Assembly: GCF_003289955.1 (NCBI RefSeq)
Contig: NZ_QLZR01000007.1
Location: forward strand, 62,001 to 126,000
Length of the DNA: 64,000 bases
Direction of reading: 5' to 3'
Origin: Planococcus halotolerans
GTDB taxonomy: Bacteria; Bacillota; Bacilli; Bacillales_A; Planococcaceae
Shown one piece after another: positions 1 to 64,000 of the stretch. A program made the position numbers and the translations under genes. The notes below the pieces were generated by a model. The model was not told where the DNA came from. It was given only the letters and a program-made list of their open reading frames with translations, and made no database searches. The first letter of the stretch is position 1; every line of letters begins with the position of its first letter.

Positions 1-2296
1 GTTCAAGGTCAAGCAAATATTGTTCATCCACTTTCGTGCCGTATGGAACTTTGCCTCCCGATAGTACAAACGCCAATTTCTGGGCGATTTTTAGATCGTA
101 TTCGCTGATATAGCCTGACAGGAACATTCCTTCCGCTCCAAGCAATAAAGTCGCGTATCCCGGTTCACCGGTAACAGGCACTTTTTCACGTTTCGGAGCC
201 TGGTAGCCGTTTTCAAACAAAGACAATGCAGCCTGTTTTGCATCATAGATAAGGTGGTCGCTGTTGACGCTGATGCCATCGACAAAGTTCAGGAAGTTAT
301 TTTCACGCGCTTCTTCTGCAGAAGTCGAAACTTTTGCCATCGCGATTGATTCGAAAACTTTGCTTGCTACATTCTGCAAGTCGAAGTCGATGCCATTCGG
401 CAATCCTTTTAAGTGTTTCATATAAAGTTCTTTGTTTCCGCCGCCGCCAGGAATCAGCCCAACGCCCGCTTCTACTAAGCCCATATAAGTTTCCATTGAA
501 GCCTGGATATGTGCAGCTGGAAGAGCCACTTCCGCTCCGCCTCCAAGTGCCATTCCAAATGGTGCCGCTACTACAGGTTTTGAACTGTATTTGATTTTCA
601 TCATTGCCTTCTGGAATGTTTTGATAGTGAAATCAAGTTCGAAGATATTATCATCCTGAGCTTCCATCAAAATCATGCCCAGGTTTGCACCGACGCAGAA
701 GTTCTTGCCCTGGTTGCCGATTACAAGCCCTTTGTAATTCTTCTCGACTTCATCAATCGCAAAATTGATCATTTGCATGATATCAAGGCCGATTGCATTC
801 GATTGTGAATGGAACTCCAGAAGCGCAATGCCGTCTCCAAGGTCAATCAGGCTTGCACCAGAATTTGATTTGATGACGCCATGTTTTTTCTTATAACGTT
901 TCAAGTCGATCACTTTTTCATTGACCGGAACAGCTTCGTAATCTGAACCATTGAAGAAATGAAGATCGCCGTCAACTTCTTTATAGAAAGTTTCGTTGCC
1001 GCTGTCCAGCAGGCTTTGGGCGAAAGCAGGAACGTTATGTCCTTCTTCTTTCATTTTTGCAACGGATTTCTGAACGCCGATTGCATCCCAAATTTCGAAA
1101 GGTCCTTGGTTCCAGCCGAAGCCCCATTTCATGGCATTGTCGATAGAGACGATGTCATCTGCGATTTCGCCATTCAATTCAGCGGAGTAGCGAAGAACCG
1201 GAGCCAGGATGTTCCATAATAATTCACCTGTGCGGTCATCTGCATAAACAAGCGTTTTCATCTTCGCAGAAAAACCTTTTTGTGCTTTAGCCATTTCCTG
1301 TGAAGGCGTTTTCAATTTGCCGGCAGGGCGGTATTCCAAAGTTTCAGGATCCAGTTCAAGAATTTCTTTGTCTTTTTTAAGGAAGAAACCTTGGCCGGAT
1401 TTAGCGCCGATCCATCCGTTCTCAACCATTTTTTTCATGAATTCAGGAGCTTCAAACACTTTTTGCTCTTCGCCTTCGGTTTTATCGTAGACGTTCTTCG
1501 CAACGTGCATGAATGTATCGAGGCCAACTACGTCCAATGTACGGAATGTCGCCGATTTCGGACGCCCGATTAAAGGTCCAGTGACGGAATCCACTTCACC
1601 GATTGAATAGCCACGGTTCTGCATTTCACGAAGTGTAACCAATAAACCATAAGTGCCGATGCGGTTTGCAATAAAGTTAGGTGTATCTTTTGCGATAACT
1701 ACGCCTTTGCCAAGAACATCTTCACCGAAAGCAGTCATGAACTCAACAACTTCAGGTGCAGTAGATGCCGCTGGAATTACTTCCAAAAGTTTCAGGTAGC
1801 GCGGCGGGTTAAAAAAATGAGTACCCAGGAAATGCTTGCTGAAATCCTCTGAACGGCCTTCAGCCATCGCATCGATGCTGATTCCCGAAGTGTTGGAGGA
1901 TACGATTGTGCCAGGCTTTCTTACAGCATCAATTTTTTCATACATAGATTTTTTTACATCGAGATTTTCTACGATTACTTCAACGACCCAATCAACGTCT
2001 GCAAGTTTTTCCAGATCGTCTTCAAGGTTTCCGGGTGTGATAAGATCTAAATTCTTTTTGGCTGTCAGAGGAGCCGGTTTCTGTTTCAGTAATTTCTGGA
2101 TTGAAGCTGTTGCGATACGGTTGCGAACTGCACGATCTTCAAGCGTCAGGCCTTTCGCCTGTTCCGCTTCCGTTACTTCACGCGGAACTATGTCTAGTAA
2201 TAATACTGGAATTCCTATGTTTGCAAGATGCGCTGCAATCCCTGATCCCATTACTCCGGATCCGATTACTGCTGCTTTTCTTATTTGGTATGCCAC
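1..2296 (-). CDS. fadN: 3-hydroxyacyl-CoA dehydrogenase / enoyl-CoA hydratase (FadN type), 3' end cut by window
   Basis: Bifunctional beta-oxidation enzyme: hydrates trans-2-enoyl-CoA and oxidises the 3-hydroxyacyl-CoA with NAD. About 765 codons are visible and the stop lies beyond the window; the B. subtilis FadN family is about 790 residues, so only the tail is missing. The N-terminus has a Rossmann dinucleotide site (AAVIGSGVMGSGIAAHLA), followed by the dehydrogenase core with HFFNPPR, and the crotonase part lies toward the C-terminus. The start is GTG at 2296, placed by an AGGAGGG ribosome site 7 nt upstream. A perfect FadR-type operator lies in the leader. Partner thiolase and acyl-CoA dehydrogenase genes (fadA, fadE) would be expected just outside the window to the left, by analogy with B. 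subtilis; this is inference. Confidence 0.93.
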   Translation of the reverse strand, partial: MAYQIRKAAVIGSGVMGSGIAAHLANIGIPVLLLDIVPREVTEAEQAKGLTLEDRAVRNRIATASIQKLLKQKPAPLTAKKNLDLITPGNLEDDLEKLADVDWVVEVIVENLDVKKSMYEKIDAVRKPGTIVSSNTSGISIDAMAEGRSEDFSKHFLGTHFFNPPRYLKLLEVIPAASTAPEVVEFMTAFGEDVLGKGVVIAKDTPNFIANRIGTYGLLVTLREMQNRGYSIGEVDSVTGPLIGRPKSATFRTLDVVGLDTFMHVAKNVYDKTEGEEQKVFEAPEFMKKMVENGWIGAKSGQGFFLKKDKEILELDPETLEYRPAGKLKTPSQEMAKAQKGFSAKMKTLVYADDRTGELLWNILAPVLRYSAELNGEIADDIVSIDNAMKWGFGWNQGPFEIWDAIGVQKSVAKMKEEGHNVPAFAQSLLDSGNETFYKEVDGDLHFFNGSDYEAVPVNEKVIDLKRYKKKHGVIKSNSGASLIDLGDGIALLEFHSQSNAIGLDIMQMINFAIDEVEKNYKGLVIGNQGKNFCVGANLGMILMEAQDDNIFELDFTIKTFQKAMMKIKYSSKPVVAAPFGMALGGGAEVALPAAHIQASMETYMGLVEAGVGLIPGGGGNKELYMKHLKGLPNGIDFDLQNVASKVFESIAMAKVSTSAEEARENNFLNFVDGISVNSDHLIYDAKQAALSLFENGYQAPKREKVPVTGEPGYATLLLGAEGMFLSGYISEYDLKIAQKLAFVLSGGKVPYGTKVDEQYLLDLE

Positions 2297-2319
2297 TAGC
2301 AAACCCTCCTCATATTTTT

Positions 2320-2337
2320 TGAATGAATCCTCATTCA
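2320..2337. promoter_or_regulatory. FadR operator upstream of fadN
   Basis: The 18-bp inverted repeat TGAATGA-ATCC-TCATTCA fits exactly the FadR (YsiA) box of Bacillus, TGAATGA-N4-TCATTCA. It lies between the fadN ribosome site and its likely promoter, where repression relieved by long-chain acyl-CoA would be expected. A second copy with a different 4-bp centre is at 58871-58888 before lcfA. The regulator gene is not in the window. Confidence 0.85.
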
Positions 2338-2356
2338 TTTTTGAGCTAAAAAAAAT

Positions 2357-2366
2357 AGAACGTTCT
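2357..2366. promoter_or_regulatory. 10-bp perfect palindrome upstream of the FadR box
   Basis: AGAACGTTCT is a perfect palindrome about 20 bp upstream of the FadR operator, inside the probable fadN promoter region. It does not match FadR and only partly resembles a LexA half-site. It may be a second operator or chance; no function is claimed. Confidence 0.25.
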
Positions 2367-2568
2367 CTATATCCCTTAGTGTAAGTTATTTTCCTTTTTT
2401 TCGCAATATTTAATCCTCAATTTTTTTAGCCGACAAGTTTCTTTTCTTTTCGAAAATGCCTATGAAAGGTACACTATAAAAGTTGAGTCAATAGACTGAT
2501 TGTGGTGACGATCTTATCAACCATCCGTTCATTTCTTATTATCATAGAAACAACAGGAGGAAAAATTT

Positions 2569-2889
2569 ATGAAATCCCTAACTACCAATGAAGAATTCCA
2601 ACAAGCCATTACAGGCGACGAGCCGGTAATCGTCAAATTCCAGGCTGGATGGTGTCCGGATTGCACACGCATGGACATGTTCATCGATCCCATCGTCGCT
2701 GAGTATAATAAATACCAATGGTTCGATTTGAACCGCGATGAATTGCCGGAAATCGCCGATAAATACGAAGTCATGGGAATTCCAAGCCTTCTTATTTTCA
2801 AAAACGGTGAAAAAACAGCACATCTCCATAGCGCAAACGCAAAATCTCCTGAAGATGTTACTGACTTTCTATCTAACCAACCGGAATAG
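2569..2889 (+). CDS. Thioredoxin-like protein with CPDC active site
   Basis: Small cytosolic thioredoxin-fold protein of 106 residues with no signal peptide. The active site WCPDC is at about residues 27-31 and a cis-Pro loop GIPSLLIF follows at about 70. CPDC differs from the classical CGPC, as in Bacillus YtpP/YusE-like paralogues, so it probably serves as a thiol-disulfide reductase for particular partners rather than as the main thioredoxin. The ATG is preceded by AGGAGG at 2556-2561. It is monocistronic: an intrinsic terminator overlaps its end. The neighbouring fadN is divergent. Family assignment is firm; exact substrate is unknown. Confidence 0.88.
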   Translation: MKSLTTNEEFQQAITGDEPVIVKFQAGWCPDCTRMDMFIDPIVAEYNKYQWFDLNRDELPEIADKYEVMGIPSLLIFKNGEKTAHLHSANAKSPEDVTDFLSNQPE

Positions 2890-2910
2890 GCTCATGCCTA
2901 TTCTTTTTTT
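2885..2910 (+). terminator. Intrinsic terminator of the thioredoxin-like gene
   Basis: Seven-bp stem AATAGGC/GCCTATT with a 4-nt loop, followed by a run of seven T. The left arm includes the stop codon. Confidence 0.85.
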
Positions 2911-3067
2911 ATGCTTAATTGACTGCGATTTCTCCAAACTTGGATCTTTCGGAACTTGTTTTGTTATGACCAGCTATTCAGGTTTGACAAGCCTTTTTCA
3001 CATCTTCACGGGCACTTCCTCTTCTAATATTGTATACTGGAGTTACCAAATTTAATGAGGTGGCACC

Positions 3068-3532
3068 ATGGATCCCCAAAAAGAAATAAGTGAATTAAAA
3101 GATCTTGTAAAATATTACGAAATGGTCATCAAAAATATGTCTGCACCCATCATTCCATCAATTGTTCCAAAAACGATTCTAATGCCGATTGCCGGATTGA
3201 TTTCGAGCGAGCGATTCGAATTGATCCGCAGCAAAGCATTGCAGCACGCAGGCGATCACCGCGAAACGGAATGCGTCATCTTTGATTTTACCGGCGTCCA
3301 GTCCGAAGATATCCAGACTTTCGATTATAATGAGCTGGCAAATGAACTGACTGCGTTGAACAGTGCATTGAAATTGATGGGGCTCCGCCCAATCTATGTT
3401 GGATTTAATCCACGCTTTGTCCGTGAAATCGTACATGCCGGCATTCAGGTGGAACTGGAAGTTTATCAAACCTTCCGCGCTGCTTTAAAAGAATTGCTCG
3501 ATGAAAAGAAAGAAAGCATTTCTTCGAAATGA
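3068..3532 (+). CDS. STAS-domain protein (RsbR/stressosome-like)
   Basis: Protein of 154 residues. Residues 1-20 are an amphipathic, probably coiled-coil lead (EISELKDLVKYYEMVIKNM). The STAS fold runs from about 25 to 140, with the typical MPIAGLIS strand, the V-I-FDFTGVQ strand-turn and a final helix. This matches the C-terminal STAS half of RsbR-type stressosome proteins but lacks their N-terminal sensory globin-like domain. It may therefore act as an anti-anti-sigma or stressosome-associated component; partners (RsbS, RsbT) are not in the window. The start ATG follows GAGGTGG. The peptidase-like gene begins about 27 nt after its stop with no terminator between, so the two are probably co-transcribed. 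Confidence 0.8.
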   Translation: MDPQKEISELKDLVKYYEMVIKNMSAPIIPSIVPKTILMPIAGLISSERFELIRSKALQHAGDHRETECVIFDFTGVQSEDIQTFDYNELANELTALNSALKLMGLRPIYVGFNPRFVREIVHAGIQVELEVYQTFRAALKELLDEKKESISSK

Positions 3533-3559
3533 CGTAAATTCAGTTTGGAGGCGATGGAC

Positions 3560-4075
3560 TTGAAAATTCTTCTCCCTTTTGAAGGAATGTCACAATATGA
3601 TTCAGAGATAAACGATAAAATACGCGGCTCCGCCTGTGGGCCTGTTACTGCAGCCGCCATTTTTAACTTTCACGAAAATGTATCCCTTGGCATCAATGAC
3701 GTATACCGGCTGCTGGGCACTACAGCAATCGGCCTCTTTACCTGGAGGCTTGTGCGGAATTTCCGCAAGATCGCCGGCAGCCAATATGTCATCCAAAAAA
3801 CCCGCTCCCTTTCCGAAGTAAAACGGGAACTTCGGAGCGGCAGGCCACTGGCGATGAAGTTCGACCGCTATTTCACATTCCGCTGGTTTTCAAAACCCCT
3901 GTTCAATTATCATTGGGTGCCGCTTGTCGGCTTTGAAGACACAGACGGCGATGTACTCCTCTATTTCCATGACAACGGAAAAAGAAACCGCCCGAGTAAA
4001 ATCCGGACAGTTTCCTATAATGAACATCGTTCATTATTGAGTTTTGTAAAAATCATTCCGCGAACATCGGGATGA
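3560..4075 (+). CDS. C39-like (papain-fold) cysteine peptidase family protein
   Basis: Cytosolic protein of about 171 residues resembling the peptidase C39-like family. A Cys in the GSACGPVTAAA motif near the N-terminus, a His in NYHWVPLVGFED near residue 118 and an Asp/Asn in YFHDNG form a plausible catalytic set. There is no signal peptide and no transporter fused to it, unlike bacteriocin-processing C39 transporters. Start choice: GGAGG at 3547-3551 is only 2 nt from the ATG at 3554 but 8 nt from a TTG at 3560, so TTG is preferred. Likely in one transcript with the STAS gene. Substrate unknown; it could also be an inactive or transglutaminase-like relative. Confidence 0.7.
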   Translation: MKILLPFEGMSQYDSEINDKIRGSACGPVTAAAIFNFHENVSLGINDVYRLLGTTAIGLFTWRLVRNFRKIAGSQYVIQKTRSLSEVKRELRSGRPLAMKFDRYFTFRWFSKPLFNYHWVPLVGFEDTDGDVLLYFHDNGKRNRPSKIRTVSYNEHRSLLSFVKIIPRTSG

Positions 4076-4083
4076 TTTTTTTA
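4050..4083 (+). terminator. Intrinsic terminator of the STAS-peptidase pair
   Basis: Ten-bp stem AAATCATTCC/GGGATGATTT (one G-T pair) with a run of T after it; the right arm contains the stop codon of the peptidase-like gene. Confidence 0.8.
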
Positions 4084-4139
4084 TGGTTAAGAAAGTATAT
4101 TCTCAATAGTTTAATGATTCTTAGACAAGAGTATTCCAA

Positions 4140-4307
4140 TGTCCAGTTTCCAGCGCCTAGCTCTTCGGGTCATAAGCCGGTCCGTGCTCCTGTCTCTGCA
4201 TCGCTGACGCTAGCTTCGAGACATGAAAGTGCGTTACATCGCTTCGCTGCTTCGTCGCAAAGAGTTGGGCCCATAAACATTAGGCCCACTCTTCGCTTCC
4301 GCTTTTC
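4140..4307. repeat. Dispersed repeat, family E copy 1 with nested C modules
   Basis: Fills the convergent gap between the peptidase gene and ypcP. It starts with TGTCCAG and the stretch AGCTCTTCGGGTCATAAGCC, which recurs in inverted form at 28731-28768, and ends in a CTTCCGCTTTT-like edge. Its middle carries C-type modules (GCATCGCT, GCTAGCTTCG, CTTCGTCGCAAAG) and a hairpin AAGAGTTGGGCC/GGCCCACTCTT at about 4257-4294. Confidence 0.75.
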
Positions 4308-5183
4308 TTACAGACTTTTTTCCAATTGCCTAGCCAATAAATTCAATTGCTGGTCTTCGCAGATGCGGATATGCTCTTCGGTATATTGCTGAACTTCGAT
4401 TTTTTCCAGTGGAATATCAAGCTCAATATCACATTTAATCACGGCAAGTTCCTTCGATAGGAGAAGCATCTCTTTGTTTTCTTCTATCTTTTTCTTTTGC
4501 GCCGGTTTCAGCTCATCAATCGCTGCGAGAACTCCGTCAGTCGAACCGTATTTCTGGATCAGCTGCAATGCTGTTTTCGGCCCGATACCTTTGACGCCCG
4601 GGTAACCGTCACTGGCGTCCCCCATAAATGCTTTAACGTCCGCAAACTGATTCGGTTCAATGCCATACTCTTCCTTAAAACGGTCATCGGTGTAAACATC
4701 ATATATATGGAAACCTTTTTTCATGAAAGCGATTTTTACTGAAGGCTTGAGCAGCTGAAGCATATCTTTATCCCCAGTGATGATGGTGAAATCGACTTCA
4801 CCTTCCCATTGTTTCGTGAAAGAGCCGATAAAGTCATCAGCTTCAATTCCCGCTTCCCCGAAATTCTGCCACCCCAATTGTTCGGATACGGTTTTCGCCA
4901 TATCGAATTGGTGCAGCATATCTTCCGGTGGTGCTGGACGGTTTGCTTTATAACCATCAAACATATCAGTGCGGAAAGTGTGGGCGCCCATGTCCCAGCA
5001 CACAGCCATATGTGTCGGTTTCATCATTGTCTTAGCAGCAAGTACGTGGCGGGTGAATCCCTGGACGCCGTTGGTCGCAAGCCCATCAGTTGTTCTGAAA
5101 TACTGGCCGACTGCTGAAGTCGCGAAGAAGGAACGGAACAATAAAGCCATTCCATCAACCAATAATACGTGCGGTTTTTCCAT
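4308..5183 (-). CDS. ypcP: 5'-3' exonuclease (YpcP/FEN-like, stand-alone)
   Basis: Stand-alone 5' nuclease of 291 residues, homologous to the N-terminal 5'-3' exonuclease domain of DNA polymerase I and to FEN enzymes. It would remove RNA primers or flaps. Visible metal-binding acidic motifs include LLVDGMALLF near the N-terminus, EADDFIGSF and TIITGDKDMLQL; an H3TH helix-hairpin-helix follows (DGYPGVKGIGPKTALQL). No polymerase domain follows. The start is the ATG at 5183, because TCCTCC at 5193-5198 (AGGAGG on the coding strand) is about 9 nt upstream; the longer reading frame starts ahead of this ribosome site. It is transcribed alone. Confidence 0.92.
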   Translation of the reverse strand: MEKPHVLLVDGMALLFRSFFATSAVGQYFRTTDGLATNGVQGFTRHVLAAKTMMKPTHMAVCWDMGAHTFRTDMFDGYKANRPAPPEDMLHQFDMAKTVSEQLGWQNFGEAGIEADDFIGSFTKQWEGEVDFTIITGDKDMLQLLKPSVKIAFMKKGFHIYDVYTDDRFKEEYGIEPNQFADVKAFMGDASDGYPGVKGIGPKTALQLIQKYGSTDGVLAAIDELKPAQKKKIEENKEMLLLSKELAVIKCDIELDIPLEKIEVQQYTEEHIRICEDQQLNLLARQLEKSL

Positions 5184-5241
5184 AAAAATTATTCCTCCAT
5201 TCAATTAATCCCATAACCCATTATACGCTTCTAGCCAGAAA

Positions 5242-5264
5242 AAAACCGCCTGTTCGGCGGTTTT
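5242..5264 (-). terminator. Intrinsic terminator of the BCCT transporter gene
   Basis: Perfect 9-bp stem AAAACCGCC/GGCGGTTTT with a 5-nt loop; on the minus strand it runs into seven T. It also sits directly upstream of ypcP, whose probable -10 (TATAAT, plus positions 5220-5225) is close by. Confidence 0.85.
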
Positions 5265-5275
5265 ATCCCGTTTTA

Positions 5276-5323
5276 ACAGTCAGTATAACTCCCATTTCAT
5301 AAAGCGGGAGATTTACTGACTGT
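5276..5323 (-). other. Second hairpin in the 3' UTR of the BCCT gene
   Basis: Ten-bp perfect arms ACAGTCAGTA/TACTGACTGT enclose a second stem CTCCC/GGGAG. It lies between the transporter stop codon and its terminator, so the mature 3' UTR would hold two stacked hairpins. It has no long T run of its own. Confidence 0.6.
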
Positions 5324-5350
5324 AAAAACCCTATTAAATGAAGTTTCTCA

Positions 5351-6847
5351 TTAACGTTTGCGTTTAATTGCTTTGTATTCGATATTCAAAGCCTTATAGA
5401 ACGAAGCCATCATCAGTAGCATTATAAATGAGAATGGGAATGCCGAAATGATTAACGCGGTCTGAAGCGCATCCAGCCCACCGGCTGACAGCAGGATGAC
5501 TGCAATTGACGACTGTGCGACTCCCCATGTCAGCTTGACGGCATTGGCAGGATGCAATGAACCATTTGTCGTTTGCATGCCCAAAACAAATGTCGCCGAA
5601 TCCGCGGATGTAATGAAGAATGTCGTCACCAGCAGAATGGCGATAATCGACAATACCACACCGAGTGGTATTTCATTGAATACACCGAACAGAACTTCAG
5701 AAGTTAATAATCCTGTTAAATCGACGCCGCTGTTTTGAACGTCAATAGCGGTTGATCCGAATGCAGCAAACCAGATGAAACTGATCAGCGTCGGAATCAT
5801 CAATACACCAAATAGGAATTGGCGGATAGTACGCCCTTTGGAAACACGTGCGATAAAGATCCCCACGAATGGTGACCACGAAATCCACCATGCCCAATAG
5901 AAGATTGTCCAACCATCGATCCAGGCGCGGTTCTCTCCATCAATAGGAGCAGCCCGGAAACTCATCTTAACCAGGTTCTGGAAGTAAGCACCAAGACTTT
6001 CAGTGAACATGTTCAGGATTAATAAGGTTGGCCCCAAAATTATGACCAGAACCAGTAAACTGATTGCAAGCACCATATTGGTATTTGATAAGTACTTGAT
6101 TCCTTTACTCAATCCACTCCAGGCAGAAATCATGAACAATATTGTGACTACTGCAATGATAATCATTTGAACAGTGAAATTATCTCCTGGAATTCCATCA
6201 AACAGGTAAGCCAGACCTTCATTGATTTGAATCGTCCCGAAGCCTAATGTCGTCGCAACACCGACCGCTGTAGCGAAAACGGCAATGACATCAACAAGTA
6301 TGCCGAGTGGACCGTTCATCCGATCGCCAAACAATGGCTTTAAGGTAGCGGAAATAAGTCCCGGCTCTCCTTTTCGGAACTGGAAATAAGCAAGCGGCAG
6401 AGCCACTACCGCGTAAATTGCCCAAGCATGGATTCCCCAGTGGAAGAATGTGAATCGCATCGATTCACGGAATGCTTCAGCCGTTCCAGGTTCTGCGGTA
6501 GCTGGATCGATTGCAAAGTGGGAAAGCGGTTCAGCCGCACCCCAGAATACAAGCCCGATTCCCATACCTGCTGAAAACAGCATGGCAACCCATGTAGCAA
6601 AAGAAAATTCCGGTTTATCGGTATCTTTCCCCAATTTGATCTGCCCCATCGGACTGATCAGGAAGTACAGGCAGAATAGAACCATGACAGAAACGATCAA
6701 TAAATAATACCAGCCGAACGAAGTTGTCAGGAATCCTTCAATGTTGCCTGTAACTTCCGCAAAATTAGTCGGTGCAAGTGCCCCATAGGCAACTGCAAGC
6801 AGCACAAGCGCAAGAGCTATCCAAAAAACACTGGTAACTTTTTTCAT
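5351..6847 (-). CDS. BCCT-family transporter (glycine betaine type, OpuD-like)
   Basis: Integral membrane symporter of 498 residues with about 12 hydrophobic segments, close to the 512 residues of B. subtilis OpuD. The family signature is clear: [18 protein letters not shown] near residue 100, and the Trp-rich [21 protein letters not shown] in the eighth segment region. It probably imports glycine betaine or a related trimethylammonium compound with sodium for osmotic balance; choline or carnitine cannot be ruled out from sequence. The start ATG follows AAGGGGGA. It stands alone with its own 3' hairpins. No choline-oxidation genes lie nearby. Confidence 0.9.
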
Positions 6848-7131
6848 ATAAGCGTCCCCCTTTTCAATTCTCTGTTTAAAAGATTGATAATTTCACAGCC
6901 ATACCAATCAAAACAGAATCTCAGATTTATTCAACAATATTCAAGACTACGGAAAATAGAAGTCGAAGTCAAGTGAGCAAGCCACTCAGCCCCCAAAAAA
7001 GAAATGGAATATGTAAGTGAATGTAATAGTGCACTTTATTTAATACCCTATTCATTTTTCACTAAAACCATTTCAAAGCCCGATTCATCCTGGTTTTGTT
7101 TTATCGCTTTTCCGCCCTGCACAAATTACTT

Positions 7132-7908
7132 TTAGACTGTCACTCGAACTATATAACGCGAATGAGTGATTGCCAGGCCTTTTTCGGCAGCTTCCCTCTT
7201 GAATATTCCCTCGATCGCTGACAGGTTCTCTCTTTCCACAGCAGAAAAAACATTCAAAGTTTGCCCAAAACAACAAAATCTTATAACATCCATTGACGCA
7301 TGAAGATATTCCACAGTTTCATAAATTTCGATTTCTGTTTTACTGAATGAACAACCCACAAGAATTCGATTAATCTTTTCCAGTATTGGTGTCCGTGGCG
7401 AAAACTCGAACAGTCCTGGAAAGTAGTCAGCCAGCTCTTTACCGGAAGCATCACCTGGATGGAGTCCCAGCACTTGACCATTTTCTTTTACCACCCGTTT
7501 CAAATGAGGATATGCAGAAGTCGGGCCTTTCCTAATATATGCGACGTCGAATTCATCTCTGCCGAATGGCAGTCCCTCTTTTGTATTGCCGAGTACAAAC
7601 TCCAGGTTCTCTCGGGGCTTTTGCATTCCACTTTTCAAAAATGAATCTATCACATCAAAACCAACCACTTTATCAGCGGCGCTGCTGCAATGCAAAGCGA
7701 ATTCCCCGTGTCCACAGCCCACATCCAATACTTTCTTATCCCTGACCATCTGATATAACTCATCGTCATAGATGGATTCACCATTGGGAGTTTCAATTGT
7801 GGACGTCCACGGATAAGAATATGCCTGGTATTTATCGCCAAGCTGCTGATACCATTTCAGAGAATGAGGTTCCAGCCATTCTGGATGTTTTCTTGGGTCT
7901 GACAACAA
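7132..7908 (-). CDS. SAM-dependent methyltransferase, class I
   Basis: Methyltransferase of about 258 residues. Motif I VLDVGCGHGEFALH binds S-adenosylmethionine, with the acidic end of strand 2 in VVGFDV and a motif IV-like FDVAYIRKGPTSAYPHLKRVVKENG. No target-recognition domain is recognised, so the substrate is unknown; the C-terminal part carries lyso-like cysteines (RFCCFG) of no assigned role. Start: GGGAGG lies inside the longest open frame, 9 nt before a TTG at 7908 (MLSDPRKHPEW), which is preferred. It is divergent from the hydrolase gene at 8092 and has a roughly 280-nt gap on its other side. Confidence 0.8.
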   Translation of the reverse strand: MLSDPRKHPEWLEPHSLKWYQQLGDKYQAYSYPWTSTIETPNGESIYDDELYQMVRDKKVLDVGCGHGEFALHCSSAADKVVGFDVIDSFLKSGMQKPRENLEFVLGNTKEGLPFGRDEFDVAYIRKGPTSAYPHLKRVVKENGQVLGLHPGDASGKELADYFPGLFEFSPRTPILEKINRILVGCSFSKTEIEIYETVEYLHASMDVIRFCCFGQTLNVFSAVERENLSAIEGIFKREAAEKGLAITHSRYIVRVTV

Positions 7909-8091
7909 AATGACCGACCTCCCTTTCAACTTTCACATTAACTATTTTCTTAACCATTTAAAATAACTGTTATATTAACTATAGCCAATTTTTTATTTAA
8001 ACTCCATATAGCTTTCCCAGTAATCTTGTATAATTAACGCAGAACAGAAAGACAATAGATCCATTAATTCCTTTTTATCGGAGGCCGAAAA

Positions 8092-8946
8092 TTGCAGAAT
8101 CATGAAATTGAAACCGAGCAAGGAACAGTAAATTACATAGAGTACGGAGATATAAATAGACCGACAATCGTTTGTTTGCACGGACTTGCCGGCAATGGCC
8201 TTTATAGTTTTGATGAGCTCTCTGGTTATTTGGAAGACCATTTTCATCTTATCGTTTTGGATATGCCGGGTCATGGAAGAACAAGCCCTCTGCCCAATGA
8301 GGAAGATTACCTGTACTCAAATTTGGCAAAATGGCTGCAAGATGTCCTAAATATCATCACCAATAAGCCTTTCTTTATCATTGGCCATTCTTGGGGAGCT
8401 GATGCCGCATTGCATTTCACCCGTCATTTCCCTGATAACGTTCAAGGCTTAATTCTGCTTGACGGCGCATTCACTTTTCCGCAGAATCAGCCTGAAATGA
8501 CTTTCGACTATGCCTATTCCGGATGGACCGGCTATATGGATAAGTCTGTTTATCGATCTGAAAATGATTTTTTCAGTGAATACCGCAGCTTTACGCAAAA
8601 TTGGGATGCCCGGAGAGAAAATTATGTCCGCTCCATTTTCGAAAAGAGGAATGATAATCAATACGAATTGATTGCGTCGAAACACACAGTGCTTTCCATC
8701 ATCAAAGCTTTTTATGAAGAACCTTTTGCTGAAGCTTATCCTTACATAAAAGTTCCCACTATCCTCATTCATGCGGAGCATCCAGTTGAATTAAACGAAG
8801 CAAGGAATAAAGGAATCAGTCAATTGAAAACTGCGATTGAAGACGTGACTGTCTTGTCAATTCCTGACTCCGCCCATTTGCTTCAATGGGATCATCCGAA
8901 TCAACTATCAACGATGATTAAAAAATGGATCAGTGAAAGATTTTAA
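8092..8946 (+). CDS. Alpha/beta hydrolase
   Basis: Cytosolic alpha/beta-hydrolase of 284 residues. It has the oxyanion motif HGLAGNG, the nucleophile elbow GHSWGAD (Ser near residue 103) and a late His in DSAHLLQWDHP. The cap region between about 140 and 200 is aromatic. Substrate unknown; an esterase or epoxide hydrolase-like role is possible. The start is TTG at 8092 with GGAGG about 8 nt upstream; no ATG lies near. It is monocistronic, ending at a strong two-way terminator. Confidence 0.85.
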   Translation: MQNHEIETEQGTVNYIEYGDINRPTIVCLHGLAGNGLYSFDELSGYLEDHFHLIVLDMPGHGRTSPLPNEEDYLYSNLAKWLQDVLNIITNKPFFIIGHSWGADAALHFTRHFPDNVQGLILLDGAFTFPQNQPEMTFDYAYSGWTGYMDKSVYRSENDFFSEYRSFTQNWDARRENYVRSIFEKRNDNQYELIASKHTVLSIIKAFYEEPFAEAYPYIKVPTILIHAEHPVELNEARNKGISQLKTAIEDVTVLSIPDSAHLLQWDHPNQLSTMIKKWISERF

Positions 8947-8973
8947 GAAGATGAACATCTTGGAAACAAACCA

Positions 8974-9020
8974 AAAAGACACGGCCACATCCCTCTCGGA
9001 ACACGGCCGTGTCTTTTATT
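8974..9020. terminator. Bidirectional terminator between hydrolase and aldo/keto reductase
   Basis: Thirteen-bp perfect stem AAAAGACACGGCC/GGCCGTGTCTTTT with A- and T-rich flanks, between convergent genes. Confidence 0.9.
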
Positions 9021-9033
9021 GATGACAGAAACT

Positions 9034-10104
9034 TCAATCGTCCATTCCCATCGATTTTTCATAAGCCTGCAAGTACCCGATTTCAGAAGGGCTTCCCATC
9101 TGCGGAGCGCTCATCGCCCGGTGCCAATGTGGATAAATCGGTGCAGGACGTGCGACTGACTCTATCTTATCATGCTCTTCTTTCGTCAATTGAATATCAA
9201 ATGACGCAATATTTTCTCTCAGTTGCTCTTCATTTCTAGCTGCGATTACAATCGGTCCGACGTTAGGACGGTCCTTGACCCATGTGTAAGCGATTTGCGG
9301 CACGGAGGCATTGTGATTCTTCGCTACTTCCTCCAGCGCGTCAATCACCTGGTAAAGCCGCTCCTGGTCCATCACCCATGGCTCCGGCCATCCGCCGCCT
9401 TGACGTGTATCTTCCGGCGCTTCCTTGTCTCTTCCGATTTTACCGTTCAATAATCCTTCACCCAGCGGACTCCAAATCATGGAACCGACACCCAATTCGG
9501 TACCGGCCGGAAGAAGTTCATATTCCGCTTCACGCGCTTCAGGCGTATAGTAGATCTGTTGTGTAATCGGCGGAATAAAACCGGCCTGTTTTGCATAAGT
9601 ATGCGTCTTCGCAAGCGCCCAGCCACTGTAATTCGAAACGCCCCAGTGACGGATCTTCCCTGATTTCACCAGGCTGTCCATCGTCTCGACCGTTTCTTCG
9701 ACCGGCGTCTGTCCATCCCATAAATGCACAAAATATAAATCCAGATAATCCGTGCCCAGACGCTCCAATGATTGATCAATGGATGTCAGGATGTTATTGC
9801 GTGAAGCTCCCTGGCCATTCGGATTTTCACTGAGAGGAAACCCGGTTTTGGATGTGAGAAGCACTTCATCACGCCGGCCTTTGATTGCTGCACCAAGCAC
9901 CTTTTCCGCATCTCCCTGCGAGTATAAATTTGCAGTATCAAACATATTAATGCCCGCTTCCAGAGATATGTCCACCATACGTCGCGCTTCTTCTTCCTTC
10001 ACATTGCCCGCTGCTTCAAAACCGTTTGTTCCACTGAAAGGGATGGTTCCCAATATATATTTAGGAACCCGGAGACCTGAGTTGCCAAGATAAATATATT
10101 CCAT
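9034..10104 (-). CDS. Aldo/keto reductase
   Basis: NADPH-dependent oxidoreductase of the aldo/keto reductase superfamily, 356 residues, TIM-barrel. The catalytic tetrad is visible: Asp and Tyr in [10 protein letters not shown], Lys in LTSKTGFP and His in YFVHLWDG. Cofactor residues occur in [12 protein letters not shown] and in the late [14 protein letters not shown] segment. It resembles the YhdN/YajO/tas-like subgroup of general stress or carbonyl reductases. Substrate cannot be told. The start ATG follows GGAGG. The next gene on the same strand, 111 nt upstream, also encodes a reductase-fold protein, but no evidence joins them into a pathway. Confidence 0.9.
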
Positions 10105-10215
10105 CGAATCCTCCTCAAAATGTCTATTTACTAATTGTTGACAGTAGTTATCTACCCGTCATTTTCATCAGTAAAACAGAATAGAACATTTTGGGATTTA
10201 TCAGCTTTCGAAAAG

Positions 10216-10758
10216 TTAAATTACCTTGTACCATATCTCCACTTGCCGGTCAGTCTCGATCGTTTTTGTTTTTTCCAGCTCAATCTCAAAATCATCCAGA
10301 TGCTCGAAAAAACGGAGCCCTTTGCCGAGTAGTATCGGAGCCACGGCAATCTGCAGTTCATCCACCAGTCCTGCTTTCAGCGCTTGCTGTCCGGTACTCG
10401 CGCCTAACACCACCACGTCTTTATCACCCGCTGAATCCTTTGCCTGGCGTATGGCATTCTCGATGCCGTCAGTGACAAATGTGATCGTCAAGTCTGCGTT
10501 CTCTTTTGGATGTCTGGCCGGCGGGTGATGCGTCAAGATATACAGCGGCACCTGAAACTCATAATCATCCGCATAGGCATCCGTGACTTCCGTGCTCTCA
10601 AAACTGTTGCGTCCCATCACAACAGCTCCGGTATTGCCCATCGCCGCATTGATTTCGTCGTTCGGCTCGAAACTGGTGTACAATTTATCCAGACTGCCGT
10701 GCCGATCATTGATGAACCCATCCACCGACATGATCATGCCCCATACCACTTTTGCCAT
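10216..10758 (-). CDS. Dihydrofolate reductase-fold protein (RibD C-terminal family)
   Basis: Protein of 180 residues of the RibD_C/DHFR-like family, like Bacillus YyaP or YwjB. It shows the N-terminal WGMIMSVDGFIND segment, GAVVMGRNSFE, and the NADPH-binding VVLGASTGQQALKAGLVDELQI with VAPILLGKGLRFF near the C-terminus. Members are probable NADPH reductases of unknown substrate; true folate reductase activity is unlikely because the usual substrate residues are not preserved. The start ATG has a GGAGG-type site upstream. It is followed on its 5' side by the ssrA terminator. Confidence 0.85.
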   Translation of the reverse strand: MAKVVWGMIMSVDGFINDRHGSLDKLYTSFEPNDEINAAMGNTGAVVMGRNSFESTEVTDAYADDYEFQVPLYILTHHPPARHPKENADLTITFVTDGIENAIRQAKDSAGDKDVVVLGASTGQQALKAGLVDELQIAVAPILLGKGLRFFEHLDDFEIELEKTKTIETDRQVEIWYKVI

Positions 10759-10844
10759 AATGCTCCTCCTATTTTAATGAAATTTTTTCTTCTGATGAAT
10801 CTAACTCCTTCTATATAACAGTAATTCCTGCTTTTAGTTAAAAT

Positions 10845-10882
10845 GAAAAAAACGCCAAAACCCAGTTAAAGGTTTTGGCGTT
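10845..10882 (-). terminator. Terminator of the tmRNA gene
   Basis: Twelve-bp stem AACGCCAAAACC/GGTTTTGGCGTT; on the minus strand it ends in a run of six T. Confidence 0.88.
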
Positions 10883-10905
10883 CTTATGTAGCTCCATAAA
10901 ATCTA

Positions 10906-11256
10906 TGGAGACGGCGGGAGTCGAACCCGCGTCCAGAGACTCAGCTACTTGAGCATCTACGCGTGTAGCTTATCCATTTAAGTTTCGCGCAGCACTATGC
11001 CGATAAGCAGGCGTCATGTGCGCTAACTTGAAAATCTCCTGCCGGCAGCTCAAGTTGCACTGCCGACTGTATCCCACTAAAGTTGAGCTCTACATAGCCA
11101 CATGGGCGATGGATACATAGAGCAGATCCGAGCTTACGCTGCGAATGCTAGGTTTTGGTTTGTTTTGCCAGTTGTTATAGTTACGTTGGTGACGAAGCCG
11201 ATCCTCCGACGCGCAACCCAAGCCCTGATCATCCCTGTCGAATCCGTAACGTCCCC
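10906..11256 (-). ncRNA. ssrA: tmRNA (SsrA)
   Basis: Transfer-messenger RNA of about 351 nt that rescues stalled ribosomes with SmpB. The 5' end GGGGACGTTACGGATTCGAC and the 3' end with GGTTCGACTCCCGCCGTCTCC form the tRNA-like acceptor and T arm. The 3' CCA is not encoded, since TAG follows the discriminator A. The tag frame lies at 11134-11169. It sits next to smpB and rnr, the same arrangement as in B. subtilis. A consensus promoter lies just after the smpB stop codon. Confidence 0.97.
11134..11169 (-). other. tmRNA proteolysis-tag reading frame
   Basis: Reads GGC AAA ACA ... GCA GCG TAA, giving GKTNQNLAFAA, so with the alanine from charged tmRNA the added tag is AGKTNQNLAFAA. The B. subtilis tag is AGKTNSFNQNVALAA, so this one is three residues shorter and ends in FAA rather than LAA. 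Confidence 0.88.
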
Positions 11257-11312
11257 TCATTATAAGAAGACACGGAAAGAGTATGACTCAATCGTGCTTG
11301 TGTTATAAACCT

Positions 11313-11341
11313 ATTATAAGACAAAGATAGTCAGACTTCAA
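11313..11341 (-). promoter_or_regulatory. Sigma-A promoter of ssrA
   Basis: -35 TTGAAG, 17-nt spacer, -10 TATAAT on the minus strand, about 57 nt upstream of the mature 5' end. The -35 lies only 2 nt beyond the smpB stop codon, so tmRNA can be made separately from the rnr-smpB transcript. Confidence 0.8.
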
Positions 11342-11343
11342 GC

Positions 11344-11808
11344 CTAACGGCTGCGTTCTTTCATCGCACGGTCAATTTCCCGTTTGGCGTCTTTCCTCTT
11401 CAGATCTTCACGCTTATCATAGTTTTTCTTACCTTTACCCACACCGATTAAAACTTTGGCGAAACCGTCCTTCAAATACATCTTCAAAGGGACAATCGTG
11501 ACACCTTGTTCTTTCGAATGGGATTCCAATTCCAGGATCTGTTTCTTATGAAGCAGCAATTTTCGTGAACGTGTAGGGTCGTGATTAAAGATATTGCCTT
11601 GTTCATATGGACTGATATGCATATTGGAAATCCAGGCTTCCCCGCCGCGAATGCGGACGAAAGCATCCTTCAATTGGACTTTGCCGTTTCTTGCAGACTT
11701 TATCTCCGTGCCTTGCAGCACAATTCCGGCTTCCATTGTTTCTTCAATAAAATAGTCAAAACCGGCTTTTTTGTTCTGGGCAATTACATTGCCTGATCCT
11801 TTTGCCAT
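11344..11808 (-). CDS. smpB: SsrA-binding protein SmpB
   Basis: Basic RNA-binding protein of 154 residues that delivers tmRNA to stalled ribosomes. Family segments are present: [50 protein letters not shown] and the Lys/Arg-rich C-terminal tail ([31 protein letters not shown]) that reads the empty mRNA channel. The start is the ATG at 11808, with GAGGTGG 5-6 nt upstream; the longer frame begins inside this site. It lies 54 nt downstream of rnr, with ssrA next. Confidence 0.96.
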
Positions 11809-11830
11809 TGATTCCACCTCAAATTAGTTG

Positions 11831-11854
11831 AAAAGAGCGGCTCGTGAGCCGCTC
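11831..11854 (-). terminator. Hairpin between rnr and smpB (weak terminator or attenuator)
   Basis: Perfect stem GAGCGGCTC/GAGCCGCTC with a 2-nt centre, followed on the minus strand by only TTTT. It may partly end rnr transcripts or stabilise their 3' ends rather than block read-through to smpB. Confidence 0.55.
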
Positions 11855-11862
11855 CTTGCTCA

Positions 11863-14181
11863 TTACTTTTTGCGCTTATTCTTCTTAGCTGCGCCTTCAT
11901 AGAATTTCTTCTTCGGATTCTTGCCCTTGCGGGTCGGTCCGCCGTCTTGTTTCTTGCCATCACGGCCAACTTTGCCGCTGCCTTCTTTTTTCGAAGCACG
12001 GATGACTTTCGGTGCGTCTTTTCTTGTACGGCGGACATTTTGTGTCATGCCGACAATTTCAAAATCGATAGCTGATTCCTCAGGTTTAACACCGATTACT
12101 TTAATTTCCACTTCATCACCAATTCGGAACTGGCGGTTGCTGCGTTCGCCGATCATCATCATCTGGCGGTCGTCGAAACGGTAGAAGTCATCCGTCATAT
12201 TGGAAACATGGACCAGTCCTTCAATCGTATTCGGCAATTCCACAAACAAGCCGAAATTGGTGACTGAAGATATAATACCGGTAAATTCCTCACCGATTTT
12301 ATCAACCATAAATTGAGTTTTCTTCAATGCATCCGTATCCCGCTCAGCTTCCACTGCACGTCTTTCGCGTTCTGAAGTATGGGTTGCAATATCATCCATA
12401 TTGGCTTCCCAGTGCATCAATGTCGACTTCGAAAGATCTTTTTCAATCAGATAAGTGCGGATTAATCTATGGATAACCAAATCCGGATAACGGCGGATCG
12501 GTGATGTGAAGTGCGTGTAGAACTCAGTTGAAAGACCGAAATGCCCAAGACTTTCTGCTGAATACTTCGCCTGCTGCATTGAACGGAGCAGCATCGTCGA
12601 AATCACCGGCTCTTCCGGAGTGCCTTCAATCGATTCCACGATTTCCTGCAAGGCACGCGGATGAATATCATTGCCTGTACCTTTTACAACGATACCAAAA
12701 TTAGTTACAAATTCAAAGAAACGCTGCAGTTTTTCAGGCTTCGGATCTTCGTGGATACGGTAAAGAGACGGCACTTCCATGTGATGGAAATGTTCTGCTA
12801 CTGTTTCGTTGGCCGCCAGCATGAACTCCTCGATCAAGCGCTCTGCAACCGTACGCTCTCGAACGACAACGTCAGTCGGATTACCATCTTCATCAACCAA
12901 TACTTTTGATTCTTTAAAATCAAAATCGATGGCGCCGCGGCGCATGCGTTTGTCACGCAGAATACTGGCCAATTCCTTCATCAATTCGAACATCGGCACT
13001 AATTCACTGTACTTCTCTTTCAATTCCTGGTTGTCCTGTTCCAGAATTTCGTAGACATCAGTATACGTCATACGTGCTGAAGTCCGGATGACACTCTGGA
13101 AGATTTCATGCGACAGGACTTCCCCTTGATCATTGAAAATCATTTCACAGGATAACGTCAGACGATCAACCTGCGGGTTCAATGAACAAATACCATTTGA
13201 AAGGCGATGAGGAATCATCGGAATTACGCGGTCAGTCAAATAAATGCTTGTAGCGCGGTCATAAGCTTCCCGGTCAATTTCCGATCCTTCAGTGACGTAA
13301 TGGCTGACATCTGCAATGTGGACGCCAAGCTTATACGTACCATCGTCTAATTTTAATACCTGGACAGCATCATCCAAATCTTTTGCATCTGCTCCGTCAA
13401 TCGTAACAATCTGTTCATCGCGCAAGTCTCTTCTATCATTCAAGTCCTCAGGGTCGATTTCATCAGGGACTGCGTTCGCTTCATCCAGCACAGCTGGAGG
13501 AAATTCTGTTTCAATTCCGTATTTATGGATGATGGAAAGAATATCCACGCCCGGATCGTTTTTATGCCCTAAAATCTGTTTGACCATACCGGTTGCCGAC
13601 TTTCTGCCTTCCGGCCAGCCCGTAATTTCCACTACCACTTTATGGCCGTCAATTGCGCCAAGTGTATCATCTTTGGCAATGAAAATATCCATGTTCATCT
13701 TTTTATCATCGGATATGACAAAACCGAAGCCGCGGTTGTCCTGGAAAGTTCCTACAACCTGAGTTGTGCCGCGTTCCAAAATACGGATGATGTCACCTTC
13801 ACGGCGGTCTCCGCCCGATGATTCAGAAATTCTCACCATTACTCTGTCTCCGTTAATCGCGCCGTTGACTTCTGTCGGCGGGATGAAGATATCATCCTGT
13901 CCAGCTTCATCATAAGCTACAAAACCGAAGCCGCGTGGATGGCCGATGAACTTGCCGCTCATCAGGTTCATTCGTTCAGGAACCCCGTAACGATTGGCGC
14001 GTGAACGCACCAACAATCCTTTTTCTTCCAACTTAACTAATGTTTTTACCAATTCTTTAAATTCATCAGCGTCTTCAAAGCCGAATTGCTCTTCAATTTC
14101 CTGAACGGTCAAGGGTTTGTAAGCATCTTCGCGCATAAAGGCTAATAATCTTTGGTCCAATGAAATCTCATTATTTCCCAT
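11863..14181 (-). CDS. rnr: Ribonuclease R
   Basis: 3'-5' exoribonuclease of 772 residues that degrades structured RNA and, with tmRNA-SmpB, faulty mRNA. Domain order: N-terminal winged helix (residues 1-65), two cold-shock RNA-binding domains (about 75-220, with RGFGFV and [10 protein letters not shown]), the RNB catalytic domain with acidic metal site [16 protein letters not shown] near 270, an S1 domain near 635-715 ([19 protein letters not shown]) and a Lys/Arg-rich tail. Size matches B. subtilis RNase R (779). It lies between the carboxylesterase gene and smpB as in B. subtilis. Confidence 0.96.
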
Positions 14182-14204
14182 CTATATTCCTCCTTCTGGC
14201 GTTC

Positions 14205-14951
14205 TCACACGCTCCAATCGAGCGATTCGAGAAATTCCAATACATCTTCGTGCAATTGTTCTTTTTCTTTATCAAGGGTGATGACATGACCTGATTTCTC
14301 GTACCATTTAATTCTTTTATCAAACGATTCCACTGTATCATATATGATATTCGCCGAATCGGTATCAATAACATTATCCAGCGAACCCTGCACGACGAAT
14401 GTCGGTGCATAGACATGATCCGCATGGTCCCTTACATCCTGCACCAATTCACGCAGGTCTGAAAGCGAACGCATGCCATGTTCACGCAGGCCCTTTATTT
14501 CTTCTTCTATAACATCGTCTTCTTTTCCTTCTAGCTTCTTATAATTGCGGGCATAATTGATAACCCCTTCAAACAGAAGATCAGTCGATTTCATAATCAT
14601 TGGTGAGCACATTGTAAATACACCCTTTACAGGGAATGTATACCCAGTTTTCAGTGACAATACGCCACCGAGCGACAATCCGCCGACTGCAATTTCCGAA
14701 TAACCTTCGTCTTTCAATTGCTGATAAGCCTGTTCGACTTCTCGCCACCAGCCTTCAGGTCCGCTTTCCACTAGTTTTTCAGGTTCAACCCCGTGCCCTT
14801 CCAAATGGGGGGCAATCGATGTATACCCTTTCTTTTCAAGAAAACGGCCAAGCATCCTTACATCAGCAGAGTTGCCGGTAAAGCCGTGAAGCAACAGAAC
14901 CGCCCGCGGTCCTGCTTTGAAGAAAAATGGTTTTGGCGGTGTAATCCTCAT
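14205..14951 (-). CDS. Carboxylesterase (Est30/YvaK type)
   Basis: Alpha/beta-hydrolase of 248 residues, the same length as B. subtilis YvaK. It has the oxyanion motif [13 protein letters not shown], the nucleophile in [13 protein letters not shown], Asp in [11 protein letters not shown] and His in [11 protein letters not shown]. Such enzymes cleave short-chain esters; the biological substrate is unknown. The start is the ATG at 14951, with GGAGGG 6 nt upstream. Synteny secG-esterase-rnr-smpB-ssrA is conserved, but here a 570-nt repeat island separates it from secG, so it probably has its own promoter. Confidence 0.92.
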
Positions 14952-14995
14952 GCAAATCCCTCCAGAAATTAATATCAATGTACTGATTTCCGTTC

Positions 14996-15088
14996 CAGGC
15001 GGACGCTTTCCGCGGGAGTGGCCTGAGCCTCCTCAGTCGCTTTCGCTCCTTACGGGGTCTCAGGACTCACTCTATTCCCGCAGGAAAC
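14996..15088 (+). repeat. Dispersed repeat family A, copy 1
   Basis: GC-rich element carrying the family-A marks GCTTTCCGCGGGAG, CCTGAGCCTCCTCAG, GGGGTCTCAGGACTC and CCCGCAGGA in order. Related copies are at 29115-29214 (inverted), 38610-38705 and 54764-54870. It can fold, since the CCTGAG and CTCAGG parts pair. It lies within the 572-nt gap between secG and the esterase gene. Confidence 0.85.
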
Positions 15089-15111
15089 GGTTTGCGCTTG
15101 CGCAAATCGTT

Positions 15112-15170
15112 TGCGACGAAGCAGCATAGCGATGCAGGAGCATCTCTTTGCCCTTCGCTGCCTTTCACTA
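15112..15170. repeat. C-type stem module between A1 and B1
   Basis: GCGACGAAGCAGCATAGCGATGCAGGAGCA-like segment, the inverted form of the module (GCTCCTGCATCGCT...CTTCGTCGC) nested in other repeats. The rest of the gap up to 15225 is AT-rich with nothing recognisable. Confidence 0.6.
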
Positions 15171-15225
15171 CAATTGATAATAAAATATCAATTCAAATTA
15201 GAAATATATATTTTTATATAGCTTA

Positions 15226-15460
15226 GATATGGAGCAAAACAGCGAAGACTCCCAGGGGAGCAGAACTGGAGTTGGCTTTCCAACTCCAGTTCGAGCGAAG
15301 TGCTGAGATCCACTCGGACGAAGTGAAACGAGTACGAGTTAGCTCAGCGCAAGCCAAGAGTTGGCCGTAGCCTGCAAGGCCGGCTCTTTGCGACGAAGCT
15401 AGCGCAGCGATGCAGGAGCACGGGTTTGGGAAAGCGCAGCTGTTTTGCGAAATATCGATT
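15226..15460 (+). repeat. Dispersed repeat family B, copy 1, with nested C module
   Basis: Begins GATATGGAGCAAAACAGC and ends GCTGTTTTGCGAAATATC, an imperfect terminal inverted repeat. Inside are a hairpin ACTGGAGTTGG/CCAACTCCAGT, then GCTGAG...CTCAGC arms. A C module (about 15350-15422, TTTGCGACGAAGCTAGCGC, GCGATGCAGGAGCA) is inserted before the right end. No open frame of protein character and no transposase. Confidence 0.85.
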
Positions 15461-15474
15461 ATATTACCACTATA

Positions 15475-15508
15475 AAAGAAAACGCCCAACCAGTTTATTG
15501 GTCAGGCG
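15475..15508 (-). terminator. Terminator of secG
   Basis: Stem CGCCTGACCA/TGGTTGGGCG (two wobble pairs) followed by TTTTCTTTT on the minus strand. Confidence 0.75.
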
Positions 15509-15523
15509 ATTTAGTCATCTACA

Positions 15524-15751
15524 TTATACTTTCGTTACGGCGATAGCCAAAATAAAGAATAAGGCAGCAAGTACAATCGTTACACGATGAAGGACAAGAT
15601 CAAGTCCCCGTGCTTTTTGCTTGCCGAAAAGTTGCTCAGCTCCACCGGAGATGGCTCCTGAAAGACCTGCACTTTTTCCTGATTGTAATAATACGACAAC
15701 GATTAATGCGAGCGATACGATGACGAGTAAAGTCATTAACAACGTATGCAT
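15524..15751 (-). CDS. secG: Preprotein translocase subunit SecG
   Basis: Small membrane subunit of the SecYEG channel, 75 residues (76 in B. subtilis). Two membrane segments, about residues 3-23 and 52-72, flank a Gly/Ser-rich cytoplasmic loop with [24 protein letters not shown], the family signature. The start is the ATG at 15751 because AGGAGGTGG is 5 nt upstream and the longer frame starts inside it. It lies between eno and the esterase gene, with a terminator on each side. Confidence 0.95.
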
Positions 15752-15828
15752 AAATTCCACCTCCTGAATAAAACCTTCACAACAAGAATAAGTTTATCAA
15801 AAATTGTGACCTATGACAATAGCAATAG

Positions 15829-15854
15829 AAAAAAGAGGCAATGCCTCCTTTTTT
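15829..15854 (-). terminator. Terminator of the glycolytic operon after eno
   Basis: Short GAGGC/GCCTC stem with a 3-nt loop, flanked by A6 and T6 runs, directly after the eno stop codon. Confidence 0.75.
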
Positions 15855-17165
<1,311 letters not shown>

Positions 17166-18698
17166 TTAGAATAATGGTTTTCCGGTCATTTCTGCCGGTT
17201 GTTCGATATCCAATAACTTTAAGATGGTTGGTGCCAAGTCGGCAAGAATGCCATCCGGCTTCATTTCCAGACCTGATTTCGTAATGATTACCGGTACCTG
17301 ATTGGTCGTATGCGCCGTCATAGGCAAGCCTTCAGTGGTCAGCACTTCGTCTGAATTTCCGTGATCGGCCGTAACAATCGCCGTTCCGCCTTTAGCGTGC
17401 AAGGCCTCGATAATTCTTCCCAAACACTCATCGACAGCTTCAATCGCCTGAATAGTAGGTTCCAACAATCCGCTGTGCCCTACCATATCCGGATTGGCAA
17501 AATTGAGGATGATGGCATCGTGCGCTTCCGCTTCGATCTGTTCGACAAGTTTATCAGTTAATTCATATGCGCTCATTTCCGGTTGAAGGTCGTAAGTCGC
17601 CACTTTCGGAGAATCAACAAGAATCCGTTCTTCCCCCGGAAAAACCTTCTCTCTCCCGCCACTCATAAAGAAAGTGACATGAGGATATTTTTCCGTTTCC
17701 GCGATGCGTAATTGGGTCAATCCATTCGCTGAAATCACTTCGCCGACCGTATTTTCAAGATTCAACGACTCAAAAGCGATCCGGGTCGGCAAAACATCAC
17801 TATAAGAAGTGAACGATACAAAAGTCAGTCTGTCGGGATGATTCGGGCTCAACGGAAAACCGTTAAACTCGTTGGTGATTAATGTTGACGTCAATTGAAT
17901 CGCACGGTCCGGCCTGAAATTGAAGAAGATCAGGGAATCCTGCGACTTGATCGTTGCAACGGGTTCGCCATTCTCTTCTATATAAAAAGGTACGACGAAT
18001 TCGTCCATTACTCCCTGATCATAGGAGCGAACAACCCCTTCGCTTGCAGTGGAGGCATAAAGCCCAGTTCCATCCACTAATACACGATAGGCAGTTTCTG
18101 CACGGTCCCAGCGTTTATCGCGGTCCATTGCATAATAGCGTCCGCTGATCGATGCAAATTTACCGACCCCTATTTCCGCCATTTTTTCTTCTGTTTTTTC
18201 GATATACTGCAGGGCAGTTTGCGGGCCGACATCTCGGCCGTCCAAAAAGCCATGGACATAAACTTCATCCAATCCTTGCTGTTTGGCCAATTCCAATAGA
18301 GCAAAGAGATGCTCATAATGGCTGTGGACGCCGCCGTCTGACAGTAAGCCCATCAAATGAAGAGCGGAGCCGTTTGATTTCGCTTTGGCGATAGCTTCCA
18401 GGAATGCTGTATTCTGAAAGAAGTCCCCTTCCCTGATCGCTTTATTGATACGTGTCAGGTTCTGATAGACAATGCGGCCTGCACCAATATTCAAATGGCC
18501 CACTTCCGAGTTTCCCATCTGGCCGTCCGGCAATCCCACCGCTTCACCTGAAGCAGTAAGCAACTCATGCGGATAGCTATTCCATAATTTATCGAAATTC
18601 GGTTTTTTTGCCTGTGCAACTGCATTGCCAAAAGTTTCTTTCCGGCAGCCAAAGCCGTCCAGGATGATCAAAGCCACCGGATTTTCTGTATTACGCAT
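17166..18698 (-). CDS. gpmI: 2,3-bisphosphoglycerate-independent phosphoglycerate mutase
   Basis: Manganese-dependent interconversion of 3- and 2-phosphoglycerate; 510 residues (511 in B. subtilis). An alkaline-phosphatase-like fold with the phosphoserine site in [18 protein letters not shown] near residue 62 and metal residues in [13 protein letters not shown] and TADHGNSDE. The start is the ATG at 18698, 9 nt after GGAGG; a longer frame runs upstream into tpiA. It overlaps the tpiA stop by 8 nt, indicating translational coupling. Confidence 0.97.
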
Positions 18699-19452
18699 TT
18701 GCACCAGCCTCCAGTAATTTGAGGAATGACTCAGCTTCGAGACTTGCTCCTCCGACCAAAGCCCCGTCAATATGCTCCATATTCATCAGTTCTTCGATAT
18801 TCGCCGGTTTAACACTGCCGCCGTATTGGATCCGGACTGCACCAGCTGTTTCTTCATTATAAAGAGATTCGATTTTTTTACGGATGATGCCGCATACTTC
18901 ATTGGCATCCTCTGCCGTAGCCGTTTTACCAGTTCCGATCGCCCAGATTGGTTCATAAGCGATCACCAGTTCAGCCGCCTGTTCAGCAGATAGTCGAGCC
19001 ACGCCTTTTTCGACTTGCGCTTCAACTACATTGCCGGTATCTCCACTGTCACGTTGTTCGAGCGATTCACCGACACATAAAATCGGTTTCAAACCGTGTT
19101 CAAAAGCAGATACTACTTTTCTGTTCGCCGATTCATCAGTTTCATTGAAATATTGACGGCGTTCAGAATGGCCGATAATAACGTATTCAACACCCAAATC
19201 TTTTAATTGGACAGGGCTTACCTCTCCGGTAAACGCCCCTTCTTTTTCTTCATGCATCGTCTGCGCACCGATTTTCAAATCAGTATTTCCAGCAGACTCC
19301 ACTAAATTTTGAAGAAATAAAGCAGGTGCACAGATAACGGCGTCTACTTTCTCAGCCGAAGGCAATGCTGTTTTAACTTCCTCTGCAAAAGCTTTTGCTT
19401 CAGCTGCTGTTTTGTACATTTTCCAGTTTCCCGCGATAATCGGTTTTCTCAA
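18691..19452 (-). CDS. tpiA: Triosephosphate isomerase
   Basis: Interconverts dihydroxyacetone phosphate and glyceraldehyde 3-phosphate; 253 residues, as in B. subtilis. It shows [12 protein letters not shown] (active-site Lys), [11 protein letters not shown] (electrophile His), [14 protein letters not shown] (catalytic Glu) and the phosphate loop VQYGGSVKP. The start is TTG at 19452, with AAAGGGAG 7-8 nt upstream; no in-frame ATG fits the family N-terminus. It lies between pgk and gpmI. Confidence 0.97.
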
Positions 19453-19502
19453 AAAAACACTCCCTTTCTCATAATGTGGCAAACTATTAAAGTTGTAAGT
19501 TC

Positions 19503-20690
19503 TTACTTCTTGTCTGTAAGTGCAGTTACACCAGGCAATTCCTTGCCTTCCATGAATTCAAGCGAAGCTCCGCCACCCGTCGAGATATGGTCCATTCTTT
19601 CGGCTACATTGAACTTCTCAACTGCTGCCGCAGAATCTCCTCCTCCGATGACTGTATAAGCCTCAGTTTCGGCCATCGCCTCTGCAACGGAACGTGTTCC
19701 ATTTGCAAATGGCTCCATTTCAAAAACACCCATTGGCCCATTCCAGATAACCAGCTTCGAATCTTTTATGACATTCCGGTAGAGCTCTACAGTCTCAGGC
19801 CCAATATCAAGCCCCATCCAATCGGAAGGGATTTCTTCGATTTTCACTTGCTTTGTTTCAGCATCTTTTGAAAATTCGCTGGCTACAGTGGCATCGATTG
19901 GAAGATAGAATTTCACGCCTTTTTCTTCAGCTTTTTGGATAAAGGTTTTAGCCAATTCCAATTTATCTTCTTCCACAAGTGAATTTCCGATTTCATAGCC
20001 TTTTGCTTTAATGAACGTGTACGACAATCCGCCGCCGATCAACAGGTTATCCACTTTATCAAGCAAATGATCGATGACACCGATTTTATCTTTCACCTTG
20101 GCACCGCCAATGATAGCGGTAAATGGACGTTCCGGTTCAGACAACGCTTTTCCGAGGACATCCAGTTCTTTCTCAAGCAAAAGTCCTGAAACTGATGGAA
20201 GATGTTTCGCAATGCCTGCTGTAGAAGCGTGAGCGCGGTGCGCTGCTCCGAAAGCGTCATTGACAAAGACATCTGCGAGATCAGCAAAGGATTTTGCCAG
20301 TGTTTCATCGTTCTTTTCTTCTCCTGCATGGAAGCGGACATTTTCTAATAGAAGGATGTCGCCTTCCTGCATATTGCCAATTTCTTTTTCGACAGTTTCG
20401 CCGACTGATTCTTTCAGGTTTTTAACATCTTTATGTAGCAATTCACTCAAACGAGCCCCTGCCGCAGCAAGCCTCGTCTCTTCATTGACTTCGCCTTTTG
20501 GACGCCCCAAATGGCTTGCCAATATTACTTTCGCCCCGTTTTCAACCAGATATTCGATGGTCGGGACAGCTGCGCGGATTCGTGTATCATCCGTCACTTC
20601 TCCGTCTTTCATCGGTACGTTGAAATCGACTCGGCAAAATATGCGTTTCCCTTTCAAATCCAAATCTTTCATGGTCATTTTCTGCAGCAT
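19503..20690 (-). CDS. pgk: Phosphoglycerate kinase
   Basis: Makes ATP from 1,3-bisphosphoglycerate; 395 residues. The family N-terminal signature [13 protein letters not shown] is present, with [10 protein letters not shown], the hinge region ILGGAKV-like [13 protein letters not shown] and the C-terminal GGGDSAAAV nucleotide loop and [21 protein letters not shown] at 20690 follows GGAGG at 7 nt. It is 111 nt downstream of gapA, a gap that contains a terminator-like hairpin. Confidence 0.98.
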
Positions 20691-20713
20691 GAAAATACCT
20701 CCTATTTGTATTC

Positions 20714-20751
20714 AAAAAAATAAGGGGCGGGGTAAATTCCCCACCCCTTTT
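20714..20751 (-). terminator. Hairpin between gapA and pgk (terminator-like)
   Basis: Eleven-nt arms AAGGGGCGGGG/CCCCACCCCTT around a 6-nt loop; on the minus strand it is followed by TTATTTTTTT. It should end or process much of the cggR-gapA transcript while letting some reach pgk. Confidence 0.7.
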
Positions 20752-20801
20752 ATCCTCTTTTATTATAGAGGTTCATCGGTAATTAAGCTATGATTTTGGG
20801 A

Positions 20802-21809
20802 TTACAGCCCTTTGCTGTGCATGTGCAAAGCAAGATCGATGCAACGTCCTGAATAACCGGACTCATTATCATACCAAGCCAATACTTTGACCATGTTCCC
20901 GCCAAGTGCCATCGTTGATAAACCATCGACAGTGGCAGAAGCCGTGTTGCCGTTATAGTCTTTTGAGACAAGTGGAAGATCGCTGTACTCCAAAGTGCCT
21001 TTCAATTCGTTCTGAGTAGCTTCTTTCAGAGCTGCATTCACTTCTTCAACAGAAACTTCAGTATCCAATTCTGCCACAAGGTCGATTAGAGAGACGTTTG
21101 AAGTTGGAACGCGGATTGCCATTCCATCAAGTTTGCCTTCCAGTTCAGGAAGCACTTTAGTAACAGCTACCGCAGCTCCTGTTGTTGTAGGAATCATGGA
21201 TTCTGCAGCTGCACGTGCGCGGCGGTAATCCTTGTGCGGAGAATCCAATAGAATCTGGTCATTCGTATAAGAATGGATCGTCGTCATCATGGCTTTCTTG
21301 ATGCCGAATTTATCATTCAATACTTTTGAAATTCCTGCAAGGCCGTTTGTTGTACAAGATGCGTTTGATACAACATCATGCTCTTCCGGATTGTAAGTGT
21401 CATGGTTAACGCCCATAACAAGTGTTTTCATACCATTTTTGCCTGGAGCCGAAACGATGACTTTTTTCGCTCCTGCTTCGATATGTTTTGAAGCAGATTC
21501 AGAATCTGTAAAGAATCCAGTCGATTCAACAACGATATCAACTCCAAGGTCTCCCCAAGGAAGGTTCGAAGGATCTTTTTCTGAGAATACACGGATTGTT
21601 TTGCCGTTGACAACAATGTTATCGCCTTCAGCAGAAACTTCAGCATCCAATGTTCCGTGAATTGAATCGTATTTCAATAGATGCGCAAGCATTTTAGCAT
21701 CTGTTAAATCGTTTACTGCCACAACTTCCACTTCGTCGTTTGTCATTGCTCCACGGAATACAATACGTCCAATGCGGCCAAAGCCGTTAATCGCTAATTT
21801 TAAAGTCAT
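20802..21809 (-). CDS. gapA: Glyceraldehyde-3-phosphate dehydrogenase, glycolytic (GapA)
   Basis: NAD-dependent oxidation of glyceraldehyde 3-phosphate; 335 residues. Rossmann motif INGFGRIGR at the N-terminus, acidic AVND loop near 31-34 favouring NAD, catalytic Cys152 in SNASCTTN, His in the IHSYTNDQ segment and C-terminal WYDNESGYS. Its place directly after cggR marks it as the glycolytic rather than gluconeogenic enzyme. ATG at 21809 lies 1 nt from the cggR stop, with AGGAGG overlapping the cggR end. Confidence 0.98.
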   Translation of the reverse strand: MTLKLAINGFGRIGRIVFRGAMTNDEVEVVAVNDLTDAKMLAHLLKYDSIHGTLDAEVSAEGDNIVVNGKTIRVFSEKDPSNLPWGDLGVDIVVESTGFFTDSESASKHIEAGAKKVIVSAPGKNGMKTLVMGVNHDTYNPEEHDVVSNASCTTNGLAGISKVLNDKFGIKKAMMTTIHSYTNDQILLDSPHKDYRRARAAAESMIPTTTGAAVAVTKVLPELEGKLDGMAIRVPTSNVSLIDLVAELDTEVSVEEVNAALKEATQNELKGTLEYSDLPLVSKDYNGNTASATVDGLSTMALGGNMVKVLAWYDNESGYSGRCIDLALHMHSKGL

Positions 21810-21810
21810 T

Positions 21811-22854
21811 TCAATTTCCTCCTATGTTTTCAATAAGTTTAAGAACTTCTGTCGCAGCACCTTCATCGGTAACCAATACTGTTCGTTCTGGTGCGTTTTT
21901 GAAATAAGAAAGTATCGCTTTCGCTTTCGAATGTCCGCCAGCTACTGCAATAATATTGGGGGCTTTTTGCACTTGTTCCAATTGGATTCCCGCTGAACGG
22001 ATGCGGTAAACAACATTGCCTTCTGCATCAAAATAATATCCGAAGGCTTCACTGACGGCACCGCCTTCAGTGATCATCTGAACTTCTTCCGCGGTTGACT
22101 GACGCCTTAGGGCCAATTCTTCGGCATTGCCGATTCCATGGACAACCAGATCAGTTTGTTCATAAAGATCCATCATTTCCTTGATGAGCGGTTCTTTCAT
22201 CATCATGGCATAGGCTTCTTCACTTAGATGATCAGGTAAATAAAGCGTCTTAAATGAACCGCCGGTTTTTTCAGCAAATGCGGAAGCAATGGTATTCGCC
22301 TGATGCAGAACATCTTCACCCAAGCCGCCGCGCGCTGCAATGAATTGCAGGGAAGGATAAGCTTTTTCGCCTTTCAGTTCTTTGGCGATTGCCGCCATCG
22401 TACTGCCTCCCGTCACGGCAACTTTGGTTTCACCGGTGAAATTCATTTCAAGGAGCCGTGCAGCTTCTTTTCCAATCTGATTTTTAACAGTTACTGCTGT
22501 ATCAGAATCCAAAGGAACCACAATGACATCCGAAATCTTCAATTGCTTTTTCAACTTGTCCGCGAGATCAGCAATTCCTGTCAGCTTTTGCATGAAGGAT
22601 TTTAATGAATCGAGAACTTCTTCGCCTTGCCTGGTTATCACCATGCCTGCGGATTTCATCTCGATTAATTGCTGCTCACGCAACAGGTCGGTTTCTTTTC
22701 GGATATCACGTTCTGTCATTCCGGAAAATTCACTTAAGGTTCTCCTGCCAATCGGCTGTTCCTGATTAATTGTCTGCAGGATCTGGTAACGTTTTTTCAG
22801 GAGCACGGACATTTCCGGCAACAGTTTATTCTGTGCTGAAGATAAAGCATCCAT
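21811..22854 (-). CDS. cggR: Central glycolytic genes regulator CggR
   Basis: SorC/DeoR-type repressor of the glycolytic operon, 347 residues. The N-terminal winged helix-turn-helix is at about 15-75 (ISR-type TLSEFSGMTERDIRKETDLLREQQLIE), and the sugar-phosphate-binding domain covers about 90-340 with VAVTGGSTMAAIAKEL and VVHGIGNAEELA. By knowledge of B. subtilis CggR, fructose-1,6-bisphosphate relieves repression. First gene of the operon; its operator and promoter lie directly upstream, so it represses itself and the genes below. Confidence 0.96.
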   Translation of the reverse strand: MDALSSAQNKLLPEMSVLLKKRYQILQTINQEQPIGRRTLSEFSGMTERDIRKETDLLREQQLIEMKSAGMVITRQGEEVLDSLKSFMQKLTGIADLADKLKKQLKISDVIVVPLDSDTAVTVKNQIGKEAARLLEMNFTGETKVAVTGGSTMAAIAKELKGEKAYPSLQFIAARGGLGEDVLHQANTIASAFAEKTGGSFKTLYLPDHLSEEAYAMMMKEPLIKEMMDLYEQTDLVVHGIGNAEELALRRQSTAEEVQMITEGGAVSEAFGYYFDAEGNVVYRIRSAGIQLEQVQKAPNIIAVAGGHSKAKAILSYFKNAPERTVLVTDEGAATEVLKLIENIGGN

Positions 22855-22874
22855 AGATTCACTCCATTCCAGCT

Positions 22875-22911
22875 GGACAAAATTTATCCCACCGATAAAT
22901 TTTCTGTCCCA
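22875..22911 (-). promoter_or_regulatory. CggR operator
   Basis: On the coding strand it shows two tandem GTGGGA-type half-sites 19 nt apart (GTGGGACAG and GGTGGGATA), and overall an inverted repeat GGACA...TGTCC with AATTTATC/GATAAATT arms. It lies between the promoter and cggR, the same place as the CggR operator of B. subtilis. Confidence 0.72.
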
Positions 22912-22919
22912 CTAAATTC

Positions 22920-22948
22920 ATTCTACCTAATAGTAATTCTGAATGCAA
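22920..22948 (-). promoter_or_regulatory. Sigma-A promoter of the cggR-gapA-pgk-tpiA-gpmI-eno operon
   Basis: -35 TTGCAT, 17-nt spacer, -10 TAGAAT on the minus strand, immediately upstream of the CggR operator, so bound CggR would block elongation rather than polymerase binding. Confidence 0.75.
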
Positions 22949-22961
22949 CAAAAAAGAAGCA

Positions 22962-23192
22962 TCAGTAACCCAACGCTTCCAAAATTTCGGCATATCCGAT
23001 ATTGCCATATATTAAGATTTTGCCTTCTTGTTCAAGGACCGGTATCATCAGCATGTATTTCTCGTGCAGCCGGTCATCCTCTTCTATATTGACTTCCTTG
23101 AATTCCACCGGGAAATCTTCCTGGATCAGTTTAAGCATCAATTTCGCTTCTTCGCATAATGGGCAATTCGGACGCGTATAAAGTGTCAGCAT
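22962..23192 (-). CDS. Glutaredoxin-family protein
   Basis: Protein of 76 residues with a thioredoxin fold; the redox motif CPLC is at residues 9-12 (TRPNCPLCEEAKLML) and a cis-Pro segment MIPVLEQEGKILIYG follows. Members are short glutaredoxin-like or DUF836-type proteins; the partner is unknown. It ends about 50 nt before the cggR promoter and its 3' end contains a GAAGC/GCTTC hairpin plus T run that may terminate it. A repeat island lies on its 5' side. Confidence 0.85.
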   Translation of the reverse strand: MLTLYTRPNCPLCEEAKLMLKLIQEDFPVEFKEVNIEEDDRLHEKYMLMIPVLEQEGKILIYGNIGYAEILEALGY

Positions 23193-23246
23193 GGGTAACC
23201 TACTTTCTTTTATGTATTATATTATTTGAACTAAAAATCTATAGCA

Positions 23247-23511
23247 ACCGATATTCCGCAAAACAGCTCCGAAGACATTAGGCGACGCTTACGAGGTTAA
23301 TGTCTTTGCGACGAAGTGCGCAGCACTGCAAAGCTCTTTCATGTCTCGAAGCTAGCGTAGCGGTGCAGAGACAGGAGCACGTGATTTTTATTTCAACATG
23401 CTGGTCCTGCACTAACTTAAACCCATGCTCCTGCATCGCTGCGCTAGCTTCGTCGCAAAGAGTCGACCTTGCAGGCTTCGGTCGACTCTTCGCTGTTTTG
23501 CTCCATATCGC
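23247..23511 (-). repeat. Dispersed repeat family B, copy 2, with two C modules
   Basis: Starts with GATATTCCGCAAAACAGC (right end of B, inverted) and ends GCTGTTTTGCTCCATATC (left end). The interior differs from other B copies: the conserved hairpin core is replaced by two oppositely oriented C modules (about 23290-23380 and 23430-23500), the latter carrying a strong AGTCGACC/GGTCGACT hairpin. It fills the 580-nt gap between the glutaredoxin gene and tRNA-Arg. It is the only B copy here without a neighbouring family A. Confidence 0.78.
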
Positions 23512-23690
23512 TAGAGTTCCTTCTAGCGCCGGCGCGTCTATGGAGCAGGCGAATGCCGACGGAGCAAAAGACGAGTGGTCTTCTCGGCTTATTGCGGGAG
23601 CTAAGGTGCGCCATAAACTTTCGGCGCCACCTTTGCGACGAGCAGTGCGCAGGAGCATAATCTTCGCCCTGTCCTAAGCGCCGAAGCGGT
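23512..23690. repeat. GC-rich structured segment next to B2 (family D, single copy here)
   Basis: Segment with many short inverted pairs (GGCGCC, GGCGCACC-like), a C-like end CTTTGCGACGAGCAG...CAGGAGCATA and CGCCGAAGCGG at its edge. It looks like another repeat type but only one copy is in the window. No supported protein. Confidence 0.5.
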
Positions 23691-23730
23691 ATATATAGTG
23701 TATTTAATTAGCTTGCAAAAATCCTAAAAG

Positions 23731-23766
23731 AAAAAACCCGCTCCGCCAAATTTTGGCAAAGCGGGT
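23731..23766 (-). terminator. Terminator of tRNA-Arg
   Basis: Outer stem ACCCGCT/AGCGGGT with an inner GCCAAA/TTTGGC arm; on the minus strand it is followed by TTTTT. Confidence 0.85.
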
Positions 23767-23775
23767 CTCATCATA

Positions 23776-23847
23776 TGCCCTCGGAGGGGATCGAACCCCC
23801 ATTACAAGAATCGGAATCTTGGGTGTTATCCATTACACTACGAGGGC
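23776..23847 (-). tRNA. tRNA-Arg (anticodon CCG)
   Basis: 72-nt tRNA with acceptor GCCCTCG/CGAGGGC, D arm with GTAATGGATAAC, anticodon stem CAAGA/TCTTG around TTCCGAT (anticodon CCG, codon CGG), and T loop GGTTCGATCC. The 3' CCA is not encoded. A tRNA-Arg next to clpP is also found in B. subtilis. Confidence 0.96.
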
Positions 23848-23922
23848 GTTTCTGTCTTAGCGACTTTACCAGTATACAAAATATACAGGCACATATCAAG
23901 TTGATATTTTTAATTCGTTAGA

Positions 23923-23939
23923 TTTGACCTTCATTGACC
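23923..23939 (+). promoter_or_regulatory. CtsR operator overlapping the clpP promoter
   Basis: TTTGACC-TTC-ATTGACC is the tandem heptad (GGTCAAA-N3-GGTCAAA on the other strand) bound by the class III heat-shock repressor CtsR. Either TTGACC can serve as -35, with TATGAT or TAATAC as -10 downstream, so repressor binding would exclude polymerase. Confidence 0.88.
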
Positions 23940-24015
23940 AAGATGTGTATGATAATAATACAGCTGAAATGTATTTCAGTGCTGAATGTTATCACTTACA
24001 CAAGGAGGATTTTCT

Positions 24016-24630
24016 ATGAATTTAATTCCAACAGTAATTGAACAGACGAGCCGAGGCGAGCGCGCTTACGACATTTACTCGCGTTTATTGAAAGACCGTG
24101 TCATCATGCTCGGCAGCGGTATTGATGATAACGTAGCAAACTCCATCGTTGCACAGCTTCTATTCCTTGAAGCGGAAGATCCTGAAAAAGACATTTCAAT
24201 CTATATTAATAGCCCAGGCGGCAGCATTACGGCTGGTATGGCAATTTATGATGTTATGCAATTCATTAAGCCTGACGTTCAAACTGTCTGCATCGGTATG
24301 GCAGCTTCCATGGGTGCATTCCTTCTTGCTGCTGGTACTAAAGGGAAACGTTACGCGCTTCCAAACGCAGAAGTTATGATTCACCAGCCACTTGGCGGTG
24401 CCCAAGGCCAGGCTACTGAAATCGAAATTGCTGCAAAACGCATTTTGTTCCTTCGCGAAAAATTGAATCAGATTCTTTCTGAACGCACTGGCCAGCCACT
24501 TGAAGTCATCTCAAAAGATACAGACCGTGATAACTTCATGACAGCTGAACGTGCTTTGGAATACGGATTGATCGATCAGATCATTACACGCAGCAAGTTG
24601 CCGGGTGATCACGAAAAAGAAGATATTTAA
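24016..24630 (+). CDS. clpP: ATP-dependent Clp protease proteolytic subunit ClpP
   Basis: Serine peptidase subunit of 204 residues forming the double-heptamer chamber that works with ClpC, ClpX or ClpE. The catalytic triad is exact: Ser98 in GMAASMGAF, His123 in MIHQPLGG and Asp172 in DTDRDNF. The oxyanion glycines are in INSPGGSI. The start is the ATG at 24016, with AAGGAGG 5-6 nt upstream; the longer frame begins before this site. Monocistronic and under a CtsR operator. It would also degrade tmRNA-tagged proteins from the ssrA system in this window. Confidence 0.98.
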
Positions 24631-24632
24631 AG

Positions 24633-24743
24633 AAAAGCGTAAGCGCCCGTTCAGCTCTGTGCTCCTGCATCGCTGCGCTAGCTTCGTCGCAAAGCCTTGA
24701 CCTCGCAGGCGTCGGTCAAGACTTGGCCGCTGGAGTCTGGACA
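24633..24743 (+). repeat. Dispersed repeat family E, copy 4, with nested C module
   Basis: Edges AGCGCCCGTTCAGCTCTG and GCTGGAGTCTGGACA match the E units at 28523-28768, but the centre (24657-24722) is a C module: GCTCCTGCATCGCTGCGC, TAGCTTCGTCGCAAAG and a CTTGACC/GGTCAAG hairpin. It lies between the clpP stop and its terminator. Confidence 0.78.
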
Positions 24744-24755
24744 ATAGAAAAGCAT

Positions 24756-24790
24756 AAAAATCCCGCAGCCTTAAGCTGCGGGATTTTTTT
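24756..24790. terminator. Bidirectional terminator between clpP and crh
   Basis: Thirteen- to fourteen-bp stem AAAAATCCCGCAGC/GCTGCGGGATTTTT with a 5-nt loop between convergent genes. Confidence 0.92.
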
Positions 24791-25046
24791 ATGCTTCTTT
24801 TTCGATTAATGCAGACAAGGCTTCGACTGCTGATTCTTCATCAGAACCGTCTGCAGAAATAATGACATCAGTGCCTTTGCTGATTGCCAGGCTCATTATG
24901 CCCATGATGCTTTTTGCATTTACTTTCTTTTCTTCTTTTTCAAGATAGACATCCGAATTATATCTGTTTGCTTCTTGTACGAATAACGCTGCCTGTCTGG
25001 CCTGTAAACCAGATTTCAATTGAACGTTCACTTGTTTCTCAACCAT
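24789..25046 (-). CDS. crh: HPr-like catabolite repression protein Crh
   Basis: Paralogue of HPr, 85 residues. Residue 15 is Gln (GLQAR) in place of the phosphotransfer His, the mark of Crh, so it cannot carry PTS phosphate. Ser46 in AKSIMG is kept and would be phosphorylated by HprK, whose gene is at 42027, to act with CcpA. Position 18 is Gln where HPr and Crh usually have Pro. Last gene of the nudix-rapZ-yvcK-whiA-crh cluster, 75 nt after whiA. Confidence 0.93.
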   Translation of the reverse strand: MVEKQVNVQLKSGLQARQAALFVQEANRYNSDVYLEKEEKKVNAKSIMGIMSLAISKGTDVIISADGSDEESAVEALSALIEKEA

Positions 25047-25121
25047 GCATATCCTCCTCAGAAAATTGACTGTACTGCTCGAAAGGTGATTTTATTGCTT
25101 TATATGAAAGAACTGCGGCAG

Positions 25122-26072
25122 TTAACCGCCGATCGTTTCGCCTTTTCTCAATGATTCAGCGATTTCGTCAATCTTGCGAAGGCGATGATTGACACCTGAT
25201 TTGCTGACTTTCCCGGTTGATACCATTTCCCCGAGCTCCTTCAGTGTAACATCCTGATACTCGACGCGCAGCCTGGCAATTTCACGCAGGCGATCCGGAA
25301 GTTGTTCAACTCCAATTACTGAGTCGATAAATCGGATGTTTTCCACTTGGCGTAATGCCGCATCGATGGTTTTATTGAGATTGGCTGTTTCACAATTGAC
25401 CAGCCTGTTTACGCTGTTGCGCATATCCCTGATAATACGGACATCTTCGAATTTCAGCAATGCTGAATGCGCCCCAGCGATGCTGAGAAAATCGGAAATC
25501 TTTTCAGCTTCTTTCAAATAGGTGACAAAACCTTTTTTCCGCTCGATCGTTTTGCTGTTCAAATGGAAAAAATTCATCAATTCTGTGAGAGAATCCGCAT
25601 GGTCCCGGTCCGACGAATAAACTTCAAGATGATAGGAAGAAGTTTCCGGGTTATTGACCGAACCTCCAGCCAAAAATGCTCCGCGCAGATAGGCACGCTT
25701 GCAGCAATTCTTCTCAATCAATGCTTTATCAATCTCCTGCTGAAACTGAAAGCCTTCAGTGATGATCAATAAATCCTCGAGTATATGTTTAGAACCATCC
25801 CGAAGCCGGCAAATGTACACATTATTCTTTTTAAGGCGCATCTTCTTCCTTACCAATAATTCTACCGGATAAGGCGGGTAGAACCGCTTTAGAAGCGTAT
25901 ATATCCGGCGGGCAATCGCAGCATTTTCTGTCTGTATATCAACGCTCAATTGCCTGCTGGAAAAAGATAAAGTTCCATTCATCCGGATCAGAGCCGATAA
26001 TTCGGCTTTCCCACAGCACTCATCCACTTCAATCTGAGTCATTTCTTTTTTTGTTTCCGAAGCGAACGACAT
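25122..26072 (-). CDS. whiA: DNA-binding protein WhiA
   Basis: Protein of 316 residues with a LAGLIDADG homing-endonuclease-like N-terminal fold ([34 protein letters not shown]) and a C-terminal helix-turn-helix (about 250-305, [26 protein letters not shown]). In Bacillus it affects cell division and chromosome segregation; in actinobacteria it controls sporulation. It has no nuclease activity in known members. It lies 23 nt after yvcK in a conserved cluster. Confidence 0.96.
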
Positions 26073-26095
26073 TTCATTCCCCTCCTTTCAACCCT

Positions 26096-27091
26096 TTAAA
26101 AAAATCGATAAGGTGTATCTTCTTTCAATTGGCCTCCAGCATATTGAAAAAGCCATTCAGCCACTTTCCTTGGTTCGTGGCGGACAGCATTTTCAAAAAT
26201 ATTGGCTATATCTTCACGATGGATTTCCAGGCTGAACTCTGCCAAACGTTCTTCGTCATACGCGACAGGCCGTGCTCTTTCCTGTTCGTAAAGTTCCACT
26301 ACATTCGAAGGCATTTCCGCTTTATCCAGCAGGACAGCGTCTAAAAACGGCTCGCCTACATGTTCATATAAAGCTTTGACATGATCAGCAGCTGAATACA
26401 TATACGTTTCTCCAGCTTGCGTCATAAGATTACAGATGTAAATTTTCTTGGCTTTTGCTGCCAACAACTCTTTTCTAATATCCTTAACCAATAGATTCGG
26501 AAGAATACTGGTATAAAGTGAGCCGGGGCCAATAACGATAATATCCGCCTGGCGGAGAGCCAATACTGTATCCGGCAAAGTTTTAACATCGACAGGTTCA
26601 ATGAAAACGCGTTTAATCGGCTGCAAATAAGCTGGGATTTTCGATTCTCCACTGACAATCGTGCCATCTTCAAACTCTGCATTAAGCGTCACCAATTGAT
26701 TTGCAGCTGGAATAACCGTGCCATTAACGCTCAAAACACGGCTCATTTCCCTTACTGCATGCGAAAAATCACCCGTTAAATCGGTCAATGCAGCGAGCAT
26801 CAGATTGCCCAGTGAATGGCCCCCAAGATCAATTGATTTGCTGAAACGGTATTGAAACATTTCCGCTACTAACGGTTCTGCGTCGGATAAAGCTGCCATG
26901 ACATTGCGTATATCTCCAGGTGGTGGAATATTAAGGTCATTGCGGAGCCTGCCGGAACTGCCTCCATCGTCTGCGACTGTTACAATCGCCGTCAGATCCA
27001 TTGGAAGTTTTTTCAACCCCCGCAGCAATGTGGACAATCCGGTCCCCCCGCCTATAATGACGAGCTTTTTTCGTTGGGTTGCATTTTCCAT
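26096..27091 (-). CDS. yvcK: Gluconeogenesis/morphogenesis factor YvcK (GlmR)
   Basis: CofD-like protein of 331 residues that binds UDP-GlcNAc and controls carbon flow to cell-wall precursors. The N-terminus has the phosphate-binding motif KLVIIGGGTGLSTLLRGLK and then TVADDGGSSGRLR; PGSLYTSILPNLL follows near the middle. The start is taken as ATG at 27091, because AAAGG within the rapZ end is about 10 nt upstream; upstream ATGs have no ribosome site. It begins 4 nt after the rapZ stop, so the two are probably coupled. Essential for growth on gluconeogenic sources in B. subtilis. Confidence 0.93.
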   Translation of the reverse strand: MENATQRKKLVIIGGGTGLSTLLRGLKKLPMDLTAIVTVADDGGSSGRLRNDLNIPPPGDIRNVMAALSDAEPLVAEMFQYRFSKSIDLGGHSLGNLMLAALTDLTGDFSHAVREMSRVLSVNGTVIPAANQLVTLNAEFEDGTIVSGESKIPAYLQPIKRVFIEPVDVKTLPDTVLALRQADIIVIGPGSLYTSILPNLLVKDIRKELLAAKAKKIYICNLMTQAGETYMYSAADHVKALYEHVGEPFLDAVLLDKAEMPSNVVELYEQERARPVAYDEERLAEFSLEIHREDIANIFENAVRHEPRKVAEWLFQYAGGQLKEDTPYRFF

Positions 27092-27095
27092 GCGC

Positions 27096-27977
27096 TCAGA
27101 CCTTTCTCGTTTTGACATCGCGATGAGTAATGATGGTTTTATTGTTTTCAGCAAATAATTTTCCATAATACTCCGCTAAGGTGACTGAACGATGCTGGCC
27201 GCCGGTACAACCGAACGCAATAACTAATTGTGCTTTGCCTTCGTTTTTATACCGGGGAATCATAAATTGAAGCAGGTCGGTTAGTTTTTCGATAAGCATT
27301 TGGGTTTCATTCCATTGCAGAACATAGCTAGAAACTGGTTCATCGAGACCCGAAAGCGGCTTTAACTCTTCTATATAATAGGGGTTTGGCAGAAAACGAA
27401 CATCAAAAACCAAATCGGCATCTATTGGAATTCCGTGTTTAAATCCAAAAGAAATAACATTTACAGTAAAGACATTGCTCGTATTTGTGGAAAAATCGGA
27501 AATGATTCTTTCTTTAAGTTCCCGAGGGCTCATTTGAGAAGTGTTGTAGATGTATTTTGCACGCCCTTGAAGGTCAATCAGCATATCCCGTTCTTTTTTA
27601 ATGCCGCCAAGAACCAGTCCGCCTGGTGACAATGGATGTGAACGGCGCGTTTCTTTGTAGCGGCTTACAAGCGTCTGGTTATCTGCATCCAGGAAGAGGA
27701 TTGTTACAGACACTTTCGGCTCTTTCGACAGATTGTCAATTGCATCGACAAGGCTGTCGAAAAAGTCGCCTCCACGCAGATCCATTACAGCTGCAACCCG
27801 TTTCATCGATTTCCCCGAATCGCGCATCAATTTGATGAACGTCAGCAGCAACGCGGGCGGCAGATTATCAATTGTGAAAAAGCCAAGATCTTCAAAGCTT
27901 TGGATTGCCACCGTTTTGCCGGCACCGGACATTCCGGTGATGACGATCAATTCTGTTTCTTCTGTCTTATTGTCCAT
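27096..27977 (-). CDS. rapZ: RNase adapter RapZ / nucleotide-binding YvcJ
   Basis: P-loop protein of 293 residues. Walker [10 protein letters not shown] is near residues 14-22, a DLRGG segment is near 66-70 and a C-terminal domain contains [16 protein letters not shown]. In enteric bacteria RapZ directs RNase E to GlmZ; in Bacillus YvcJ binds and hydrolyses GTP and affects competence. No GlmZ-like RNA is expected here. It overlaps the end of the nudix gene by 11 nt. Confidence 0.94.
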
Positions 27978-28491
27978 ACTGGCGGTTCACCTCTTCTGTT
28001 GAAGTTTGTATCATTTCTTTCAGCAGTTCAAATTCCATTGTGTAATGGAATGTCCCGTATTGGACTCCCGGCTTACTGACAGCGAAAAGAAGGTTTGTAC
28101 GGTCGCCTTCTGCCATCGGCAATGTTGCGAGGCTTTCAATTGGGTGCCATTCCAGAATTCCTTCTCTTGTTTCAACAAAAGGGGTTCCGTTTAAATCTTG
28201 TGCGACAAAAGTGAAAAGCATCCATTCATCGACCACTTCACCTTCGTCTTCTATCATCATCGTGTAAATTCCTTTGACGTGGGTGTCCAAAGGTTCTGCG
28301 TTTGTTTCTTCTTTAAATTCCCGGATCGCCGCTTCATATACGGACTCCCCGGCTTCCATCTTTCCGCCGGGTGCCACATACCAACCGCGTCGGGGTTTTT
28401 TCAATAATAAGACCTTGCCATTTTTAATAACTAATAAATTTGCGATTCGCTGCACACTCGACACTCCGTATCTATTATAAACTTTCTCCAT
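27967..28491 (-). CDS. Nudix hydrolase (YvcI-like)
   Basis: Pyrophosphohydrolase of about 174 residues. The complete Nudix box [23 protein letters not shown] is at about 45-67, following PRRGWYVAP. It resembles 8-oxo-dGTP or nucleotide-sugar hydrolases, but the substrate is not predictable. Start uncertain: ATG at 28491 has only AGGA about 10 nt upstream, and a GTG at 28455 with GGAG 8 nt upstream gives the shorter N-terminus seen in YvcI. First gene of the rapZ-yvcK-whiA-crh cluster. In B. subtilis trxB is directly upstream; here a repeat island of nearly 1 kb lies between. Confidence 0.87.
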
Positions 28492-28522
28492 TATACAACT
28501 ATCCTGGCGTGTCATGCAAAAA

Positions 28523-28645
28523 AAGAAAAGCGGCAGTGCCCGCTAAGCCCCGACAAGCGCTGGAGGACTTGAAAGTAATAGCGTTCTTTGCCATTACTGG
28601 CAAGATCGAAGCGACTCGAGGGGCTGGGCCACTGGAGTCTGGACA
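28523..28645 (+). repeat. Dispersed repeat family E, copy 2 (tandem with copy 3)
   Basis: Edges AAAAGCGGCAGTGCCCGC and GGCCACTGGAGTCTGGACA. The outer arms pair: AAGCCCC (28546 region) with GGGGCT before GGGCC. The central stem (AGTAATAGCG...CCATTACT) differs from copy 3. Starts about 30 nt upstream of the nudix start. Confidence 0.82.
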
Positions 28646-28647
28646 GA

Positions 28648-28768
28648 GGAAAAGGGGAAGTGCCCGTTAAGCTCTGAAAGGCATAAGACGATCTGGCGGA
28701 GCGACGTCTTTTGCCGCAGAGCCAGAGTGGCTTATGACCCGAAGAGCTGGGCCACTGGAGTCTGGACA
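28648..28768 (+). repeat. Dispersed repeat family E, copy 3
   Basis: Direct tandem repeat of copy 2: AAAAGGGGAAGTGCCCGTTA at the left edge and GGCCACTGGAGTCTGGACA at the right. Arms AGCTCT/AGAGCT and a stem GGCATAAG/CTTATGACC close the centre, which again differs from copy 2 while the edges match. Confidence 0.82.
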
Positions 28769-28815
28769 AAAAAGAAAAGGAATAAACATTAGCTAGTTGA
28801 GAAAGAATAAATGAA

Positions 28816-29022
28816 AACCGATATTCCGCAAAACAGCTCCGCGAAAACAGGTGCTCCTGCATCGCTTAGCTAGCTTCGTCGCAAAGACTTGGCCGAACTC
28901 CCTTCGGCCAAGTCTTTCCTGGTGGCTCGCGCTGAGCTAACTCGGTCTCGTTCCACTTCGCCCGAGTGGATCTCAGCACTTCGCTTAGTCACCTGGGAGT
29001 CTTCGCTGTTTTGCTCCATATC
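28816..29022 (-). repeat. Dispersed repeat family B, copy 3, with nested C module
   Basis: Inverted B element: starts GATATTCCGCAAAACAGC and ends GCTGTTTTGCTCCATATC. It holds a C module (28849-28916, GCTCCTGCATCGCT, CTTCGTCGCAAAG, CTTGGCC/GGCCAAG hairpin) and the GCTGAG...CTCAGC arms, but lacks the ACTGGAGTTGG hairpin seen in copies 1, 4 and 5. The 93 nt from here to copy A2 are AT-rich. Confidence 0.84.
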
Positions 29023-29114
29023 TTCAATCACCTTCTGTATAAAATATTCATTTCAGCTTATTTTAAGTCTAGGAGTAGATTCTATATCCCTAAACAGAAT
29101 CAAAATGAAGTGAC

Positions 29115-29214
29115 AGACGGTGACTCCTGCGGGAACAAGAGCGAGTCCTGAGACCCCGCAGGGAGCGTAGCGACTGAGGAGGCTTAGGCCGCTCCCCGCG
29201 GAAAGCATCCGTCT
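29115..29214 (-). repeat. Dispersed repeat family A, copy 2 (inverted)
   Basis: AGACGG...CCGTCT terminal pair, with GACTCCTGCGGGAA, GAGTCCTGAGACCCC, GACTGAGGAGGCT and CCCGCGGAAAGC. It is inverted relative to copies 1, 3 and 4, and so is the neighbouring B copy, so the A-to-B relation is kept. The remaining part of the gap to 29357 is AT-rich with nothing recognised. Confidence 0.87.
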
Positions 29215-29357
29215 AGAACGTAATGATTAAATAAGTTGAAGATTTCTCGACAGCCTAAAATATACATACCAGCCTCTTTCCAAAGTTTTGTCGAATTAAC
29301 ATATATAATTAAACTTCACCAGTCATTTACAATCCGCCTTATAAAAATAGTGAACAC

Positions 29358-29397
29358 AAAAAAAGAGGCTGCTTTCCGATGTTGCGGAAAACAGCCT
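29358..29397 (-). terminator. Terminator of trxB
   Basis: Stem AGGCTG-C-TTTCCG/CGGAAA-A-CAGCCT with a 6-nt loop; on the minus strand a run of seven T follows. Confidence 0.85.
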
Positions 29398-29492
29398 TTC
29401 AAAACTTCTATAAAAAGGGGGTCAATTTACTATTCTTACTATACCTCTTATACATGTCAAATGTATTACAGCTACATTAAGAAAGCATTAAA

Positions 29493-30458
<966 letters not shown>

Positions 30459-30514
30459 CTAACATTCAATAGCTAAATCGTATAAGATTCAGCCAAAACC
30501 ATCAACTTTTATGC

Positions 30515-32041
30515 CTATGATTCAAATAACGGCAGAAACTCGATCATCTCATTAATGTACTTTGTTAAGGTGGCAGACGAAATGCCGAACTCTTCAGCCG
30601 TCGACTTTTTCGTGATGCTGTGATCTCGGGAAGACTTCACCATATAATGAACCGATGCTGCCAGCGCATTGGGATTTTTGAAGGGATAATTTCGTTGAAA
30701 GGCGTTATCCACCAGCATAAACCACATTTGAAAAGCATATGAGCCTTGTTGCGTGACCATGCCTTCTTTCTCGTAGAGTATCTCGGTGGCTTTCATTGCC
30801 CGTAGAAATGCCCGCTCTTCCGGCACGGAATCTTTGAATGGATGTCCAAGTGCGTAGCCTAGCATAAACGTTTCGATTACGGTAGGCTGTTCACTTTTCA
30901 ACAACTTCGGATGCGCGATGATTTCCTGTTTGTGTGATGATTTACCAAGAAGAAACAGACCATATAAACGTTCGCTGCGATGTGAATGATCCAATTTCTC
31001 GACCAGGTAATCACGATTGTGCTCCAGTGCGTCCGAATGCGGCATCGTCACATTTTCCTGCCACGGTTCATATCCTTCTTTTCCCGGGTCCATTGCAGTT
31101 AATTGTTTCCATGCCTGTCTTGCGACGTCTTCATGGTTTGAATGATACGCTGCATGCGACAACCAGAAATAAAACGCAGGGTCTCCGTCAAATCCTCTTT
31201 TTTGCAAACTTCTCAACCAGCGATAGGCTTCTTTGTATTTACCGACAAGAGCAAAAGTTGCCCCTAACTTGTATCGGTGCTCAAACACATAAGGCTGGAT
31301 TTTCTTGAGCAGATCCAGTATATCTTCCAGCTCGTCATTCTTTTCGTAATAATGAAAGACTGCCAGATTGCATAATGCATGAAGATTACCGGTGTTCCGT
31401 CTCAAGACATCATGCAGCAAAGCTTTCGCCATTTCTGTTTCCCCAACATAAAAATAGGCAAGCGCCAGATTGTTATGGGCTCCCCAGAAATCGGGCTTGT
31501 CAGCAACCAGGTCTTCCAGCATTTTAATCGCATCAGTGAAATTCCCCTGCTCCATCAGGCGCCGTGCTTTTTCCTGAAGATAGAAATATTCACTGTCCTG
31601 AGCTTCGCCTTCGTCATCCAGGAGCTGCCAGTCTTCCTGTTCTGCAAAATCGATGATTTCCATCGCTTCTTCTGCGTACTTGCCTTGTACATCAGCTTCG
31701 ACATAACGTTTCGCATATTTCCGCGCATCAAGAAATAAACCCATATGGGCATGTACTTCTGACAGGAAAAACAGGATGTCTGTTTCTTCCGGATCCAGCG
31801 CTTGAGCTGTCCGCAGAACATCCATAGCCTGTTCGAATTCCTGCATTTCCATCAGTACAATGCCAAACTGCATCATGATCAGCGGATCTTCCGGACTCAA
31901 TTCCGTTGCCCGCTGCAGATACTTATGAGCTTTCGGGTAATTTTCACGCTGCAATTCCTTGAGCGCTTTTTTATAATAATATTCACCTGTAGGAATGAAT
32001 GACAGAACATTCTCGTGGTTGTTTTTCTTTTTATTCTCCAA
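30515..32041 (-). CDS. TPR-repeat protein with C-terminal HTH-like segment (YvcD-like)
   Basis: Cytosolic protein of 508 residues. TPR-type helix pairs are visible at about 15-50 (AHKYLQRATELSPEDPLIMMQFG), 50-90, 160-195 (AIKMLEDLVADKPDFWGAHNNLALAYF) and 195-230. The C-terminal 35 residues read KKSTAEEFGISSATLTKYINEM, resembling a helix-turn-helix. Start TTG at 32041, 6 nt after GGAGG. Located between hisIE and trxB, as yvcD is in B. subtilis. Only 60 nt and no terminator separate it from hisIE, so read-through from the histidine operon is possible. Function unknown. Confidence 0.8.
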   Translation of the reverse strand: MENKKKNNHENVLSFIPTGEYYYKKALKELQRENYPKAHKYLQRATELSPEDPLIMMQFGIVLMEMQEFEQAMDVLRTAQALDPEETDILFFLSEVHAHMGLFLDARKYAKRYVEADVQGKYAEEAMEIIDFAEQEDWQLLDDEGEAQDSEYFYLQEKARRLMEQGNFTDAIKMLEDLVADKPDFWGAHNNLALAYFYVGETEMAKALLHDVLRRNTGNLHALCNLAVFHYYEKNDELEDILDLLKKIQPYVFEHRYKLGATFALVGKYKEAYRWLRSLQKRGFDGDPAFYFWLSHAAYHSNHEDVARQAWKQLTAMDPGKEGYEPWQENVTMPHSDALEHNRDYLVEKLDHSHRSERLYGLFLLGKSSHKQEIIAHPKLLKSEQPTVIETFMLGYALGHPFKDSVPEERAFLRAMKATEILYEKEGMVTQQGSYAFQMWFMLVDNAFQRNYPFKNPNALAASVHYMVKSSRDHSITKKSTAEEFGISSATLTKYINEMIEFLPLFES

Positions 32042-32103
32042 AATAAGCCTCCGAAAAAGTTATAGGATCGATTTTACTCGCCCTTCCCTTTAATATCCTT
32101 TAA

Positions 32104-32748
32104 TTATAGCATATCCTCTGCTCCTTTACTTGCAGTTTTTGTCTGGTGGCGGTCCTTCAAAACTGCCATGACCTGATCCAAATCAACGCCTTGTTCCTGC
32201 AGCAGAACCATCACATGATAAAAAAGATCGGCGGTTTCCATTGATAATTCTTCTGCATCCCGGTTCTTCGCGGCAATGATTACTTCAGCTGCTTCCTCTC
32301 CGACTTTCTTACAGATCTTATCTACGCCTTCTTCAAAAAGATAAGTCGTATATGCGCCTTCCGGCATTTCACTTTGGCGATTGCGGATCAACTCTTTCAG
32401 CTCTTGCAGCATGTCTGTTGCTGATTCCCGCTGTTCTCCGTAAATCGTTTCGCTGAAGCAGGTTTGTTCACCGGTATGGCAGGCTGGTCCGTTTGGAATC
32501 ACTTCGTAGATAACTGCATCAGCATCACAATCCGCTTGCACCGAAACGACTTTTTGTGTGTTGCCGCTGGTTGCTCCTTTATTCCATAATTCCTGCCGGC
32601 TTCTTGAATAGAGCCAGGTTTCGCCGTTCTCCATCGTCTTTTCGATTGCCTGCTGATTGGCATATGCCAAAGTCAGCACCTGTTTTGTTTCGCTGTCCTG
32701 TATGATTACCGGCACTAAGCCGTCCTGATCGTAATTCAATTGTTTCAT
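32104..32748 (-). CDS. hisI: Histidine biosynthesis bifunctional protein HisIE
   Basis: Fusion of phosphoribosyl-AMP cyclohydrolase (residues 1-110) and phosphoribosyl-ATP pyrophosphatase (about 120-205), steps 3 and 2 of the pathway; 214 residues. Cyclohydrolase metal motifs are [11 protein letters not shown] and [12 protein letters not shown]. The pyrophosphatase helix [24 protein letters not shown] and [13 protein letters not shown] follow. Overlaps hisF by 4 nt. Last his gene. Confidence 0.95.
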
Positions 32749-33497
32749 CTGACATTCACTCCTTCTGTGCGCAGGTAATCTTTCACTTCTGCTATGCTGG
32801 TTTCTTTATAATGAAAAATTGATGCAGCAAGCGCTGCGTCCGCATCCACTTTCTCAAAAACTTCTTTGAAATGTTCGCGGCTTCCCGCTCCTCCACTGGC
32901 GATGACCGGAACTTCAACAGCACTTCTCACTGCATCAGTCAACGCCAGATCGAAACCGTCCTTGGAACCATCTTTGTCCATGCTTGTCAGCAGCAATTCG
33001 CCTGCGCCGAGTTCAACGCTGCGTTTTGCCCATTCCACAGCATCCCATTCGGTTTTATTGCGGCCGCCATGGGTATAAACATCCCAGCCTTTTCCGTTCC
33101 ACTTGGCATCAATTGCTACGACGATGCATTGCGAACCGAAAAAGTCGGCACCTTCTTTGATCAGTTCCGGTCGGTCAAGTGCCGCTGTATTCAATGAAAC
33201 CTTATCTGCTCCTGCCCGTAGCATCCTTTTCATGTCTTCAAGAGAACGGATTCCGCCGCCCACAGTAAATGGAATCGATAACTCGCTGGCGACAATTTTC
33301 ACAACTTCGACCATTGTTTCTTTTCCTTCGTGTGAAGCCGATATATCCAGGAAGGTCAGCTCATCTGCTCCCTGCTTGTCGTAAAATCTGGCAAGTTCAA
33401 CCGGGTCACCCGCGTCCCTCAAAGAAACAAAGCTGACGCCTTTGACAACCCGCCCTTCCTTTACGTCCAGACAAGGGATAATTCTCTTCGTCAGCAT
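32745..33497 (-). CDS. hisF: Imidazole glycerol phosphate synthase cyclase subunit HisF
   Basis: TIM-barrel subunit of 250 residues that works with HisH to form imidazole-glycerol phosphate and AICAR. N-terminal [19 protein letters not shown] with the catalytic Asp11-type residue, [13 protein letters not shown] phosphate loop, [10 protein letters not shown] with the second Asp and [10 protein letters not shown]. Overlaps hisA by 7 nt and hisIE by 4 nt. Confidence 0.97.
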
Positions 33498-34219
33498 GTC
33501 AAAGCCTCCTCTAATGTAAAACGTTTTTCGTAAAGCGCTTTCCCGATAATCACTCCGGCAATCGCACTTCCTTCTGCTGCCGCTTTGACATTCTGGACAT
33601 CTTCTATTGTTCCGATGCCGCCGGAAACAATGACTTCTGCCGTTCCTGCATCGACCAATTGTTTATTTGCTTCAATATTTGGGCCTGCTAGTGTCCCGTC
33701 GGTCGCGATGTCAGTGTAGATAAAATGCTTCGCACCTTTTGACACAAAAAATCGTGCTACTTCAGCAGCCGGTTTCACAGATGTTTCCGTCCAGCCTTCA
33801 GTAGCAGCCATTCCATTTTTCGCGTCGATACCGATGACAATATGATCTGCACCGAATTCTTCGATAAAAGAAACGACCAGTTCCGGTTCTCGGATTGCCA
33901 GACTTCCGATGATGACACGGGAAACTCCATTTTCAAGATAATAACGGACATCTTCCTGTGTACGGATGCCCCCGCCCACCTGAACTTCAATACCAAGTTT
34001 TGCAGCTTCAATTACCACTTGAGCATTTACGCGACGACCTTCCTTTGCGCCGTCCAAGTCGACCATATGCAGCCATTCCGCTCCTGCACCAGCAAATTGT
34101 TTCGCCATATCCACAGGCGAATCGCCGTAAACCGTTTCCTGTCCATAATCTCCCTGGAAAAGCCGGACACATTTGCCGCCTCTCAGGTCAATTGCCGGAT
34201 AGATTTGAAAGTTGCCCAT
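33491..34219 (-). CDS. hisA: Phosphoribosylformimino-5-aminoimidazole carboxamide ribotide isomerase HisA
   Basis: TIM-barrel isomerase of 242 residues. N-terminal [19 protein letters not shown] with the catalytic Asp, [13 protein letters not shown] phosphate loop, [17 protein letters not shown] and VIVSGGIGT. The start ATG at 34219 has GGGGG about 7 nt upstream and lies inside the end of hisH, giving a 32-nt overlap; a longer frame upstream lacks such a site. Confidence 0.96.
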
Positions 34220-34841
34220 TGTTATCCCCCTTGATGTTCGCAATCCATTGCTCTAATAAATAATGGCCAAAATCACCGGATTTTTCCGGGTGGAATTGCA
34301 TACCAGTGACGAGGCCTTTGCCGACAACTCCCGGAACTTTAATATTGCCGTATTCAGCTTCAGCAAAAATTTCTGTCTCTTCCGCTTCCGTAACATAAAA
34401 TGAGTGCACAAAATAAACATGGGTATCAACTTGGAGACTGTCCAGCCAAAACGGCATTCGCGGAAACTCCAGGCGATTCCATCCCATATGCGGAATGCGG
34501 TATGTGCCTTTTTCAAAACGGCGGATTTTGCCTTTCAGCAAACCGAGCCCTTTTGTCATTCTGACTTCCAAACTGTCTTCATACAGCAATTGCATGCCCA
34601 GGCATATACCGAGCAGCGGTATTCCCTTTTCAGGCAGTGACCGGATAAATTCCGACAGGCCTTTTGAATTGAGCAGTTCCATAGCATCTGGAAATGCCCC
34701 GACGCCCGGCAATAAAATCGCTTCCGCTTCCAGCAGCGTTTCCGGATCATCGGAAAGGATAACTGTACAGTCAAGCTTCTTTAATGCCTGCTCGACGCTG
34801 AAAAGATTGCCCATGCCGTAATCGATGATGCCGATGATCAT
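34188..34841 (-). CDS. hisH: Imidazole glycerol phosphate synthase glutaminase subunit HisH
   Basis: Class I glutamine amidotransferase of 217 residues supplying ammonia to HisF. Oxyanion PGVGAF, nucleophile Cys in PLLGICLGMQLL, His-Glu in MQFHPEKSGDFG. The C-terminal 10 residues ([15 protein letters not shown]) are encoded in the overlap with hisA and look like a non-conserved tail. Overlaps hisB by 4 nt. Confidence 0.96.
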   Translation of the reverse strand: MIIGIIDYGMGNLFSVEQALKKLDCTVILSDDPETLLEAEAILLPGVGAFPDAMELLNSKGLSEFIRSLPEKGIPLLGICLGMQLLYEDSLEVRMTKGLGLLKGKIRRFEKGTYRIPHMGWNRLEFPRMPFWLDSLQVDTHVYFVHSFYVTEAEETEIFAEAEYGNIKVPGVVGKGLVTGMQFHPEKSGDFGHYLLEQWIANIKGDNNGQLSNLSGN

Positions 34842-35425
34842 GTCAACAGCCCCTTCGTCGAAGGTACACCTTTGACACGCGGGTCAATTGAAGTTGCTTC
34901 ATCAAGCGCCCGTGCCAGTGCTTTGAAAACAGCTTCGATGATATGGTGTGTATTTTTCCCGTAATGGATGATAACGTGGACATTCATGCGTGATTCAAGT
35001 GCGAATTTCCATAGAAATTCATAAACCAGCTCGGTATCGAAAGTACCGACTTTTTCATTTGGAATATCTCCTCTGAATTCAAGGTGTGGTCGATTTGAAC
35101 AGTCGATGACAACTTGTGCCAGTGCATCATCCATCGGCACAAATGCATTGCCATAGCGACGTATGCCTTTTTTGTCGCCAAGTGCTTCTCTGACAGCCTG
35201 GCCCAGCACAATCCCGATATCTTCCGTCGTATGGTGGTCATCAATGTGTGTATCGCCATCCGCTTTGATATCTCCATCAAATAAACCGTGCTTGATGAAA
35301 AGATCGAGCATATGGTCCATGAACGGAACACCGGTCTCGATGTCCGCCTTGCCTTCACCGTCCAGTGAAAATGCGATATCTATTTTCGTTTCATTGGTAT
35401 TCCGCTTCAATTCCGCTTTTCTCAT
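34838..35425 (-). CDS. hisB: Imidazoleglycerol-phosphate dehydratase HisB
   Basis: Manganese enzyme of 195 residues that removes water to form imidazole acetol phosphate. Metal motifs FMDHML, DDHHTTEDIG, the later RPHLEF and NTHHIIEAVFKALARAL are present. No phosphatase domain is fused, unlike the enteric HisB. ATG at 35425 with AAGGAG upstream; the frame before it is not used. Overlaps hisH by 4 nt. Confidence 0.97.
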   Translation of the reverse strand: MRKAELKRNTNETKIDIAFSLDGEGKADIETGVPFMDHMLDLFIKHGLFDGDIKADGDTHIDDHHTTEDIGIVLGQAVREALGDKKGIRRYGNAFVPMDDALAQVVIDCSNRPHLEFRGDIPNEKVGTFDTELVYEFLWKFALESRMNVHVIIHYGKNTHHIIEAVFKALARALDEATSIDPRVKGVPSTKGLLT

Positions 35426-36705
35426 AATCGATTCTCCTTTTTCCATTGCCGCGATTCGACTGCGCGCGCATGGGCTTCCAAGCCTTCCAGCCTCGCCAAC
35501 CGGGCAATCTTCTCTTTATTGTCCTGCCATGCCTGCTCGCTGTAATGGATGATGCTCGTCCGTTTCAAAAAGTCATAGACCGACAAAGCGCTCGAAAACC
35601 GCGCTGTGCTGTTGGTCGGCAAAACATGATTCGTACCGGCAAAATAATCGCCGATCGGTTCTGACGAATACCGTCCGATGAAGATGGCACCGGCGTGCTT
35701 GATTTTCTCAGCGTCTACTGCTGCATTAGCCGTCATTATCTCCAAATGTTCAGGGGCCAATTGATTGGCTGCATCTATCAGTTCCTCCATTGTTTCCCCG
35801 AGATAAATTGTGCCGAATCCATCGATGGCGGCTCTGGCAATCGATTGCCGCGGCAACTCTGCCAATTGCTTTTCGACTTCATCGGAAACTGCTTTCGCCA
35901 ATACTTCATCAGTCGTCAATAATACGGAACTCGCCATCGGATCATGTTCAGCCTGCGACAAGAGATCTGCCGCAATTTCGTCCGGGTAAGCCGTTGCATC
36001 AGCGATAATGGCGATTTCACTTGGACCTGCAATCATGTCGATTGCAACATCTCCATTCACTTCGCTTTTGGCCAGCGCCACGTAAATGTTGCCGGGCCCG
36101 GTTATCTTATCGACCGCTGCGATGGATTCTGTACCGTAAGCCAGTGCCGCAATGGCCTGCGCTCCGCCGGATTTATATATTTCATCAATGCCAAGAATAT
36201 GGGCTGCCGCTAAAACACCATCCGACAACGAACCATCCGCAGCCGGAGGTGAGAGCAATACAATGCGTGGTACGCCAGCCGCCTGGGCAGGAATGACGTT
36301 CATCAGCACCGAGGAAGGGTAGGCTGCTGTGCCGCCTGGTACGTACAGCCCGGCAGATTCGATGGCCGTTACGCGCTGCCCGACATATGAACCGTTTTGC
36401 TCGGTTACTTTATAGCCTTCCTGCTTTTGATTGTCATGGTACTTACGAATATTTTCAGCAGCTTCCGTCAGGTCATTCAATAATTGGGGATCGAACCGGG
36501 TCACCGCTTGGTCAATTTCTTCCCGTGAAACGCGCAAATCGGATAAATCGGCGTTATCCCATTTTTTCGCAAAGCGGATCAGAGCAGCATCCCCTTCTTC
36601 ACGCACTGTCTGAATAATCCTTTTTACAGCTTCTGTTTGTTCTGGTGTCGCATTTCCGCCGGTTCTTCTGATTGAAACGGCTGACGACAATCGGGTAATT
36701 TTCAT
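35422..36705 (-). CDS. hisD: Histidinol dehydrogenase HisD
   Basis: Zinc, NAD-dependent enzyme of 427 residues that performs the last two oxidations. Visible are YVPGGTAAYPSSVLMNVIPAQAAG, the metal and substrate segment GPSEIAIIADATAYPDEIAADLLSQAEHDP and the late AGAIFIGRYSSEPIGDYFAGTNHVLPT. Only a weak ribosome site (AGTAGGCG) precedes the ATG, 9 nt after hisG. Overlaps hisB by 4 nt. Confidence 0.97.
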   Translation of the reverse strand: MKITRLSSAVSIRRTGGNATPEQTEAVKRIIQTVREEGDAALIRFAKKWDNADLSDLRVSREEIDQAVTRFDPQLLNDLTEAAENIRKYHDNQKQEGYKVTEQNGSYVGQRVTAIESAGLYVPGGTAAYPSSVLMNVIPAQAAGVPRIVLLSPPAADGSLSDGVLAAAHILGIDEIYKSGGAQAIAALAYGTESIAAVDKITGPGNIYVALAKSEVNGDVAIDMIAGPSEIAIIADATAYPDEIAADLLSQAEHDPMASSVLLTTDEVLAKAVSDEVEKQLAELPRQSIARAAIDGFGTIYLGETMEELIDAANQLAPEHLEIMTANAAVDAEKIKHAGAIFIGRYSSEPIGDYFAGTNHVLPTNSTARFSSALSVYDFLKRTSIIHYSEQAWQDNKEKIARLARLEGLEAHARAVESRQWKKENRL

Positions 36706-36713
36706 GTTAACGC

Positions 36714-37328
36714 CTACTTTCTTAACCGCTCCACGATTTCATCGATCCTTTTCTGTTTCAGCCGGTAGCTGACCGGGTTCGCAATGAGACGTGAAGTGAT
36801 GTCTACAATTTTATCGTATTCAACCAATCCATTTTCTTTCAGGGTTTTTCCTGTCGAAACAATATCGACAATCCGTTCCGCCAAACCGATCATTGGAGCC
36901 AGTTCAATCGAACCATTGAGCTCAATGATTTCAACCTGCTCTCCCCGGCTTCTGAAAAACTGGGAAGCAATATCCGGATATTTAGTGGCAATACGCGGAG
37001 TCATTTCATCCATCGCCGTATCCGGCAGGCCCGCAGTTGCGATATAGCAGCGGCTGATTTCGAGATCCAGCAGCTCATGGATATCACGCCCCTGCTCGAG
37101 CAGCACATCTTTTCCGGCAATACCGATATCGGCTACTCCATGTTCCACATAAACAGGCACATCCATCGGTTTCGACAAAATAAAGCGAAAACCTTCATTT
37201 GGCGCTTCCACAATCAATTTGCGGGAATCATCCAATTCCTCAGGCAAGTCAAACCCCGCTTTAACGAGCAGTTCATATGCTTCTTCAAATATGCGTCCTT
37301 TCGGCATCGCGATTGTCAGCTTATCCAT
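36714..37328 (-). CDS. hisG: ATP phosphoribosyltransferase, short form HisG
   Basis: First enzyme of the pathway, short type of 204 residues without the C-terminal regulatory domain, so it needs HisZ. Conserved segments: [28 protein letters not shown] and the PRPP-binding [32 protein letters not shown]. Start taken as ATG at 37328 by family alignment; a GTG at 37337 is possible. It overlaps hisZ by 8 nt. Confidence 0.95.
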
Positions 37329-38484
37329 TGTTTTCACCGTCCATCCGAATCACTTTTGAGAACAGTGAACTGAATTCTTCCTGAGCTTTCACAGCAGGAG
37401 CGAATTGAAGTGTCACTCTCGTACCGGCCGTTCTTAATTTTTCTGCCTCTTTATGAGCGTTCTCTTCATTTTTTTCATTATATAGTATCAACGTCTGTTC
37501 CGGGTTTTCCTGCTCAGCAGGCATTGCTTCCAGCAGACGGTCTACACGCAGGCTGAAGCCGGTAGCTCCGACATGTAATCCGAATTGCTTCATCAAGCCG
37601 TCATAACGGCCGCCGTTGCCGAGTGGAAACCCGCTGCCTTCTCCGTAAATTTCAAAAACCATGCCGGTGTAATAAGTCATATGACTGGTAAATGAAAGAT
37701 CGTAAGTGACAAAATCCGCTAAGCCGTTGCGGTCCAGGATGGTTTTCAGTTTGCGTATATCTTCATAGAGCGACCGCTGAACCGGATCTGTTTGATCGAT
37801 CCACTGCTGCCAATCTTCAAGACGAGTTGTGTTCATAATCATTTTAAGCGAACTTTTTGCCTCAGCATCATCGACCAGGGTGTCAACCATGTTTTCATAA
37901 GCTACCTTGTTTTTCGCAACCATTTCAGCGCGCAATTTTTCTGCCAGTGCAGCGTCAAGCCCATATCCCCGCAATACTTCCTGCAGCAATTGGGTATGGC
38001 CAATAACAATGCGTCCGGATTCAACCTTAAGGCCGCGAAGAATTTCTGTCGCCAAGAGAATTACTTCTGCATCGGCGTACAGCGATTCATCCCCAATCAG
38101 TTCAACACCTATTTGCTCAAACTCTGCAGGACGTCCGCCTTCTCTCAATTGGGCACGAAATACATTTGAATAATAACCGAGTCTTACAGGCATTTTTTCC
38201 TTTAATAATTTTGAGGCGGCAACACGGGCGATCGGCGAAGTCATGTCCGGCCGCAGCACCAGTGTCTGCCCTTGATTGTCCAGCAATTTGAACAGCTGAT
38301 TGTCGGCAATCGCCGAAATCTTGCCGATGGTTTCGTAATATTCCAAACTTGGCGTCTGCAGCATCTCGTAGCCGAATTGCTCCATTATCTTTATACCCAC
38401 TTTGCTGAGTTTTGATTTCCTTTTAACTATTGAAGGAAAATCATCGCGCATGCCGAGTGGCTTTTCGAACATCTGGATTGTCAT
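37321..38484 (-). CDS. hisZ: ATP phosphoribosyltransferase regulatory subunit HisZ
   Basis: Histidyl-tRNA synthetase paralogue of 387 residues, without aminoacylation activity, that pairs with short HisG and gives histidine feedback. Class II-like motifs: [32 protein letters not shown] and [12 protein letters not shown]...[13 protein letters not shown]. The C-terminal anticodon-like domain is reduced. First gene of the operon; ATG at 38484 follows AGGAAGTG. Promoter and candidate operator lie upstream. Confidence 0.94.
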
Positions 38485-38510
38485 AAATTCACTTCCTATT
38501 TATGGATATT

Positions 38511-38540
38511 TTACTTTAGTTCGCTAATGTAATAAAGTAA
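38511..38540. promoter_or_regulatory. Candidate operator of the his operon
   Basis: Inverted repeat TTACTTTA...TAAAGTAA enclosing TTAG-TTCG-CTAA, between the -10 and the hisZ ribosome site. The TTAG-N4-CTAA core is laid out like the TrpR operator core CTAG-N4-CTAG, so a TrpR-family histidine regulator (HisR/YerC type) is a reasonable candidate. The regulator gene is not in the window. Confidence 0.45.
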
Positions 38541-38545
38541 TTATT

Positions 38546-38575
38546 ATTTTATCGTATATTATGGGAGAAGGTCAA
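38546..38575 (-). promoter_or_regulatory. Probable sigma-A promoter of the his operon
   Basis: -35 TTGACC, 18-nt spacer, -10 TAAAAT on the minus strand, about 60 nt upstream of hisZ. Confidence 0.6.
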
Positions 38576-38609
38576 GAATAAGGCAAAAAATTACCTACTT
38601 CTCCAATCA

Positions 38610-38705
38610 TTCCGCTGGGAGCTGCCTGAGCCTCCTCAGTCGCTACGCTCCCTGCGGGGTCTCAGGACTCGCTCTGAATCCAGCAGGAGTCGCCGCCTGC
38701 CGCTA
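38610..38705 (+). repeat. Dispersed repeat family A, copy 3
   Basis: CCGCTGGGAGCTGCCTGAG, CCTCCTCAGTCGCTACGCTC, GGGGTCTCAGGACTCGCTCT and CAGCAGGAGTCGCC in family-A order. It is about 60 nt downstream of the his promoter but points away; the following 86 nt to B4 are AT-rich. It lies in the 511-nt gap between hisZ and yvoF. Confidence 0.86.
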
Positions 38706-38791
38706 CATTTTAATGTATTGCAAAACCGTGTGAGAGCTTAACCGCTAATTAGTGGATGGGTAAATTAATGCTTATAGAAGGTGTTTTTTAA

Positions 38792-38956
38792 GATATGGAG
38801 CAAAACAGCGAAGACTCCCAGGGGAACAGAACCGGAGTTGGCATTCCAACTCCGGTTCGAGCGAAGTGCTGAGATCCACTCGAGCGAAGTGGAACGAGCT
38901 CGAGTTAGCTCAGCGCAAGCCCCCAGGAAAGCGAGCTGTTTTGCGCAATATCGGTT
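38792..38956 (+). repeat. Dispersed repeat family B, copy 4
   Basis: Compact B element of about 165 nt without a nested C module. Ends GATATGGAGCAAAACAGC and GCTGTTTTGCGCAATATC pair at 16 of 18 positions. Interior hairpin ACCGGAGTTGG/CCAACTCCGGT and GCTGAG...CTCAGC arms. The hairpin shows a paired change (A-T to C-G step) relative to copy 1. Confidence 0.88.
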
Positions 38957-38980
38957 TTCACTTTTAATTTCATACAATCT

Positions 38981-39010
38981 AAAAAACCCCGAGAGCTATT
39001 GCTCCCGAGA
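38981..39010 (-). terminator. Terminator of the hprK-lgt-yvoD-ppaX-yvoF cluster
   Basis: Stem CTCGGGAGC/GCTCTCGGG (two wobble pairs) with loop AATA, then TTTTTT on the minus strand; the loop-side arm includes the yvoF stop. Confidence 0.8.
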
Positions 39011-39517
39011 TTTTTCCTCGCGTTCGGCCATTTGTTCAGCTGTATAAATAATTTGCATCGGGTTGCCCCCGACAAATGCTCCGGCCGGCACATCCTTATG
39101 CACAAGCGTAGCGGCGGAAACAATTGCTCCGTCCCCTATAGTGATGCCTGGAAGAATCGTGCTGTTCGCACCGATCATGACGCGATCGCCGATAATGACA
39201 TCACCCAGACGGTATTCTTCAATCAGATATTCATGTGCCAGAATCGTGGTATTGTAGCCGATTACTGAATTTTTGCCGACCGAAATGCGTTCCGGGAACA
39301 TCACATCAAGCATCACCATTAACGCGAATGATGAATGTTCCCCTACCTTCATGCCGAGAAAATTCTTATACAACCAGTTTTTCATCGGCAGAAATGGCGT
39401 ATAGCGGGCCATTTGGATAACGACAAAATTCCTGGCGACTTTCCAAAAAGGCACTGTTTTATAAACATGCCAAAGTGAATTCGGACCGGTCACGAAATGG
39501 CGTTCTGTCCTTCTCAT
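38996..39517 (-). CDS. yvoF: Acyltransferase of the hexapeptide-repeat family (YvoF-like)
   Basis: Putative O-acetyltransferase of 173 residues. The left-handed beta-helix has imperfect hexapeptides (ISVGKNSVIGYNTTILAHEY, VIIGDRVMIGANSTILPGITIGDGAIVSAATLV), with the catalytic-type His in LAHEYLIEE and the closing GAFVGGNPMQII. Substrate unknown; wall or surface sugar acetylation is possible. Last gene of the conserved hprK cluster, overlapping ppaX by 4 nt. Confidence 0.88.
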   Translation of the reverse strand: MRRTERHFVTGPNSLWHVYKTVPFWKVARNFVVIQMARYTPFLPMKNWLYKNFLGMKVGEHSSFALMVMLDVMFPERISVGKNSVIGYNTTILAHEYLIEEYRLGDVIIGDRVMIGANSTILPGITIGDGAIVSAATLVHKDVPAGAFVGGNPMQIIYTAEQMAEREEKSREQ

Positions 39518-40167
39518 GCCGTTTCCTCTTTAACCAATTCAAGAAGGTCGCTGATATGCTGCAGCATATAATCAGGTTTGAAAGTGGCAAGATAATCCTC
39601 GCCTTTAGCCGACCAGGCAACTCCTGCCGTGCGAACCCCTGCATTTTGGCCGCCTTCTATATCATGGGAGTTGTCTCCGATCATCAGGGATTCCGCAGCA
39701 CTTGATGACAGTTCCTTTAACGCTTTCAAAATCGGTTCAGGATCCGGCTTCGGATTTTCAACGTCATCCAGACTGATGACGGTATCAAATAATTCAGATA
39801 CGCCCATAAGGCGGAGTCCATGAAGAATAGTATCTCTTTTCTTGGTCGAAACAATCGCCATCTTCATTCCTCTGTTCTTCAAAAGGTAAAGCGTTTCTTC
39901 TACTCCATCATAGACTGAAACCATCTCATCATGGAGAGCAAGATTCAATTCGCGGTATTCCTTGATCAACTCTTCTGTTCTTGAAGGAGCTATCGTTTCG
40001 AATGTCTGTTTCAAAGATGGGCCGATAAACTTCAGAATATCTTCTCTTCCATAGCTATTCGGGAAATGCTTGTCCAGCACAGTCGAGAATGTATGGATGA
40101 TCAGTTCATTCGTATTTAACAGGGTTCCGTCAAAATCGAATAACAAAGTTGTGATGTCTTTCGTCAT
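39514..40167 (-). CDS. ppaX: Pyrophosphatase PpaX
   Basis: HAD-family hydrolase of 217 residues. Motif I LLFDFDGTLLNT has the nucleophile Asp11 and Asp13, motif II is VSTKKRD, and motif IV is MIGDNSHDIEGGQNAGV. It removes the pyrophosphate produced when HPr-Ser46-P is dephosphorylated by HprK, which fits its location in the hprK cluster. Overlaps yvoD by 4 nt. Confidence 0.93.
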   Translation of the reverse strand: MTKDITTLLFDFDGTLLNTNELIIHTFSTVLDKHFPNSYGREDILKFIGPSLKQTFETIAPSRTEELIKEYRELNLALHDEMVSVYDGVEETLYLLKNRGMKMAIVSTKKRDTILHGLRLMGVSELFDTVISLDDVENPKPDPEPILKALKELSSSAAESLMIGDNSHDIEGGQNAGVRTAGVAWSAKGEDYLATFKPDYMLQHISDLLELVKEETA

Positions 40168-41099
40168 GCAGAAAACACTTCCTTCCGGTTTTCTTCAGAT
40201 TTGCGCCACAGATAAGATACAAAGATCGTCAATACAAGCGCGGTAACAACGCGTATTGCGAGAAGCGGCCAAATCGGGATGCCGAGCGGAATAAAGATCA
40301 GCGTATCCTCTACAATCGCATGGCAGGCAACCAGAAAGATAAAGGCGAGCGTCGCATCTTTTTTACTGACTCCATCTTCCTGCACCGCCTGTATCATGAC
40401 GCCCGCTCCCATCGCCAGCCCGAAAATCAAGCCGGATGCCAATGTCAGCGAAGCGTTTTTCTGAACACCAAGCAGCCGGGTAAGCGGCCCCATCATATCG
40501 GAAATACGGTTGAGGTATTTCGTATCTTTTAAAATTTGAATTGCAAGCATCAGCGGAATTACGATAATTGCCAGCTGAAGAACTCCGAATCCTGCTTTCT
40601 CCAATCCTAATAAGAAAATAGCCAGCCAGCCTTCAGGTGCAGCCGCTACTTCGGGCGTAAAGCCGTATTGCGCGATTTCACCGCCGCCAGGCCAGACTAG
40701 ATTGATGATGATGCCGGAAAGTGCGGCAAGCCCGAAACGGACAACAAGCACCACCCACAGCTTGACACCAACCTTCAGAGCCACTCCTGTTTCAATGAAC
40801 ATATTATGGGAAAAGGACAACATGACTGCAAGGATGAAGACTTCCTTTACCGTCAATTCGAGTGACAGAATACCCGCAATTCCGGCGTACAGATTTAACG
40901 CGTTCCCCAAAACCAAGGGAATCGCCGCGTCACCGCTTAACCCGAATATGCTCATGAACGGGGCCACCAAATCGACGATAAACGGCAAAACCGGTGTAAA
41001 TTGGAGCATTGTCACCAAAAGTGTTATCGGAAAAATGATTTTCCCCAACGCCCATGTTGTTTTTAAGCCTGCCAACAGGCCATTTTTCAAAGTCGACAT
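40164..41099 (-). CDS. yvoD: Nucleoside-recognition (gate) domain membrane protein YvoD
   Basis: Membrane protein of 311 residues with about eight hydrophobic segments, of the family that includes spore-maturation SpmA/SpmB-like gate domains. Two gate-type segments are seen: LVLGNALNLYAGIAGILSL near 65 and GLIFGLAMGAGVMIQAV near 225. Transported substrate unknown. Sits between lgt and ppaX as in B. subtilis. Confidence 0.88.
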   Translation of the reverse strand: MSTLKNGLLAGLKTTWALGKIIFPITLLVTMLQFTPVLPFIVDLVAPFMSIFGLSGDAAIPLVLGNALNLYAGIAGILSLELTVKEVFILAVMLSFSHNMFIETGVALKVGVKLWVVLVVRFGLAALSGIIINLVWPGGGEIAQYGFTPEVAAAPEGWLAIFLLGLEKAGFGVLQLAIIVIPLMLAIQILKDTKYLNRISDMMGPLTRLLGVQKNASLTLASGLIFGLAMGAGVMIQAVQEDGVSKKDATLAFIFLVACHAIVEDTLIFIPLGIPIWPLLAIRVVTALVLTIFVSYLWRKSEENRKEVFSA

Positions 41100-41141
41100 T
41101 CGTTTATCTCTTCTTTCTATTTGGCAAAATGATGTGCGTTT

Positions 41142-42005
41142 TTATTTCTTTTTTGACTTCTTATTTGATTTCTTTTTTGGTTCCGCCGGTTCGTCCAGAT
41201 ATCTTGGCGGATTCTTAATCGTTACTCGGCGATAGATGATCAGCACAACCGCAATGATGATTGCGAGTATCGAGACCAGCTGCGCTGTTCTTAAACCTTC
41301 AATCCCAAATACATAAAGGCTGTCAGTACGCATTCCTTCGATGAAATAACGGCCGACAGAATACCATATCATATAGAAGAAAAACATTTCCCCGCGGACA
41401 AGGTTGACCCGGCGCAGCAACAGCAGAATGATGATGCCGACGAAACTCCATAAAGATTCGTAAAGGAATGTCGGATGATAATAGGCTCCATCTATGTACA
41501 TATGATTGATGATCCAATCCGGTATGAAGAGGTTTTCAAGAAATGCTCTTGAAACTTCCCCGCCGTGTGCTTCCTGATTGATGAAATTTCCCCAGCGGCC
41601 GATTGCCTGGCCAATCAGGATGCTCGGCGCCAGGATATCCGCTACTTTTAAAAACGGTGTATTGCGTTTTTTGGTAAAAATATATGCGACGATAACCGAC
41701 ATGATCAAGGCTCCGTGAATGGCCAAGCCGCCATTCCAAATCGCTATGATCTCTCCGGGATTGTCTTTATAATTATCCCATTCAAATATTACATAATAGA
41801 TTCTCGCTCCGACTATCGCCAAAGGTACAGCCCAAATCAGCAGATCCGTTAAAAACTCGGGATGCATTCCGCGTTTGACCATTTCCCGTTGCCCGACCAG
41901 AAAAGCGATGACAATCCCGGTAGCAATGATAACACCGTACCAATGAACAGAAATCGGCCCTAAACTGAACGCAACCGGATCAATTGACCCTAAAACTGAA
42001 AACAT
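41142..42005 (-). CDS. lgt: Prolipoprotein diacylglyceryl transferase
   Basis: Membrane enzyme of 287 residues that adds diacylglycerol from phosphatidylglycerol to the lipobox Cys of lipoproteins. About seven membrane segments; the signature [14 protein letters not shown] with the essential Arg and Asn is near residue 137, [10 protein letters not shown] near the N-terminus and RFRGE-like [24 protein letters not shown] near the C-terminus. A Lys-rich cytoplasmic tail ends it. It begins 21 nt after hprK. Confidence 0.96.
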
Positions 42006-42026
42006 TTACCGCACCTACCCATTCCT

Positions 42027-42953
42027 TTAATTTGTATCCATAGAGATTACATCGTCCAAGCGTTTTGAAAATTCTTCAGCTGCATTGACGCCCATCCGTT
42101 TTAGACGGTAATTCATCGCAGCAACTTCGATTATAACCGATAAGTTCCGCCCTGGACGGACAGGAATAGTAAGCTTCGTCAAATCCGTGTCGATGATGCG
42201 CATCTTTTCTTCTTCCAATCCCAGACGATCGTAGGTTTTTTCAGCATCCCAAAGCTCAAGGTCAATGACCAGGGAAATCCGTTTGAATGTACGGACAGCG
42301 CTTGCGCCGAATAAAGTCATGATATCAATGATGCCTACACCACGAATTTCAAGCAAATGCTCAATCAATTTAGGCGGATGGCCGACAAGCGTATTTTCAC
42401 CTTCCTGGTGGATTTCAACGCAATCATCTGCCACTAAGCGATGGCCTTTTTTGACAAGTTCCAACGCGGTTTCACTCTTACCAACCCCGCTTTTTCCAGT
42501 AATCAATACCCCTACACCATAAATATCCACCAACACTCCATGGACTGCGGTAGTAGGCGCCAATTGGCTTTCCAGATAATTCGTCAGCAAACTGGAGAAC
42601 CTGGTTGTCGACATTTTTGTGCTCATGACCGGTACATGCCGTTTCGAAGAAGCATCAATCAGTTCCTGTGGCACCTTTTCATCATGGGAGACAATAATTG
42701 CAGGTGTATCATCCGTGCATAGTTTCATCATCCGGTCTTTTCGGTCTGCAGCATCCAGCATGGCGAAAAATGATAATTCGGTCTTCCCGAGCAATTGCAC
42801 CCGGTTTGCCGGATAATGTGTGAAATACCCCGCCATTTCAAGACCCGGCCGTGAGATATCGCTGATCGGTATATGGCGGCCAATGCCTTCTTCACCGCTG
42901 ATCAACTTCAAATCGAATGTTTCCATTACTTGTTTCGTTGTTACCTGGCCCAT
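42027..42953 (-). CDS. hprK: HPr kinase/phosphorylase
   Basis: Bifunctional sensor enzyme of 308 residues that phosphorylates Ser46 of HPr and Crh and reverses it with phosphate. The P-loop TGKSGVGKS is at about 152-160, His138 in [10 protein letters not shown] at 176-177 and the family signature [16 protein letters not shown] follow. Central to CcpA catabolite control together with Crh (24789) and PpaX (39514). ATG at 42953 follows GAGGGG. First gene of its cluster. Confidence 0.97.
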
Positions 42954-43168
42954 CTTTTCCCCTCATTCCTTCTCTATGAGAATTCCGATATATCACGGTT
43001 CCCCTTTGTTTTCATGCATTAATGATATTATTTTAACATGGAAAACTTCAAATTAAAGCAAACGTGCCCCCTTTTCCCTTTTCTTTCATTTATATTCTTT
43101 TCAAACCTGCTAGACTGCAAGTAACAGAACTCTTTATTTTCCAACAAAAAATGAAAAGAGGGATTACG

Positions 43169-43594
43169 ATGTACGAGCAAAAAACCAGAGAAACAGATGC
43201 TGATGTCATTGAGTTTATCGAAAGTGTCGACAGTCCCAAAAAACGGGAAGATGCCTACCGGCTGCTTGAGATTTTCGAACAAACATCCGGATTTGAAGCG
43301 AAAATGTGGGGAACCAGCATTATTGGTTTCGGTTCCTACCACTATGTATATAACACTGGACACGAGGGAGATGCTCCGTTGGTCGGATTTCCCCCCCGCA
43401 AAGCAAAGATCAGCCTTTATTTTGCGACAGGAGACCAGGAACGCCAGGAGCTATTGAATGATTTCGGAACACACACTTCCGGCAAAGCCTGTGTCTATAT
43501 CAATAAAATTGAAGATATCAATGTGGAAGTGCTGAAAAAGCTTATAAACCGTTCCATCCATTTTTTACAAGACCTATATCCTCCCCAAAAATAA
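43169..43594 (+). CDS. DUF1801-domain protein
   Basis: Protein of 141 residues with the YdhG/DUF1801 fold: VIEFIESVDSPKKREDAYRLLEIF, KMWGTSIIGFGSYHYVY, FPPRKAKISLYF and the C-terminal ACVYINKIEDINVEVLKKLI. Biochemical role is unknown for the family. The ATG at 43169 follows AGAGGG; the upstream reading frame is AT-rich and unlikely to be translated. Divergent from hprK and monocistronic with its own terminator. Confidence 0.83.
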   Translation: MYEQKTRETDADVIEFIESVDSPKKREDAYRLLEIFEQTSGFEAKMWGTSIIGFGSYHYVYNTGHEGDAPLVGFPPRKAKISLYFATGDQERQELLNDFGTHTSGKACVYINKIEDINVEVLKKLINRSIHFLQDLYPPQK

Positions 43595-43634
43595 AAACCT
43601 GTGAGCAGCTCATCTGCCCACAGGTTTTCTTTTT
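43594..43634 (+). terminator. Terminator of the DUF1801 gene
   Basis: Ten-bp stem AAAACCTGTG/CACAGGTTTT with an inner GCAG/CTGC, then CTTTTT. Confidence 0.9.
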
Positions 43635-43742
43635 GCAGTTTTCTCCTTCCAAGCCTATTTTCCTCCATAATCGTATGGTACAATTTTACATATAGAGGTT
43701 AATCACATAAACCAATTAACCGGAAGCTCAGGGGGAATATTC

Positions 43743-44357
43743 ATGAAAGCAAATCCTATACTATCAATTTGGACTCAGCCAAAAGAAACTGTCGGGCAAC
43801 TTATTGACCAGAATAAACTTGGATTTTCAATGCTTCTTGTCTGTATTGCCGGAATCGGGGGGACAATAACCGCTTTACAGGATTCCGGTTGGTTCTTGGA
43901 CCTGTCTCCAGCATTATTGGCAATCGGCATAATTTTTGCTGGCATCATCAGCGGCTTGTTGAATCTGGGAATCACCACTCTTTTATATACGGGCATCGGT
44001 AAATTATACGGTGGACACGGGAAACTGCGGGATATGGCGATTGCCATCGGGCCCATGATGATTCCACAGGTATTTGTGGTTCCGGTATTGATCATCTATG
44101 CATTTATATTCGGAAAACAATTTTTCACTTTGCCTGAAGCATTCAGTATTACTTCTATTCCACTGGGAGCCTATTTTTTCTTAACGCTGCTTACAGCTGT
44201 CGCTTCCATTTGGTCACTCGTCATTTCCTCCAAAGCCATTGGAGTTGTTCACGGATTCTCGAGTTGGCGTGGATTTGGGGTATTGATGACCCTACTGGGA
44301 ATTGCAATCCTTATCGCTTTACTGATTGTAATGGGCATAATCATGTTCACGTTTTGA
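43743..44357 (+). CDS. Yip1-family membrane protein
   Basis: Membrane protein of 204 residues with about five hydrophobic segments and the Yip1 layout: an N-terminal cytoplasmic NPILSIWTQPKETVGQLID followed by segments at about 28-48, 55-85, 100-125, 140-165 and 175-203. GGHGKLRDMAIAIGPMMIPQ is a typical family loop. Function unknown; Bacillus relatives (YvlA/YufB-like) are thought to be envelope related. ATG at 43743 follows AGGGGG. Confidence 0.82.
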   Translation: MKANPILSIWTQPKETVGQLIDQNKLGFSMLLVCIAGIGGTITALQDSGWFLDLSPALLAIGIIFAGIISGLLNLGITTLLYTGIGKLYGGHGKLRDMAIAIGPMMIPQVFVVPVLIIYAFIFGKQFFTLPEAFSITSIPLGAYFFLTLLTAVASIWSLVISSKAIGVVHGFSSWRGFGVLMTLLGIAILIALLIVMGIIMFTF

Positions 44358-44380
44358 GCATAACTTCATAAAATGAATAG

Positions 44381-44415
44381 AAAAAAGCGGACGCATTGGA
44401 TGCGCCCGCTTTTTC
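44381..44415. terminator. Bidirectional terminator between Yip1 gene and yvlB-like gene
   Basis: AAAAAGCGG-A-CGCA/TGCG-C-CCGCTTTTT stem between convergent genes. Confidence 0.9.
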
Positions 44416-44420
44416 CTGTT

Positions 44421-45587
44421 TTATTCGACTGTCAGATAGCGGACCAATACTGATCCTGTTTTAGTTTCGCCATAGACGAGCATTGGTGCTGCTGTCGCAG
44501 CTCCGCCTTCTTTTGAAAAGCGGACGGTTTTCTGCATGAATTGACCTTGCTCATGGGTATGGTCAACATCAGACAGCATTACGTCCATCTTCCCAAGGTT
44601 GGAAGATACCTGGCCTTTTAACGGCAAATGGGAAGGGATATATAATTCCACATTGCCGGCCAAAGTTTTCGCTTCCACTTTCCGCGCTTCTTTGCAACGG
44701 GAAGTGACAACTACATTGCCGTTCAGTGATTTTGTCTCAATTGTCTGTATATCACCGTCAACATAAATACGGCCGTTCAAAGTTTCGGTTTCAAGAACCT
44801 TCCCTTTAACATCCTGTACCTGAATTGCGCCATTGGCAGTTTCAAGTTCTGCATCATCGAATTCACCATTCTTCAATTCGATTTTGCCGTTTGCCGTTTT
44901 TACTTTCAATAAAGCCGCATCGATCCGTTTCATCGAGAAGCCGCCATTGAACAAGCGGACTGTTACCTGATCGAACTGTTTTACAGGTACATAAAGAACA
45001 ACATTGACCTGGGTAGTTTTCAATTCGCTGATAATGCGCAGCTTATTGTCATCAGCGATAAAAACGAATTTATCATGGAAGTCACGCTTTGCCTGCTCTT
45101 CGGATTCAGCGCGGTATGCTTTGACGCTGCACTCAGCACGGAGCATGCCGTCCTGTGAAGGATAAATTTCCAGCTGGCCATTGGCGATATCAGCAATTAC
45201 CGTGCTGACTTCCGCTCCTTCTTCCGTAAAGCTTTCATTAAACTGGTAGGCTTCACCGAACGGTGAATCAAATTCCATCGTTTTCAATTTGCCGACGGAA
45301 GTTTGCATGAATTGCATCATCCGGTCGCCAAACTGGTTGATATCATTAGAAACATTTTTCGAGAAATCTTTTGAAAAGTCTTTGGAGAACTTCTTGACCA
45401 TATCTTCAGGCCGGAAAAATCCTCTCTTTCCGCGTTTCTCGCGGCGGCCATAATCTTCACGGCCATATGAGGAATCTCTGCCTGAACCGCCTCCACCATC
45501 TATCGCTTTCAATAGCTCGACAGCTTCTCTTGCCGAAATTGTACCTTTTTCAACCATATCCAATATGCGTTCTTTTTCACTTTGCAT
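44421..45587 (-). CDS. yvlB: DUF4097 family protein (YvlB-like)
   Basis: Protein of 388 residues. The N-terminus has a SHOCT-like helix pair (ILDMVEKGTISAREAVELLKAI), then a Gly/Ser/Arg linker, a Phe/Lys repeat (KFSKDFSKDFSKNVSND), and a C-terminal beta-helix of DUF4097 type with repeats such as LKVKTANGKIELKNGEFDDAELETANGAIQV. In B. subtilis YvlB belongs to an envelope-stress operon with PspC-like YvlC; those partners are absent here. Start ATG at 45587 has AGGAGG 9 nt upstream. 57 nt beyond the uvrA stop, so it may share the uvr transcript? It lies downstream of uvrA on the same strand. Confidence 0.83.
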   Translation of the reverse strand: MQSEKERILDMVEKGTISAREAVELLKAIDGGGGSGRDSSYGREDYGRREKRGKRGFFRPEDMVKKFSKDFSKDFSKNVSNDINQFGDRMMQFMQTSVGKLKTMEFDSPFGEAYQFNESFTEEGAEVSTVIADIANGQLEIYPSQDGMLRAECSVKAYRAESEEQAKRDFHDKFVFIADDNKLRIISELKTTQVNVVLYVPVKQFDQVTVRLFNGGFSMKRIDAALLKVKTANGKIELKNGEFDDAELETANGAIQVQDVKGKVLETETLNGRIYVDGDIQTIETKSLNGNVVVTSRCKEARKVEAKTLAGNVELYIPSHLPLKGQVSSNLGKMDVMLSDVDHTHEQGQFMQKTVRFSKEGGAATAAPMLVYGETKTGSVLVRYLTVE

Positions 45588-45662
45588 GTATTGCGGCCTC
45601 CTCATCGTTCGTTTATAAAAATATTATTCTTATCATAGATACGTTCGGTGCCTGAAAAGGTT

Positions 45663-48545
45663 TCACTTAGCTACTTTTTTCCGGCGGCTTGCTTTGTTCA
45701 CTTTCGCTTCCATTCTTGCCCGGTCGCGTTCCAGAATTGGCTTCAAGTACTTGCCGGTGTATGAATTTTCAACCTCAGCAATTTCTTCCGGAGTTCCGGT
45801 CGCCAGGATTGTACCGCCTTTGTCTCCACCTTCCGGTCCGAGATCGATTAGATAGTCTGCCGTTTTGATGACGTCCAGATTGTGTTCGATGGTCAGAACA
45901 GTATCTCCGTTATCAACCAATTTCTGCAATACTTTCAGCAAGCGGGAAATATCATCCGCATGCAATCCGGTTGTCGGCTCATCGAGAATATAGAAGGATT
46001 TGCCGTTTGAACGTTTGTGAAGCTCCGATGCCAATTTCACGCGCTGGGCTTCACCACCGGATAATGTGGTTGCCGGTTGACCCATCGTAACATAGCCAAG
46101 GCCGACATCAACAATCGTTTTCAGCTTGCGATTGATTTTCGGGACGTTCTCGAAAAACGAATACGCATCCTCAACCGTCATCGCCAATACATCCGCAATG
46201 CTCTTATCTTTATACTTCACTTCCAGTGTTTCCCTGTTATAGCGTTTGCCGTGGCATACTTCACACGGTACGTAAACATCAGGCAGGAAGTGCATTTCTA
46301 TTTTAATAATACCATCTCCGCGGCAAGCTTCACAGCGACCGCCCTTGACATTGAAGCTGAAGCGCCCTTTTTGGTAGCCTCTGACTTTTGCTTCGTTCGT
46401 TTTGGCATAGACATCACGAATATCATCAAAAACCCCTGTATATGTCGCTGGATTTGAACGAGGTGTACGGCCGATCGGTGACTGGTCAATGTCGATGACT
46501 TTCTCCAGCTGTTCATAGCCTTTTACCGATTCAGCTTTGCCTGGTTTAATTTTCGCTTTGTTCAGTTTGCTCGCCAATGTCTTATAGAGGATTTCATTGA
46601 CCAGCGTACTCTTACCGGAACCTGATACGCCGGTCACCGCTGTAAATACGCCGATCGGTATGTCGACATCCACTTTTTTCAGATTGTTTTCACTTGCGCC
46701 GCGGATTGAAATTGCACGTCCATCCGGCTCTCTGCGCTCAGCAGGAAGCGGTATGAATTTCTTACCGCTTAAATATTGCCCAGTAAGCGACTTTCTATTT
46801 TTCATCACTTTCTCAGGAGTTCCGGCGGCGATGATTTCTCCGCCGTGCACTCCTGCACCCGGACCGATATCGATCAAATAATCGGCTGCAAGCATAGTGT
46901 CTTCATCGTGCTCGACTACTATCAGGGTATTGCCGATATCCCGCATATTTTTCAATGTATTGATCAGCCTGTCGTTATCACGCTGATGAAGGCCGATTGA
47001 TGGTTCGTCCAATATATAAAGGACACCTGACAGGCGGGAACCGATTTGCGTCGCCAGTCGGATCCGTTGCGCTTCCCCGCCGGACATGGTTCCGGAAGCC
47101 CTGTTCAAAGTCAGGTAGTCGAGTCCGACATTAATCAGGAAGCCGAGCCGCTCTTTGATTTCCCGGAGAATCAATAAAGAAATTTGCATATCTTTTTCCG
47201 ACAGCTCCAGGTTTTTGAAGAATTCGTCCGCTTCGACAATCGAGAACTCCGAAACTTTACCGATATGCAGTCCATTTACTTTCACTGCCAGCGATTCCGG
47301 TTTCAGGCGGTAACCCGTGCACGCAGGACATGGCTGTTCAGCCATGTATTTTTCCATCTGTTCACGGGTATAATCTGATGAGGTTTCCCGGTATCGGCGG
47401 TCCACATTCGATAAAACCCCTTCAAAATTGATGTGGTTGTCCCGGATTTGTCCATAATCATTTTCATAGCGGAATCGGATTTTTTCACTTCCAGAACCAC
47501 GCAGAACCAGATTCATGTGCTCTTCTGGAAGTTCACTGACCGGTGCATCCATATCGATTTTATAGTGGGTGCACAATGCTTTCAGTAATTGCGGATAGTA
47601 TTGGGAACTGCTCGGTTTCCACGGAGCAACGGCATGTTCGTTCAACGACAGGCTCCAATCCGGTACGACGAGTTCCGGATCAACTTCCAGTTTATGGCCG
47701 AGTCCGTCACATTCCGGACAGGCTCCGAACGGAGAGTTGAATGAAAACATGCGGGGTTCCAATTCTCCGATTGAGAATCCACAGATCGGACAGGCATGAT
47801 GTTCGCTGAACAATAATTCTTCCTGTTCCATTACGTCCACCAGCACGCGCCCGTCACTCAGACGCAAAGCTGATTCAAGCGAATCACTTAACCGCGGTGC
47901 GATGCCTTCCTTCATGACAATGCGGTCAATGACCACTTCGATTGAATGTTTTTTATTTTTATCAAGATCAATATTGTCATCCAGATCGAATAATTCGCCG
48001 TTAACTCTTACACGGACATACCCCTGTTTTTTAATGTCTTCAAATAATTTGGCGTGCGTGCCTTTTCTACCTGAGACAAGCGGAGCCAGAATCTGCATTT
48101 TGGTGCGTTCAGGATAGACAACCAGCCGGTCCACCATTTGCTCGATGGTCTGCGAAGAAATCTCGATGCCATGATTCGGGCAGATTGCTTTACCGACACG
48201 GGCATACATAAGGCGCATATAGTCGTAGATTTCCGTAACGGTCGCGACCGTCGAACGCGGATTTTTGCTTGTCGTTTTCTGGTCGATCGAAATCGCCGGC
48301 GACAAACCTTCGATCAAATCCACATCCGGCTTATCCATCTGCCCTAGGAACTGACGTGCATAAGAGGACAGCGACTCTACATAGCGACGCTGTCCTTCCG
48401 CATAAATCGTATCGAAGGCAAGTGAAGATTTCCCTGATCCCGATAGACCCGTCATAACGACCAATTTATCACGCGGGATGGTTATATCAACGTTTTTCAG
48501 GTTATGCGCTCGTGCGCCCTGTATCTTTATCTCTTGATTTCTCAA
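45663..48545 (-). CDS. uvrA: Excinuclease ABC subunit UvrA
   Basis: DNA-damage sensor ATPase of 960 residues. Two ABC modules: Walker [15 protein letters not shown] near 30 and [13 protein letters not shown] near 640; signatures [15 protein letters not shown] and [14 protein letters not shown]; zinc motifs [19 protein letters not shown]...CPEC and CEACRGDGI...CEVCHG. Start: TTG at 48545 is 8 nt from GGAAGGG, whereas the GTG overlapping the uvrB stop is too close to it. Transcribed with uvrB, whose stop is 5 nt upstream. Confidence 0.97.
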
Positions 48546-48550
48546 TCCGA

Positions 48551-50533
48551 TCACCCTTCCGCTTTCAGTTCAAGCACAGTATCGCGCAGCTCCGCTGCCC
48601 GTTCGAAATCGAGCGCTTTTGCTGCTTCTTTCATTTCTGTTTCCAATAAAGCAATCAGTTTCAGGCGATCTTCTTTTTTGAGTTTTTTGCCTGATGTCGC
48701 TTTTGATACATATTCTTCCGCTTCTTCCGACGCCACAGTTGCCCGGATAACATCGCGGATTTTCTTTTGTATGGTAATCGGCGTGATGCCGTGTTCTTCA
48801 TTATATGCCGCCTGTATCGTACGCCGGCGCGTTGTTTCATCCATCGCTTTTTGCATTGAATCCGTTATTCTATCAGCGTACATGATAACCTGGCCGTTTG
48901 CATTCCGGGCGGCTCGTCCCATCGTCTGGATAAGAGCGCGTTCAGAACGCAGGAAGCCTTCCTTGTCAGCATCCAGAATCGTCACGAGGGAAACTTCCGG
49001 AATATCAAGTCCTTCCCGCAGCAAGTTGATGCCGACCAGTACATCATAGACACCCATCCGCAGTTCGCGGATAATTTCAATTCGTTCGAGCGTTTTGATC
49101 TCGGAGTGAAGGTAATTGACTTTGACTCCCGCTTCTTTTAAATATGCGGTCAGATCTTCTGACATTTTCTTCGTCAGTGTTGTAATCAGTACACGCTCAT
49201 TCCGTTCCGCACGCTCCCGGATTTCATCCATAAGATCATCTATCTGTCCTTCGATCGGACGGATTTCGATGGTCGGATCCAGCAATCCTGTCGGACGGAT
49301 GATCTGTTCCACCATTTCCGGTGTATGTTCCAGTTCATAAGGACCCGGCGTTGCCGAAACAAAAACGGCCTGATCGATATGCTCTTCGAACTCTGTAAAA
49401 GTCAGCGGACGGTTGTCCATTGCTGAAGGCAGACGGAAACCGTGGTCAACCAGCACTTTTTTTCTTGCCTGGTCACCATTGAACATGCCGCGAACCTGCG
49501 GCAGTGTAACGTGGCTTTCATCGACCACCAAAAGGAAGTCATCCGGGAAATAATCGATTAACGTGTAGGGCTGCGCCCCCGCTGGACGCAAAGTCAGATG
49601 GCGGGAATAGTTTTCGATTCCTGAACAAAAACCCATTTCGCGCATCATTTCAAGATCGTAGCGTGTTCTTTGCTCTAAGCGCTGCGCTTCCAGCAGCTTA
49701 TCTTCAGCACGCATCTCTTTCAGCCGCTCTTCCAATTCCGCTTCGATATTTTCAATGGCCTTGACCATCTTCTCTTCACGCGTTACGAAGTGGGATGCCG
49801 GGAAAATGGCAGCATGTTCCCGTTCACCGATGATTTCACCGGTTAATGCGTCCACTTCCCGGATGCGGTCAATTTCGTCTCCGAAAAATTCGACCCGCAA
49901 ACACCTTTCATCTCTCGAAGCCGGGAAGATTTCAACAACGTCTCCGCGCACACGAAATGTACCGCGAATGAAATTGATGTCATTGCGCTCATATTGAACA
50001 TCCACAAGTTTGCGCAATAACTGGTTGCGTTCAATTTCCATTCCTTTGCGCAGGGATACCACGAGTTCCCGGTACTCTTTCGGGGAACCCAAACCGTAAA
50101 TGCACGAGACCGAAGCAATGACGATTACATCATCACGTTCGAAAAGCGACGAAGTGGCCGAGTGGCGAAGCTTATCGATTTCGTCGTTGATGCTCGCATC
50201 TTTTTCTATATAAGTATCAGATTGGGGCACGTACGCTTCCGGCTGATAATAATCGTAATAACTGACGAAGTACTCAACCGCATTATCCGGGAAAAATTCC
50301 TTGAACTCGCTGTACAGCTGCCCGGCCAATGTTTTGTTGTGGGCCATGACGAGCGTCGGTTTCTTCACTTGCTGAATAACGTTCGACATCGTATACGTTT
50401 TCCCTGTACCGGTGGCACCGAGCAGGGTCTGGAACCGCTTGCCTTTGTAGATTCCCTTGGTCAATTCAGCAATCGCTTGCGGCTGATCGCCGGCAGGTTC
50501 ATATGGAGCTTGCAAATTGAATTCCTGTTTCAT
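48551..50533 (-). CDS. uvrB: Excinuclease ABC subunit UvrB
   Basis: Damage-verification helicase of 660 residues. Walker [13 protein letters not shown] near 38-49, the beta-hairpin region [12 protein letters not shown] near 92-105, helicase motifs DESHVTLPQ and QTMGRAARN, and the C-terminal UvrC-binding coiled coil ([26 protein letters not shown]). ATG at 50533 follows GGAGG. A LexA-like box lies upstream, consistent with SOS control of the uvrB-uvrA operon known in Bacillus. Confidence 0.98.
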
Positions 50534-50601
50534 TTATATAGTCCTCCCGTTTTTCAATACCTCTATTTTATCATATGCCCTAAAATTCCCCTAACAAAAA
50601 G

Positions 50602-50615
50602 CGAACGTATGTTTT
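50602..50615. promoter_or_regulatory. LexA (DinR) box upstream of uvrBA
   Basis: CGAAC-GTAT-GTTTT agrees with the Gram-positive SOS box CGAACRNRYGTTYG except for the last G and one pyrimidine-compatible base. It lies just upstream of a TTGTTA/TATGAT type promoter for uvrB. Confidence 0.7.
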
Positions 50616-50633
50616 TTCGTATAAATTAAAGGA

Positions 50634-50666
50634 ATAAAAAAAGAACCGCTCCGAGGAGCGGCTCTT
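50634..50666 (-). terminator. Terminator of the IDEAL-domain gene
   Basis: CCGCTCC/GGAGCGG core stem extended by GA/TC pairs; on the minus strand it is followed by seven T. Confidence 0.85.
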
Positions 50667-50672
50667 CTTTGA

Positions 50673-50912
50673 TCAGGATTCTTCGCATTTTAAAGCCTGC
50701 AATTGCTGGCTGTATCGATTGAATGCATTACGGTCATTAGTGTCCAGGGCTTCATCTATAAGTTTCATGAGCTGTTCTTCCTGTTGCGAGCGGTGCACAT
50801 GTTTAAGGAATAGATCGAGATAAATCTCGTTCAACAATTTTTCCGCTTCGGAAATCTTCTTCGTTTGAGCCATTGCCTTCATGAAATCAGCATAAGAATA
50901 ATAGTTTTCCAT
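50673..50912 (-). CDS. Small IDEAL-domain protein
   Basis: Protein of 79 residues, highly charged and probably all-helical. It contains the hallmark IDEALDTNDRNAFNRYSQQL at about 51-70, the IDEAL domain also found at the C-terminus of YpiB and of ComK/ClpC-related adaptor-like proteins in Bacillales. Function unknown; short interaction module is likely. Terminated before uvrB. The ComK-type gene is the next one, divergent, across a 177-nt AT-rich gap. Confidence 0.82.
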   Translation of the reverse strand: MENYYSYADFMKAMAQTKKISEAEKLLNEIYLDLFLKHVHRSQQEEQLMKLIDEALDTNDRNAFNRYSQQLQALKCEES

Positions 50913-51026
50913 TCTACCTCACCCCGAATGCTTTTCATTAGTATACATGATAAATAAAAAAAGAACAATAATTATTTAGAAAATTCCAACGATAATTATT
51001 CCGGCCTGTTTTAAAAATTAAAAAGA

Positions 51027-51054
51027 TTGTATATTTTCCAATTATTATTATAAT
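51027..51054 (+). promoter_or_regulatory. Probable promoter of the comK-like gene
   Basis: TTGTAT, 16-nt spacer, TATAAT in a very AT-rich leader. No exact ComK box (AAAA-N5-TTTT) pair was found. Confidence 0.6.
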
Positions 51055-51089
51055 AGGTAGAGTAAAGTAAATTTTGGGGGTGTTTTAGC

Positions 51090-51641
51090 ATGGGCCGAAA
51101 GATTTATAATCCCTTCTCTTATACAGTTTGTAATACTACATACGCATTAATCCCGCATATCGATGGTTCGCGCCTCGTGACCCGGGTGCTTGAAGACCGC
51201 AGTGAATTTCTGATAGAGCAAACCGCTTATAAAACGATTACTGGTTCATGTTCTTTTTATCGCGGCTCACTTGAAAGTGCTACTCTTTACGCCCAAAAAG
51301 CTGTAGGAGTCAAGCATAAGCCTCCAATCATCATTGGAGAATATTACGGCAATCCACTGATATTCTTTCCCACTCATTCACCAAAAAACAAAGAGTCTGT
51401 CTGGTTCAATTATGATGCCATCGATTTGATTGAAAGCGATGATCGCGGAGGCAGCGTAGTCTATCTTGGAAATGGCCAATCCGTCTGTTTGGATGTTTCT
51501 GCCATCGCCCTTCGAAACCAGCATTCATTTGCCGGGTCTTTGCGGCGCTATTTTAAAAAAGCGCAGAATCAGCATAGACAGCAGCTGACCTACGTCACCA
51601 AACGCCCGATGCCGATCCGTCCCCGGCATCCTTCCGATTAA
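51090..51641 (+). CDS. comK: ComK-family competence transcription factor
   Basis: Protein of 183 residues resembling B. subtilis ComK (192). Shared segments include RVLEDRSEFLI (cf. KIIEKDCVFYV), GSCSFYRGSLESA, the invariant KHKPPIIIG and IFFPTHSPKNKESVWFNYDAID. ComK binds AT-boxes to switch on DNA-uptake genes. The C-terminus is rich in Arg, Gln and Pro and shorter than in B. subtilis, where the tail holds the MecA/ClpC degradation signal. The ATG follows GGGGGTG. Its last four nucleotides overlap the end of the opposite gene. Confidence 0.85.
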   Translation: MGRKIYNPFSYTVCNTTYALIPHIDGSRLVTRVLEDRSEFLIEQTAYKTITGSCSFYRGSLESATLYAQKAVGVKHKPPIIIGEYYGNPLIFFPTHSPKNKESVWFNYDAIDLIESDDRGGSVVYLGNGQSVCLDVSAIALRNQHSFAGSLRRYFKKAQNQHRQQLTYVTKRPMPIRPRHPSD

Positions 51642-52003
51642 ACTTTCATTTCCGCCATTGACAGGTAGATGCGGATCAGTTCTTCCACCCGGTTGCGCAG
51701 GCGCAGGTTCAGGTAGCGCCGGTGGTCCTCATACCCGCCGTGATAAAATACATATTCGGTAAAGGTATCATCTCCTGCGCCGCGCATCACCTTCATCTGG
51801 CGCTTCCGCATATGTATTTTTGTTTCTTTCAATTCTTTCTGCACCTGGCTGATTGCTCCTTCGACCAATTCCAGATATGGACGCTTCAGCTTAAAAGAGC
51901 CATTTTCAAATAAGGTCCTGTCACGTTCAAGTACAATCAATACCATGGGCAGATAAATCATGTTCTCGAAATGGACGATTTCTTCCTGCGGAATCAAAGG
52001 CAT
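51638..52003 (-). CDS. Conserved protein of unknown function (YhjD-like)
   Basis: Protein of 121 residues, soluble, with IPQEEIVHFENMIYLPMVLIVLERDR at the N-terminus, a basic middle (KETKIHMRKRQMKVMR) and LNLRLRNRVEELIRIYLS at the C-terminus. It resembles B. subtilis YhjD, whose role is unknown; this match is from memory and moderate. Start ATG at 52003 with GAAGGTGG upstream. Convergent with comK, overlapping it by 4 nt with no terminator between. Confidence 0.65.
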   Translation of the reverse strand: MPLIPQEEIVHFENMIYLPMVLIVLERDRTLFENGSFKLKRPYLELVEGAISQVQKELKETKIHMRKRQMKVMRGAGDDTFTEYVFYHGGYEDHRRYLNLRLRNRVEELIRIYLSMAEMKV

Positions 52004-52142
52004 ATCTTCACCACCTTCACGAATTAGCCTTGATGTAAAGACCACTGCTATGTGGCTTCGACAATTAACACACTAAAGGGAACACTTGTTCTTATTTCTA
52101 ATTGTACTCTCTATTTCCGGAATTGCAATATGCTAAACATAA

Positions 52143-52176
52143 AAAAGCTCCGCGCAACATGCGCGGAGCTTTTATT
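52143..52176. terminator. Strong terminator between yhjD-like and ABC1 kinase genes
   Basis: Thirteen-bp perfect stem AAAAGCTCCGCGC/GCGCGGAGCTTTT; on the minus strand it ends the kinase gene whose stop codon overlaps it. Confidence 0.92.
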
Positions 52177-53788
52177 TTATCGAACGATAGACAATCAGGG
52201 ATGCCACGAAGGCTCCTGATGAAACCCATAGATAAGGTTCGTGTGAAAACCAGACGGAAATGGAAATTCCCGTAAATGACAGGATACTGAAGATGCCGGC
52301 GAACATTCGGCTTTGAAGATCACGCCGGTATTCCCGCATGCGGCCGTCACGGTTTTCAAGATAATTGCGCATGCGCTCCGGTTCCTCAAGATAATTGATG
52401 ACTTTCTGTGGAAAAACGCGGAGAGGACCAGTTGAATTGAGGATCCATCGTAATACATCCCCTCTTCCAAAAACCTTTTCCCCTTCTTTCTGTGACGATG
52501 CCCATTCCAATATACGCGGCCGGGCCAGCGCCATCAGATCAACTTTCGGATTGAGCACATGCAATACTCCGATAAATATCGACACGGCCCTGCCAAAGAA
52601 AGCGAATTCTGAAGGAAGCTGAACCGGTTGTGTGCGGACAATGTTTTGAAGGTCCTGCAACAGCCGCTCTACCACAAAACTGTCCATCTCCATCAATTCA
52701 TTCGACTCATACGCAGTGACCAGACGGGAGATCGTATCTTTCAAAACTTCCCGGTCAGCATGGGGCAAAAGGAAACGAAGTTCTTCCAGCCCATCCAGAA
52801 CCTGATCATAGTTTTTGAAGATGATGCCCTCAGCTATCCGCAGGACCGACTGTGAATCGGACTTACGGATAACGCCGGTCATGCCGAAATCAATCAGCAC
52901 AATCGTTCCGTCTCTTTTCAACAGGATATTGCCGCCATGTGGATCGGCATGAAATTGGCCTCCGTAAAGCACCTGTTCCAGAAACAGGATAAACAGCCGT
53001 TCCGAAATTTCAAAACGGTCCAAATCATTCCTTTCAATAAATGCAAGGTCTGTAATCCGTGCGCCTTCGATCCAATCCATAACCAGTACGTGGCGGGTGG
53101 ATAGCTCATCAAAATAACGCGGAAACTCGATGCCGTCCATTTCATCAAAACGTTCCGCGAAGCTCCGGCCATTCTGCAATTCCTGCTGAAAATTCAATTC
53201 AGCACCGATGGTTTCTGTCATTTCTAAGTATAATTTCGTGAAATCGACTTGTTTCGTAAAGCCGGTGAATCTTCGTGCCATCCAGATGACAATGCGCACC
53301 GCCTGGAAATCTGCACGTAAAATGCGGCCTGTCCCCGGGCGCTGCACTTTTATCGCCACTTCAGTTCCGTCTTTCATCACACCTTTATATACTTCTCCTA
53401 TCGAAGCGGAAGCGATTGCCTCATCAGAAAGATGTGTTAGATAGGTCGTGTACGGTGTATTCCATTCCTGTTCAAGAACGGCGACAATTTTTTCGCGATC
53501 CACCGATGGGACGCGGTCTGTCAGACCTTCCAGTTCAGCAAGGAAACTCGGCGGCATAATATCTGCACGGGTCGACAGGAACTGTCCAAGTTTAATCATC
53601 AGCCCACCGAGTTGAAGAGCAAGAATTTTATATTCCTTGGCCATTCCGGTAACAAGTTTATTCCATTTTTCTTCGACCAGCGGATTCCAATTTCCACGAT
53701 GGCGCTTTTGGAAGAACGTTGCCCGCATAAAGAATTTTACAGCCATAAAAACTATTCGAAAAACACGTATAAATGTAACTTGATTCAT
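52172..53788 (-). CDS. ABC1/UbiB (AarF) family atypical kinase
   Basis: Protein of 538 residues. The family-specific KxGQ motif is LGGLMIKLGQFLSTRADIMP near 65-80; the Ala-rich loop replaced by SASIGEVYKG; catalytic lysine in VAIKVQRPG; HADPHGGNIL with the catalytic Asp; IDFGMTG metal loop. Two membrane segments at about 490-535 anchor the C-terminus. Relatives assist isoprenoid quinone synthesis or lipid handling, with ATPase rather than protein-kinase action. In a menaquinone-using Bacillales species its exact role is unclear. Confidence 0.92.
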   Translation of the reverse strand: MNQVTFIRVFRIVFMAVKFFMRATFFQKRHRGNWNPLVEEKWNKLVTGMAKEYKILALQLGGLMIKLGQFLSTRADIMPPSFLAELEGLTDRVPSVDREKIVAVLEQEWNTPYTTYLTHLSDEAIASASIGEVYKGVMKDGTEVAIKVQRPGTGRILRADFQAVRIVIWMARRFTGFTKQVDFTKLYLEMTETIGAELNFQQELQNGRSFAERFDEMDGIEFPRYFDELSTRHVLVMDWIEGARITDLAFIERNDLDRFEISERLFILFLEQVLYGGQFHADPHGGNILLKRDGTIVLIDFGMTGVIRKSDSQSVLRIAEGIIFKNYDQVLDGLEELRFLLPHADREVLKDTISRLVTAYESNELMEMDSFVVERLLQDLQNIVRTQPVQLPSEFAFFGRAVSIFIGVLHVLNPKVDLMALARPRILEWASSQKEGEKVFGRGDVLRWILNSTGPLRVFPQKVINYLEEPERMRNYLENRDGRMREYRRDLQSRMFAGIFSILSFTGISISVWFSHEPYLWVSSGAFVASLIVYRSIK

Positions 53789-53890
53789 GAGCGGGGTCCC
53801 TCCTTGTGTTCATTATAGGCACTGATGGCGGAATAGTCCAAAAAGTGGTATGTTTTTATATGGATGGCAATTAGACAAAGGGGGATGGAA

Positions 53891-54667
53891 ATGGAGACAA
53901 TCCATTACGAACAAAAAGGGAATCTGGCCTTTATTACATTGAATCGCCCGGATGCGATGAACGCATTTAATTACGATATGCTGAATGAGCTTGGCCAAGT
54001 GGTCGAAGCTATTCGCATCAATCCTGATATCCGGGTAGTGGTCTTTACCGGAGCCGGCGAAAAGGCATTCAGTGTAGGCGCGGATTTAAAAGAACGGAAA
54101 ACGTTGACGGATCAGCATGTAAAACGCAACATTTACAAAATCGGCGAAGTTTTCTCTACTATTGAAAATCTTCCACAGCCCACCATCGCCATGATCAACG
54201 GTTTTGCGTTTGGCGGCGGCATGGAATTGGCGCTGGCCTGCGATTTCCGTATTGTCGCAGACAGCACGCTGCTTGGCCTGACAGAAACAAGCCTCGCCAT
54301 TATTCCCGGCGCCGGTGGAACACAGCGTCTGCCGAGGCTGATCGGCGAATCGAAAGCGATGGAACTGATATTGACTGCACGCAGATTGAAACCGGCGGAA
54401 GCATTGGACTACGGTCTTGTAACACGAGTGGCAGCACCGGAGGAACTGGCAAGAGTAACCGGTGAATTTGCCGATTCGATGCTCGCAAACGGTCCGATTG
54501 CCCTGCAGCAAGCAAAGTTCGCCATTAAAAACGGGATGAATGCGGACCTTCAAACGGGACTGCACATCGAAAGAAAAGCTTACGAATTGACGATTCCAAC
54601 AGAAGACCGCGTCGAAGCATTGCTTGCTTTCGGTGAAAAGCGCAAACCTGTGTTTAAAGGGAAATAA
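53891..54667 (+). CDS. Enoyl-CoA hydratase/isomerase family protein
   Basis: Crotonase-fold enzyme of 258 residues. NRPDAMNAFN near residue 17, oxyanion segment GAGEKAFSVGADLKE near 63 and INGFAFGGGMELALACDFRI near 105, then the catalytic Glu in ETSLAIIPGAGGTQRLPRLIG. Likely hydrates short-chain trans-2-enoyl-CoA in fatty-acid or amino-acid degradation. The start is the second ATG (53891), 6 nt after GGGGG. Divergent from the kinase gene, monocistronic. No FadR box was seen in its short leader. Confidence 0.9.
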   Translation: METIHYEQKGNLAFITLNRPDAMNAFNYDMLNELGQVVEAIRINPDIRVVVFTGAGEKAFSVGADLKERKTLTDQHVKRNIYKIGEVFSTIENLPQPTIAMINGFAFGGGMELALACDFRIVADSTLLGLTETSLAIIPGAGGTQRLPRLIGESKAMELILTARRLKPAEALDYGLVTRVAAPEELARVTGEFADSMLANGPIALQQAKFAIKNGMNADLQTGLHIERKAYELTIPTEDRVEALLAFGEKRKPVFKGK

Positions 54668-54686
54668 AAATACTTAGGTAATCAGT

Positions 54687-54716
54687 AAAAGCCATCCGTC
54701 AACCGGATGGCTTTTT
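54687..54716 (+). terminator. Terminator of the enoyl-CoA hydratase gene
   Basis: Twelve-bp stem AAAAGCCATCCG/CGGATGGCTTTT with a 5-nt loop and T run. Confidence 0.92.
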
Positions 54717-54763
54717 ACGCATTCTATTGTGAAACGATCAGCTTCTGTTAATCATTACGCTTT

Positions 54764-54870
54764 AGGTGGACGCTTTCCGCGGGGAGCGGCCTGAGCCTCC
54801 TCATCGCTGACGCTCTTGCGGGGTCTCAGGACTCGCTCTGTTTCCCGCAGGAGTCGCCACCTGCCGCTTC
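54764..54870 (+). repeat. Dispersed repeat family A, copy 4
   Basis: Family marks GCTTTCCGCGGGGAG, CCTGAGCCTCCTCA, GGGGTCTCAGGACTCGCTCT and CCCGCAGGAGTCGCC in order. Ends form an inverted repeat, AGGTGG...CCACCT. Lies in the 486-nt convergent gap between the hydratase and S9 peptidase genes; the 84 nt to B5 are AT-rich. Confidence 0.88.
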
Positions 54871-54954
54871 ATTCTCGAATCATCTAAAATTGAAGTCCCT
54901 GCTTTTTAAAGAGATATTGCAATTAACTGTTTCTCTATATAGAAAACGTTTAGA

Positions 54955-55120
54955 GATATGGAGCAAAACAGCGAAGACGCCTTGGGGAGCAGAACTGGAG
55001 TTGGCTTTCCAACTCTAGTTCGAGCGAAGTGCTGAGATCCACTCGGGTGAAGTGCAACGAGACCGAGTTAGCTCAGCGCGAGCCCCCGGCAAGCGAAGCT
55101 GTTTTGCGGAATATCGATTA
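54955..55120 (+). repeat. Dispersed repeat family B, copy 5
   Basis: Compact element of 166 nt without C module. GATATGGAGCAAAACAGC and GCTGTTTTGCGGAATATC ends pair at 15 of 18 positions; interior ACTGGAGTTGG/CCAACTCTAGT hairpin and GCTGAG...CTCAGC arms as in copies 1 and 4. Confidence 0.88.
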
Positions 55121-55153
55121 TTAAAAACTATTAGTTCAACTTATATAGTTTTA

Positions 55154-57130
55154 TTACAAGTACTTTTCCATCCAGCCTGCAATCTGCTCCAGACGGGCAA
55201 AGCGCAAGTTCGGCTTGCCTGTGCGGGACAGGTTGTGGTCGGCTTCCGGGAAACGGACGAATTCCGTTTCTTTCTCCATGCTCTTGAGAGTGATATACAA
55301 TTGCTCCGCCTGTTCGATCGGGCAGCGGTAATCATTTTCGGAATGTAAAATCAATAATGGCGTTTCCACATTCTTCGCATATTTCAAAGGAGAATGCTGC
55401 CATAGCTTATCGACGTCCGTCATGTCCGCCTGCATCTGCCATTCCGAGAAATAATATCCGATATCCGACACGCCGAAGAAGGAAATCCAGTTGGAAATCG
55501 AACGCTGTGTGACTGCTGCCTTGAAACGGTTGTTATGGCCGACAATCCAGTTGGTCATGAATCCGCCGTAACTGCCGCCTGTAACGCCGAGACGGTCTGT
55601 ATCGATCCAGTCGTTGGCTTCGATGGCACCGTCCAATGATTTCATAATGTCTTCGTAATCTCCGCCGCCGTAATCTCCGCGCACCGCATCGACAAATTCC
55701 TGGCTGTAGCCATGGCTGCCGCGAGGATTGACGTAAAGCACACCAAATCCGCGGGCTGCGAGCAATTGCATTTCGTGGAAGAACGAATTGGCATACATGG
55801 CATGCGGTCCACCGTGGATATTGACCACAAGCGGATATTTCTTCCCTTCCTTGAATCCATGAGGCTTCATCAGCCAGCCATGGACAGCCCAGTCTTTGGC
55901 GCCTTTTGCAATGATCAACTCAGGCGCCACCAATTCTGTCTCATCTAAATAAGCTTTATTGAAATGAGTCAATGCTTTACGTTCACCTGTCGCAATCGTC
56001 AATAGATACAATTCGCCCGGCTCCACAGGGTTGGAAATCGTTGCCAGCGCGAACTCGCCGCTGCGTGCCACATCGTAGCCATAGACGTGCTCCATATCCG
56101 GTGAAGCCGGATAAACTGCGCCGTCAAGCGATGCAAAATACAAGCGGACATCACCCATTGTCGACACCTGGAAATAAAGATGATCGTCTTTCGTCCAAAC
56201 CACACCCGGTGCATTTGCGCTTTGCTGATGATCCGCAACGACGTAATCACCGACTGGAACATCCATACCTTCTGTCAAACAGATGGACGTATTTGATGCA
56301 AGAGTGTGGACGTAAAGTTCGGTATGTGTCGCATTTTGAAATTGGCGTGTACTGCCGATATAAGCGATATATGTGTCGTCATGCGAAAACACTGCATCGC
56401 CGAAATAGCCTTCTTCGTCGACAAGCGCTGTTTCTTTTTTGCTTTCAACATCATAAAGGAACAATGGCTGGCGGAAGACAAAGTCCAGATTCTCTTCGCG
56501 GGTCACTCCGTAGACAAGCTTGCTGCCGTCATGTGAAACGGCTTCCAGTCCGTGGTGATATGTACCCTCGGTGATCTGTTCTACTTCCTGCGATTCGATG
56601 TCAATGACGCCGATATGCCGATGAAACTCTTTCGGCAATAATCCCATGCCATCCATTTTGTATTTCATTTTATCCACAACATAAGGTTCCGGCTGTTTAT
56701 TTTCCTCTTTTTCTTCCTTATCCGTGAACGTCTTCCCTTCCTTCACCAGTGCGTTGAACCAGAGTTTTTTGTTGCACGGCGACCAGCGGAAGCTGTTGAC
56801 CCCTTTTTCAAAATCAGTCAGTTCACGCGCTTCTCCGCCTTTTGCGGACAAAACGTATAATTGGTTTTTCTCGTTGCGGTCAGAAAGGAATGCCACAGAT
56901 TTACCGTCTTCCGACCATTGCGGAGAAGAAACACGCTGCTTGCCGTGTGTCCATTGCGTCAATTCTCCACTCGCAATATCAACATGCCACAGATTTGTTA
57001 TGTATGTATTTTCTTCTTCATCGATATGGGTTTTTACAAACACCGCTTCTGTTCCGTCGGGCGAAATATGCGGATCCGCCACCGATATCAACTTTGTTAA
57101 ATCTTTAACTTCCACTGCTTTTTTAGCCAC
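55154..57130 (-). CDS. S9-family serine peptidase (acylaminoacyl peptidase-like)
   Basis: Cytosolic prolyl-oligopeptidase-family enzyme of 658 residues, like B. subtilis YuxL. Residues 1-380 form a WD-like beta-propeller (SPQWSEDGKSVAFLSDR, FRWSPCNKKLWF); residues 400-658 form the alpha/beta-hydrolase domain with the nucleophile in VTGGSYGGFMTNW, Asp in LHSENDYRCPIEQ and His in FPEADHNLSRTGK. It would trim peptides or acylated peptides. Start GTG at 57130, 7 nt after GGAGG. Monocistronic. Confidence 0.93.
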   Translation of the reverse strand: MAKKAVEVKDLTKLISVADPHISPDGTEAVFVKTHIDEEENTYITNLWHVDIASGELTQWTHGKQRVSSPQWSEDGKSVAFLSDRNEKNQLYVLSAKGGEARELTDFEKGVNSFRWSPCNKKLWFNALVKEGKTFTDKEEKEENKQPEPYVVDKMKYKMDGMGLLPKEFHRHIGVIDIESQEVEQITEGTYHHGLEAVSHDGSKLVYGVTREENLDFVFRQPLFLYDVESKKETALVDEEGYFGDAVFSHDDTYIAYIGSTRQFQNATHTELYVHTLASNTSICLTEGMDVPVGDYVVADHQQSANAPGVVWTKDDHLYFQVSTMGDVRLYFASLDGAVYPASPDMEHVYGYDVARSGEFALATISNPVEPGELYLLTIATGERKALTHFNKAYLDETELVAPELIIAKGAKDWAVHGWLMKPHGFKEGKKYPLVVNIHGGPHAMYANSFFHEMQLLAARGFGVLYVNPRGSHGYSQEFVDAVRGDYGGGDYEDIMKSLDGAIEANDWIDTDRLGVTGGSYGGFMTNWIVGHNNRFKAAVTQRSISNWISFFGVSDIGYYFSEWQMQADMTDVDKLWQHSPLKYAKNVETPLLILHSENDYRCPIEQAEQLYITLKSMEKETEFVRFPEADHNLSRTGKPNLRFARLEQIAGWMEKYL

Positions 57131-57247
57131 ATTGTTTCCTCCTTGAAACTATTTCGATTCTCGCAATACTTACTCTTTCACTATAATGAAAAATGTCAGT
57201 ACTTTCAATGTATTTCGAAATTAATAAATCCTATCTCAGTTGCCTAA

Positions 57248-57280
57248 CAAAAGAAAAACCCCAGCATTTAAGCCGAGGTT
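57248..57280 (-). terminator. Terminator of lcfA
   Basis: AACCTCGGC/GCTGGGGTT stem with wobble pairs and, on the minus strand, TTTTTCTTTT after it. Confidence 0.75.
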
Positions 57281-57292
57281 AATTATTTCTGT

Positions 57293-58849
57293 TTATCGCT
57301 GTTTTAATGCCTGGTCTTTCAATGAACGGCGCAGGATTTTGCCTGTTGTGTTTTTCGGCAATTCATCAAGGATTTCAAAGTTTTTCGGTACTTTATATTT
57401 CGCTAAATGTTCTGCGCAATATGTTTGGAGGTCGCCTGTAGTATAGACCTGATCTTTCAATACGACGTATGCATTGATCGATTCACCGAAGTCTGCGTCC
57501 GGCAAGCCGACGACAGCGGCTTCAGAAACTCCTGGATGCGCAAACAGCACTTCTTCGACTTCGCGCGGATAAACGTTATAACCGCCGACGATGATCATAT
57601 CTTTTTTACGATCCACGATGAAGAAATAACCTTCTTCGTCAACGGTAGCCAAATCACCTGTATACAGCCAGCCGTCTTTAATCGCTGCATTTGTTTCTTC
57701 CGGCATTTTGTAATAGCCTTTCATGACGTTCGGTCCGCGGACGATTAATTCGCCGACTTCACCGATTGCCGCCTCTTCTCCCAGTTCGTTGACGACTTTA
57801 TTGTCGACATTGACGATGGAAGTTCCGATTGAACCGGCTTTTCGCTCGCGGTCAATCGGGTTGAAGCAAGTGACAGGCGATGCTTCCGACAAGCCGTAGC
57901 CTTCTGAAATACGCACATTGAACTTATCTTCGAAGTTATGAAGCAAGGCAACAGGAAGTGCAGAGCCACCGGAAATTGCCATGCGGATGGTTTCGAAATC
58001 AGACGGCTGCGCATCCGGGAATTGGTACATGAAATTATACATTGTTGGCACGCCGGCAAATACCGTCGCTTTTGTCGCTTTAATAGCGTCAAACACGTCT
58101 TTCGGATTAAAGCGCGGTACAAGAATGATTGTTGCTCCCTGGATCAGCGGTGCATTCACAACAACTGTCAGGGCGAATACGTGGAAAACCGGCAAAGTAG
58201 CGACAACCCGGTCAGCAGATGAAATCTTCAAATACTCGCCGACATCTCTTGCGTTGGAATACAGATTTCCGTGAGTCAGCATTGCTCCCTTCGGTTTACC
58301 TGTTGTTCCAGATGTGTACAGGATGACTGCCGTATCGTCCGCTTCAACTTCAACCGGCAATGTTACCGATGATGCGTTAAAAAGCAGACTGCTGAAGGCA
58401 TGGACTTTACCTTTAACAGCATCCGGCAATTGTTTCAGCTTTTCTGCTGCAGATGGATCTGTTTCACAGATGATATAGGACTTGACTGCCGGAAGCGCCA
58501 TATGCGCTTTTTCAACCAATGGCAGTAAAGCATCCAATGCGATGACGACATTCGCGTCACTGTTATTGACTATGTAAGCGATTTCATCCGGCGTGTAGAT
58601 TGGATTGATCGGTACAGCAGTTGCCCCAAGGCGCATAGTGGCATACAAGGAAATCATGAAATGAGGCGTATTACTTAAAAGAAAGGCAACATGGTCCCCT
58701 TTTTTAACTCCCAACGACTCAAGTGCATTGGCGAATTTTCCGACAGTTTGCTCGAATTCTCCATAAGAAGTGTCTTTCCCCATAAAATGGTAAGCTGCTT
58801 TTGATGGATTCTGTCCAGCAATTTCATGAACACGTTTAACTAAATTCAT
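57293..58849 (-). CDS. lcfA: Long-chain acyl-CoA ligase
   Basis: AMP-forming acyl-CoA synthetase of 518 residues, activating fatty acids for beta-oxidation. ATP signature LYTSGTTGKPKGAMLTHGNL is near residue 180; GYGLSEASPVTCFNP, DGWLYTGDLATVDEEGYFFIVDRKKDMIIVGGYNVYP and PKNFEILDELPKNTTGKILRR (catalytic Lys) follow. The start ATG at 58849 has GAGGG upstream; the longer frame runs into the FadR box. It is transcribed alone here; in B. subtilis lcfA leads an operon with fadR, fadB and etfBA. Confidence 0.95.
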   Translation of the reverse strand: MNLVKRVHEIAGQNPSKAAYHFMGKDTSYGEFEQTVGKFANALESLGVKKGDHVAFLLSNTPHFMISLYATMRLGATAVPINPIYTPDEIAYIVNNSDANVVIALDALLPLVEKAHMALPAVKSYIICETDPSAAEKLKQLPDAVKGKVHAFSSLLFNASSVTLPVEVEADDTAVILYTSGTTGKPKGAMLTHGNLYSNARDVGEYLKISSADRVVATLPVFHVFALTVVVNAPLIQGATIILVPRFNPKDVFDAIKATKATVFAGVPTMYNFMYQFPDAQPSDFETIRMAISGGSALPVALLHNFEDKFNVRISEGYGLSEASPVTCFNPIDRERKAGSIGTSIVNVDNKVVNELGEEAAIGEVGELIVRGPNVMKGYYKMPEETNAAIKDGWLYTGDLATVDEEGYFFIVDRKKDMIIVGGYNVYPREVEEVLFAHPGVSEAAVVGLPDADFGESINAYVVLKDQVYTTGDLQTYCAEHLAKYKVPKNFEILDELPKNTTGKILRRSLKDQALKQR

Positions 58850-58870
58850 TTTTACATCCCTCTTTCGTAT

Positions 58871-58888
58871 TGAATGAATGCTCATTCA
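58871..58888. promoter_or_regulatory. FadR operator upstream of lcfA
   Basis: Perfect inverted repeat TGAATGA-ATGC-TCATTCA, about 20 nt downstream of the -10 of the lcfA promoter. Same 7-bp arms as the box at 2320-2337. Confidence 0.9.
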
Positions 58889-58905
58889 TATTCGTCGCTT
58901 TCTTC

Positions 58906-58934
58906 ATTATAAAATAAATCTTCAGACAATACAA
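58906..58934 (-). promoter_or_regulatory. Sigma-A promoter of lcfA
   Basis: -35 TTGTAT, 17-nt spacer, -10 TATAAT on the minus strand; the FadR box lies within the first 30 transcribed bases. Confidence 0.8.
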
Positions 58935-58948
58935 CAGACACCGTAAAA

Positions 58949-60886
58949 TTACGGTGCCTGTAAATGTGCTATATAACGCCAACGAATCAAATAGAAGTAA
59001 AGCAATTGAACAATCGTGAACCCTGCTAAAACGATTGCCATCTCGCCAAGTATCGATAGTTCGGCAAATTCATCCCAGACAACCTGCAGCGAAATAAACG
59101 CAAAACTGCTATGCAGCAACGCAATGGTCCAAGGCAGGAAGAACTGGGGCACCAATTGGCGGTTGACGACTCGGAGCAATTCCTTTTCAGTCATGCCGAG
59201 ACGGACCAGCAAAGCGTATTGCTTCCGGTCCCTTTCCAATCCTGTATAGAGTTTAAAATAGATGAAACTCCCGGCTGCCAGAAGAAATACCAATGCTACC
59301 ATTACCCCGATAAAAAGCATCAGCGCAAATGAAGACTTGAACCAACGGTAATCTTCGCCTGGATTCTCGAAATAATAGGAAATCTGTTCAAATTCCCCGG
59401 TTTCGAAGGCTTCGGCCATTTGATCTGACAGTGAATTGCCCACCCCAAGAGTGGCAGTCCAGTCCGGCACGTGGAATGCATAATAGGTGAAGGAAGACTG
59501 GTCTTCAGTGTAGCCAAGCAGCGGCTCGTCGATCTTCTCAAAATCCTGGTCATTGACGATGATGCTATTGGCATTCAACGTATGGTTCGGAAACAGTATA
59601 TGCGGATAGGCAGTCGATATAAAAAGCGGCACGCCACTTTCAAGCAGCACAGTTTCCGTCACGGTCTCATTTAAGGCTGCCAGCGATTCCTGTGAATAAG
59701 GCACGAAAATTCCTTCGCCTTCTGCCGGATTCACATTTTCATAGCCCAGCGTAGAAGCAAGCCGGTTAAACTGGGAAGCCTGCAGGATATCCACCTCATT
59801 GCCGCTGGCGGCTGAAGTCTGCCTTTTGATCGTCAGCTGCGCAATATCGTATGCCAGGCCTTTTTGTTCCAGCTGGCCGGCAAGCATTTGGATATGCTCT
59901 TCTTCCTGAGGATTATCTTCAAATGAAATATAGATCAGGCTCAAGGGGTTCGACTCACGAAAATCACCGGTATAGGATGTGAACGAGGCAAGCGTGCCCA
60001 CCGTGAGAAAGGCAATTGTCGATACAATGGTGACGATAAAGAACATTTGCGCGCTGTCCTTCAATTTGACAGAAGCATCCGCAATTGAAACGAGTCGTGT
60101 CTTATGCCAAAAAACGGATTTATTCTTCTTATACAAATTAAGCAGCATGTGGATGGAATGAGTAAAGAAAAGATAAGTTCCGATAGTCGCCAGAGGCGGA
60201 ATGATGAAAGCCATCGTGTAGACGGTATCATCATCGACCAATGCTGCGAGCGTATAGGCGATCACCAGGAATACAATGCCCGCTGCGGACAGGACAAAGG
60301 AACTTTTCCCCACCTCATCAATTTTCCAATAGCCCTGCAATAAATTTAACACTCTTTTTGTGCGGATAAACCCCACACTGATAAATGAAATGATGATGAA
60401 CAGGCTGGCGAATGCGCCAATGGTCAACAGGAAAGGCTCCCAGCTGAGATACAATGGCAATGATTCGAGTTCCATGATTTCACGGCCAATCATAAAGAAG
60501 AACTTGGAGAAAGCAAATCCGAAAGCGATTCCCGCCACTGTTGAAATAGTGCCAAGAATCATCATTTCGAAAAAAATCATTTTACTTAATTGGCGTTTGG
60601 TCATTCCGAGGTGCACCAATACCCCGAACTCCTTCGATCGTGCCTGTAAAAAAGCGCTCATCGAATAGAACAGAAAAAACAAAGTAAAGATATAGAGGAC
60701 CACTTCCGCAATCAGCATTCCGCGGACCGCCATCGTCCCCAATCCCTCTTCTTCAAATAACGGGTGGAAGATGAACATCGAATAGACGAAGAACACCATG
60801 ACGGATACAACACTGGCAAGGAAAAAAGCCGCGTAGCTCCTTAAATTGCGCAGCACATTACGGTAAGCGAGCTGCCGAAAGGTCAT
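58949..60886 (-). CDS. Bce-type ABC transporter permease
   Basis: FtsX-family permease of 645 residues with ten membrane segments: about 20-42, 55-80, 105-130, 150-175, 205-225, 232-250, 285-305, then 530-555, 585-605 and 615-635. Between segments 7 and 8 lies an extracellular domain of about 220 residues, the hallmark of BceB-type permeases that sense peptide antibiotics bound to lipid II-cycle intermediates. Overlaps its ATPase gene by 29 nt. Likely target is a wall-active peptide (bacitracin-like), not determinable here. Confidence 0.9.
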   Translation of the reverse strand: MTFRQLAYRNVLRNLRSYAAFFLASVVSVMVFFVYSMFIFHPLFEEEGLGTMAVRGMLIAEVVLYIFTLFFLFYSMSAFLQARSKEFGVLVHLGMTKRQLSKMIFFEMMILGTISTVAGIAFGFAFSKFFFMIGREIMELESLPLYLSWEPFLLTIGAFASLFIIISFISVGFIRTKRVLNLLQGYWKIDEVGKSSFVLSAAGIVFLVIAYTLAALVDDDTVYTMAFIIPPLATIGTYLFFTHSIHMLLNLYKKNKSVFWHKTRLVSIADASVKLKDSAQMFFIVTIVSTIAFLTVGTLASFTSYTGDFRESNPLSLIYISFEDNPQEEEHIQMLAGQLEQKGLAYDIAQLTIKRQTSAASGNEVDILQASQFNRLASTLGYENVNPAEGEGIFVPYSQESLAALNETVTETVLLESGVPLFISTAYPHILFPNHTLNANSIIVNDQDFEKIDEPLLGYTEDQSSFTYYAFHVPDWTATLGVGNSLSDQMAEAFETGEFEQISYYFENPGEDYRWFKSSFALMLFIGVMVALVFLLAAGSFIYFKLYTGLERDRKQYALLVRLGMTEKELLRVVNRQLVPQFFLPWTIALLHSSFAFISLQVVWDEFAELSILGEMAIVLAGFTIVQLLYFYLIRWRYIAHLQAP

Positions 60887-61631
60887 TCACGTTGCCTCCC
60901 AACAAGGACAGGACATTCAATATGCGCTGATAGAAAGTCTGGCGCCGCTCGTCACTGTAGATTTCATTGAAAAATTCACCGTCTTTGATAAACAGCACCC
61001 GGTTGCAGTAGCTTGCAGCAATCGGATCATGAGTGACCATAATAATCGTCGCCCCTTCTTCCTTATTAATGGCAGACAACAACTCCAGAACTTCCCTTGA
61101 AGCTTTGGAATCCAGATTGCCTGTTGGTTCATCTGCCAGTATTAAATCAGGTTTGTGAATAAGCGCGCGCCCGATTGCTGTGCGCTGTGTTTCTCCTCCC
61201 GATATCTCATTAGGCCGTTTATGGAGGATCGGCTTCAAGCTGAGACGATCGGCGATGCTCATGACTCTATTCGCCATCTTATCCAGCGGAATATAATCGA
61301 GCGTCAGCGGAAGCACCAGGTTTTCCTCGACAGTCAGCATTTGCAGCAGGTTAAAGTCCTGAAAAACAAACCCTAATTTCCTTCTGCGGAAAAGTGCCAA
61401 GTCGTTTTTGCCCAATTCATGCGGATTGATGCCGTCAATCAGAATATTTCCTGAAGTAAGATCATCGATTGTCGAGATCAGGTTCAACAACGTGGTTTTG
61501 CCGCTGCCTGATGGTCCCATAATTGCGAGAAATTCCCCTTTTTCCACTTCAAAGCCCAATTGATTTATGGCACGGTGCGTCACTTTCCCCTCATAGACTT
61601 TGGTGACATCATCAATTTTTACTAACGGCAT
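60858..61631 (-). CDS. Bce-type ABC transporter ATPase
   Basis: ATPase of 257 residues pairing with the permease. Walker A GPSGSGKTT at 39-47, Q-loop FVFQDFNLL, signature ISGGETQRTAIGRAL, Walker B LILADEPTGNLD and H-loop TIIMVTHDP. Belongs to the MacB/BceA group. The C-terminal 30 residues after FYQRILNVL are typical of Bce ATPases. Confidence 0.94.
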   Translation of the reverse strand: MPLVKIDDVTKVYEGKVTHRAINQLGFEVEKGEFLAIMGPSGSGKTTLLNLISTIDDLTSGNILIDGINPHELGKNDLALFRRRKLGFVFQDFNLLQMLTVEENLVLPLTLDYIPLDKMANRVMSIADRLSLKPILHKRPNEISGGETQRTAIGRALIHKPDLILADEPTGNLDSKASREVLELLSAINKEEGATIIMVTHDPIAASYCNRVLFIKDGEFFNEIYSDERRQTFYQRILNVLSLLGGNVNDLSAARLP

Positions 61632-61641
61632 ATTAATCCCC

Positions 61642-62640
61642 CTATATGACGGTATCCTGGTTCGAAAATAGAATAGATACCGTTGTTCCTTGCCCTACGG
61701 CTGATTCAATTGCCAGTTCATGGCCCAGCCTTTTGCAGACTTCCTTGGCAATATACAGGCCCATTCCAGTGGATTCTGCTGTTTTCCTGCCGTTTTCACC
61801 TGTGAAAAAAGCTTTTGTCACTCTGGCCATATCAGTGGCTGGTATACCTATTCCTTCATCGCGAATAGAAAGTTGGATATGGCTTTCGTGGCAGGAAGCG
61901 GTTATATAAACCTTCTTTTCTTTTTCGAATGTATATTTGACTGCGTTTGTTATCAATTGCCCAAGTACGAATTTCATCCATTTACGGTCAGTGGCTGCGT
62001 GGAATTTTTCATCCACGTCAATTACCGGGTAGACCTGTCTGGAAATGAATAAGCGTTTGTTTTCAGTAATGATTTCTGAAGCCAGGCTCTGGAGATTCAC
62101 TTGTTCAATTTGCATATCTTGTTCAAACGTATCGAGCCGGGCATTCATCAGTACGGTATCGAGACTCGCCTTCAGGCGGTCAATTTCTTCAGACACGCTA
62201 TTTTTATCCAGGTCATCAGGATTCTGAAGCAGCAGCTGAATGACGGAAATCGGAGTTTTCATCTGATGCACCCATTGATTCATGAATTGCAGGTGCCTTG
62301 ACTGTGATGCATACAAGGTTTGGACTTCGTTCTGATAAACCTTATACAGTTTCTGAAGATAAAGATCTGTCTGGATCTGTTCTGGGGACCGGCCTTCTTT
62401 TTGCAGCATATGCTCCATTGCAGCCGGGCTTTCACAGATTTTTTTGTAATAGCGATAACGCTTTATGTAGCGGACTCCTAAAAATGCTGATGTCAACAGA
62501 ATGCTGATGACGAATGAATAGATCGCTGTATCTACATTGCGAAATCCATCCAGCCAATAAAGAATCATAATAAAAGCGACCAATACCGCCTGGAAAACCA
62601 TATAAGCAGCGTGTTCTTTGAGGAAAAGACGAAGCATCAA
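61642..62640 (-). CDS. Intramembrane-sensing histidine kinase (BceS-like)
   Basis: Kinase of 332 residues with two membrane segments (about 11-30 and 38-57) joined by a loop of only a few residues, so it has no extracellular sensor and depends on the transporter for input. The phospho-acceptor His125 lies in NQWVHQMKTPISVIQ; N, G1 and G2 boxes follow (QLITNAVKYTF, IRDEGIGIP, STGMGLYIAKEV). Overlaps the regulator gene by 4 nt. Confidence 0.93.
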   Translation of the reverse strand: MMLRLFLKEHAAYMVFQAVLVAFIMILYWLDGFRNVDTAIYSFVISILLTSAFLGVRYIKRYRYYKKICESPAAMEHMLQKEGRSPEQIQTDLYLQKLYKVYQNEVQTLYASQSRHLQFMNQWVHQMKTPISVIQLLLQNPDDLDKNSVSEEIDRLKASLDTVLMNARLDTFEQDMQIEQVNLQSLASEIITENKRLFISRQVYPVIDVDEKFHAATDRKWMKFVLGQLITNAVKYTFEKEKKVYITASCHESHIQLSIRDEGIGIPATDMARVTKAFFTGENGRKTAESTGMGLYIAKEVCKRLGHELAIESAVGQGTTVSILFSNQDTVI

Positions 62641-63341
62641 AGTTCCCCCTCATCAATCAACAGGCGATATCCAGCTCCCCTGACAGTTTCAATGATAGAT
62701 TGCACATTGTAATCAGCCAGCTTCTTGCGCACTCTTGTCATATTTACGTTAAGGGTGTTTTCATCAACAAACGCCTGGTCATCCCAAAGTTCTTCCAATA
62801 ATTGTTCCCTGGAAACAACTTTGGGATACTGGGCCAGCAAAAGCCCAAGAACAGTCGCTTCTTTCTTTTGCAGTGGAATCACTTCATTTTTCACGTGAAG
62901 TTCCATTCTTTCCATATATAGAGTGAGACGGCCTGCCTTCACCGCTCGTTCTTCCTGTTTCAAAGCATATTCCCCGTATGCTCTGCGGAGATGGCTTCTT
63001 ATTTTTGCAAGGACGATTTCATAATGGAAAGGTTTCGTTATAAAGTCATCCCCACCGTTTTCCAAGGCAAAAATCTGATCCATTTCACCTGACCGGGCAG
63101 AAATAAAGATGATGGGGCATGTAGTTGTAAGCCGCAGCTGCCTGCACCAATAGTAGCCGTCATATGATGGAAGATTTATATCAAGCAGGATCAGATGGGG
63201 ATCGAATGCTTCGGCCTCGTCCAGGATCCGATCAAAATCTTTTGCAGTTTCTACTTCATAATGGTATTTCCGGAGTGTTTCAGCCAGCATTTCAGCTATT
63301 TTCAAATCATCTTCCACGATAAATATTCGTTGCGCCGACAT
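62637..63341 (-). CDS. OmpR-family response regulator (BceR-like)
   Basis: Regulator of 234 residues. Receiver domain 1-120 with phospho-acceptor Asp54 in LILLDINLPSYDGYYWC and Lys in DDFITKPFHYEIVLAKI; winged helix 130-230 with RVRKKLADYNVQSIIETVRGAGYRL. First gene of the module. A Bce-type binding site in the short upstream region (63342-63376) was not recognisable. Confidence 0.94.
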   Translation of the reverse strand: MSAQRIFIVEDDLKIAEMLAETLRKYHYEVETAKDFDRILDEAEAFDPHLILLDINLPSYDGYYWCRQLRLTTTCPIIFISARSGEMDQIFALENGGDDFITKPFHYEIVLAKIRSHLRRAYGEYALKQEERAVKAGRLTLYMERMELHVKNEVIPLQKKEATVLGLLLAQYPKVVSREQLLEELWDDQAFVDENTLNVNMTRVRKKLADYNVQSIIETVRGAGYRLLIDEGEL

Positions 63342-63374
63342 GAAAGATCCCCTTTCCTTTTTCTTTCCATTCTA

Positions 63375-63404
63375 ACAAAAGAGCCTGCTTAAAAGCAGGC
63401 TCTT
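63375..63404 (-). terminator. Terminator of the lipoate ligase gene
   Basis: Ten-bp stem AAGAGCCTGC/GCAGGCTCTT with loop TTAAAA, followed by TTTTGTT on the minus strand; it separates this gene from the Bce module. Confidence 0.88.
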
Positions 63405-63413
63405 CATTATTTC

Positions 63414-64000
63414 TTAATAAATTAATTTCAGGAATTCCTCTTTCGTAATGCCCCCGAGAAGTTTCGGAATATCGATTCCAGATACAGCTTCATCCAAGGC
63501 AGCGCGCTCGTATTTCACGCCTGTAATAGCATTTTCAAGTTCGGATACATCTCCGACTCCAAAGAAATCACCAAAGATTTTTGCGTCTTCCACCAAACCT
63601 TTTTCAACCTGCAAACGTACATCGATGCCGCCGACCGGGAATCTGTGTGAATGCTTTACATTGAATTTCGGTGATTTACCGTAGTTCCAGTCCCAGTTGC
63701 CATAACGCTCCCGGGAAATTTCATGTATGCCTTCCCAGTCCTTATCCGTTAGTTCCCAAAGTTTTACGTTTTCCTCTCCTTCGAAAATGGAGTGGAGAAT
63801 CGCAGACCTGAATTCCGTAACAGTCATCGGTTTTTCCAGAAACTCTGAAATATTGGCTACTCGGCTGCGAATCGATTTAATGCCTTTCGACTCGATTTTC
63901 TCCTTGCTCACTTTGAGTGCAGAAACAACTTCATCCACATCCGTATCAAACATTAAAGTACCATGGCTGTACATACGGCCTCTTGTAGAAAATTGAGCAT
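63414..64000 (-). CDS. Lipoate-protein ligase A (3' part, start outside window)
   Basis: The C-terminal 195 or so residues of a lipoate-protein ligase (LplJ/LplA type), which attaches free lipoate to the E2 and GcvH lysine. The frame stays open through the window edge (AQFSTRGRMYSHGTLMFDTD), the part that follows the lipoate-binding loop. The C-terminal accessory domain shows NWDWNYGKSPKFNVK and FPVGGIDVRLQVEKGLVEDAKIFGDFF. A start inside this segment would cut off the catalytic lysine region, so the gene is taken as partial. Confidence 0.9.
   Translation of the reverse strand, partial: AQFSTRGRMYSHGTLMFDTDVDEVVSALKVSKEKIESKGIKSIRSRVANISEFLEKPMTVTEFRSAILHSIFEGEENVKLWELTDKDWEGIHEISRERYGNWDWNYGKSPKFNVKHSHRFPVGGIDVRLQVEKGLVEDAKIFGDFFGVGDVSELENAITGVKYERAALDEAVSGIDIPKLLGGITKEEFLKLIY

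Follow-up and report, generated by a model that had tools for sequence, protein, structure and literature searches.

The question raised by this stretch of Planococcus halotolerans DNA is whether two repeated hairpins that travel together are parts of a single element and, if so, of what kind. The window analysed is the whole stretch of 64,000 nt (C15:62001-126000) from a 3.62-Mb assembly of 17 contigs, referred to below as the own genome. A first-pass annotation had described four pairs in which a repeat A is followed, in fixed relative orientation, by a repeat B. All four pairs were recovered at the places, on the strands and in the order described, and each A in the window has a B downstream on the same strand (Table 1). 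The left end of B, ATATGGAGCAAAACAGCGAAGAC, occurs without mismatch at 15227 (+), 28999 (-), 38793 (+) and 54956 (+), and the core of A, GGGGTCTCAGGACTCGCTCT, at 15054 (+, one mismatch), 29138 (-), 38656 (+) and 54820 (+); a shuffle control gave 0 matches for either. With the borders as redrawn in our analysis, the gap from A to B measures 117, 79, 80 and 79 nt in copies 1 to 4, copy 1 having an extra hairpin module between its A core and the gap. A fifth copy of B type is preceded by a different hairpin, C, and not by A. Among the four window copies only copy 2 has both terminal repeats in recognizable form, and copy 4 looks chimeric because its right end is of C-B type. A separate repeat family, GGCCACTGGAGTCTGGACA, adjoins copy 2 and also occurs elsewhere (window 28613-28659, 28736-28782 and 24711-24757); inner M-type modules are found beside it as well.

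Table 1. Features of the repeat copies, in window positions.
Feature	Position	Strand	Remark
Copy 1 A hairpin with inserted M-type module (~15105-15142)	14988..15175	+	right border by eye
Copy 1 B hairpin (long form, containing inner modules)	15226..15457	+	
Copy 2 left terminal inverted repeat AGGCTGTCGAGAAA	29243..29256	-	
Copy 2 A hairpin	29102..29230	-	
Copy 2 B hairpin	28819..29022	-	
Copy 2 right terminal inverted repeat TTTCTCAACTAGCT	28791..28804	-	whole element ~28791-29256
Copy 3 A hairpin, 5' part truncated relative to the models	38608..38711	+	
Copy 3 B hairpin	38792..38953	+	
Terminator-like hairpin (A and T tracts) on the right side of copy 3; left side without a counterpart	38981..39016	.	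by eye; no duplication scored
Terminator-like hairpin left of copy 4; single copy	54687..54716	.	
Copy 4 A hairpin	54748..54875	+	
Copy 4 B hairpin	54955..55116	+	
Copy 4 right end, C-B type TTAGTTCAACTTATATAG	55131..55148	+	by eye
Fifth B-type copy, C-B composite	23248..23600	-	

The pairing holds beyond the window. When 50 merged stretches surrounding BLAST matches in the own genome were searched for modules, 60 clusters emerged: 29 C-B, 13 A-B, six B without a recognized partner, six C alone, one A alone and five with an inner module only. The annotation had proposed counting how often A precedes a nearby B on the same strand genome-wide, and this is the case at 13 of 15 A loci (13 of the 14 A clusters of the module search, together with one A found by BLAST only, at C1:22953, which has no B); BLAST matches by themselves give 11 of 13. 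For each A, the chance that a B lies downstream on its strand at a distance of no more than 450 bp is about 0.006, and at about 0.6% per A the four-of-four match in the window is indeed unlike random insertion. The pairing is nevertheless one-sided, since the 48 B clusters divide into 13 with A, 29 with C and six without a recognized partner. The usual partner of B is the C hairpin, not A. Among nine own-genome copies in which it was measured, the gap from A to B is 79-80 nt in five and 117-286 nt in four, the latter having modules inside A or modules that are unmatched. Inner modules recur across the A, B and C types, sometimes inverted.

Relatives were sampled from both sides of the unit. 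An exact 19-base piece of the B left end retrieved at least 110 stretches and, among the 80 listed, all belong to Planococcus or Planomicrobium except one Indiicoccus and one Paenisporosarcina. In those 110 stretches the module search identified A together with B in 31 clusters, C together with B in 36, B by itself in 44 and A by itself in two; A and B lie on opposite strands in two of the 31 (L104, L168). When loci were chosen instead by A, taking the best one from each of 30 genomes with the own genome among them, 28 were readable, and a recognizable B stood downstream on the same strand at 14 and was absent at the other 14, a count that diverged copies of B may escape as B was sought with own-genome queries. 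Transposase frames are present at two of the 14 loci without B, L241 and L247. Neither hairpin is tied to the other: B is found behind C as well, in a composite whose ends differ, and A is found ahead of a transposase gene.

The borders of the unit lie outside A and B. In the flanks of A-B copies a common end sequence is recognizable on each side, AGGCTGTCGAGAAA on the left and TTTCTCAACAAGCT on the right, and one and the same hairpin, plus A and T tracts, is often present on both. The unit spans terminal repeat to terminal repeat and is thus larger than A-spacer-B. We scored units from the own genome and from Planococcus relatives by local alignment of left against right flank, taking those with a recognized B right end and enough flank, with a reach of 200 nt leftward and a threshold of at least 26. 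This score was attained by 15 of 33 A-B units against three of 260 mismatched flank pairs, no duplication being scored in the other 18. The own genome supplies three of the 15, no window copy being among them, and flank alignment of the four window copies, with copy 4 compared also with relatives, found none between doubled hairpins. For C-B the figures are three of 55 against five of 433 control pairs, so that terminator duplication is not above control; for B without a recognized partner they are six of 37 against one of 295, comprising three strong hairpin repeats and three weak AT-rich matches. Exact hairpin repeats of 32 and 27 nt at the own-genome loci L009 and L003 were missed by the test because they lie beyond its reach. 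In the sample chosen by A, a flank score of 34 was reached by four of the 28 loci.

We folded all 15 A-type repeats scoring at least 26 and three of the six from unassigned units, leaving out the other three (26-27, AT-rich). All 18 form single hairpins that end at most 5 nt from both ends of the repeat, a result that is free of any trimming choice for 16 of these 18 and for 18 of the 19 insertion-sequence repeats considered below; three repeats (L257/L330, C10:132208, L106) had been shortened to the hairpin before folding. Judged by fold and sequence, most A-B repeats resemble an intrinsic (rho-independent) terminator, with a T tract after the stem-loop and a position close to the end of a gene. 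Short, devoid of a transposase gene and bounded by terminal inverted repeats, A-B fits the description of a miniature inverted-repeat transposable element (MITE), its ends being degenerate in many copies. As a search pattern, the terminal repeats gave 14 matches in the own genome and 13 in a backwards control; apart from a deletion remnant, L204, and the ends of A-B units, most of the own-genome matches lie in unrelated sequence. The C-B composites end differently, in TATATAAGTTGAAC on the left and GTTCAACTTATATA on the right, as at C11:366599-366827 and C10:147742-148062.

Orthologous empty sites in relatives, a further check named by the annotation, bear this out. At C10:523161, the element lies between two hairpin copies in the own genome (L300) and in L301, whereas L302 and L303, which have that gene end too, show a single hairpin copy and no element. 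Thirty loci were compared at this site, and the argument uses these four because more distant loci differ in the stretch. At the site of window copy 4, L273 has the insertion as well, and L272 lacks it and has a single, diverged hairpin; a search there for another copy of the hairpin in L270, L271 and L273 gave none. In L271, A-B follows the same hairpin as window copy 4 (54687-54716) in the opposite orientation. As A-B thus stands in opposite orientations in two genomes, this hairpin may be a repeated target.

A possible source of transposition activity is suggested by transposase-bearing elements with the same ends. L257 and L258 have a AGGCTGTCGAGAAA-type left end and an A hairpin, followed by transposase reading frames and then the right end. 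The two halves of the transposase match the IS1182 family model NF033551 at E values of 1e-60 to 7e-74; as the frame is split, neither half reaches the 270-bit cut-off set for the whole protein. A-B units align with these elements at the left and right ends; on the left, about 150 bp of A-B, A included, align with the left end of the IS1182-type transposase-bearing elements. The flanking terminator is doubled at L257. On the right side of this insertion sequence another small element, which has an A-like hairpin, separates the second terminator copy from the third, so that three copies follow one another. L258 is flanked by two different terminators, and L332, with the same ends and without A, lies between perfect hairpin direct repeats of 33 bp. 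The L257 transposase has relatives (E at most 1e-40) in 39 of the 261 family genomes. Thirty such loci were fetched, and with three cut by contig ends, 27 were readable: 19 lie between hairpin direct repeats of 20-52 bp, some of these without clear T tracts, and eight have no hairpin repeat. An IS1182 match is present in 20 of the 46 genus genomes; none was found in the own genome.

Taken together, these sequence comparisons make it very probable that A-spacer-B is a non-autonomous transposable element, a MITE, related to IS1182-family insertion sequences. It might be argued instead that tandem duplication or recombination produced the doubled terminators and that the repeats settled between them later, A-B itself not having been inserted with target duplication. 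Recombination does occur in these repeats, as the chimeric appearance of copy 4 and the modules common to several families indicate, but duplication accompanies A-B and does not rise above control with C-B, the repeat borders meet the terminal repeats, the transposase-bearing elements show the same pattern and, at one of the two sites examined, the empty loci L302 and L303 have a single hairpin. We regard this origin as highly unlikely. Subterminal hairpins in a fixed left-right order are traits of REP/RAYT-like and IS200/IS605-like elements, which move as single strands. A-B resembles them in this respect; its inverted terminal repeats, long target duplication and the IS1182-type transposase beside the same ends make such an assignment extremely improbable.

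The annotation had left a choice between a mobile unit and a structured RNA. A consensus of B from 53 short-form copies contains 34 pairs, with 99.1% of cells paired, a share that falls to 30-40% when the 3' side is slid. Changes on both sides are seen in four pairs, against a shuffle mean of 2.0 and a maximum of 3. Yet column shuffling keeps 96.6% paired and yields 15.0 further pair types where 13 were observed; support for the B fold is thus mostly plain conservation. A two-domain structured non-coding RNA, whether a gene or a cis-regulator with its copies as functional paralogues, would be consistent with the fold kept in 53 copies, with the pairs changed on both sides and with the constant order and strand of A and B. 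We consider it very unlikely: beyond the shuffle control, the two strands fold about equally well, Rfam gave no match over the repeats (in the window, or at seven loci at E of at most 1, where neither of two matches lay on the repeats), and terminal repeats with locus-specific direct repeats are marks of insertion. The mobile half of the earlier proposal is therefore supported, given the inverted ends, the direct repeats specific to each locus, the empty sites and the transposase-bearing relatives, whereas the structured-RNA half finds no Rfam match and strands that fold alike. A reading frame beginning at an ATG in the B left end was set aside by eye, as the modules of longer copies appear to stop the frame. 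The only matches at the Rfam gathering score in the window are a tmRNA gene (10903-11256, -) and a tRNA gene (23776-23847, -).

If A-B is a MITE of this kind, it would be moved by a transposase supplied in trans. The target would be read as an extruded hairpin and cut at the base of its stem, as suggested by the borders of the repeats and their variable length, and the whole hairpin would be doubled on repair. Each neighbouring gene would consequently keep a terminator, and transcription from either side would be kept out of the element. A is probably an accessory hairpin near the left end, because the transposase-bearing L332 has the same ends and lacks it. B may be regarded as a modular hairpin that takes the place of the transposase gene; it is common also to the second composite, C-B, which has other ends and seems to lack such duplication. 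It is tempting to generalize. Transposases of this IS1182 branch may measure their target by its hairpin, cutting the DNA strands at the stem base of an extruded hairpin and so leaving a duplication one hairpin long, whatever that length (20-52 bp seen); the opposite resolution of the same cut would give hairpin loss of the IS1272 type. A composite parasite would then ride on the system, with modular hairpin B, common to two otherwise different element families, in the transposase's place. We judge the odds on this broader scheme to be even.

The available text on known systems offers both parallels and differences. IS1272 and TnSha1, IS1182-family elements of staphylococci, are described as targeting hairpins without a sequence consensus, several of them terminators, and as deleting part or all of the hairpin without target duplication (PMC4923244, PMC5678879); a review cited in both papers has palindromes targeted by some IS1182 members. 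As far as these accounts go, A-B is like them in its hairpin targets and in the apparent transposase family of its relatives, and unlike them in doubling the whole hairpin and in having no transposase gene. Hairpin-replacing insertion as for IS1272, with the hairpin lost and no duplication, is not what we found: the hairpins are duplicated. ISPse1 of Paracoccus, which shares a family by name with the relatives of A-B, appears in a table row that we read as a 4-bp direct repeat (PMC3281130), and on that reading long hairpin duplication is not general in the IS1182 family. The pneumococcal BOX, RUP and SPRITE repeats, compared by text and not by sequence, are likewise small, interspersed and strongly folded; BOX is described as built of variable modules, and such elements as inserting into one another and as common between convergent genes (PMC3049150). 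SPRITE, in that account, itself resembles a terminator, whereas for A-B the host hairpin is the target and is doubled. A survey (PMC9208149) places IS1182 among the families over-represented between convergent genes. Our literature search, which covered titles and abstract openings and subscription papers in part, found no description of the A-B element or of whole-terminator duplication.

A is present in 45 of the 46 genus genomes, and our findings give a likely origin for this intergenic repeat. The mode of insertion may spare the host: with the stop signal doubled, both neighbours can keep one. Furthermore, the contrast inside one transposase family, between a hairpin lost (IS1272) and a hairpin doubled whole, makes the reading of DNA shape by a transposase directly testable.

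A minor observation concerns the transposase frames themselves. The L332 transposase is split, as are the others, and the exact 12-mer TGGAAAAAAGCC is absent from it. In L257, L258 / L330, L331 (transposase of G001 and G036) the transposase consists of two overlapping frames related by a -1 shift, with A6G at the split. TGGAAAAAAGCC lies at the frame overlap in L330 and L331 and could be a programmed frameshift site.
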